DNA from: Luscinia megarhynchos
Taxonomy: Eukaryota > Chordata > Aves > Passeriformes > Turdidae
DNA length: 64,000 nt
Direction of reading: 5' to 3'
Assembly: GCA_034336665.1 (NCBI GenBank)
Contig: CM067592.1
Span: 39,001,889 to 39,065,888, forward strand
The position numbers and the translations under genes are program-made. This document shows positions 1 to 64,000 of the stretch, in pieces. Within the stretch, counting starts at the first letter, position 1; the number at the start of each line of letters is the position of its first letter. The notes beneath the pieces are model-generated. The model was not told the origin of the DNA. It did no database searches and saw only the letters and a program-made list of their open reading frames with translations.

Positions 1-290
1 GGTTATACACATGAGCAGTACATACTGTATGCATGTTAAGCTAGGACTCAATTTTTCAGTCTATACTGCAAGTAATTTCTGCTCACTCATGGGGAAAAAA
101 GAATAAGTATGTTTGTGAGAAAAGAAAGCATTTAGAAATAATTGAGTGTAAAATGCCCACAAGTAAAGCAAAGTTGCACACAAACTAATCATAAAAATAA
201 GTCAAGAAAGCAAGTACTAAGTAATTAACTTTTAATTTTTTTTTCTTTTATGCATAAAAGTCCTGGATTTTTTTCCTTAATTTCTATTAC
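1..290. other. Intron sequence (3' of the last exon seen)
   Basis: AT-rich sequence starting with the GT donor of the exon at 291-552. The next exon of the gene lies outside the window. No repeat or RNA gene is seen here. Confidence 0.7.
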
Positions 291-552
291 CTGCAGCAAT
301 GTCACTCAGCACTCTTCCTGTTTTATGAAGGTTGATTTTGACTCTCCCATCACTCAGATATAAGAGGAAACCACCTGAAGACTGGTGCAGTTTACTGAAC
401 AATAGAAGTCCTTCTTTGTTCCAAGTGCGAAACTGAAAACTGACAAATATTTCATCTTGCCCTGATATGCCTGGCAGAGCCAGGAAACTGCTGGAGCTCA
501 GAAATGTAACAGGAACCACCTGTGGCTCTAAACACGAGAAGGACATATTGCC
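291..552 (-). CDS. CNTNAP4: CNTNAP4-like exon: start of laminin-G domain 2
   Basis: The exon follows a strong pyrimidine tract and TTTCTAG acceptor and ends at GCTGCAG|GTAATAG, 262 bp long. It encodes GNMSFSCLEPQVVPVTFL, then LALPGISGQDEIFVSFQFRT and WNKEGLLLFSKLHQSSGGFL, ending SDIAAG. The NMSFSC linker and the FQFRTWN.EGLLLF core mark the start of the second laminin-G domain of contactin-associated proteins. PVTFLSS, LALP, SGG.LL.LSDG and SDI.AG agree best with CNTNAP4 as I remember it. NMS is a possible N-glycosylation site. The exon leaves one G that should complete a Gly codon in the next exon, which lies before base 1. No disabling change is seen. Confidence 0.92.
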
Positions 553-2860
553 CTAGAAAGAAAGAAAACAAATACGGCATTACAAAGAGTAGTGAGAATT
601 TATCCATGGAAACTGTAGAGTTTCAAAACATGTGCATAGTACTTGAGTGTATTAGTCTAAAAATCAAACACGAACACGATCAGTTTGAGAAATGTTAACG
701 TAGTTGTCTGACCAAAATAGATTCATCTGTCTGCACAAAGAGTGGCAAGAACCTTTGAGGGAGTGACGTGATTTCCTAAATTATGAGGCTGATTTAATGC
801 TACTTCAGGAGTTAGAAAGATCTGCTTTGTTCCTAGTTTGGGTCATTCTCATTAAGCATTAGGGACTTGACAAATCAATGACAAATAAATGCCATGCCAC
901 TGACTGCACATGACTTACATGGGTCTAAATGCTTGGATACAGAGAAAAAATGTTGAACTGCACTCATTGTTTAAGATGGTGTTAAATGTAAGAAAAAAAA
1001 AATCCAAATTAATGCATTGGTAATGTGCACCAATTCCAGTATTTTTCACAAACTTCTGCTACTTACAAATGCTCAACACACACTTCTCAAATAAGAGGGA
1101 ATGTGTTTTCAAGTAGGCCCGTATGGACTAGATGATGAGTTGGATTTAAGCACCTAGCATTTATTTTGTGCTTACCTTCTTCTGAAACAACTGTTTCTTA
1201 GGTAAACTTGCAGTTGAATTCATTGAGAAACCCTCAGAATAACCTGCATCTGTACTTCTACTGAGTGATGCAAATAAGAAATGTGGAATGGGAATAATGC
1301 ATTTTTTGCATCTGGTGTCAGGGTTAGTTAACATTCTGAATGAGTTGCTGACACCATTTGAACTATAACTAATTTGTTCTGGACAAATGAATAATAAAGA
1401 TTAATGTTTTTGGAATTTGAAGTACACTCAATTTCTATTCAACACTAAGAGGTTTTAAACTTTTGAGCATATATAAAACTTTGACCACACAGTAAGAGGC
1501 TTTAAAATCAATTTAAGAAAAATACTCACTAGTCCCTGATGTGGCAAAGTATTAAAGTTTATGAGTTTTCATTTACTTCAAGGAAAATATATAAACAAGT
1601 AAAAGCTTTCTCTTATGAACTCAGCTGTACAGAAATGAGTAGTCAGCTAAAATGACACACAGTAAAAAGATACTCATCAGAATAATAAACCTTGTTAAAT
1701 GCTAAAAGCTGGCCTTTTGCAGATTCCTCCAGTAATGTGCCTATTTAACAGGGATTCTGTGGTAACAGAGATTCTTTCCATAATTATTTACATTATGAAA
1801 TGTCTCCTAAATATTTTTGAAAGTAGCACAACAATTTAAAAAATTTGACATGAAAATAATGAAATTTGCTATTACAGTTAATTTAATAGATCCCCTTCTA
1901 GTAGTCCACCCAGAGCCTACTCTAATTGCCCATTCCCCAGTATTCATAAGCATCAGGGACAGAATACCATGCAGAGGTACCAGCTTAGTTAATTTTGAAA
2001 TATTTCAGGTGAATTTCACACAAAAAAAGATGTCTCTCACCCGTTTCTTCTATGACACAGAACCAAATTTTATTCTTTATACTCTGAACAGAAATCCAAG
2101 TTAAAACATTTGGGTTGTGAAAGCATTTAAGATATTTTTAATTATTCTGAACTGATTTCTATGACACCTCTGCATTTCCTGCTACTAAATAAGTACATGT
2201 TGCAAACAGAGATGACCTTGTTGTACTACAGAAAAAAACCAAACCAAGACCAACAGCAAAGGACTTAGTAAAATTTCTAGAAAGCCTTTTGTTACACAGA
2301 AGATATTTTTTTTGTTGTTGGAATTGTTTCTCTAAAAGGTAGGAATTTGGATAACACAACTGCTTGCCATATCACAATAAATGCATTAAACCCACCCACC
2401 TAAAACACAGGTCTTCAGACATATGTCAGTATAAACTGAAAAATAGAACTTATCTATCAAAATTATAATGCTCTGGACAAAGCAAAGTGGATCATTCTCC
2501 TCAGGAAAAAAACCAAAAAAACAAAAACAACAAAAAAACAAACAACTTTTAAAATGTAATTTTAAAATTATAATTTTAGTACTTCAGGTGTTGTTATTAA
2601 TCAGACACATATTCTTATTACTCTGGTACAAAGCCAAAGATTTGATGGTTTCTCATGCATCTTGTTATTGACATCAGACAAATCTAAACATCAGCTAAAG
2701 ACTACAAGAATAAAATGGATCCTGCCTTTCCTCCTGGGATGAATCAACATAGCATAAAATGAAAACCAGCCCATACTTTATTTTTCTTTCATTACCTAAC
2801 ATAGATTTTACTAGAAATGTGTTACAGTTATTTGTTCTTTCTTAACTATAAATCTCTTAC
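553..2860 (-). other. Intron of CNTNAP4-like gene, 2.3 kb
   Basis: Bounded by a GTAAGA donor at its upstream (high-coordinate) end and a TTTCTAG acceptor beside the exon at 291-552. AT-rich, with only short chance open frames (such as 1817-2104 on the plus strand) that lack family features. An A/C-rich low-complexity patch lies near 2506-2545. Nothing else is recognised. Confidence 0.8.
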
Positions 2861-3004
2861 CACGATGTAGATCTGAGATTTATGCCTCCTGGCAAGGTCA
2901 ATAATGTTCACTCCATTATAATAAATATTTTCAAAACACCCATGAAAGTTCCTGCGTGATAATGTCCCTGATTTTCCAGGCACTGGGATCCCTCCAATGC
3001 TGAG
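2861..3004 (-). CDS. CNTNAP4: CNTNAP4-like exon: end of laminin-G domain 1
   Basis: The exon follows a TTTCTAAG acceptor and ends at ATCGTG|GTAAGA. It is 144 bp, exactly 48 codons, with phase 0 at both ends. It encodes [15 protein letters not shown], then [20 protein letters not shown] and [12 protein letters not shown]. The GGIP...G and FHGC.EN.YYNGVNI.DLA patterns close the first laminin-G domain of contactin-associated proteins, and the cysteine is the conserved disulfide position. It joins in frame to the exon at 291-552, giving V|GNMSFSC, which matches the family. Confidence 0.93.
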
Positions 3005-7626
<4,622 letters not shown>

Positions 7627-8863
7627 TGTGGTGGTTTCAGTCCAAAACCAGACGGAAACATCAATTTTATGTAATGGGTTTGATTCACCAATTTTAGGTT
7701 TCCCAGCCAATGCACCAATTTATGTGCTGGGTCTAGTTCTGGCAAAATCTTAGTGCACCCCTAGAATTATTTACTCATTTCCTGCTGTGAGATAGGGTTA
7801 AGAGGGAAGGCAAAGCAGGCTCAAACTTTGAAGGGTATAAAGAAGACTTTATTAACAAACAGAAAGAAAAAAATAATAAGAATCAGAATAAAACTTTCAG
7901 AACATTTCTCCTCCCCTCTACATTTTCTTTCTTTCTCACTGACAATGTACAGCAGAATAGTCTAGAAAACAGTAGTTTAATACATTCTAGTGCTATAATA
8001 TAGTACTAGTCAGAATAGACTCTAGAATAGTCTTTCTTCAGCTCACTTAGGGAGAGGAGTTTCTCTCCTCAGTCTATGGAGACTTCTCCACAAGAAAATA
8101 ATTCTCTCATGGCTCTTGATTTTCATGAATAGCAGCCACTCGGAAATCTGCTATTGCAAAGTGTCTCCCATTTTGACAGGCTTTCCACAGCTGCGTTCAT
8201 GGGCCATGTAAACTTACGGGGTACTATTTTTCAGGATTTGAGCAGTTCAGAAGCAAAGGTTCTCTTCATCTATCTCTGATATGATCTTCATCTCCTGGAA
8301 CAGAGTTCTTCGTCCTCTTTCCGGGCCAAAGGACCTTCAAAACTCCTCTCTCTCTCCATTCAAACTTCTTAAGGGATCACAGCTACTTCAAAATCTGCTT
8401 GTTCGGCATGGATGCCTTTGCACATATCTACAATGTGAATGCTCTATCCCCCATACTTCTTCTATGAGTTACAGGGAAAAGGAGTCTGATGTACTCATTA
8501 TATCTTCTCCATAACCTTACAAGAAGATTTCCACCCAAGAGTGAGGCATCTCCATGAATCCCTCCCATCTGGGACCTTCTATTTCACTGACCTTGATGTC
8601 TTCATGTTGTTTCTCTACATGTCTCCCCTCTGTCCTTTTCTCTCACTCGGGAGAGGATGGAAAGTCTCCAAGTCTCATCTGTTCAGTGACAGAGTTAATA
8701 TCTGGCCCAAGGCCTGCAGATGGTTTTGTGATCCCTGTCAGGGGGCTGGAGCTTTTCGGGAGCTGCACTGGGGGAGGCTCGGATCTCAGCAGCCGGGCTG
8801 GAGCACAGGGCAGCGCCCGCGGGTCGATGCTCCCCTGCCCCTGCCCGGCAGCTTCTGGAAACT

Positions 8864-8893
<30 letters not shown>
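8864..8893 (+). repeat. (CAG)10 microsatellite inside the LTR
   Basis: Ten uninterrupted CAG units, followed by CATTCC. On the gene strand this reads CTG. It lies in the GC-rich part of the solo LTR and does not fall in any supported coding exon. Confidence 0.97.
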
Positions 8894-8896
<3 letters not shown>

Positions 8897-8984
8897 TCCA
8901 GCCGAGCCACGGCTGGGGAGAGGGGGATCAGCTGGGCCAGGACCCGGCTGGGCCAGCGCTGCAGCAGAGCAGGGCCCGGCCCTG

Positions 8985-9206
8985 CCGGGATGGGCCGGCG
9001 CCATTCCCGGGATGGGCCCGGCGGCATTCCCGGGATGGGGCCCAGCCCTGCCGGGACGGGCCAGCGGCATTCCCGGGATGGGCCGGCGGCATTCCCGGGA
9101 TGGGCCCGGCGGCATTCCCGGGATGGGCCGGCGGCATACCCGGGATGGGCCGGCGCCATTCCCGGGATGGGCCCGGCGGCATTCCCGGGAAGGGGCCCAG
9201 CCCTGC
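8985..9206. repeat. GC-rich minisatellite, 22-23-bp unit, in the LTR
   Basis: About eight head-to-tail copies of a unit that can be written CATTCCCGGGATGGGCCGG plus CGG or GCGG. Seven copies hold the palindromic core TCCCGGGA and one holds ACCCGGGA. Two longer copies carry an inserted GGCCCAGCCCTGCCGGG-like segment. Units are rich in CpG and contain CCCGGG. The repetition creates alanine-, proline- and arginine-rich open frames on both strands, which I do not call genes. It probably represents repeat expansion in the U3 part of the LTR. Confidence 0.92.
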
Positions 9207-9471
9207 ATCAGAGCCCGCCTGGCTCGGCTGTGCCGAGGGGCCGGGACAGCCTGCTGCCTGTATTGAGGCCAGAAGGGAAAGACAGTTTCCTGGGGTTTGT
9301 TCATTTTAAAATGTGGGTTCACAGAGACATGTTCAGCTTTCTCAGTGGTTTAGCAGATTCTCAGTTCCCCCAAAAAAATCACTGATTGGTCCTTGTCAGA
9401 CACAGAGGAAGCTCTCGGCAGCTCCTCGCAAAGTCACTTCTGTGAGCTGGCTTCAATGCAAAACCATCACA

Positions 9472-9476
9472 ATATT
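9472..9476 (+). repeat. Target-site duplication, right copy (ATATT)
   Basis: Directly follows the CA end of the LTR and equals the five bases before its start at 7622-7626. Confidence 0.75.
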
Positions 9477-9893
9477 TAAACCTATATTTCTGCCCACCAA
9501 AAAATCACCCTTTTGTTCCTTTGTTTGCTATTTTTAGACTACTAGTTTTCAGAGGATGAAATAAGAGAGTATTGTAATGACAATGGCCAATTGTAAGCTA
9601 AACACATTTCTGATATCCTTTTTGTTTAGTGTCACGGCATAGCTTAACCTGAACTGTGTTTTACATGGCTTAATGGTCACAATCTGGCATTTCAGGAACA
9701 AGACACAGGAAATGTCAGTAGAGTTTCATTGTTCTTTTGTACACACTACATAGACAGAACTATCAACCAGTGGCTTCAGACAGATTTTGGGCTGAGGGTC
9801 AGCACGTAATATTTGCAGTGGAGTCATGGCACAAGCAGATATTTTATCAGTTTACATGAAGGCAGGTTGAACAAGTGGAGGCAGAAAACGTAT

Positions 9894-10076
9894 TCCTTCC
9901 TCCCTCACTCCCTCCCTTCCTCCCTTCCTGGAATCCTGGAATCCTTCCTGGAATCCTTCCTGGAATCCTTACATCCTTTCTGGAATCCTTCCTTCCTTCG
10001 TGAAATCCTTCTTTCCTTCCTGGAATCCTTCCTTCCTTCCTCCCTCTCTCCCTCCTTCCCTCCCTCCGTTTCTTTG
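9894..10076. repeat. Pyrimidine-rich minisatellite, CCTT and GGAATCC units
   Basis: A run of TTCC/CTCC tetranucleotides interrupted by repeated TTCCTGGAATCC-like dodecamers (about seven GGAATCC or GAAATCC blocks between 9930 and 10030). It is strongly strand-asymmetric: pyrimidines on plus, purines on the gene strand. It is a simple or minisatellite repeat in the intron, about 0.4 kb beyond the solo LTR. Confidence 0.9.
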
Positions 10077-11432
<1,356 letters not shown>

Positions 11433-11795
11433 CTAGAAGAAAATGAAAAAGAAATCAGCCACATCCACATTGAATACAGAAATATATGGAAGTATCACTG
11501 GTCTTTTCATTTTATATATTTCATTTCCATTTCATCTGGCAAACAGTCAAGCACAGGAATGAAATGCAATTGTCAGAGAATTCCATAGGAACATAAATCA
11601 ATTTTGACTATTCTTTTGAACAAGGTGATAAATCATCTGTGTACTTAGCACTGATGGCTCACTCAGCAAAGTATTTAACAACTTCCAAAATTTCAGTGAA
11701 CAAACTCTTCAAACCCAAAGATTGCTGTCAAAAAACATGTAGAATACCCTCACATTTCAGTGCATAGTTCTCTTGTCTTCGGTTGCAATACAGGA

Positions 11796-12320
11796 TGTGA
11801 CCAAAAGTATGTATTCTATCACCATCTGTTGAAACCAGGTGGGGCAGTGATCCTTATCTCTGTGGGAGATATTATCTGCTAATGGGCCATCTGTTAAAAC
11901 CAGGTGAGGCAAGCATCTTTATCTTTTCCACAACCCATCCTTTCTCCAGGAAGATATCATCTGTTAATGGGCCATTAATCCCCACTGCATGACTGATAAA
12001 ATTATGTCTACCCATTGGGAGATGCTCCAGCCAGGGGGAGGAGCCAAGTCTTTCCTACCTAGATAAAAACTGAGATTTGGAATATCAAAGCAGCCTTTTT
12101 CCACTGGATTCCACAGGAAAACTGGACCTTTCCACATCATCACTGGACCTTCGGAGTTAAACTGAACCCTTGTACAGGACTACTGTATCAACTGAACCAT
12201 GTCTGTGAACCACACCTTCACTGAAAGGCTAGATGGATTTCATTGCAGTTCTCTGTTTCAAATGCATAGTATGCTGCATTTAAAATGGTTTTATACTGAC
12301 AGATCATGGTAATAAAACAC
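11796..12320 (+). mobile_element. LTR-like element of a songbird endogenous retrovirus, ends approximate
   Basis: Starts with TGTGACCAAAAG and contains, in plus order, a duplicated block, a TATA-like AGATAAAAAC near 12060 and an AATAAA signal at 12311-12316, the usual U3-R-U5 layout. The text CACCATCTGTTGAAACCAGG resembles abundant LTRs I remember from songbird genomes, but the family name is uncertain. The right end and a target duplication were not identified. It lies about 360 bp upstream of the discoidin exon, in the opposite orientation to the gene. Confidence 0.6.
11822..11971 (+). repeat. Direct duplication inside the LTR-like element
   Basis: Two diverged copies (11822-11886 and 11887-11971) each begin CCATCTGTT, continue AAACCAGGTG, and end with an ATCTG.TAATGGG motif. 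The second copy is about 20 bp longer because of an insert around CCACAACCCATCC. Such short enhancer-type duplications are common in U3 regions. Confidence 0.8.
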
Positions 12321-15300
12321 TTGTTTCCAACTAAAGAATCCAAAATATTTTAAAAGGAATGTTTTTCAACGTCTTGTTAAAAAAGAAGAATCTTTATTTC
12401 AGTTTTTTACCAAGGTGAAAGAAAAAAAGTAGACTTTTTGCAGTGTTTAACTGATAAAACTATTTTCCCTTTTTCTTACATAAAGAAAACAGAAAGAACA
12501 AGAAAGTTAAAGAAGACAGTTAGAAGAAAGAGTTGTAATAATAAACTTTAGCATTCTAAAAACTGGAGAAAATACTCTGATTTCTCTAGGTTGTGTTGTG
12601 CTTTTTTGTCATTACCTGTTTATGGTAAGTGAAGCAGAAAGAATTTCTTCAGACATTTTGAATCCTGAAATATTTAATGAGCAGTATTTAGAAGATTACA
12701 CATTTCTGGCTGTATGAACAGTGCTGTTGCCATAGCTATAAGCCACAGATGTTGCAACTGGAGAAGTACATAGCAACCAACATCTTTAGGCATGCAGCTT
12801 CTCTTTCCATAAGTTTTAGAAACACTGAATTCATTATTTATCTTTCTATACACAAATATTTGCACCTTTTCTCTCCTGTACTATTAAAATTTCACTAAAT
12901 TCTAAACTCTTAACTTTCAATGGGGAAAAAAAAAATTAAATAAAAATACTCCAAACAAACCAACCAATCAAAACAAAAGCCAGAACAGTCAGTGAATTGC
13001 CTTCAATTCACTAGAGTAGCAATAGGAAATGAGAGTTAGTGACTTTGAATGCCCACTTTAATCTTCATGCTTTGTAATTCCACTAACAAAGCACATAAAG
13101 GTGGAAATATATTATAATAAAAATCAGAGAAGATCTGCTATTTGGAGGGTGAGACCCTCCTAGTCCTCTTGTCCCTTCAAATCCTATTTGTAGTCTGTAA
13201 CTAATATAACTACCCATGAAAGTGCCAATTAGTTTGTTGACTGAACCTGAACCAGGCCCCAGAAGTTCGAGTACTGTAAGCAAATGATATGCTCCATTAA
13301 GATTTAAATTTTTGCAAAATTGTTTTTGGAGAGCAGCCACCTCATGAAAATTAATTTAAGTTTTGAAAACAGACGGTATATGGTTTGGGGTGTTTTTGTT
13401 GGTTTTTTTTTTTACTGTAGGGTATATTTAAACCGTGTGGTTTTAATTGAAAATTTGGGTTTTGGCTTCAACAGTAACCTCAAAATACTTCAAATACCCC
13501 TTTAACACTGTTCAGAATGGCCAACTTAGAAACCAGTATTTTTTTGCTATAATTTTACAAGGCTTTTATTTGGGAAAACCACATTTTAGAGCGTATCAAT
13601 CATGTTGAATATTAAATGGATCTTTATTGCTTGTTTTAAGCAGTCTAAAGGTTAAAATACGTATTTTGGATTTTTTTTCAGTCTATGTCCTCTTCAGAAA
13701 AAGAGAGGACAAAATCAGACTGATTTTTCTCTAGGCTACAGTACTAAAGGTGTATCCAAAACCTTTGAAAGCCACCTGTGAGCTTTTTAGAGGAAAATTA
13801 TATTCAACATGACAGACAGTCCTGTCGTTACAGCAGAACGCAACTACTGTTTCATGGTCCAATCCAGCAATCTTTAAAACATAGAACAACATACAACAAT
13901 ATAATGAGCTTTTTTCTTCCTACCCCTGTTTACAGGCTGTTCAGACCACTCCATTCTTATTCCAAATCATGTATAGGGAACATGGCATTACTTTAGATTA
14001 TGCAGATTCCTCACAACCTACACAGACGTCTAATGGTTAAAAACATGTAGTGTGGCCCTCAGTTAATAGGAATAATGCACCTAATAATTGCACCTAATAA
14101 ACACTATTTGCATAAATATTAATGGGGTTATACACTTAACCCAGTATAACCCCTTGCTGAATCTTAGTTGATGCATTTACAGATACTATATTTTACTGCT
14201 TTGTAAAAGCTTGAAAACATACCATCTGCCTCAAAGAATTCAGTTTTGGAAACACTGAAATACTGTATTGTCGTTTAGCTGTAAACAGTAACAGTGCCAC
14301 TCAGCAGCATAGATATCTAAGCAGATAACTCTTCACAGCATAGTTTGTTCTATGAAGTAAAAACATTCTGGATTGTTACTGAAGCCTAAACTGAGAGCCT
14401 GAACTGCTCTCAAACTTGGTTTAGCTGTCCTACTCAACTTCTAACCTGCCAATTTCTTTATCTCAAGCTACTTTAACCCTGCTTTGAAGACAGATCTATT
14501 CAGTTCATTATGCTGTCAGAAATCACAGATGCGCTCTGCACTGCACTGGTAAAGCCAAGTCCTGTCCTTGGAAGGGCATTGTCAAGCTCAGAATGACTAT
14601 GAAGGTAAGCTTGCATCAAGACAAGGTAAAAAAAAGGTCCTTGGTTTCTCTGTCCATCCTGTATGTGTAAAGCACACTTGGGTGTTGACCAGGGATAATA
14701 CAGGGATCCTGTCCAAAACTTCCTCACCAATCAAAAATTCTCAAGAAATTAAACTGTGTAGGACCCAGACTTCAGATGACATGACACTTATTTACAAATA
14801 TAACTTTTACTGGATAATATATCATATATACACTAAAAAACACAGTGCTTAATAATATGAACAAAGCTTTTACATATGTTGTGTACCCACTGCAATAAAT
14901 ATATTTATTACAAATATGACTTAAAAAATATCCATATGTAAATAATTATATGTATACTTAACTGCAAATCCCCATTCAGTGTTTAATGAAGAGTACTGGA
15001 ACAGGACCAAACCTGAACAATTTTGTTGGAAGAGAAGATGTGGTACTAATGTACCTCAGGATGGGTCTAACTTCATCATGTGGTTTATGAATTCTACTAC
15101 CAACACCAGAAAAAGTAGTTGAAGAAATCAAAATGAAGCAGCTCAGAATTGTTTGTATAAACTACTGCATAAAAATAATGCAGTAGGATTAACACATCTC
15201 TCCCATTTTCTCCCAACACTTCTAAGTTACATCCAAGTTCATATAGCAGTTTAAATGATTTACATCTCAGTAAAAAAATAAGTGCCTATTCCAGATAACT

Positions 15301-18300
15301 TAGTACACAGTACAAGTACACATCAATTGGCATCTTTTCTGAGCTAGAATCCAAACACCCAGACTCATCCCTCTCATCCTATTACCACTGTGGTGAGTTA
15401 TTGCTAGTCTATTGAAGTTGCTCCCAAAAGTCAACCGGTATGAACTTCAGTTAAAGTGAAAAAAATGTGTAAGTCTTTCACTCTGACCAGAGAACACTGT
15501 ACCAGACAATTGCCTCCTTTCCTAGATGTCCACATTGCAATTATGGCTAAAACAAAATGATCACAGAAGTTAAATTCACAGATTTTTAAGACTCCATTGG
15601 TTATAGAATATATATAATAAAAAGCTGGCTGATAAGTTTAGCATAAAATATTATCAGTGGCATTATAGTAAGAAGCACTGTAAGTTATTTTTCACTAAAT
15701 CTTGTCTCTGAATTGTTTGAAGATACAGTTGAAATATACTAGTGTTACATTAAATTGATCAAAACACACAGCAAGTACACATACTCACAAAGCTGTGTTC
15801 ATAATGTTTTTTGTAAAAAAAAATGACAGCACATAATAAGACAACCTGATTAATGTAGACCAGATACACAGAAAAAAAGCTTGGCAGAAAACGTCATATA
15901 TTGTTGTTCCAGTAAATGTTCATTGCTTGTAACACCTAAATCCCCACTACTGTACTACTGTACTTACAGCTTTCCATCACTGTCACTTAGAGATGGGATA
16001 GTGGGATAAATTGTATCAAAGTTCTGTCATTCTATCTCTTTTATTTCTTTACATTTGGTGAGCGTTTGATCCACTGTCATGGTTCTTGTTCATTTTTTTT
16101 TTCTTTAACTATGTCAGTGGAATATTAGCATAACTTTACATAAGAGAATAGCTCCAGACTTAAGAGATGAAGAGAGGGGGAGACCACACTTGCCAGTTAA
16201 TTTATTAAAAGTGACATATGCTATTTGTAAATGGGCTTGAGATATTCCTTCTGCCTTTGTGTTTTGTTTGGGACTTATTTTTGGGGGGTTCTTTTTTTTC
16301 TATTTTTTTGTTGTGGATTTTGTTCTTTTTGAGAAAAAAATTGAAGCAATCTGGTTTCATATTAATACAGAAGAGGGAGATTTCAACATCTAAAATTAAG
16401 CTAATGGAAAAAGGTTGTGGGTTTTTTTCCTGTTATAGTAATAGCAGCTGGATATAGCATTGCAGGGATGTGTAAAAGGTTATGAATCTAGAGCCCTTGA
16501 ACAGCTAATGTTAGTAAGAAGAGATTTATCAACAACTCGCTGTGCTCGTTTGGAAATGTGCTTAATAAAATGTGTTTTCTGTCTCTCTTTTTTCCTTTAA
16601 TGTTCAATACAGCTGAAATGAACAGGTACTTAATTATCCAGATGACATGCTATGGCGACTAATGAATAAAATTTAAAAAAAAATTGTTGTAAGCTAGTAG
16701 CCATAACAGGCGTTTTGAATTCTTCCATCTACCTTATTTCCTTTCATTCATTCCAACATAATAAAAAATTTTATGTGAAGTAACTTGTCACCATCAGAGG
16801 GAGCTCTTGTATTGACTCAACTAGGCACAACATTCTCCCTTTAAAAATTATCAAAACAATTCTTTTTATAAAATCCTAGCTTATAGTATGAATCTACTAT
16901 GTTTTGTTTATTACTACGTAATCACGTGGACCTCAGAGATATTCCTGAAAATTGAAAATATGAAAGTGTTTCATAATTATGTTTCTGAAATTCTACATAA
17001 TCTTCAACAACTCTCGAAGATTAGCTAACTCTTTATCTGAAATTTCTATAGATATTGTTTTTATAATATGGATCCATAGACCATGAATATAGTTTATATG
17101 ATGATATTAATTATATAATTATTAATATCTTTTTGGATTATATTATTATATTATTCCAAAGATAACTGTGATGATCTCAGAAGATAACAACCAAAGTAGT
17201 TTTGGTAGTTTTATATTCACTTTTTCCCCTCTTGTTTTTTAATAAATCCATATGCAATAATCTGTAAAATATGAATACATTGAATTTTGAATATGGGCTG
17301 AAGTTCAACTGTCCTTTCTACTTTCAAATCAATTTGAAGTTTAATCATTACTCTTCTGGGTAAATGAATGTTTATACTAGTGGCATTTTATCTGGAGTGC
17401 AAAACTGAATTTATACACTTAGAAATAAATAACGCCATAACTGTTATGGAATATTTTCAAAGAGCAGCCACATACTTAACCCGTTATTTCCACATATTTA
17501 TTTGTTAAATTTTGAAAAAAAAAATGTGCAGATGCTATATTTCTCATTGTATGAAATTTAGGTAGGAATCACAATTCACTATTGTACTTCTGTAAAACAT
17601 GACATAACCCAGAGACTACCAGAAAATAATTCAGGTAATTTACAACTAAAATACATTTAGTGTAACAGCCATGTATGAAATCCACTGAAATGTCAAAACA
17701 GTATGTGGGAATTGTTTGCTCAAAGCAATATGAAAAATAAAAAATCCTTTATTAATATTATAGTATAAATTTTCTTTTCATAAAATTTAACACCTTGCTT
17801 TAAAATGAAATGATTAGAAAGGAAAGAAACCTTATTAACTATGCAACATAGAAACTGCACAGCAAATATTCTTACATTCTGAGGATCATAAACAATAAAA
17901 TAGTTCAATAAAAAGGTTTCTTACTAAATTATACCTGTGGCTTTTCATATATGATGTCTTATGATTTCTACCTTTAGAGAAATTTCTGTTAATGAATTCA
18001 CTTTCAACTCATCATTATAGATTTAGATTAGTGTATAACATCAAGTTAACATGACAATCTGTTTGTTAGGTTGCTACAACATTAGTCAAATATCTCACTC
18101 ATTTCACCAAAAACCTTAGTGGCAAAATTTCACTTTTCACATAGGGCTTGCCACTCTGATAATTAGAAAACCTTTCAAAAGCAACCAACTTCCATCTTTT
18201 TAGCTTCACTCTGATGAAGGATACTATGAAATGAAAATCCAAAGAAACTCACTGAGATTAAATGTTTTGGATATGATGTGAACAATAAGGTTTTAAGAAT

Positions 18301-21300
18301 GTTCTGTATACCAATACAAATTCTGTGCAAAAGTGTACAGAAAATGTATATTAAGATTGCATTCAGTAGTTATCAGGAACCAGTAAAAACATGTGGGGAA
18401 TGTTTCTGTTAAGAACATTTAGAATATGAAAGTAGAGCTTCAGTTTTTCAGAAAAATCAGCATCCATGGTGGAGCCTACTGCTCTAGTGGGCGTCTGATG
18501 CTTCAGAAATGCAATGCAGAGAGCAAAGTCTGCACGGTAAACATACTGCTAGATCACTTAGGAGTATCTACTAGAGTGCTCTCTTTGGGCCCAGGGGATG
18601 TGTCTTAAAAGCCACACTGAATGAAACAAAACCAAGTTCCTAGGTATTTGTCATATGGAGGATTCGTTTCTGACACACACTTCAGGTATTAGGATATCCT
18701 AAGCAGCAAAGTAATTGTAGTTCATTCTTCCCAGTACTCCTGTGCAAATGAATGGCTAGCAAATACCAGTGACCAGGAAATCTGGCACACAATGAGAACA
18801 ATCCAGAGCACATGATGGGAAGCCAGCAGAATGGACACACCTTCAACCCTCAGCAAATGGGTACCTTGTGGAAGGGAAAGAACTGACTGATGTGAGGGTA
18901 CCACATCAGCTACAGCAAACAGCAAGCAGAGAGTTGGTTGGGTGCCTACACAGAGGAAGGAATAAAGAAAGACTTTGCAGAAAAAACATTAAGTTAAATC
19001 TTCAAATAGAGATGGGAGAAGAAAATTTTAGGTGACAAAGCTTCCTTCCAGGTACAAATTATGGCTCAGGTAAAATATTACACATGCTTTGCAGCCTGAA
19101 GACACGTTAGTGAGGATTCTTCTTAAGGTTATCTGGTGGAAAGTAAAAGGAAAGCCAATATAATATAATAATATTTACAATAATTCTCATACATAATTTT
19201 CTATGTGAAACTTAAAATGATCAGGCTCCTTTACCACTCATCCCATATCCTCCACAGCATATCTTATCTTCTCAGTTTGCTAAGCTAAAAAAACAGAAAA
19301 AAATTGTATCAGGAACTGACAATGTTTTGACTTCAGCTATCCCAACTCCTGTATCCCAAGTTTAAAAATACAAGTCTAAGTTACACTAGTACTGATTTAC
19401 CTCAAGAGTCCATAGTATTTACTTGAGTCCCTAGTGTTACTGCCTACATCACTGAGATCAAGCTTCATGCTAAGGCTGCTATAGCATGTGAGAAATACAT
19501 AACCCAGAAGTAAGAACCCAAAAGTATATATCTTAAGGATACAACAGGGTGAACATAGCACTGAATTTCAAATTTTAAAGGTCTTTTATGGTTTTTCAAC
19601 TCTTAATAGTCAGAAATCAGACTTTACATGGTATAAATGGGAATAAATTTCACTCAGTGCATAAGACATCATTAACTATAACTCTTTCAGAGGAGGCGAC
19701 TGAATATATGGGAATAATGCTGGTAATTTGTGATGCTGATCTCTTTAGTTTATGTAAACATAGCAAACGTTTAGTTGTACCTCTATGTGTACATCTATCA
19801 CTATGGGTTAAAGCTAAAATTCAGACTGAAGGAAATGGGTTTAAGCTCACATAGATTGTAAAGTCCACACTGCAAGACCTTGAACGATCTACCACTTTCT
19901 TTGAATAATTAACTGCTTTCTGGATAAAGTGGCATTGAATATGCATATGAAGGATGTTTCTTTATATTAAAAATAATCTATATTAAATGAAAAAATCAAC
20001 AAATTTTGTTTTCACTTGGTATTTCTAGAAGGAGGCTCTCATGCCAGCAACAAACTTGTGAGACAAAAAATCAACACAACTCCCATGAAGTGTTGCCAGC
20101 TTCTAATATCACAATTTCCAGAATACTGAATTCATGTCCAACACTTATGAAATGCTTGAAGGATAAGACACAATGAAAGTCATTTGTGCATGACACTGAA
20201 AATTATGATCAAATGACTACAGGTACATGGGTGGTCATGTCTCTCAAACTAAATTATTCTTTGCTCAAGAGTAGTCTGGAAATTAATTTTTATTTAATTA
20301 GCTTTGATACTAAAAAGAGACCATGTGGGAATAGCTTTTCTAAGAGGAAAAAATAACACTCCAGAGTGGAATGAAGATGGTCCTAAGCCCATTTTTAAAC
20401 CAAAATTGGGGATGGATAGCATATCATGGCTTTCTGTACAGCAGGAAAAGAAAATAACTGAGTAGTTAGAAGTTTTTATTTTATGTAGCCATTGTTTGTG
20501 GAACTTAAAGCTCCATAAAATACTATTGTCTTTTATAAGAATCTAAAATATAAAAATGCCAGTTCTTTGGCTAAATGATTCTGACATGAGATTTAATTTT
20601 AAAAAAATTTAGATTATTTTTGATGTATGGAAACCTGCAATAATCCATAAGAAAGAGTGTGTTAGATTAATTCATACTGCTTTAGGTTTTTTGAAATATT
20701 TCAACCTGAAGGATCTTGCTTACACTGTAACATCTTTAACTGCCTTTGGTGCATACTGGTGCTGCAGAATGGTTATAAATTAAGCTATTTCAAGTGGATA
20801 ATTTTTGCAAGTCATCACTACCTACTTGGTGCATCTGGAAAAAAGTAAAGTGCAGGCAGAAGAAAATGGAGAATTATCCTCTTACACCTTGAGAAAATCA
20901 TGCATTTGAACAGATGAACTGATTCTGAAACGCTTTTGAAAAACATTCAAACTGAGATCTAACTAAGTGAGAACCTGAAGGAATTCTAAAATATCTAAAT
21001 TTGAACTCTAGTGGTGGGTTTGTCTTTAATTTTTTACTTTTTTATTTAGTCCCCTGTAGGGGTTCTTGGGGGGAAAAAGAAATATCACGTGACTCATAAC
21101 AAACACAAAAATCTGTCTCAATGTTATTCCCCCAGTTGAATTAAGGACATGTAAAGTTGCAGAGATGTATATTTGTAAAATTATTCTAACTCCACTTTAT
21201 AAACATAAATTGCATCAGACAGAAGTAATTCTAATGAGAAGTGTTATCTCTTTCACTTGCAACCAACATTTAAGTGCACACAGTTTAACTCACAATTCAC

Positions 21301-24300
21301 TGTTAAGGACAGCAAGCATTTCATGTGCTATCATAGTTTATACATAAAAAGCAAAAAGAAATAATAAGAGCATTGCTCACATCTAACCACAGGGGCACTC
21401 TACTGAAGCCAGTTTAAAAAACATTTTGCCACTACATTGGAGAACAGCTTGTTCCTTCCCTTTGATAAGTGTATTTCAGTATGTGTGTGCTACAGTAGAA
21501 ACTCCATTCTATTTCCTAAGGAAGGCCAAAATCTGGAAACAAATAAATTAAGATAAAGATCAAGCACGAAGCCAGATCACAATTCAACAAGGAGTGATTT
21601 CCTTGGAGAACTGAGAGAGCAAAGGTTAAAAAATTCTAGATAGCAATACAATATAATTAGCTGAGCAATTACAGAGTAATTCACCATTGCCTTTTACAAC
21701 TACTGGGGGCAGATGAATACTTGGGGAAGGAAGATGGTGAAACACTTCATCAGCTTTGGTACTTCCATCTGATACTGAGTAATCCACTCAAAGAAGTAGG
21801 AAGTGTCCACAGAAGTCAATTCACTCATTCTCAAGAGTATTTTCAAGTTTATAATTCTTGAGATCTAATCTGTTTTAAAAGTTGGTAGGTTCATACTTCA
21901 TGACAGCTACATAAGTCCCTTTTTTTATTTTTTAACCTATGTTAAAAGCTATGAATTAAATCACTCTGTCGTATAATCTGTACCTTATGACAGGCACCTT
22001 CTCTTTGGAACAAGGAAATTGTTTGCTCCCAAAACCTTTGTCATCATTGAATAAATCAATGATCAGGGTAATTATAGAAGAAGAATGCTTCTCTTAGGCA
22101 ATTATCAGCTTTGCATCAGAAGTAATGTCAAAATGAGAACAGGAAAAGGACATGACAGTTTAATATGGTATCATTTGTAAATATTTTTAGATGTGTCAGA
22201 AAATAGAAGTCATTCTTCAACTGTCAAACAATGTTTCAAATGATCTTCATATAACACAGAGTAAAAGATTTGTAATACTTTCAAAATGAAAATGTCATTC
22301 ACATTGTATTTAAAATATTAATAAATGCCACACTTTGTTATCTCATTTTTTCAAACCACAAATTAGGAAGATTTGTAAGTATTTATAAAGAGTATCATAC
22401 TGCTTGGTAAATGTATTTAAAATACAATCAATTCTGCACAAACATGTGAAATAAATTTTAAAAACCCAACAACAAGAAACACACAATGCAATCATGGATT
22501 ATCACAAACATTAATTTGTTACTTATTACATAATCTTATCATGTAATTTTCAAATAACTTACCATTATTTTAATACTTTTGCAATTTTAAGCTACTTATG
22601 ATAGATTAAAACATGGGTTTACTTAAGATATGTGACTACTATTAATTTTTTTATTCTAAAATGTTAACGGAAACTAAAAACTAAAAAAACAAAACAAAAT
22701 CAAAATCAAAACAAAAACCAACCAAAAAACCCCATTAAAAAAACGCCAAACCCAAAACCAGCCCTTCGACCTTCTCAGACTCTGCTTTCAGTACATATAC
22801 TCCTAAGAAACTTAGTTTCTTATTAAGTCTGTGTGAAATTTTATCTGCTCTTAAGTCCGCGTGAAGTCTGTCCTAAGGACAGTAGTCAGTAGTAATGCAC
22901 AGAACTTCCTCACACCTCTGTCATATCTAAAAAGGCATGTGGTCATGCTGACTGCCAGTCTGCCTGGTCTTGTCTTGTTAGCTGGTAAAGGAAAGTTTTA
23001 AGCTACCATGTCTCATACAAAGATGGCAATTCCAGAAGTTCATAGTCTGTGTATTGATCAGCTATTAATGTACACAGGACTGTAGACCAAGAATCATGCT
23101 GATCTTGCCAAAGAGATGGAATACACTGAAAAGAAACTGAGGAGAAAATGGTCCTGCCACAGGTAATAAATTCTAGGACATTAATTAGGAGATGGAATGA
23201 TTGAAGCTGATAAATGAATATGAAATACAAACTCACAGGCTTTAATTTGCATGTTTTTGCTCTTTACAGTTGAAGACTATGAAAGTAGGTTTTGGAACAT
23301 TAGCCATCTATGAGTTTATATGCTCTATTGTTTATGTTGCTGGCATGATTGGATATTTTGACAGTGATAAATAATAAAACAATACCATCTAAAATTAATT
23401 TACGAATTTACCTTTTATTCTAAAAGAGAAAGAAACAAATGCAACAGAGAAGTAATTAAACATGATTCCCTCTTGTATGCCTTGCTTTCCCTCTTGTAAC
23501 CATGTTAGACAAAAATGATTACTCATCCATCAAATCTTTCCATTTGACATTTGCTTCTAAGGTCTGAGGTAGCTCTTAGTTGCTAAAGATCTAGATGAAA
23601 AATTCTGCAACAGAAATATATCCCCATCTACACCATTCCGTGCATGTACATTTGTGCAACAGAACAGAGAATCAGGAAAAAATGGTAAAATTATTCTAAA
23701 AATGAAAGTCATTGAAAATAAGAGAAAACATCCATTGCCTTGTAAAGGATGTTGTAACTAACTCCAGTCTAGCTCTATTTTACTACTCAGTCCAAAATGC
23801 TGAATGCTTGACTACTTAGACCTACTATGCAGAAGAGTCAGAATATCTTTAATCACTAATTCTTAAAAAAAAATCATACAATCTTACTTAATTTTGTAAT
23901 AATCTTTCATGAATTTTGTAGCTTTTTCCCTTGCACAACAGAGGTAAGCTGCTGCTGCATTGCCTGCTACATGTTTGCTTTAGAAACACAAAACTCAAGA
24001 AATGCTTTTATATAGCAAGGTTTCTTCCAGGAACAGACCCTTCTATATCAAGCAAAGACCTACTGCCACCTGAATTTGCAGACACAGAGGACAAGGCTGC
24101 TGCCTAGCTGTTAAAGCTTCCTTTTCTTCCAGGCTCTTTTTTTGACCAAAAGTCTCTTGGCAGCTTATATCCTTGCTGCTTTCTGCACATTACCAGATTG
24201 AAGACCAACTTTCAGATATCGTGCGTCTCATCAAATTCTGTTCTAGGACTATTCCACGGTTCTACAGCATAGTTTTTATCATGTTCACAAAGGAGGAAAT

Positions 24301-27300
24301 TACCTCCCCCATCTTGCTCTGAGGTCTTTGACATATGTCACTGACTGCAATAAAAAGAGAACCATCAATTTCTATTTTGTCCCAGTTATAACCTTTCTAA
24401 TCACTTAGCCAAACCTGCAGCCAGCATTATAAAACTACAGATTACCTTGAATCTAGAGATTTCTGTAGTTTTCTTCAATTGTGGCCCAAGAAAAAGATAT
24501 CCAGCTCCAGCTGAGCAAAACTAAATTGACAGAAAACGCTCACCAGAGCTGTGCAAGCAGTGTAAGAGGTCTCAAGGCTTTGAGCTGCTAACGCAGAGAT
24601 CCTTGCTCGTTGCCCTAAGTCACATGAATCCATCTTCAGCTTGAAGTCAGTGTCTCACACTGAGAGGACACTGCAGTTGTGACAACCAGCTGCCCTTTTC
24701 TGGCCACATCAGGGTGCTTTCACAGCGTGCTGCTCTTTCCAGCCCTTGCAATACATCCACTCTCATGCTGACAGAGATTTGGTCCCTGTCAGGAGAGCTT
24801 TGTCATCGTGTTGTTCATCTTCACCTTGGTAGGAAGGCTTGAGTATGGGTCCTACAGGCTATGCACATACCCAGACAAAAAAAACTTGTCCTGCAGAAGT
24901 AAATTTCACTTCAAATATGACCTTCAAGTCCTACTATTACTTGTATTTGAAAATACAGGGAAGTTTGGGAAAAAATACAGGTTGTTATGAATGGAATTTC
25001 AATCCATATACCACCAAAAATCTGTTAGAATTGACGCATTGCTTTAGAAAATCCTGAAATAGATCTGTATTAGAAACATTCCTTCCATGTTAAAACTAAC
25101 CTCCCCAGGATGATCAAAATCAAGTCTGAAAATTAATGATAGGCTTCACCTATGACAGAAAACACGTGTGTGTTAAGATTTTTTCAATGGTATATTAACC
25201 ATGGAGTGTAAAAAAGAGGAAAAAAAAATCAGAAAAAAACCCCAAACCTACTTGTTAAATTCAGAATATTTATTATTCTAATACACGGCTAAGAAAACAC
25301 TTTTGCTCAGCTATAATACTGGTTCATAATTTCACTGGTATCACCTAAACTGACCACGTTTTTAACAAGGCAAAGATCTAATCTCATGTGAAGTAAAGAC
25401 TACGACAACATTTTTAAATAATTCCATTGAGGAAAGCATTTTCAATTAAAATGATAAAGTTTAATTTTTTATTAGAGAAATTAGAAAAAATAGAAAAAAA
25501 AAACATGTCGGATGAAAGAACAAAGTATGTGGAAAATGTGCCGTAACAAACCAATAATGCAAGTTAGAATAATTGCAGTGTGCTTTATTTAGATTGAAGA
25601 ATGCATGCATGATGAATCAACCACTCAAGCCCTCCTTAAGTAAAATCTGTTTGTCAGAAAATTAGCTATGGATACTTAATCCAATTAAGAACTTACTCTT
25701 TCTTACTGTTTCGCTCCATCAAACTAGAATTTGGCAGTCTTAATTATTTCTCATCTTCATATTTTCAGAAAGTTGGTTTGTGCTTTTGGAGATTTGTTTT
25801 TCTGTTGGTATTTTATTCTTTTTTTCTCCTCTGGAGTTTTTAAAATAATTTTATTTGTATTTTTCATTTTAAAAGTCAGTTTATTAGCTATATGTATTTT
25901 TGTTCTTTTTGAAAGGAAAAAAGTGTGTGCTGTCAACAAACTAAAAATAATTAAATTTTAAGCAATTAATGCACTGCAAGTGCCATTGCAGTTTGTATTT
26001 TTATGTATTTATTAAGAATTTCTTTCAAATAGACTATCTTGGAAGCGAAAGAATGGAAACTAAGGGAAAGTCAAACTTAAAAATATTAATGTTTAATATT
26101 GTTTCTGGCAATTTTAAATATATTTAAAATCATGAGTCAGCTTAGCTGTCACTACAAAGAGGTATGATTTTCTTTTTCTCTAAATTAAATCTCTTTTTAT
26201 ATAAATTTGAGGACTTGATTGAATAATTCTTAAGAAAAAATTTAATCACATTAGTGGATTCAACTTTTAATCATTAAGAGATAATCACAGTACAGTAGTG
26301 TTTTCCATTAATAAAGTTCACCTAGCTTCAACACAATAACAACAAATATTATTTTTGCCATGCAGTTTATTTATATTATGTACACTATATTTACATATAC
26401 CTTTTTATATTTTTCTGCACCTGAGACCACACAGCTTTTGCAGAAGCTGCCACTAAAGAACTCAGATTTTTCCTGCTGGCATTCATGACAATATCTTTCA
26501 AACATAAAACTTCTCCTGTCTACACTGCCAGAGGCAAAGTACTTCTTGCTGCTAAAGCCCACCATCACAAATAGAATTGGAGTGGTTGCAGTTGTTCAAA
26601 AGATTAGATCCTACACTAAATTAATTCTGACAGAGGATTTTTTTTTTCAAGTATTTTGGTTTTAATGTTAGCTCTTTGTTATATGGAAGTTAGTAACTGC
26701 ACTGAGTATCTGGATCTAACAAAAATACACCTCTGTTTTTTGAAGATGATGATCTTCTAGCCTTACTATACAAAGTTGGTACAAGTTCTTTACTACACCA
26801 GACTAATTTCTATTCTATGTTAGATATTTTCTATATAGGATTTTTTGGCTCGAATAACATTTACTTTCTGAGATAACATAGTGGAATGAAAACGTTATTT
26901 CAACTCCACACAACATTAATTAACCAAATTCTAATGCAGACTCCATATGAACAACAAAATCTGTCTTCAAACAAATTATAATAGCATTATGATAAATATT
27001 GTCTAAACAGATAAGAGCAACAGAAAATACGACAATGTGATTATCCATTATTCAAACATCCCAAACTTAATAGCAAGGATGTGTTTGCCATATGATACAA
27101 ACCGTTGATATACAATTAATTCTTAGAAAGAACAAGTGAATTGTTTTGTATTTGGGAATATTATAAAACATAAAACGTTTATTTCATCATAGCCAGCATC
27201 CCTAGCTATTTGCACTTACAATATATTTTATTAAATACATAAACTGTGATATGAAATACTCTTATTTTAGTGACAATGCTCACCATTACCTTCATCCCTA

Positions 27301-30300
27301 TAAAGATACTCCTGTAATGAATGGAGGTTTTTTTGGATGCAAGATCTACAAGGAGTAGTCAGACATACTACTGGGTAAGATCTGCCCCTCATGTGGTCTT
27401 CAAAGGACCAGTTTGAGCAGAAACCCAGAATAAACATTCCCAAACAGAAGAATTTTGTTAAGTCATGAGCAGGGTGTGTTATTTTTGCTCTGGTGTGCTG
27501 TAGAGGTAATGAACAGCTGACCTTCTTTTTCTTCATGCCAACGTGCTTACAGATTTCAGTCACATTCATGCCCAATATTCTTTTTTCCAGGCCAAAGAAT
27601 CCCAGTTTATTCACATTATCCCACTTTTCCCATGCCAGCTGTCTGCTTTTTAATATTTAAAAACATAATTTTCTGAATCTTTTCCAGTTCTACTATATTA
27701 TTTTGCAATTATCAAATCTGCACTGAAAAACTGAACAACACATACACACTCACAGTGGAATAGCAAGGTGTTCTGTCTCATTCACTACAAATTTCTTCAT
27801 AATTATAAGACCCTATTTTCATCTTTGTTCCATATAGCTAAGCTGATAATTATAAATGTTTTAGAGTTTTCAGGTGTTACCCTGGAAGAAGCATCCAACA
27901 GTCAGTCATTTAACATGAAAGGTCCACAGGGTCTTGAGGAGTGTAATTTGGGGGATTTTTTGGCTGTGTACATTTTCTTAGCAATGAAGCCAGAAGATTT
28001 GTATTTCACTCAACCACAGCACTTTATATGTAAATATTATAAAGCCTTATAAATGCTCCAGGCCAAAAGCTAAGTCATAACTTCATCTCAGAATATTTTT
28101 TCTTTTATTTTTATTTTCTTTTTATTTTTATATATATATATATATATATTTATATTTTTTTTTAAGAAGGCAAGTAGAAATTTCAGACCATATCAGAGAA
28201 AAATTAAAATGGCAAGGTCATATACAAGACTATGGAACAGATCAATATTTAACTATTTCATATGTTTCGAGTTACGTACTTGTTACTGCAAAACATTTTT
28301 TCCTACCTCTGGTAAAGAGATTAAATATTAATTCAATATGTTTGCTTCAAAGAATATGTTAATTTTCTCTCACATAAAACGTTATACTATTGTTTGGTTT
28401 AATAAAAAAACAACCTGCATGATTTTCAAGAATAAACTTTCAAAATTACATGCACAATTTCAAACACAGCATTCTGAGCTGACATTTGTATGTCTGCATG
28501 AGAAAGTAAAAGGAAACAGTGACAGGAAACAGTGAACATTTAAGAAAATCTAAGAAAATTTAAGAAATAGCTTCATAATTTTCACTGAAGGAGTCTTTTC
28601 AAATATGTGCATATTTTATGGAAGAATGCTATCTTTATTAATTTGCATGATATTTGAATATGAACCTGTGATAATTCAGCATTGGGTATGTAGATGAGGA
28701 TAGGAATTTTATGAGAGTTTGTAAATGTTACAATCATCCTGCTTCTACTAAAACTAATTGAAACATTAACAATTTTTCCTTTGCTTTTATATCATGTGAA
28801 TTGTTCTCCGTTCTGCAAAACAGAAGTATAGAAATATACAAATTAAGAAGAGAAGGCGAATTGCTATCATAAACTTTAGGAATGCTTCAACAGAATACCA
28901 TTTAATTTCATTGTATGGTAATTTGGATTGGAAGGTAATTTATTCCAAATTCTTGCTTACATGAAGGTCAGATATTAGGTCAGGCAAGGTTACTCAGGGC
29001 TTTTCCAGTACCTGTCTTTATGTTTTGTTGTGCGTGCTTACATCTGTCACATGAATTGTCACCAGGTTCTAGGAAAATTCTCTTTTCTCTCCTTTTTTCG
29101 TTTTTACAACAGGTTAGAAAAGAAATGAGACAAGCAGAGTGCATAATTAGGCACTCACTCTGTTTATATCAGATTATTAAAGTTTCGATTCTTCCAAGAT
29201 GCAAAGTATATAATATCTTGATGAAGTCCCTGATATGAGACACTACCTCTGGTGATAGTCCTCCAGACACCCCCCAAAGTAGATGAGAGGTAAACAGAGG
29301 AATTTCATATTTCATAAAATGTGCTGGAAGATGGAAGAAATATCATAGATGTCACATGACCTGAATAATTACATGCAGGTGGTTGGGGGTGTTTTGACAT
29401 CTTTTTATTAAAAAAAAAAAATGACGTAATGCTGACTATTGCAAACTAAACAGCTTGGTCAGTATCCTGAGGATCCCATTTTATTTGCCAGATCCTTGGA
29501 AATAAAAATGGATTATTATCCAAATTTATCACCCTTCATTTCCAAAATGCCATTTACAAACAGGGAAGAAAAAATGAGAGAATTTGATTCTATTTACATA
29601 TAAAGTATTAGCACATAGATAGTATACAACATCAAGAAATGGTATTATCTTTCTAACCTTAAGATTTAAAATATATATATTATCTAAAAATGCATAAAGT
29701 ATATTAACTATTCACCATTTTTCCCTGATATGTATGTTTATTTTATTGCCTCAACTTCCACAGTACAGGTGCTACGTTTTGACATTGTACCACGGCACTC
29801 TCAGAAAACGTAAATGACTGAACTACTGTACATAATTTAAGACACAATAAAAGCTCCACTGCACCTGAAGTATTTGCATCTCAGAATGGAGACACATCTC
29901 CCCTAAATTTTATCCCCTAAACAGTATGAAAAAATTACCAGCAGAACCACTGATAAGGAAAGATGACCTGTTTGTTTTCATTTCTTCAGCATATTCAAAA
30001 CTTAATGTCTTGTATAGAAACCGACAGAACTTCGCTTACAGCCTGAATTGCCAAAGACCAAATAAAATCATGGAAGAATAAAATGAAATTCAACTCACTT
30101 AATTCTTCAACTATATCTATTTTTACTGGTTTCATCTTACTAGTGCTCTCCTTGATTTCAAATCAAGGAGAAACTGAAAATAATAATCTCATTGAGGGAA
30201 GCAAAGTTATTGGGGACAATGCAGTTATTTTTCCTCACTATAGAGTCAAGTTTCCTCACATCAACACTGAAACAAGAATCATTATACTCTTTTGCAATTT

Positions 30301-30602
30301 TGTGAATTTGTATTGTCTGAGTTAAAGAATCACTGCAAAAACTAAGTAACATTCAACACAATTATGCATTTTGCTTAGTTGTTTGGGTTTACCCTTCAGA
30401 ACTAAAAGGTCACAAATCAGCATAATATCATACCAACAATGTCAGGTGACACTTTTAATAATGCAAATTAACTGATAACTTAATCAAGATTAAAAAAAAT
30501 ATAGAAACTTTACACTGAGATCCTGATATGGCTTTTCAAGAGCCTATCTTCACCATTTTTATTATTCCCATAATATAACTCTAAGAAGGCTAGAATCTCC
30601 CA
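12321..30602. other. Long AT-rich non-coding stretch, good sequence quality
   Basis: No coding exon was recognised on either strand, and the open frames are short and lack family features. It probably belongs to the intron upstream of the discoidin exon, since the preceding CNTNAP exons were not found. Local points: A/C-rich low complexity at 22674-22760; a more GC-balanced segment at about 24100-24850 of unknown nature; a (TA)10 tract at 28129-28148. From about 13000 onward it is the left arm of the large inverted repeat described separately. Confidence 0.6.
28129..28148. repeat. (TA)10 microsatellite
   Basis: Ten TA units inside a T-rich stretch (about 28098-28164). Confidence 0.93.
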
Positions 30603-31050
30603 TGCCCAGAGAAGGACAGTGAAGATATCTGAGGGCTGGGGCACTTGTCTTACGAAGATAGGCTGAGAGAGTTGGGCTGTTCAGCCTGAAGAAGTGCAGG
30701 GCTCAGGGAGACCTTAGAGCAGCCTTCTAGTAAAAGGGGGCCTACGAGAAAGATGGAGACAGACTATTCACAGGGGCACAAAGTGATAGGAGAAGACAGA
30801 ATACCTTTAAACTGAAAGAAGAGAGATTAAGATTAGGCATTAATTTGGAATTCATTTTTTACTGTGCGGGTGGTGAGGCACTGAAACAGTTTGCTCATGA
30901 AGCTGCGGATGCACCATCCCTAGAAGTGCTCAAGGCTGGTTTGTATGAGCAACAAGGTCTAGGGGAAGGTGAGCCTGCCCATGGCAAGACTGCTGAAACT
31001 GGATGATTTTTACAGTCCCTTCCAACATATACCATTCTATGGTTCTGTAT
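30603..31050 (+). mobile_element. CR1 LINE, 3' fragment
   Basis: Contains the conserved CR1 3' landmarks in order: a GGCTGAGAGAGTTGGGCTGTTCAGCCTG-like segment near 30660, AAACTGAAAGAAGAGAGATT near 30818, then GTCCCTTCCAACATATACCA and TTCTATGGTTCTGT at the end. CR1 is the dominant LINE of birds and is usually 5'-truncated, as here. It is diverged, with no reading frame. A garbled inverted image of it appears at about 38141-38500. Confidence 0.92.
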
Positions 31051-31476
31051 GTATATGACTAATATATTTTATAATAAACTGAAATACAGTCGTACACTAT
31101 AAAATATTGTATGTAGAATGTACATGTATACACATAGAAAAATGTAGATGAATATGCAAAATATCAACAATGCCATGTTGCCAGTAGTACTGCAAATGAT
31201 GGGTTTTAAGAGTCTTCATCACCTCATTTGAGAGTTTTATCTCATAATTTCAGGTCAGTACTTTTCAAGTCCTTGTTAAAAAACCTTTAAAATCACAGGT
31301 TTCTCACCTGTATCTGCAATAAAAAGTAAAATGCAATAAAATTATAACAAACTTCCTTTTAACTTATTTTTTGCCAAGAATGTTGATGAAGTATAGTTCT
31401 CAGAATCTCTGAATATTCTTTTTGTCATTATAATAAATTAAGGAATGCTAATAGTATTAAATTAAATTTCTCCGGC

Positions 31477-31577
31477 GCATGTTGTGACTCCTGGGAATGG
31501 TGTTGGGCAGGGCCAGAAATTGGACTTAATGATACTTATGGGTCCCTTCCAACTCAGGTTATTCTGTGATTCTGTGA
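31477..31577 (+). mobile_element. CR1 LINE, short 3' tail
   Basis: The segment GGCCAGAAATTGGACTTAAT, followed by GGGTCCCTTCCAACTCAGG and TTCTGTGATTCTGTGA, is the terminal part of a CR1 element. It has the same orientation as the CR1 fragment 430 bp before it but is of a different subtype, so it is a separate insertion. Confidence 0.9.
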
Positions 31578-34500
31578 AATTTGTTTAATAGCATTTATAT
31601 TCTAAATTTCTAATTTCTAAATAAGAGAAAAATTATCTTCCATACCTTTTGCCAGTCTGTAGACATTGAAAAGGACACGTAAAACTATCCAGACTTCCAC
31701 TATGAAATAAGCAGGAAAACTTCACTGCCATGAAGCTGGGTTTTTTGGTGATTGTTTCATTGTTGTTTTGGTTGGTTGGCTTTGTGGTCTTTTTGGGTTT
31801 GCTTGTTTGTCTGTTTCTAAATTTGGCTTGATTCATGTAACTCAAGCAGGTTCTTAAGAAACATCAAATCTCATAATGCTAAAAATATCCTCAGAGGCAA
31901 ATTTCTAAAATTTTATTACCATAAACTTGACACATGGTTAATTTAGTTTCTGCATAACTTGGTGCTAAATTTTCATTACCTCAGGGAGAAATCCATCAGT
32001 GGAGAGCCAAGGGAATAAATACTGGTTTCTTTCACCAGGTGCTACTGCAAATAAAAGGAAGGTCTTTGGGAGTAAATGCAGATACAATACAATCAGAGCA
32101 ACATGAAAAGATGAGCCTACAGGGTTCCTTTGGGAAATTTTTTGAAGAGGCATTATGTCAAAATTATTTGACATAATGAAATACAAACAGACTGTACAGG
32201 CAATCTGAAAAGTATTAATCCTTCAGCTTATTGCTGGATTTTCCAGTATGAATGATATTTTTGGGTGGAGGAGGATATTTTTGGATGTGGGAGGACAATA
32301 GTTATAGAGAAGACAAAGATAAGAAGAGAAAAACATCTGAACTGCAAAAATTATTATATAACAGGAATGGCAGAGGCAGGAAAGTATAAGAGGATATTTT
32401 AAATCTAAGAAGTAAAGACAAACTATGATAGTTTGTAATTAGTATGTTTAATACTTATTCAGAGTAGTCTTTACAAATACGTTAATTTACATATATGAAC
32501 ATATTCCTTTTATTTAAGACACAGCTGAGATGGTGCTAAGAGCTCCATTTCTAACATTTATTTATTTCATTATTGATCTAAGAGTTTTCAATGTCAGCTA
32601 TATTTATAGCATATCTGGGAATTGTGGTGGTCAACAACTTTCACCACAAAAAGATGACTGAATGAAGTTTAAAAAAGTAGTTTTTTTCTAAAGGACTGGA
32701 ATATATGGAGAAAAACAGTAGTGAAAGCCGTTGCAATGAATTTCAGGCAGAAAATTGTGTTGTCTGTAATGAAATTCAGACAGCATAGTAGATATAAAAC
32801 ATCAAGGGATGCAACTCTAATAAAAATCTAATTGATTTTAAAACAAATCATCATTTATAATTTATAAAATGAGACTATCAGGCAATAATCAATCTAATAT
32901 TGACAAGTAAGGGAATATAAATTTTTTACATTAGTGTCGTTTTTAAATGTTTAAACAGATGAGGATTTTTTTTTAATGCAAAAACTGTTAAATTTGGGGT
33001 GGAGAGTTTTTTGGGTTTTCTTTTCTAGTTTTGTGAGTCCATATCTTTACATTGCTGTGGCCCAAAGTGATCAATAAACCACAACAGGAAAATTACCACT
33101 CAACCTACTCTAGCTATATTTTCTGATGATTTTGGCATTTGAACTTTTAATGAGAACTATATTCCATTAAGATAAAGTGGGTTAAAGTAACCTAAACTGT
33201 AACTATAAGGAAAAATGAACATAGGAAAACTTTAATCTTCATACTGTGCAGGACAAGTAACATGCAATAGTTTAAAATGTTCTGTAGAATGCACAGACAT
33301 CATACCATTGTTTCATATTATTGTTGAATGCTATTTTTGAGGTTTGGGTAAAAAGGAAGATTATCAGCAATCCTACCAAAAAAGGACAAAATTCTGATTT
33401 AATTCCTCTTATGATGTAAAACTTGCTGTTACCAAGATCAGAAAGATTAATCCTCTCTCTCAAGAGCAGTGAGTTTAGCAGTACAAGTTAAGTACAGAAC
33501 TACTTTCTTTAAAAAATTGAATTAAAGAAACCTTTCTAATTGACTAATTTAATTAAATTAGTTAACTCCCTGTACTTCATCTGCAATATATTCAGAATAG
33601 GCCATAAAAGTTTTTTTACTATTCACAAGTAATGCTGGTTCAATGGAACCGTAGTGCTAACTTCTCTCAATTACTTGATGATAGAGTATTTAGAAAATTC
33701 AAGCCTGTAGATATCAACTGCACTTTATCAATTACTATTCTGTTCTTGCAACTCCACTTACTTCATAGGCGTTTACATTGGAAAGAAAAATTATAAAAAT
33801 TAGACTTACAAAGAAATAGTGGGTGAAGTTTTCCCTTAAAGAGATTTATATAGATTAAAAACTTGATTTCAATGCTGTTGCATCAGACAATCACCTGGAC
33901 GTAAGCTGTCCCTAAAGTTATGAGTTATCTCAGAATTGTTTTGTTATTGCAAAAGGAATTAAACTGAAGAACTTACAAATGCTCTAGCTTTTCACGTTTG
34001 CAGTGACAACAAAATAGTGGTATTTTTCCAGTGCACAAGGAAGTTTATATGAATGTATAGGGCATAAGGCTTCACAAATCTGTGCCATCTGTTCTGATGC
34101 TGAATGTTACAAATCCTGAAACAGCAGTTTTAAAAAGTACACTTTTAGGTAGCAAGGTTACTTCTTTTTTCCTATCAGAAATAAACATGTTTATCTGAAA
34201 GTCATTCTGCAATCCCACATGCAGAGTAAGAGAGCTGTCTGGCATAGAAAATTTTAGATTAAATACCTCAGGTTTGCAGATATAACCTTAATATACATGT
34301 GAGTTTTCTACTGGAACCTTATTTAAGGCTTGCATTGCAAACATTTTCTTTTTTAAACAAAATAACCTTAAAATACAAATAATTTTCCCTAGGACACACA
34401 CTATAGTGTAGTATATCATCTGACAAAATAAACAAGAAGTATCAGAGGTTTCCCTATAGAATTCCAGGGACAAACCGGAATCCTGATACATGATATAATG

Positions 34501-34998
34501 CACAAACAAAATCAAAGGCAGGCCACAAAGAGAAAACACAATATAAAACACAGTGCAGAGCAGTTTCCATCTTGACTGCAGTTGAAGAATAGCTGTTGCT
34601 ACAGAGTATATCATTTTTATTGTAGAACTCTTTTAGCACATCTCTGAGGAATATCTTGAACCACTACTCAAGTAGGTCAACAAAAATGAACCGTAACTTG
34701 ATAAAGGTGGCTTTTAGAGATTTAAATTATTTCCATACCATTTAAGTCATTTTCATCATTGTAATTGTAACTGTCAGGAGCCCAATTAATTCATATATTG
34801 AAGTCACCGCTCTTTGGTATACCTGCCCAAGACTGAGATATTACACCCGTGTGTGAATTGAGAGACTGAAGTGAGCAAGAAATGGGAAAATCAGCTTTTC
34901 ATTTCTAGGTGACAGTTTAAATTCATTCCAACTCAGCAGTGATTGAATAACGCAGACAAAGATTGCATGTTGATCTGTGGAAGATTTTGTTAATCTTA
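31578..34998. other. AT-rich non-coding stretch up to the hairpin centre
   Basis: No exon, RNA gene or clear mobile element is seen. A T/G-rich low-complexity patch lies at 31738-31820. This is the innermost part of the left arm of the inverted repeat; its reverse complement can be followed at about 35033-37600. Confidence 0.6.
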
Positions 34999-35032
34999 AT
35001 CCAGTTTCTAGACAAAAAGTTCAGCATTTACT
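34999..35032. other. Spacer (loop) between the two arms of the inverted repeat
   Basis: About 34 bases around AGTTTCTAGACAAAAAGTTC that do not pair with either arm; edges are uncertain by some ten bases. On the left, GATTGCATG...AAGATTTTGTTAATCTT is the last recognisable arm sequence. On the right, GATTAAC and GCGTTGTTCAGTCAT begin the noisy complement. I see no match to the commonly known hairpin adapter of single-molecule libraries. Confidence 0.6.
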
Positions 35033-38000
35033 GATAGATTAACGTACTTGCGTTGTTCAGTCATAACGAGGTTGAAATAATTTAGAAATAACATTTTTCC
35101 CCATTTCTTCTTCTTCAATCTCAATACACCTACGTCAATATCTCGGTCTTGAGCAGGCCTGACTCAATGCTAACAATTGGTGGGCTCTGATACAATGAAA
35201 ATGTTTTAAATAATGGAAGCTAATTAAATGCTAAAGCTCACCTTTATCAATGCCGGTTTTCAATCAGTGGTTCAAAGATCTTCACTCGAAGATAACTAAG
35301 GACTACCTGGCAAAAATGATGCTCTGTAACTATTCTTCTTTGCAGTCAGAACAAACTGCTCTACACTGTGACATATTGTGTTTTTCTTTATTGACCTGCC
35401 CCAATTTTGTTTGTGCGTCGCCAATAATTCTATGAGGGAAGCCTCTGTTTATTTTGATAAGATGATATACACTAAGGAATGATAATCTATTTGTATTTTC
35501 AAAAGATTGTTCAAAAGAAATGTTTGCAATACCAGCAATAATAAGGTTCCAGTAGAAAAAACTTTCATGTATATTAGTTATATCTCTGAAGCCTGGTGTT
35601 GGTACAAAATTTTTCTATGCCGAACAACTCTTATGAATTATGAAATGACTTTCGAATTCAAGCATGTTTATTTCTGATAGAGAAAAATGACTGCTAACAC
35701 CTAAAAAGTATTACTTTTAAAACTGCTGCAACGATCTGGCTGATGGCACGAACTGACTATACGATCATAAACTTTCAACGTACACTGGAAAAATACCGCT
35801 ATTTTGTTGTCTTTCTGGCGTCAGCAGAGCATTGTGGTTGCTCGGTTGATTCCTTTTGCAATAACAAAACAATTCTAATAACTGGGCAATACGTCGAATT
35901 GTTATTCTGATGCGGCTTGCTCGAAGTTTTTAATCTATATAATCTTCTTTGAAAACTTCACCCACTAGCCTAACAATAGTCTAATTTTTATAATTTTCTT
36001 TCAATAATAACCTATGGTAAAGTATTGATCGAAATTATTCACGGGCTTGGTACAAATGCTCAATCGTCAGTATTGAAGGATGTGAACCAGCATTGCGATA
36101 AAAACGTAAACATTCTATTATATTGCAGATGAGAAGATACGAGGAGTTAACTAATTTGGTGGAAATTGATCGATTCGGTACAAGAAAACAGTTCTGTGCT
36201 TAACTGTGCTGCTAAACTCATAGCATTATTATTGGCTGGCGGTTACATCATGTAAATCGGGGTACCGTCCTTTTATTGGGATTACTGACAATCTCATCGA
36301 AATAACATTCAGCTAATAATATGAACAATGTTAATCTGTGCATTCTGCAAGCTTGCGTGATGGTCAAAGGATTTTCTATGGATGCATTTTTTCCTTATCG
36401 TGATTGCTTAACCACTTTGTCTTAATGAATATGGACTATGGTAAAATGCCAAAATCATCAGTACTTCAGCTTTAGGCAGGTTGATATTATTTCTGTTGTG
36501 TTATTGATCGCTTTGAACTACGGCAATGTAGATATGGACTCTAAACTAGAAAGGCAAAACTACTCACTTTAAACGGTTTTGATATAAATATGTTTAAACA
36601 TTTAAAGGCGACGCTAATAACAATTTATGTTCCCTTGCTGTCGGCTCAGTAGATTGATTATTGCCTGATAATCTCATTTTATAAATTATAAATGATGATT
36701 TTGTTCGTCAATTGAATTTTTATTGAAGTTGAAATCTGATGTTTTATATCTACAATAACTGTCTGTTCATTACGAATTGGCATTTCTTGCCTGTCAAACT
36801 TTCTCTCCATATATTCCGGTCGCTGAAAAACTGCTTTTAAGCTTCATTCAGTCATCTTTTATTGATTGAGGATTGATTGACCCTGGCCCCAGGTAACAAC
36901 TATAAATGCGGCTGACGTGCTCTTTAGATCAATAATGAGCGATAAATGTTAGAGAATGGGCTCTTGGCACCATCTCGCTTTAACGAATATATTCATATAT
37001 GTAGGTAGTGTTTGTTTCGAATGAAGTATTAGGCATACTATTTTAAACTGTCATGGTTTATTTCTTCTTAGATTTCAATCTCTTATACTTTCACCATTCC
37101 TGTTATATAATAATTTTTGCGGTTCAATAACATCTTGTCTTCTCTATAACTGACCCGATGCTCCCCTCATATCACTCGCCCACAAAAATATCGTTATACT
37201 GAAAATCAACAATAACTGGTTCTTTCCTGTTTTATCTGTTTGTATTCATTATGTCCGGAAATGGTGTAATGCCTCTTTCAACTTTGAAAGTACAGCCAGG
37301 CTCATCTGATGCCATTGTATCGACCTCCCAAAGACGCTCGCTTTTTTGATGCGGTAACACCTGATAACCGGTATTTATTCCTTGTCCATGACAATTAATG
37401 GTAGCACCAATTATCACGAAACTAAATTAACCGTGTCAATAAGTACGAGAATTGCTGATTATTTTTAGCATTAACAATTTATAGCAGAACACTAGCGGTG
37501 CGAATCAGCCTTTAGAAACGAACTGAAGCTGCTGAAACTTAGCACAAAATGGCCAGCAAGCAACAATGAAGGCTGTCACCAAACTTCGGCTTCATGTTGA
37601 TATTTCATGGTGGAGAAGTCTGGATGATTTTTAGATGATGCTTTCAATGATACGAACGGAAGATAATTTTCTCTTATTTAGAAATTGAAATTTAGGGCTC
37701 ATAAATGTATTAATAATTTCTGGAAGTCTGCAGATAACCTGAGTTGAAGGTTATATCATTGGAATCAATTTCTGTTACCGATCTGACATCTTTGACTAAT
37801 TTAATACTATTAGCATTCATAATTTATTATAATGACGAAAATATTCGAATTCTGAAAAAAGACCTGCGCGGCATTCTTGACGAAACAAGTTAAAGAAGTT
37901 TGTTAATTATTGCATTTTACGACGAATACGTTAAGGTTTTTAACAAGGAGCTTAATACTGATACGAAATTATGAGATAAAACTCTCAAATGGTGATGAAG

Positions 38001-41000
38001 AACTCTAAGCCATCGTTTCACGTACGGCAACATGGCATTATTTTATATTCATCTACGATTTTCTATCGATATTCATGTGCGTTCTGCGTACGATGATACG
38101 TAATTATTCGACTGTTGTTTATTATATTGGTCATGTACATGCAAGAACCATGGAATGTGCTGGCGGAAGGGACTGTAAATATCGTCGGCTAACGATCTTG
38201 CCGTGAACGAATACGACGCTTGAAACCGGCGCTTGACTTCGAAGATGAACGTCACGGCTTCGTAACTATTTGTTTCGATGCCACGAAAAATGATTTCAGG
38301 TAATGCTTACAATCTTCTTCTTCGGTTTAGGCTGTTCTGTCTTCTATCGCTGATGCCCTGTGGCCTGGTCTGTCCATGTTTCTCGTGAGCCTGGAGAACC
38401 TCTAGCTATTTCGGGCTGAACGGCAACTCTCTCGACTTCATCTTCGTGAACATGCTGACCTCGGTGTCACCTATAAGGCGTGGTGGCAGCTATTGAAGTT
38501 ATGTTATGAGATAATAAAATGGTGAGCAGGCTTTCTTGAAAAAGCATGTCGGATCTTCGATAACAAAGTTTCTATATTTTTTGATCTTAAGTTATCGATT
38601 ATTTGCATTGTTAAAGTGTCTTACTGATGATTGATATATTGTTTGCTGATTCACCGAAGGGTAAACCCAAACAACAGGCTCATGAGATATTGCCAGTTTT
38701 GCGGTGATTCTGGCTGGAACATCACAGATTCACCGTGCAAATATGTGTTCTTTGACGTTTCGTGTTGATGAAACGACTCTATGATGACCGTTACGTCTGT
38801 GGCTTTGGCAATAGTTGACCGGTTTTCTCCTGATTTGAATCCGGAAGCTTTAATTGAACCGGTAAACTAGATATAGTTGAAGAATTGAAGTGATTGTTGA
38901 TTTCATTTATTAACCATGTTTTATTTGGTCTTTATTCAGCTTTAATTAGCGAAGTTAAATAGATTTCTATACGAACATTAAGTTGAATATGCTGAAAACA
39001 AACGGTCATCTTTCGCCCATCCTTTATTTCATGCTGTTTGAAGTTGTAATGTCCGTTGCGAATGCGAAATACTTCGAGTGCGGTGAACATTGAAGTAACG
39101 CGGTAGTTCGGTCGTTTGCGTTTGCGAAAGAGTGCTAGGTATTTAATGTCGAAGCTGGCACCTATTGAAGTTGAGAACATCAAACATGCATATCGAGGAA
39201 AATGGTGAATAATTGGCTATACTTTTATGCGTTTTAGTAATATGCCAGTATCTTGGAGTTAATAATACCGTTTCTTGATGTTTACTATCTGTATTAGCCT
39301 GGCTGCCGCAATAAATCAGAATTCTTCTCATTTTCCTGTTGTAAATGGCATTTTAAATGAAGGTGATAAATTTGAGATAATATCCATTTTTTATTTCAGG
39401 ATCTGTGTAAAATATGGGATCACCGGTTACTGTTAACTGTTTGAACTGCCGTGTCGGCATTCTTTTTTGATAAAGATGTCAAAGCACCCAACCACTTACC
39501 GTATTGATTATTCGAGGTCGCTTATTCATCTGATATTTCTTCCGTCTTCCACCCATGAAATATGAAATTCCTCTGTTTACCTCTCGTACTGATCACCAGA
39601 GGTAGTGTCTCGCCATCGGGGATTTCATCGAATGATACTTTGCGTCTTGAAATGCGAAGAGCAATAATCTGGAAACGAGTGAGTATGCATACTTGTCTCA
39701 TTCTTTCACAACCTGTTGGCAAAACGAAAAGAAAGGAGAGAACAGAACCTGATGACGAACGAATAACAACACTTTTTCTTTCTTTGAGGAGCAGGCGCTG
39801 GAAAAACCCTGGTAACGACTATCGACTTCGTATGGCAGAGGAGATTTGAATGTTGTCCCATCCCAATTGCCATGCGATGAGCAAATGTTATTCTCGAAGC
39901 ATTCTAAAGAAGTATGATAACGGTAAGCAACTATCTTAATTTGTATTTCTATGCTTCTGTTTTGCAGAGGCAATTCATGATGAAAAAATTGTTAATGTTC
40001 AGTGGTTTGAAGCTGAAGTTGATTAACGGCGTTACGAGCTCTCATAAAATCTATCTCATCTGTGCTTCGAGTATCACGGAGTTCATATTCAATGTCATTG
40101 CGAAATTAACTAAAGATAACGTTATTTCCATAGTATGCGCATATTTGAAAGACTCCTTCGGTGAGGCCGAGCTATTTCAATGAAGCACTGTGCTGAAATG
40201 CTGTTGCTAATGCGAACGCTTAATCGTAAATGCTGTTTTGAGCCCCGGTAGCGTAACCATTTTGGTGAAATCATGCAACAGCCAGAAGCACCAAAACGGT
40301 AGAGAAAATTGGCATGTTCTTTGAACAACATGAAGCAATTATGTTTGTCTCTTTACCGAAGGTGGAAATGTTTTTGCGTAATGTATGAAATGGTTAAGCT
40401 ATTGATCTGTTCCTGAAGTCTTGTGTTGCCATTTAATTTACTATGCGATATGATCTCAGTACTTCTTAAAAATGTAAATATATATATGTATATATGAAAT
40501 AAAGGCAAATGAAAATGACTACTGAATGGTTATGACGGCTTTGACTGAATTTAGCATATGTTGCATGTAAAGATAACATTGATTGGTGAAATACTATCTT
40601 CTGGCTTCGTGCTAATGTGCGCAGCCAAGTCACGATTACCTTTCCTCCAGACACCAATGATTTCGTAAAATGACGACTGACAGTCTTTCAAACACCTGAG
40701 CTCATTTATGATATCGGCTTATGGAGACAAGGTGAAGTCTTTATATTATGAAGGGGAATTTGTATGAGGACGGGGAACTTCACTGTGATGTGTTGTTCGA
40801 TTTTTCGGTGCGGGTGACGAATTGCTGAAATAGAACGAATTCGAAGGTATCGTGATAAAGACGACATGAAGATGAAGGATAATGTGGCTGGTTCGCAAAA
40901 GTATTGAGCGTAGTGTGACTGAAATCTCAATGAAGCGTTCGATACACTACGGCTGCCAACGCCCACTGTAATGACTTCTTTCTGTTTGAAGAATGTTTGA

Positions 41001-44000
41001 CTACCGAACAACAACTGTTCGCTGAACACGTAGTATCGTCTGACTTTACTCCTTGTGAATCTTGCATTGCATTCATTACGGGAAGTATGTATAAGGATGA
41101 CTGAAATGGTGGCATTGTCGCCCAAGGTAAGGTATTTCATATCACCCGGTTTATGTGACTAACTCAAAATATATTGTAGTGCAAATAGCTAGGGGATACT
41201 GGCTATGATGAGAAATAGCGTTACATGTTTTATGTCTTTACAATACAAAATTCGCCGATTCTTTCTAGAGGTATTGTATATCAACTTTGTTTGCATATGT
41301 TTACATCATACTATTAAGTTTGGGATGTTTGGTGAAATCGCATTATTGTATTTTCTGTTGTATATCTGTTAGTTAATATTTATCGTAATATTATATTTGT
41401 TTGAAGACAATTTGTTGTTCTATGAGTGCTGCGTGCATTTGGTTGGTAATGTTGATATTGGAGACGAAGCCTAACGTTTTCATTCCACTAGCGTTATCTT
41501 TCGAAAGCAAAATGTTATTACGAAATCTATATGAAAATATCTGGCATAGAATAGAGGAGACCGGTGTAGTAATGAAGACTTTGTACCAACTTTGTATGTG
41601 GGCTAAGAAGATAAATAAATGTCAAAAGTCATATTTTGTTAGATCCCGAATGCTCAGTGCGATTAACCCTGCTAACAAAGGTAACATTAAAAATAACGAA
41701 AAATCCTCTGTCAGGTAATTTGAATGTGGATGTCTTTGAACAATACGGCTTATCAATTTGACAGATGATTAACGGCAAATGCTTTATACTGGCGTGAACG
41801 AGGAGAAGTTTATGTTGAAGATGTTGATGTGAATGCCGAAAACTCTGAGTTCTTTGAGTGGCGGCTTCTGCAATGATGTCAGGTGCCAATAAGGTACTGT
41901 AAATGCGCTAATATGAAATAGGCTGCGTGGCAAAAATATGTTGTTGTTGACGTTGGCTAGGTGAACTTTATTAATGGAAAGGCACTTACTGTGCTGTGTT
42001 TAATGACCAAAGTTGAATCCCGCTAATGTGATTGAAATTTTTCTTGGGAAATTATTCAATCAGGTCTCAGGTTGTATAAGTTTAATTTGAAAATCATACA
42101 CTCTTTAGCAGTGACAACTAAGCTGACTCATGTTTAAATATGTTGAAATTGCCGAAGTAACGATGGCTATTTTTAGTGACTTTCACAGTTTCCATTCTTA
42201 AACTTTGACTATTCTGTTTGAAAATTCAATAAGCGTAAAGCTGAATGCAATGACTTTTGCGGTGCGTCAGTAGCAAAATTCGGTATTTTTGGTTTACGTT
42301 GACGGCACTTTCCGGAACAAGCGCTTATTAATCAGGCGACTTTTAAAATGAAAATGCAAATAAAGAGTGTTTTAAAGAATAATACCAACGGAAAACAGAT
42401 CTCCGAAAGCACAAACCAGCTTTCTGAAATATGAAGATGAAAATTGAACATAGTCTAGTTTGATGGTATGTAAAGTTCTTCGGTGAATTAGTATCCGTAA
42501 TGGTTACGATGTTGTCATGCGTCTTCAAACTTATGATATTGCATTTCCTTTCATCGACATGTTTTTCTATTTTCATTTCTCACAATAAAGACCAAACTTT
42601 ATCATTTATTAGTATGGAAGCGTGTATCTTTCTCACGTAATTGAATCTTTAACATGCGTCGGTCGGTGCTGCCAGTATGAACCAATGACATAGCTGAGGC
42701 AAGTGTTTTTGCTTAGCGTCAATATTAAATAATAAATCGACGCAATTTAACCAGTAAGGTTTTGAGGTTTTCTTTTCTTTGCTCCATGGTGTACCATTGA
42801 AAAATCACCAACTTTGCGTGGAATTGAGCTATAATTGAATTTTCGGGCTTGTTGTTCGTCACAGAGGAACGAAATGTTTCTGGCTGGTCTGTTTCGGGAT
42901 TTTCTAAGCATCGTCAATTCAACGAGATTTTTGGTGTTGCGCTGGATTGAGAATTCCATTCGCTTTATTTTTGAAAATGCGAAGCAATCAGGCAAACTGA
43001 AGGTCGCTGTTGAAGTGAGAACTTCTGCGGGATTAATTTTTTGTTCTTGGTGTACAACGGAACCCATGCTATTTCTACGATTGATAACATATTCTCGACG
43101 AGGACATTCTGTCGCTTATGGTGGATATTACTGACTTTGGCTTTACGATATTGACCGGAAGGCGGCTGTTGTCTGGCTGCGGTATTCGGTGTGTACTGAC
43201 TCAATGAATTCGCCAGACTTGAACGCAACGACGAGAATATACTGGATGAACTTGGTCTCTTACACTGCTTTGCACAGCTTCTGTTGGTTACTATGTCGGG
43301 GTTAGTTTTGCTGGGCTGATATCGGGCTGAAGCTGCAGAATCTCACAGATTCTAGCGGTTGAGTTTGACTGAAAGTGAACAGAGGTTATGGCGGGACAAA
43401 ATGAAATTGACTTTTATTGCGGTCGGTGACATATGTCGACCTCGGGAGAACATTTCTCGCTGTCGACGTGATAAAACTTTAGCGGCCAGAACGGAATAAT
43501 CTGGGGTAGGGCGATGAGAACTGCGTCAGTTGATTATTTCAATACGTGTGCGAAGCATATAGCGCCGAAACGGTCAGAGCCTGGAGAAAAGAACAGCAGC
43601 TGGGCGGCGGCGCTGATATGCAGGAACTGGTGACGTCTTTGTAAATGCTAAGCGTTTCTTGGTTTTGTTTCTAAAGCTTTGAAAGCATGTGGCGGGCTTG
43701 TCTGCGGCAACTTTACCTCTGTTGACAAGGAAAAAGCTTTACGAAATTCGTGGCGTTATTACAAAATTAGTAAGATTATTATGATTTTTTGGGGAAATTG
43801 GTGTTAAGATATTCTGTTCTTCTGCATAGTGGTATACAATGGCATTCATGCGACGTAATGAAGCTGGAACTGAGTTGGTTACAACGTCGCTTTTGCGAAT
43901 GAATGTTTTCTTCTTGTTTTCAATGACTTTTCATTTTACTTTTCTGATTCTGTTCTGTTACGCAATGCCGAATGATATATTTCTACTGTTGCCGGGAACA

Positions 44001-47000
44001 CTAAATCTGAATCTTTTAACGGCTTAGGCACTCGAACGCCCAAACTTAATCCGAAATGGAAAGATTTGATAGATGATGTCGTCTATTTGCTGAAGGGGAA
44101 GCTTTGGCATACAGAGGAGTCATGTTATTGCTATACTATTGCATTTGTTTCTTTCTCTTTAAATAAAGGCAGAGACCGTGGGGTGGTGTTGACATCACTT
44201 TGTCCCATCAGTCATGCCGGCAACATGGTAATAGGCATATAAACTCATGAATTATTTGTGTTAACTACTTTCATGGTCTTCGGCTGTAAACGAAACAACA
44301 AGGTAGAAGCGCAAACAATGCGTTATCGGCTTGTCATTCGGCTCTAATTAACTGATGCAGAACTGACCCGCGTGACGGACCGTGCCTCTCGGTTTTCTTT
44401 CGACAATTCATCATAACTGGCAGCGGCATGATTCTTAGTTACGGTCTGTGTGCACATTAACAATACGATCGATACGGGCTATGAACTTCTGGTACTGAAC
44501 GTGACAACTTTCGCTTTACTACAACAAAGATGAAGACAGGCGAACGAAGATGACTAACGTGCATTACTGCGATACTGTCATGAGACGAACTCGCGGCGGA
44601 CAGAAGCGAATGGTCGCACGGGCTTTAATACTTTCTTGAGTATGCTGAAACGAGTCTGAGAGAAAGATGCGAAGGCACGGTTTGGCGTTTTTTAATGGTT
44701 TTGGGGCCGGTTTTGTTTACGATTTGGAACTTTTGGGCGGATTTCGTTGAATAAAAATTAATAGTCGGATTTGAAATTGCATGATAGATACAATGATAGT
44801 AACAAATTAATGTTTTAATGTGTTTCTTCGTTGAGTTTCTTATTTCGTGCGCAGAAGATGTTTGTATTTAAATAAATTTACTGGCTGTCCTTTATAATGC
44901 TGGAAATCTTCCTGAGCTATTGATTTTAAAATGGACTCAACGAATATTGGCATTAATATTTTAAATACAATATTGGTATGATTCGACTGAAAAGGTAAAT
45001 CTTTTACTTTCGAATCATTTGGTACGATTGTTTGACTGGTATTTCTGACGCATCTAAAATGACTGCAATGATACCGTAAACAAATGTATTTCTGTTCTCA
45101 TTTGACCCTTCTGATGCAAGCGTCAGTACTGAAGCATTCTTCTTCTATATTACGATCGTTATTCAATGATGACAAAAGGTTTGAGAACAAACATTCTGAA
45201 GATGCCTGATAGACACGGAGTCCGCTACGACGAGTGATTCATAGCTTTAACATGAGTTGAAGTAAAGGGATATGCGTGACTCGAATTCTACCAGCCAAGC
45301 AGATTAGATCTCCGGAATATAGCTTGAAAATCTTTCTTGAAGGCGACTTCCTACTGTTTGAATTGATTTACTCGGTATCGGGTGGTAAAGCTGATGGTGT
45401 TTCGCCATTTCCCCAATTCGAACGATATTGAACATATTGCTCGGCTATTATTGGCTGTTGCTATCTGGGTACGGCTTATCTCAGTTCTCGAAATCGCTTC
45501 ATGATGATCTGGCTTCGTGTGATCTTTTAATATTGAACTGATTTGTTTCGGAACGACGCTTTCATGGAAATAAGAATGGAGTTTCTGCTGTGGCACACTT
45601 ATCAAGGAAGGAATGGCTGTTATCAATGACGAAAATGTTTTAAACTTTGAAGTGCCTGTCGGGGCAGATAATGACAATCTTCTTATTATTTCTTTTGCTT
45701 ATCTGTAAACTATGTTAACGCATGAAGGCCTTAACGTCATAATGATGGTGAAGTTAAGCTATTGATAGCGCCATGTTGATTTGCAAAGTGAAAAGAAGCA
45801 CTTCGTGGGGCTGCAATCGGTACATGTTTATAAGGGAATAGTTTGCAAGCCCGTACTCTGCAACTTTATGTCATGATTGGCGGAGGTATTGGACAATTTT
45901 GTGTTTCAGCAGTCATTGATCCACTGAAGTTTATGGTAAAGTGAACAAACCCACCGCTGGGATTCAGAACTAGATGTTTTAGGGCTTCATCTCGGTTTGA
46001 AGCTCGGATAAATCTGTTCAAATCATCGATTTCTCGAAGATCTTCAAGGTACTTTTCCAGATGCTGAAAGTAGGCCGATGATGAACTTTGCAAAAGTGGC
46101 AACTTATTCTGACCATTCTGCGGCACCATGCCAAAGTTAGATATTGCGGTGTGAATCCTTCAGGTTGAAGCGAAGCGTGGTGTCTAACACTCTTTCTTTT
46201 GGTTATTGCGGAGTTTCCATACGTCAAAATGATCTGGGGGTACTTTGAATAAATCTCGTGCGACTGGCAAAAGGGCGAACAATAATTTATGGGCCAAGTT
46301 CCGCAGGCAATGGCTACGTAAAATAAAGGCTTCAACTACTCGGTTATTTTCTTTCTGCTGTACTGTTCTCCATCCCAATTTTGATTTAAAACTGGCTTCA
46401 TTCCGCTTTCTGGAGATTATTTTCTAACTATTCCCACATGATCTCTTTGTATCAAAGCTAATTAAATAAATTAATTTCAGACTATAGCCGAGCAAGAATA
46501 TGAATGACCGCCATATAAGTCATTTGATCATGTTTTCGGTGTCATCACAAATATTTTCATTTCGGCATTTCGCCAGTTGATTCGTATTCGAAGTGAATGA
46601 TAAGCGGCGAATTGTGATTGATTACAAGTTTGTTGCTGGCGGGCCTCGCTAGAAATACCGGAGTGAAATTTCGTTGATTTTCATTTAATATGAATTGACT
46701 TTTAATATAAAGAAGGCATCGCTTCTTTCCGTATTCAACTGCATCCGGAAACCCGGTTATTATTGAAAGTGTTAATCTTAATTCTTGCGGTGAACTTTAC
46801 GACATTTCGCTTCGGTCTGGAGTACAGCGACTGAATAATACGCATACACAACTAAACGTTTCTTTATAAACTAGAGATCGGCATCTGGAAATTACCACTT
46901 TATGTTGATGGCCTCTGAAGGACATAGTTAATGATGATAATGTATGAGAACTATTCCCATTGCCGTAATGAATCGATTTCTGATAAGTTGAAAAACCATA

Positions 47001-50000
47001 AAACGCTGAAATTTGAAATTCAGTGCTATACAATTGTCATAGATTTTGGTTGCGCTACCAGTTGTATTTCTCGTATACGCTCGAAGCGATCTGAAATCGT
47101 ACTGAGCAGACTTTGTATTTGGCTTGAAGTTCGAGACTATTTGAGCATTTGTCCGTGATACTTTCTGTTTTGGCAGCAAGCTGAAGATAACGTGGAAGAT
47201 GATGAGCACACGATCACGAAGTTTCGCATGGCATGTTGTGAAATTATTGTGAAATTGACCATGTTATGTTGGCTTTCATGCCATAACGAAATCTCACTAG
47301 GCCAATGATATTTTACCTGAATATGGTAACGCGGAAAACTTTTGATACTAAGGCTGGCTTCTCCCCTCTATTTGATTTAACTTAATGTTTCTTAAGTCTT
47401 GCTATTCGCTTTCTGTGAGCGCAACCAACTTCTCTGCTTGCTTTGTTTGCTGGCTGATGTTGCCTAAATCAATCGGTTCCCTTCCTGGTGCCATTTGGTG
47501 TCCCATTCTGCTGACTCCCCATCGTATTAACCAGTTGATTTATTGATGCCGAATTATTGTTGCTAACCATTCGTGCACGGAATGCTGTACAGTACTTTGC
47601 TGCTTGGGATATCTGACACTGGTGTAACGAATCTCTTGAGCAAATGCCTGGAACGGTTTTCGTTCATTCGGTGTGATGAACCCCGAAACGCTCACAATGT
47701 AAATGTCACAACGGTATGTTAACGTGCGCTGCTACTTGACGAACGCCCGCTGTGAGCCATGAGTGCTTTGTGAAACTGACTCCTAACTGCACCGGTAAAT
47801 GTTGGCGGCAGGCATTTCACGCGGTTACTGACGGCTTGCTGAAGTATACCATCGCTGTTCAGCCTCATCAGATATCAAAATAAAATAATGGCAAAATATC
47901 TTCTTAATCAATACATGAAAATTTTAGCATAATATTGACGAACATTTTCATGTTGCTTGAGCAATTACACCTTCACTGTTTTTGTTTTCGATGTGTAACA
48001 TAAATGTATTTGGTGGCAGAGTACACCAGATTATTTTCTGGTAGTCGGGTTATGTCATGTTTTACGAAGTACGGCTGGTGGTGATTTTACACAAATTAAG
48101 CACGTAATGGCATCTGCGTTTTTCGAAATTGCTGAAATAGTATTGAAGCACAACTTCTTTAATGATTCGTAACATTATGGCGTTATTTCTGAACCAGTAT
48201 GGTCGGTTTTGCCGCTGGTATAGGCATTCATTTTGCCCGGAAAACAATGATTAAACTTCAGAGGCCGATTTGTAGAAAGGGCAGTTGAGCTCCCGAAATT
48301 CAATGTGTTCATATTTTGGGTGCATGTAATTTATTAAAGGAGGAAAGAACGGTAAACTGCCAAAACTGCTGTTATCTTCTGGTCATCACGGTGTCTTTTG
48401 AATAATATAATAATATGTCAAAGATGGTAATGATGCTGTAATTATTTTGTCGTCGCTGCCAAACTGTTCATGCTATGAATCCATGTTATGAAACATTGTC
48501 TGTAAAATTTCGAATGAGATTGGCTAATCTTCGAGGATTGTTGAAGGTATTATGAGCACTTTTCATATTTCGGCAATTATACTTGGTCACGTGATGTTAA
48601 TAAACGAAAACATGGTTCATGCACAACTGAGACTGTAAAGAACTGAACATTGTTTTAGAGAGTGTTGACCTTTGAACGATGAAACCCTGACTGATGACAG
48701 TACCCTGCGCCAAAATTTTTATCAGGCGGAATGAATGAAAAATAGGCAGGTATTCAAAACGCCTGGCTTTAACAATTTTTTAAATTTTATTCGTGATCAT
48801 GTCTGGTTTGCAACCCATTGGCCATTGAAGAGGAGACGGCTATTAGCATTTCCAAGCGACTTTGAACGGTGATAATCTCTTCTTTACCCAACGACCGGCT
48901 TTGTTCGAAACTTCAGATTCGCGGCAGCTTGCATCACTGCAATATATGACTCAACAACATTATAACGAGGAAACCCGCAACCACCGACCGAAATTTTGAA
49001 TTGTTGTCTCATAACTATGACGAGCCGGATTTAACTTCAGTTTTTCTCGAAAACGAAAATCCCACAAATAAAACTTTGAGAGCTTCAAGGATGCATTGGT
49101 GAGAAGAATATCTCGAAGCCCACACGGCATGTGATACTTTTAATAGACCGGCTTGACAGTATTGATGCCCCTATGGGAATTATGAATTCTTTCTTACGTA
49201 TTGAAGTTGGCTTTCTTTATTCCGCTGACATGGTTAAAGCGAAGGCCGGTGGTCAAACCGCCAATGTGAAAAGGGCTCAGAATGACGAACTTTGTTTGGT
49301 TATCATATCCCCATCTCGGTGACTGTAGTACGGTAAGTACGTGAATGAGGAAGTTTAGGCTGTGGTGCGACTGGAACAATATGCTGGCGTTTTCTGCCAG
49401 CTTTTTCTGTATTGTCACGGTCTGCATATCGGGTGTCGCTGATAACGTCATTTTTTGCAAAAAGCATTGTGAACACGGCTTTGGTAATATTAACTTTGCT
49501 GACGGTGTTTGATATTTAATCTTGACTTGGTATATTTCGGCTTTGGCCCATCTTCAAACTAAAGAGGTGAATTTGAGTAACTCAGCTTGCGGTCTTTCTT
49601 GCTATATGCCGCACGATGGCTATTTTTATGCTGAAGCTTATCGGCCAGCTGTGTAAATTCTTTTACATGGCCAATGAACAAAATGCTGGTGCTAAACCGA
49701 TACTGTTTTAACCGCCAGTACGTGTTTGTCACAGAAGAGGAACATTAATCTGGTGCAATTCACTACGGTCGGTATTTTTTCGCGCAACTGAGGTTCATGC
49801 GACTTTGAACGGCTTTCGATTTAACAATATTTCACGGTAATGAGGAAGTCTGAACCGTTTTGAATTCTGCTCGAAAAATAGCAGTGATATTGACCTTATT
49901 GCTGATTGATAACTAGGATACGGAGATGAGCACTTGCACGAGGATGTGAAAAACTGCTATGTGAAGACGGATGTAACAGAAAGTGTTGAGGAGAAGACAT

Positions 50001-51833
50001 CGGTATCTACTGCATTGTTTTATGCGGTAGTTGCTGCAAGCAGTGCGAACGCTTCATTTGTTTCTTCAACTACTTTTTTCTGGTGTTGACCAGTAAATTC
50101 GCCAAACCCATGATGGCAATCTGGTACGTGCCACGTAATACTAATTTTCAACAAATTGTTCGAGGTTCGGTCTGCTCTAAATTAAACGATTATGTACATA
50201 TGAACATATGAATGTACAGGGTCGTATTTATGACCAAATATTGCGGTACAACGTAATGAAAACTTTGTTCTATTGATAGCTTTGGTAGCGCTGTTTCTCA
50301 TTATTCCGGTAAAGTGCTGACTGGCACAAATGAATATTCGTAATCGGTCTGGGTCTACACATTTCTTGAACACGATTTGACGAAGTTTGGACGGGACAAC
50401 ATTATCACGGTCATGTGCTTTTACGCTGAAGGACGAAGAAACCGGGACGCTTTTGCGCTGATGTTGATGCGAAGCTTGCCTTCATCGAGTCATTCTGGCT
50501 TGACAATAACCCTTCAGGACGGGACTTCGGCTTTACCACGTGCGTCTGTGTTCTGAACGGCATAATGGCTGAACAGATCTTGTCTTCAAAGCGGGGTTAA
50601 TGGCGAATAAAGAAAATTGGCGGTAGAAGTTGAGAGTAAGGACCTTCAGAAGCTTCAAGTTTTGAAGCAGTTCAGGCGTTGGGCTTCAGTAACAATCCGG
50701 GAATATTTTTACTTCATCAGAACAAACTATTAACGATGAAGTTAACGAATATTCTATAACAGCGGTAACCGCTGTTACTGTTTACGGCTGAAAGCGACAA
50801 TGCAATGTTTCGGTACCGAACTATTAACGGCAGGTATTATGTTTTCGAAGCTTTTACAAAGCGGCAAAGCGGTGTCTTGTAAATGCGTCGGCAAATTCAG
50901 CGGGGGTATCGCGCCCGATGTTATGCAATATGGTGTTTGACCAGGTAACGGTCAGTGGTGCATTATTCCCTATTATTGAGGGCCCTTAATGTTTTTAACC
51001 ATTATCTTATTGTAGCGTAATCTGCATAATGAAACAATGCCGTAATTCCCTATACGCAATTTAGCGAGCAGCTTTAACAAACGAGGGCGGGAAAGAAAAG
51101 CTCATTATTGGACGTATGTTGACTACCTATGTTTAAAGATTGCTGAACGGTTGGACTTAACTTTAACGTGAGACTGTGGCTCATGTTGAATATGGTACCA
51201 AAACAAAAAAGCTTCAGGTACTGGATACACCTTTGGCTGCTGACACAGAAAAATCGGTTTTCGGTTTGTCTATAACTTTCTGAAATGAAATCCCGAAAAC
51301 CGTATTTTAACGACTGCTTAAAACGGCAATAGATCATTTAATATTCGGCATGATTGTTCTGGGGACTTTCCCAAATACGCACAACAGAGAGTATGGCGAA
51401 AATACTGGTTTTCTAAGTTGTGCATTCTGAACGTGTTGAGAGGTATTTGGTACGGGTTGCTGACCAAACTAATTTTGAAAACGCGGTTCTTACGACAAAA
51501 CCGGCAAAAGCGCCCCAATTCCCTATTGCCGTCGTTTTTCAAACTTAAATTAATTTTCGTAGTTAACCTTCCAAGCTGGTTTGCAAAATTTGGAAATCTT
51601 AATGAGCATATCATTTGGCATTCGAGATTTCGTCAACAATTGGTGGAACTACAGGCATAGTTTGAGAGGGTTCAGAAAGAATTTGGAAGTGCTCGCCTTC
51701 AGCGAATATTCTGATTTTGACCGCCAATATGACTCGCAACGTTGAACGGAACCAAAAGCATGAAGATGGGAAAAAGAATAAGCAACTTCAAACCTGTGCT
51801 TTGCCGGTGAGGGCGGTCGCGACTGGCAATAAA
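35033..51833 (-). repeat. Noisy inverted copy of about 13000-34998 (probable assembly artefact)
   Basis: Read in reverse complement, this stretch follows the left arm in order. Anchor pairs: 35539-35559 with 34302-34323; 35927-35967 with 33819-33863; 36651-36702 with about 32844-32894 (nearly perfect over 50 bases); 36842-36860 with 32649-32667 (19 of 19); 38141-38500 with the CR1 at 30603-31050; 47480-47610 with about 18730-18860; 51583-51620 with about 13290-13322. Between anchors it is riddled with substitutions and small deletions, so about 22.0 kb is represented by 16.8 kb. It is enriched in CpG and short of long homopolymers compared with its source. It abuts the N gap. I interpret it as an uncorrected fold-back long read. 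None of its open frames should be called genes. Confidence 0.9.
38141..38500 (-). repeat. Garbled inverted image of the CR1 fragment
   Basis: GAACCATGGAATGTGC and GGAAGGGACTGTAAA at 38145-38180 mirror the 3' end of the CR1 at 30603-31050. GGGCTGAACGGCAACTCTCT near 38410 mirrors its internal CR1 landmark. It is part of the noisy arm and not an independent insertion. Confidence 0.85.
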
Positions 51834-51933
51834 NNNNNNNNNNNNNNNNNNNNNNNNNNNNNNNNNNNNNNNNNNNNNNNNNNNNNNNNNNNNNNNNNNN
51901 NNNNNNNNNNNNNNNNNNNNNNNNNNNNNNNNN
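51834..51933. other. Scaffold gap, exactly 100 N
   Basis: One hundred N bases, the conventional size for a join of unknown length. It separates the noisy inverted arm from clean AT-rich sequence, so the noisy arm sits at the end of a contig. Confidence 0.99.
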
Positions 51934-54900
51934 GGAACAAGGAGCTCTGCTAGAATAAAGGTAGCTTCTCTAATTAGTGTGTGCTTTGTTTTAATAAAGT
52001 CCCTAAAAGCTGACTTGTTTCTCTGCCTGGATACATGATATATTACAAACATATCCTCTTACACTACTTATAATATAATAGTGCTGTCAAAGTTACCAAT
52101 TTTCAAACAAATTAGTGAACTTACAAATCTAGTGTAGAGTACATATATGCTGTAGCTGTTTTCTTCAAGTGGTGTACAATGGGAATAAAGTAATATTTCT
52201 TTTTTCCAGATTGGTTTTCTTTGCTTTATGCAAATATGAAATATACAGGTAAAAAAAGCATTCAAAATATTGGTAGCTTTTTTTTTTTTTTAAATACATT
52301 ATTAGTATAATTACTTTTTTTATTCCTTCTAGATTACTGAAGTTCAGTTGGCTCAAATTTACAAATAAAAGTATATCACTTTGGATACTTCTTTTCCATT
52401 TAAAAAATGAACATAAGACAAACTGTAGGAAACTTCAAATAAAATGTAAAAAAAAAAATTGTCCTTTTTTATTTTAATTTAAACATCTTTAAGATAAATT
52501 CATCAGCTCGGATGAGGACTTTGCTACTTTTACATTCAACACAAGAAGCTTTTTCAGTTTAAAAAGCATGTGGTGTTTTACCAGTAAATTGAGAAACACT
52601 CACTACTCAATTCTTCCTATCTTGGAAATACTCTTTCAGCCTCTTCACCACCCCTTGCTGTTTTTTATAGAAGTTGTATCCTAAGAATCCCTTCTATTGC
52701 ATCCTGGTACTCCTTTTTTTCTCATTTTCTTTTAGAATGTTTCTATATTTCATTCTTCTTGTCAGAATGCAGCAGGTAACTATTAAGCATATTACCTATT
52801 TCAGCAAATTAGAAGAAAAAGGCCTTTTTAGCTAATATCACTAACACCTTCGATATTCTGATCCTGGAAGACTTTGGATATAAAGTGATCACCTCAAGTT
52901 TTCCTCATTATTAGAGTCTCCAAACTAAACAACTTTATCATCACACAGACACTAAATTTTTTCATTCGCCTCTTGGATTTTTTTTTCCTCATGAGTTTTA
53001 GGATTTGGTGAAATTGATCTTGGTTTGGATGACAGTAGGAGTAGAAATATATGACACCCCACAGTATCACTAACCCAGTACTGTTATAAAAAAGTAATAA
53101 ATACAGCTTAAATGCTAATCTGATCAAAAGAAATTTAAGTAGCTCATAAAGCACTTGAACAGTGGAATGCTGTTTATAGCAAAACTATCCATATGCCCTT
53201 CTCATATATAATACCTTTTTCTTTCCATTAATGTCTTTTGAGAATTAAAATGGGTTTACTTAGAAGAGTTTTACTGCAGTTCCTTTTTAAATAGCACTCT
53301 GTAGGATGGTATATTTATGCACTAATTTGGTACTCCTGAAAATTTATTATCAGGAATTAAGTCAAATAATTTACATCACCTTCCAGGAGCATAACAGTAA
53401 TATAATGGTAATTTCTTACCTCCCCCTCTTGAATTCTTTATTACGAGGCCCTAAATTTGCTAAGACAGCAGTGGACTGATTTGTGAGAAGTGTTCAGAAG
53501 AGGATTATGTCTTCAAGTACGTGAATGTAACTGGGATGGAAATATTTTCTAATGGGAGACTTCCATTTTCTCTCTTTCTGAATGAGACAAGACAAAGCCT
53601 TTCCATTTCTAAAATACTGCCACAGGATACACAAATATTTGCTTGTAATGAAATCACAAAATATTATACACACAATTTCTGAGTCTTCATTAATTGAGTC
53701 TGTTTTAAAAAGTGATGTGAATTCAAGACATGGCTCTAAAAGTCGCGCACATTTTTCTGAGAATGAGAAGTTATGTTGGGGTGGATGAGGGCTGACCATG
53801 ATTATATTAAACTGTAATAAACTTAAATGATATAGAAACCAATACCCACAAAAAATCTCTAATTTCAACAGACCAGTCTCACTAACTACTGGTTATGGCT
53901 TTTTTTTTTCTTTGAGATCTTTGAGACACTGGTCAGTGAAATCAAAAATGGATGCAGGTAATCCAGAAGACTACTAGCTCGTTCCCAGTAGGATGGCAAA
54001 TTCTGTGCATGAATTCCCAGAAATCCATCATATCAGACAGTCAAGCAGCTGAGCTCATGGGAGTGTCAGGCAAAGTAGAACTAGGTGAAGATTATTTAAA
54101 TTCTACCTGTCCTGCTCCATCATTGCCTGACTTTTCCTTTTTTAGCATAGGAATACCAAAGACACCACGTAAAAATATTACTACCAAACCAAGGTCATCA
54201 ACAACAAAATGCTGAAACTTTTATCTATGTCAGAAATTAATTTTCTTCTTCTTATTTTTTAAACTTAGTAATTTAATGAAACTATCTGAATTATTTAAAG
54301 ATTCAAAAATGCTTAGAATAATTTCTGATGGTAAAATATATACTCCTTGCAAGAATACAAAAAAAACCCACCCCAAAAAAATTGCCATGAAATGCAAATT
54401 TTTTCTAGGAGTGGAGTTTAAATGCTGGAATGCTGGAAATATTTCTAGGAGTGAATACTATTGTTTTAGCTTTTTTAAAATACACAGTTGGACATATGTA
54501 ACACCTGTTCTAAGGACTACATAATTTACTTTCATATTTAGTAGCTTCAAGATGACTCTTCTGATAGCCTGAAAAGGTTAGATTCCTTTTTAGTGCAATA
54601 TTTCTTTGAGAAAAAAAAATCTACTCCATATAAGGTGATGAGTTCCTTGTTGATTTAAAATTTCATCCTATGTAAAATATGAATAATTTTTCAAATATAG
54701 TATGAATGAAAATATTAATAAAGTATTAATTATGCTTCTTTGTAACTCAGATTTTCCCCTTAATATTTAACATATTGAATTTTATTTAAAACACATTATT
54801 GTTTGAAACATATTAAATATAAGCATATAAATATATTGTTTAAAACATATTGATTGAATGCATGTAAGATTAATAGATTTAGTATCTTCATTTAGATTGA

Positions 54901-57900
54901 AATGCATTCAAATGTCAACACTACTTTTATGAAAAAATCTTTCCATACCAAAGATATTTTGTGCTCTTCACAGAAATTAACAGTTTTCTTTCTGAGAAAT
55001 GTTTAATGCAACTAGAACAAATTAATAGTTTGGGATTAAATCAAATTCCCACCCCTCAAGAAGACCATACATTTTAAACAGAAAACTTATTTAGACAAAA
55101 TAATTTTTTTCTGGAACTGATCTATGTATTTAACGTATAAATGACATTGCATATGCCTATGCAAATACTATCTGCATACTAATAAAATTTTATCCTGTGT
55201 TCCATTGTTACCAAAATGTAATTCCTGCAATCCATTATGTTCTCCTTCCACGTGAGATTTTGTATCTTAGACAACAGAGACCTAGCAGGTCAAATTTACT
55301 AAAGAAGATGGTAGAGAAATCTATGGAGTTTTCTATCACTTGAGTGAGTATGCTCCACCCACATTTCCTGAGAAAAAAAGAAAGATAAAATTCATACTAA
55401 AACAAATAGGTTGTTCTGTCTTTTGTCTCTGTTCACTCTGGAAATCAGATGAATAATAGATGAGTGAAAATGCCTTTTAAGTTCCAATTCTTGTTTTTAC
55501 TAGAGATATACATAGCAAAAATTGTGGCTTTTTTTCTTCACATTACACCCTGATTACACCTTGATGAAATCTCACTACTGATTATTTACATTATACCTGA
55601 ACTAATCCACTATACTAATTTTCATGTCCTTAAAATGACCTTGGCACCAACAGAATGACTACCACATTCTAATTTCAAGGTGAGATATTGCAACAGTAAT
55701 GAAATAAATGTTTTCACACCATGAAAACACATTGACAAAATCCCCATTTGTAATTGCATCGAATCTTATGCTTAAATTACATATGCTGAGACATAGTAAT
55801 AAAAAAAGTTTTTATTTAATTTTAATCATAAATCATTAGTGAAGCTTCACATTAAAGACCAAATCAAGTTTTACAGTAACATAAAAAAAGAAAAATTCAA
55901 AATACTTCAGAAACAAAACACAATCCTGATAAGCCCTTTATAAAGTAGTAGAAGACTCTACCCTGTTCAAGACCCTCAAGCAACTCAGAGAAAACAAAAA
56001 AATATTATCCAGAGCTAAATTATATTCCACAGAATTAATCAATAAACTCTGGAGTCTGAAATAACATATGACTACAAAAGCAATGATAAGGGATTTTTTA
56101 AGACTATTTCATAATACTAAGCATGACTTCCACCCCTCTTATTCTATTTTCTCTACAGTTCAACTCACAGACTGAAAAAAGGGAAATTAAATATGAAAGT
56201 GTCCTTTTTTTGGACAGGAAAAAAAAAAATCTTGGCTTTTTTTCTATTTATTGTCTGCAATATTAATGATCCCTTAATGCTCATTGCACACCCCAACAAC
56301 TAGGTTGTATATCCAGTACACAGAAGGAATAAACTGGAAATGTTACGTGAGCTCTTATGACATTAAGAACAGAAAGATGTCCTACAAAGAAACTCAACCT
56401 CAACAAAAATATATAGAATGTAAATGAAAAATATAATGTCAGTCAGTTTAAAAACAGCTCTTGATTCACTATTTATTGTTTATTGATTGTTGCACTCCTG
56501 CAATAGCATCTTATGTCTCAGAAAAATCATACAGTTCCCTCTATTTTGTTGAAAGTCTGAAACATCTAATTTTCCCATTGGAACTGTCACATCCAGTCAA
56601 AACTACTTGTTCTTTTAGAATGACACAAAATAATTTTGACACATATACTTCTCAGACATGAGATTCTTTCCCACATTTCTATTAGAAGCAGCTCTTAATC
56701 AGTCAGTAGCATGAAAGAAGAAATTGTTTCCATCTAATTGAATACACATGGCTTAATACCGTGACACAGCACACTGAATCAAACTACTTCTATCTTAATG
56801 GCAGCAAGCTAATCCCCCTGAACAGCCAAAAAAACCACAAAAGGCTACAAAGCCTGGTTCGAATAGTACTTAAAATACACAACTTTTCTGACTATGGTCA
56901 GAAAGGAATAGAAAGAATATTGCAGGAAACAGTTTCACAGTGAAGTCTACCTGCAATAAATATCTTAACAGATGTGCCATACTATCCTTCCTGGGGGATA
57001 TTTGTAGTCCCAACCACACCTAATTTCAGCTTTCTGTTTCCACTTTTCCATAAGGAATTTCCTGTTGAGTTCAAAATTGCTATGGTCCTTTCTAAGGCTA
57101 GGACTGTAACTCTGCCATTATACAGACAATATTCCTAAATGCAAGTGGACAATCAACTACGAAGACAATTACTGGAGTTGAAGGGGATATTTATATGATT
57201 AATGAAATGCATAAAGTTGGATCCTTGTAGGTGGTGTGCAATAACTTCTTTTTTGTAATTTTTCATCACTCCAAAGTATTATTATTGTCTTATTGTATTA
57301 TTATTATATACTATTATTATGCAGAAGAAAGCAAAATAGAAAAATAAATTTATCTGGATTCAAAATTACCTTTAAGATCCAAAATATCTGGATACATTAA
57401 TATTCACTGAAGGAAATACATGAAGCCTCTATAGCAATACCGACCTGCCATAATTGTAAAAACTTAGAAAATTCAAAAATATGTAAATTAAGGAAGATTA
57501 ATCAATTTTTCAGATTCTTCTTGAGAATGTAAAATACTTTAGTGTGCTTTCTCAGGTTTTTTTTTTTACTTCTGTGAGAATGAGGGAGTGAGAGAGAGAA
57601 AAAGAAAGGGAGTCAGGCAGAGGGAGTGGGACAAGGTGATGAAGTACAAGAGGTAATTAATTTATTGAAAAAGACAAGTATAGAGAAGTAGTTTAGAAAA
57701 TGAATTTGACTTCAGAAAAAAGAACATTGTATAGCCTTCTTTTTGTCTATGTGTTATATTTTCAAGGAGTATGTAAGGGGATTTTAGTCTTGAGCATCCA
57801 TTTGACCCTACCAAGGATCCTAAAATTTTCTAGCTATCCATCATGTGTGCATGTATATGGCAAAGGCATCTTCCAATAACTGATTGAATTTTGAGGAAAA

Positions 57901-60804
57901 AGAAAAATGGCATAATAGGAACTACATTTTTCATCCTACCAAGGGAACAAATTGCACCTGTAATGGGAAGAACTGCTGACATAACATGTAATGAAAGACA
58001 AAAACCCCAAAAGTAGTTCTCAAAGCTGTGCCAAGATCCACATGTCTTGCTGTTCATTTATATCCTGTGAACAAGTGTCATCACTCAAGAATATTGCATA
58101 AGTAAGAGGGGTATTTAGGGCCTGCATGAAATCGCTACCAGTGCTCTAATGAGTTAAAGAAACTTCATGCAGAAATTAGGTGTTCTTGCTTTCAAGAAAC
58201 ATACTTGCTCTCTGAGGGATTTAGCAAGTAATATAAATTTGCCAAAAAATGCAAATAGGAAAAAAAGGTAAAAAGCCAATCAGGAGCAAATATTTTGAAC
58301 TATCTCTAAAAGAAAAGATGAGCATGTTTCTGCTGAAACCTATTAACTAAAAATGGTATTCTGAGCCATGCTCATGTGCTACAATTTCTCATTTTTTATG
58401 TTCTGTATCTTTACACCAAATTAAACTCTAGTTTTATATGGAAAATTCAGGAAATATTGTTTGATTACGATATGTAACACTGCCAATTAGCTTGTAAAAC
58501 AGTAAAAATCTTGGCTTACACTGTGTAAAAATCCTCTTTTTGAGGATTTTCTGAGGTATTTGCTCTATACCTGAGAATGCTGGTTTTATACATGGTAAAT
58601 AATTTATTGTATCTGATCAAAGTATTTGATGTTTGCTGTCATTAAGAGGAAAACATTCCATCTGCAATTTTTTCTCTTACTAACAGTTCTGTTATTTTCA
58701 TTTCCATGTTGAATTTTAAATGTAATGAATAATTTTCTCGAGTAATAATTTTTTTGTTTCAGTTATTATAGCATTTAGTATGTTATTGGTTGCATCAGTA
58801 ACATTATGAAAGAGAAAATGCCACAGTACATTGACAGCACATTAACATATAGATTAAAAACAATTTAGTCTTTTCAAAATGTGCATAATGTGCATTTTTT
58901 CAAAGCTACATACTTTCAGGTAGCAGAAAATCTAGCAAAACTATAAAGCTAAACCAAACAAGTGGCCTGTGAGGTGTTCCATGGAACTATTCATTATAAA
59001 GTGTTTCTGAAAGCCATTAGGTTCCTGACCTGAGCACAGTCATTATTACACTAACTTTGTAAACACTAATATGTAACAGTTTGTAAAAACTAGAATTAAA
59101 AGTCCATTTTTGCTACCCTAAGATTTTTCTTTTTGCAAAGTTATATTAATATATATATTTAATACTTCCTTGAATACAGGCATGTAAGACCTTTTTTCAC
59201 ACATACCTTTGTATTATACATAACTTAAAATTTCTATAGTACAAACTGCTGAGCATAACACTTTAAATACTTTTTCTCCCAAAGCAATCATCTTTTTCTT
59301 GTAGATGTAAAAATAAAATATTGCCTATTTATAAACACAGAGCGCGTTGGACAAGAGGAATAATTATAATTTGGTAGGATCTGTTATCTGCAAAGGCCCA
59401 TATTACTTAATTTTCTTCAGGTTTTCTTTTTTGCACTCAGTAATTTCAAGGAGAAATACAAAAATAAAAATCTCTGTTGCTACAGTGTATTTTTGTATAT
59501 TAACACATGATCAAAGTAAGTATTAGGCTGGTGTTGTTGAAGCACTTATTGATACACGTCTGACTGTGCTAGAATTGACTCATTAATTAATCTCAGCTTG
59601 CAGACACTTAGCAATCATGCACAGTTTCCTGACTTGAGCTTATATACTGATTTCATGTGAACAATATTATTAACACTAGGACCCCATGCGTCAGAAAGGA
59701 AGTCACAAGCAACTATGTCATGTCATTTCTATGTCAATAATCCTAAACAAATAATCCCTAATATGTTTAAATCCCTTTTTGAAAGACAAAAGTCTTTGTT
59801 TAATTTGTTTTGTTAATTTTGAGAAGGCAAACTACCCTCAAAAGAGGGTATGCAGGAGAGTGCATGCCAAACTACCTAAAGAATTAAATCACACCCAAGT
59901 GAGGATCCCACAGAAACTCTACAAAAAGTGCAATCATAGATCTGAATAGTATCATAAAAACCCCAACAGATTAGATGAAGAATTCATCAGTTTCTGTAAA
60001 TATAATTTAAAAACCCCAACGAACTGGACAGAAAAATATTTAATACCTGGTTTCCTACTCTGTGAAAGAATAGATCAGCAGATGTCCAAAAAAAATCTTT
60101 AATTGTACAGACTAGATACAAATAAGCATAGCTAAAGGTTTTATCACTTTGACGAAATTCTGTGTACCTATTTGTACACTGGTGCATGTAAATATGAAGT
60201 TCTCCCCATATTTTCCAATGATTTTGAATGGTTTTTGGAATTGTAGGGAGTTAATGGTTCCCAGTAAACCTAAGTCAATTTCTAGTGTGAATAATGTTAT
60301 CGTAGGCCAAAATATTTTTCCTGGTGCTATAAAAATAAATTAAAAGAAGCTTTATCAGTGTTTAAGTCCTAAAGGCATCTAACAGAATGAGGAAAATAAT
60401 ACTGAATTTTGGATGGTGTTTACATTAGATCAATCTTACCAGGGGGAAAAAAAAGGCATAAAGGTTCCTCCAAATTATGAGCTTCTCACTGCCTTAATAC
60501 CTACTGTTAACTACTTTTGTTCGTAAGCTACTCTGTTCTTAGCATTTTGGGGGGGATATTTATATATATACATAGGTGTGTGTGTGTGTGTTTATAACAA
60601 AATTAATTAACTTCTTCAAGACTTTTTTTGTCTTCCAATATTAATTGCACTTTATTAAGAAAATATTGTACCAAGACTAACCTTCAAAGAAGGGTGGACC
60701 TAACCTAAACCTTCCTCCTTTATTTTCTTCTTTTACAAGTCAGAGAATAAAAATCTTTAGTTAGTGTCTCAAATTAATTTGAATTCAGACCTTTAGCTTC
60801 TTTT
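51934..60804. other. AT-rich non-coding stretch after the gap
   Basis: The base composition returns at once to that of the left part: CpG-poor, with long A and T runs. No CNTNAP exon, other coding exon, RNA gene or clear mobile element is recognised. A 124-residue open frame at 53494-53868 on the minus strand has no family signature. A purine-rich patch lies at 57565-57640, ATT/ATA-rich sequence at 57278-57325, and (GT)8 at 60576-60591. It may still be the upstream intron of the CNTNAP4-like gene, but this cannot be shown across the gap. Confidence 0.6.
60576..60591. repeat. (GT)8 microsatellite
   Basis: Eight GT units, preceded by a short TA run at 60561-60570. Confidence 0.9.
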
Positions 60805-61000
60805 CTGTGAGGATCACCAAGAATTAAAACAGACTGCCCAACGAAGTTGAGAAGTCTCCTTTCCTGAAGATTTTTGAAAGACATCTGGACACAATCCTCA
60901 ATAAGGTTTTCCAGGAGACTCTGCTCAAACAGGGAAGTTGGACTAGATGGCCTCCAGTGGACCCCTCCAAACTTAATCTTTCTGAGATTCTGGTTCAGTG
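60805..61000 (+). mobile_element. CR1 LINE, 3' fragment
   Basis: Shows CR1 3' landmarks in order: CAGACTGCCCAACGAAGTTG, then AAGACATCTGGACACAATCC, then GTTGGACTAGATGGCCTCCA and a degenerate TTCTGAGATTCTGGT end. 5'-truncated and diverged, with no reading frame. Confidence 0.93.
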
Positions 61001-64000
61001 ATTAATGAGTTATGAAAACATCAGAAAGATTAAAATAAAGGGTTTCTTTATTTATCAATACTGTTATATAGAAATTTGCACTGTATTATAGAAAAAAAAA
61101 TATACAATGAAAGAAATAATTTTTGATGGCAGGTTAGTTTAATAGAGTGTGCTTTCCTATATTTGATAAAGAACTTGAAAATGAGAGTACAGATCTGCAA
61201 TCCATCTCCTGTTCATTTTATCTGACTATTCTTTGCCTATGATGAAGGAAAATACCATCTCTTCTATTCCCTTATATTCCCCTGAGTAGGAAAACCATAA
61301 AAAATTTACACACTTCCTTAGCATTTTTTAGATCATAGAAATAAAAAAACCTGAAACAACACAACAACAAACAAACAAAAAACTCCCTAACCAACCTAAG
61401 AAACCCACAACAAAAAACCCCCCTAACCCCCAAAGAAACAAAATAGAAAAAAAAACCCAACCCAAACACATACAAGCAAACAAAAAGAAAAATACTTATT
61501 GCATACAATTGTCACTCAGTCCAGTAAGTTAGGAGGAGATATGGACATAAACAGGAAAGACATTTCTTGATGAACGAATAGATCCACAGAAGAGGAATTG
61601 ATGGAGGCAAGGAGTAGATTTTAACATGCTGTCAGTGGACACCAGAAACCATGAAAATTTTACTTTAGCCTATGTACACGGCTTTGTAGCAATGCTTTGT
61701 CACTGGCATTCAAATTTTAACATTTTGCTGAAACTACCTTGTTAGGGCAATGAAACAGCAAGTTTCTCTAGCCAAGTATGTTCCACTGTGTCTAATTAGA
61801 CAAGAGCAGCATTGGATTTTGGGAAGACAATTTAGCTGTGAGCAGATATTTGGTAAACCAAGAAATGCAACTGTCAGAAACATTTTTCTTCTCACTTAAA
61901 GTGAATTTTTATTTCCCAGTGTAAATGATACATCTGACCTGTCCATTCCTTTACCTTGATGGTGTTCTCATTGAACCAGTGCCTGCCATCAGATATATTG
62001 ACTGTCTAAAGACTCATTGCAAAGAAGGATGTTGCTTTATATACAACCGTGTATATGTCTACTTGTCATGATTTTTTAACATCATGGTAACTGTAAAACT
62101 AACCCCAGGTGCAATTCTATCATGCAAGAAATACAGATTACCATAATCAGAATAGAATTAGTATTCTTTTATTAAAAATGAATTAAAAAGGTAAGAAAAA
62201 AACCCAATTTGCCTGTCTCTAATACTGTAAAAGTTGAAGAACTAAATGAAGTTACATGAGGAACAGAGGAAAACATTTCTAAGAAGCAGATGTAAAAAAT
62301 TTGTAAATGTGCTCAAGACAATACAGTCATTGAAGAAAAATGGAAGTCATTTGTAGTCTCAAACAAAGAAATAAAATTTTGTCTAAGTTAAATGAAGAAA
62401 AAGTTCAAATTCACCTATGGAAAGTATTTACTAAATGACACACATAAAAATAAAACTTATTGTGGTCTAATACACTTAAGAAACAAATAAAGGAATTGGA
62501 TTAGAGCCTTGAGTCCACTAGGTCTAGGGTTTTTTTGGAATTCTAGAAAATAAAACATAGTTCAAGTTTATTTCTAGCCTGTGGAAAGCTTCCTGTTCTC
62601 TATGAGTCAAAAAACTCCTCAACAATTTTCCCAGGAGCACAATGGCAAGAGATTTCAGGGGGTCATGTACTGCTTCTATTTATTTATTTATTTATTCAAA
62701 TACACATTTATTCAAATATATATCAGTATATATCAGTTTAGGTAGAGTTCCTGAAAAGAAACAGAAATAATCCAAAATTGTTTCTTTATTTCAGTTAAAA
62801 TTTAATTAGCACAATTCTGATGAAAAAGAAAGCTTTGTTCAAAATCTTGCAGTTAAATAGCAGGAATCCGAAAACTTCGATCTACTACTGGGTTTGAAAA
62901 TCTAGGTATAATAAAATGTCTATCTATCTTAACCTTGGAAATATAAGACAAAATTGAACATCTCATCTTCAGCAAAGATGACAAAATTATAAACTTGGGA
63001 TCACTTTATCTTCTGTAATTCATAACAGCTCACACTCTGTTAATAAATCTGACATCTCAAATGTCATCAATGCAGAATATTTTCAAAATTAAAAAAAAGA
63101 AAGTATAATTTTCTTTCCTCAGAACTGCAAGTTTCTGTTCAAGTATGATATTTCTTAAGAAGATGAAAAGTAGAATGCAAATCGTTTTAAGCATACTTTT
63201 ATTTCAAAGAATCGTAACCTCACTTCTGCACAGATGCTGATAAACAAGTCTACTTTTTTTAAACCATGTTGAATAAGCTTATTAATTCAACATATTTTTA
63301 AAAACTGATAGTAAAGGAAGGTTCCTAATAGTAAGATAGAAATTTTTTGCTACCATGAATGAACTGAAAGGTAATATTTAAACAAATTTCAAGCTATGAC
63401 AGTTCTCCTAGTACTTTTTAAATGTTTTAAACATTTGTCTTACTGTTAATAGACTGATCTTACAGCTACATGCCATCAGTTTTATGTGGTGATCATTTTT
63501 TGAAACAGTTTTGAATTTTTCTTTTTAAACAAAATAAACTATTCATGGATTTTTCCTAAGTGTATTTGAGGTTTTGTCCATTTTAATCATTATTCACAAA
63601 CAAATAGACTGACCATATACAGACTTGAGGAAAAGGCATAAATCCCCTAAATTTTTTTAAGACACAAAAGATCAGTACAGAATTCTTCATGTGCACATCC
63701 TTTGATAAAACATAGGGGTGTTTACCTTCTTTTGATAGCTGAGGATGTAAGACCAATATAGAGGTTCATAAAAGGCAGTGTTCAACACTGTTGAAGATTA
63801 TACACGGACACAAATTAGAGGCTCTTTAGAGGTTGAACAACAGACAGGAAATAGACCTGGTTTTCCTATATCAAAACCTAACTTCTGCACATATGTCTGT
63901 CCCTTGTTCCCTCTCACTACCATCACAGGAAGCACTCAAATAAGGTAACTTTTACTGAAATCAGATTTAACAAGAAAATGTTGTTGCCAATACCTTCTGT
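61001..64000. other. AT-rich non-coding stretch to the window end
   Basis: Holds A/C-rich low complexity at 61340-61480 and about five TTTA units at 62676-62696. No exon, RNA gene or further mobile element is recognised. Confidence 0.6.

Follow-up and report, generated by a model that had tools for sequence, protein, structure and literature searches.

We analysed a stretch of 64,000 nucleotides (the window) of the Luscinia megarhynchos assembly and found that positions 35036–51833 on the minus strand (the right arm) are a collinear reverse-complement copy of positions 12993–34996 on the plus strand (the left arm), folded about a loop of about 39 bases. The inversion of the copy, the one-sidedness of its corruption, the strand specificity of its errors and its termination at a scaffold gap were directly demonstrated. 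The right arm is almost certainly an artefact of some kind, reflecting sequencing error and not biology, and a fold-back nanopore read very probably supplied it as its second half. Within the latter explanation, the nanopore platform, the involvement of a single read and the failure of polishing are the parts that we infer.

Inverted Repeat and Its Place in the Scaffold

The window is located at 39.0 Mb on a 74.4-Mb scaffold of an assembly comprising 1.09 Gb in 1,235 contigs. A first-pass annotation had described a giant inverted repeat with conserved order, and self-BLAST bore this out. The self-BLAST pieces, with identities of 66–81%, formed a collinear minus-strand chain pairing 13281–34592 with 35330–51617 (E = 4.8e-144 for the best piece). 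Compared directly, the left and right arms shared 25 minus-strand pieces (E ≤ 1e-5). The same settings yielded 0 pieces when the left arm was compared with the flank before it, with the flank after the gap, and with the right arm reversed but not complemented. Global alignment of 12801–35000 to the reverse complement of 35033–51833, a check that the first-pass annotation had proposed, likewise recovered a collinear copy, with 12993 and 51833 as the outermost paired bases.

The innermost exact inverted 8-base pair, GTTAATCT, joins 34989–34996 with 35036–35043. By this pair, the loop that had been described is present (34997–35035) but measures about 39 bases rather than 34; the innermost 70–100 bases of the arms align poorly, and the loop borders are correspondingly approximate. 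In a fold-back, a second segment on the opposite strand covers the same place and lies no more than 200 bases from the end of the first, and other reads at the site would not support the break. Here, about 39 bases of loop separate the opposite-strand segment from the first, and the segment runs collinearly back to 12993. The right arm and its contig end at a 100-N scaffold gap (51834–51933), the window's sole N run. Between the contig that follows this gap and the sequence preceding it, BLAST found no match at E ≤ 1e-3, so what truly follows the left arm cannot be read here.

A fold-back predicts no further copy of the arms in the genome, and this was the case for both pieces searched against it, 34500–35500 and 41000–42500, which matched only themselves and the other arm. 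When the arms were compared with 18 contig starts, the stretch preceding the window (L023) and the flanks, the left arm had one short hit, in L023, and the right arm had no hit. Screening of the 10-kb contig starts for inverted repeats of their own left 17 without hits and yielded five hits in one (L017), two of them about 125–130 bases long; the 18 come from 20 stretches, the remaining two of which adjoin the window or lie within it. No fold-back arms were seen in the first 10 kb of these 18 contigs, at settings that were less sensitive than those of the window self-BLAST and were not tried on the known case. The window had no match in Rfam. It holds nine open frames that reach 110 codons; eight were without a Pfam match at E ≤ 0.01, and the ninth crosses the N gap.

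One-Sided Errors in the Right Arm

The first-pass annotation had noted that the left arm looks normal and the right arm corrupted, a description that agrees with the gaps, the CpG content, the strand-asymmetric errors and the comparison with CR1-like copies reported below. The global alignment contained 14,231 matches, 1,537 mismatches, 1,033 extra right-arm bases and 6,432 absent left-arm bases, 192 of which form an overhang before 12993. With this overhang set aside, the 22,008 bases of the left arm (12993–35000) comprise 14,231 matched, 1,537 mismatched and 6,240 unpaired bases, i.e., 28% are missing from the right arm. The right arm is 24% shorter than the left (16,801 versus 22,008 bases). 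Most absent runs were short (1,775 of 2,060 were 1–5 bases long), and the largest gap inside the arms did not exceed 42 bases. The gap asymmetry was stable across four scoring schemes applied to four blocks (910–1,055 absent versus 135–280 extra). The loss of left-arm bases ranged from 21% to 51% across fifteen 1,500-base windows, the first of which includes the 192-base overhang. The highest value came from 17301–18800 aligned to 47536–48292, where 51% of left-arm bases are missing; the other fourteen windows lost 21–35%. Inverted duplicates read by nanopore are marked by a shorter second arm with missed and wrong calls, and the right arm has these features.

The 66–81% identity of the BLAST pieces might suggest an old segmental duplication in inverted orientation, by now diverged to about 70% identity; we consider it extremely unlikely. 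Parallel decay of two arms would give approximately equal base loss, so the one-sided gaps speak against it. Furthermore, since no gap inside the arms is longer than 42 bases, neither arm has gained or lost an element. A biological duplication would be expected to show divergence common to both arms, which was not what we found, either in the gaps or, as described below, relative to other CR1-like copies.

Base composition also differed between the arms. The right arm had an observed/expected CpG ratio of 1.11 and the left arm one of 0.16, the latter close to the values in the flanks (0.13 for 1–7900, 0.14 for 10001–12800 and 0.12 for 51934–64000; the excluded part, 7901–10000, holds a GC-rich stretch where CpG reaches 0.73 in 250-base windows). 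In counts, this corresponds to 695 CpGs in 16,799 right-arm bases versus 97 in 22,006 left-arm bases. That only one of the arms has CpG at the level expected by chance is a further point against an old duplication. Among the 695 right-arm CpGs, 48 align to a left-arm CpG and 209 to CpA, and 218 span a deletion. GC content was 0.388 in the right arm versus 0.333 in the left (measured over 13001–35000), and runs of at least six A or T were depleted in the right arm (0.95 versus 4.00 per kb). With CpG and GC values like those of the flanks and a closer resemblance to CR1-like copies, the left arm looks like normal genomic DNA and was taken as the true copy.

The excluded GC-rich stretch (about 500 bases, GC 0.72–0.77) has in or beside it a perfect CAG run of 10.7 copies (8864–8895) and a GC-rich tandem array of 9.5 copies of 22-base units (8985–9194); four overlapping open frames at this stretch were without a Pfam match. 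Elsewhere in the assembly, three 2.5-kb windows within the first 10 kb of one contig (C500, stretch L013) had an observed/expected CpG ratio of about 4, with 2,500 N after them; these windows are possibly satellite.

On the right-arm strand, A>G (592) far outnumbered G>A (145), T>C (139) and C>T (50). The excess of A>G over T>C persisted when four scoring schemes were applied to four blocks (178–218 versus 33–53). An asymmetry between A>G and T>C would not be expected of DNA evolving as a double strand, whereas a device that reads a single strand can produce one. The strand-asymmetric spectrum therefore likewise argues against an old duplication. The A>G substitutions depended strongly on context, affecting 88 of 357 sites at CAG versus one of 229 at GAG on the right-arm strand; this bias may mark a version of the pore or base-caller. 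It also suggested enzymatic A-to-G editing, as adenosine deaminases have neighbour-base preferences. We rejected editing because it would not delete 28% of bases, and because 218 of the 695 CpGs span a deletion. According to the available text of Delahaye and Nicolas (PMC8486125), nanopore A–G substitutions occur at three to five times the frequency of transversions. That text gives no favoured direction for these errors, whereas A>G greatly exceeds G>A here, which counts against a simple match.

Accuracy was uneven along the right arm: identity in 200-column windows ranged from 0.22 to 0.81, whereas column shuffling gave mean extremes of 0.50 and 0.73. Varying translocation speed would fit such patchiness. 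The near-perfect anchor named in the first-pass annotation (32844–32894 with 36651–36702) is real, being a 51-base stretch with two differing positions within the noisy arm; the longest exact run of the alignment is 30 bases.

The error profile also bears on whether the right arm came from another kind of palindromic long read, either a PacBio continuous long read whose adapter was missed or a palindrome that arose during whole-genome amplification. PacBio adapters can indeed be missed, which counts in favour of such a source. The PacBio error profile, however, is rich in insertions, unlike that of the right arm, where missing bases and A>G calls specific to one strand prevail. Whole-genome amplification is described as creating artificial palindromes in long reads in the accessible part of PMC6218980, but a shorter second arm is the nanopore sign in that of PMC7229812. 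We regard these other sources as very unlikely.

Comparison with CR1-Like Copies

The first-pass annotation had named a CR1 element among its anchor pairs, and CR1-like pieces, which recur across the genome and which we take to be CR1, are indeed present in the left arm. Two of these served to decide which arm is altered: the 3' part of a CR1-like repeat at 30900–31050 on the plus strand, with at least five genomic copies at 75–77% identity, and a second CR1-like 3' end at 31465–31585 on the same strand, with at least 33 genomic copies at 82–91% identity. Copies were listed after scoring 40 of 2,245 candidates, and we compared all five listed for the first piece (over 30900–31052) and 15 of the 33 listed for the second. 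Because the copies were picked for resembling the left arm, the comparison is biased toward that arm.

The right arm alone deviated from the other copies in 115 columns (54 in 31465–31585 and 61 in 30900–31052), whereas the left arm alone deviated in 15 (six and nine, respectively). In the same order of pieces, both arms agreed against the other copies in seven and 18 columns, all three differed in nine and 12, all agreed in 44 and 58, and three and four columns were without a clear majority. Measured against the majority of the copies, differences in 31465–31585 numbered 22 in 118 columns for the left arm and 70 in 112 for the right; in 30900–31052 they numbered 39 in 157 and 91 in 158, respectively. 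The other CR1-like copies themselves differed from their majority at 7–20% of positions; the 39 in 157 of the left arm exceeds the value of every one of the five copies compared. The genome's other CR1-like copies thus side with the left arm, though they were chosen by likeness to it. That the divergence is one-sided relative to these copies is another observation at odds with an old duplication.

Origin of the Right Arm and Consequences for the Assembly

The first-pass annotation had proposed a fold-back long read kept at a contig end, a reading supported by the one-sided corruption, the strand-specific errors and the stop at the scaffold gap. In such a scenario, one DNA duplex would have been read as template and then as complement, without the read being split. 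The strands would re-anneal behind the pore, pulling the second strand through too fast, which would leave skipped and miscalled bases. The read would have protruded past the last well-covered position, at about 34996, and the assembler would have retained its second half as an extension of the contig. Polishing would then have left this half unmended, possibly since short reads map to the true copy, as the first-pass annotation suggested, and the scaffolder would have set the 100-N gap after it.

Published observations on nanopore reads are compatible with these steps. The available text of Spealman, Burrell and Gresham 2020 (PMC7229812) reports that at an inverted duplicate the second arm is miscalled, of low quality and shorter, and proposes a ratchet driven by re-annealing behind the pore, which would draw the strand through. 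Raised current, fewer samples per base and low phred scores also characterise this effect. The right arm, 24% shorter and full of skips, fits both this observation and the proposed mechanism. As in the cases described there (PMC7229812), the second arm is miscalled, gapped and shorter, with trouble from the junction onward; those cases, however, concern reads of real inverted duplications, whereas ours is a finished assembly and an inversion that we judge unreal. Similarly, the fold-back artefact reads described by Heinz et al. 2026 (PMC12870357, available text) are near-complete concatenations of forward and reverse sequence with little or no sequence between them, as here. They were observed at read level, whereas the present one apparently survived into a chromosome-scale scaffold. 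A tumour study cited in the accessible part of the same paper put fold-backs at typically 1–4% of genomic reads.

When the two strands of a molecule are read in succession by nanopore, an adapter can lie between them, though some such reads lack it. We fitted four adapter forms to the loop region. The best fit was the nanopore start adapter at 35041–35074 (score 23.5), a score reached by four of 167 right-arm control windows, one of 219 left-arm control windows and 14 of 500 shuffles; the remaining three forms scored 11.5, 14.5 and 18.0. These bases match the left-arm copy about as closely (score 22.5, a value attained by 13 of 500 shuffles); this left-arm score in turn falls short of the lower quartile for true-copy stretches, 24.6. 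The stretch 35041–35074, which resembles a start adapter by eye, is thus unconvincing as one, given the controls and the similar fit of the left-arm copy. A search of the genome for the start adapter with up to three mismatches found none.

No adapter is proven in the loop, which is a point for a real, recent and nearly identical palindrome of about 44 kb in the sequenced individual, with its second arm miscalled through the nanopore ratchet effect. The effect was indeed seen by Spealman et al. at genuine inverted duplications (PMC7229812, available text). Reads from the opposite strand, however, would be expected to traverse the right arm first, and cleanly, and should give it a better consensus, which makes a true palindrome unlikely. 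In addition, the contig ends at the point at which the copy arrives back at 12993, and fold-back reads are reportedly common (PMC12870357, available text). Overall, we consider a true palindrome highly unlikely; if it were true, a real structural variant would be concealed under the noise.

Under the favoured fold-back nanopore explanation, the right arm is judged absent from the genome and is a candidate for removal after a check against reads. Among the papers that our searches listed, none describes an avian assembly with a fold-back arm in its title or the opening of its abstract. Some 16.8 kb of the 74-Mb scaffold is probably false and could be mistaken for CpG-rich sequence or for a segmental duplication that has diverged. 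Next to a gap, a jump in the CpG ratio coupled with depletion of homopolymers may offer a cheap way to flag such arms without reads, an idea derived from this single case. The false right arm could mislead annotation or work on structural variants; it matters for the quality of the assembly and is ordinary as biology.
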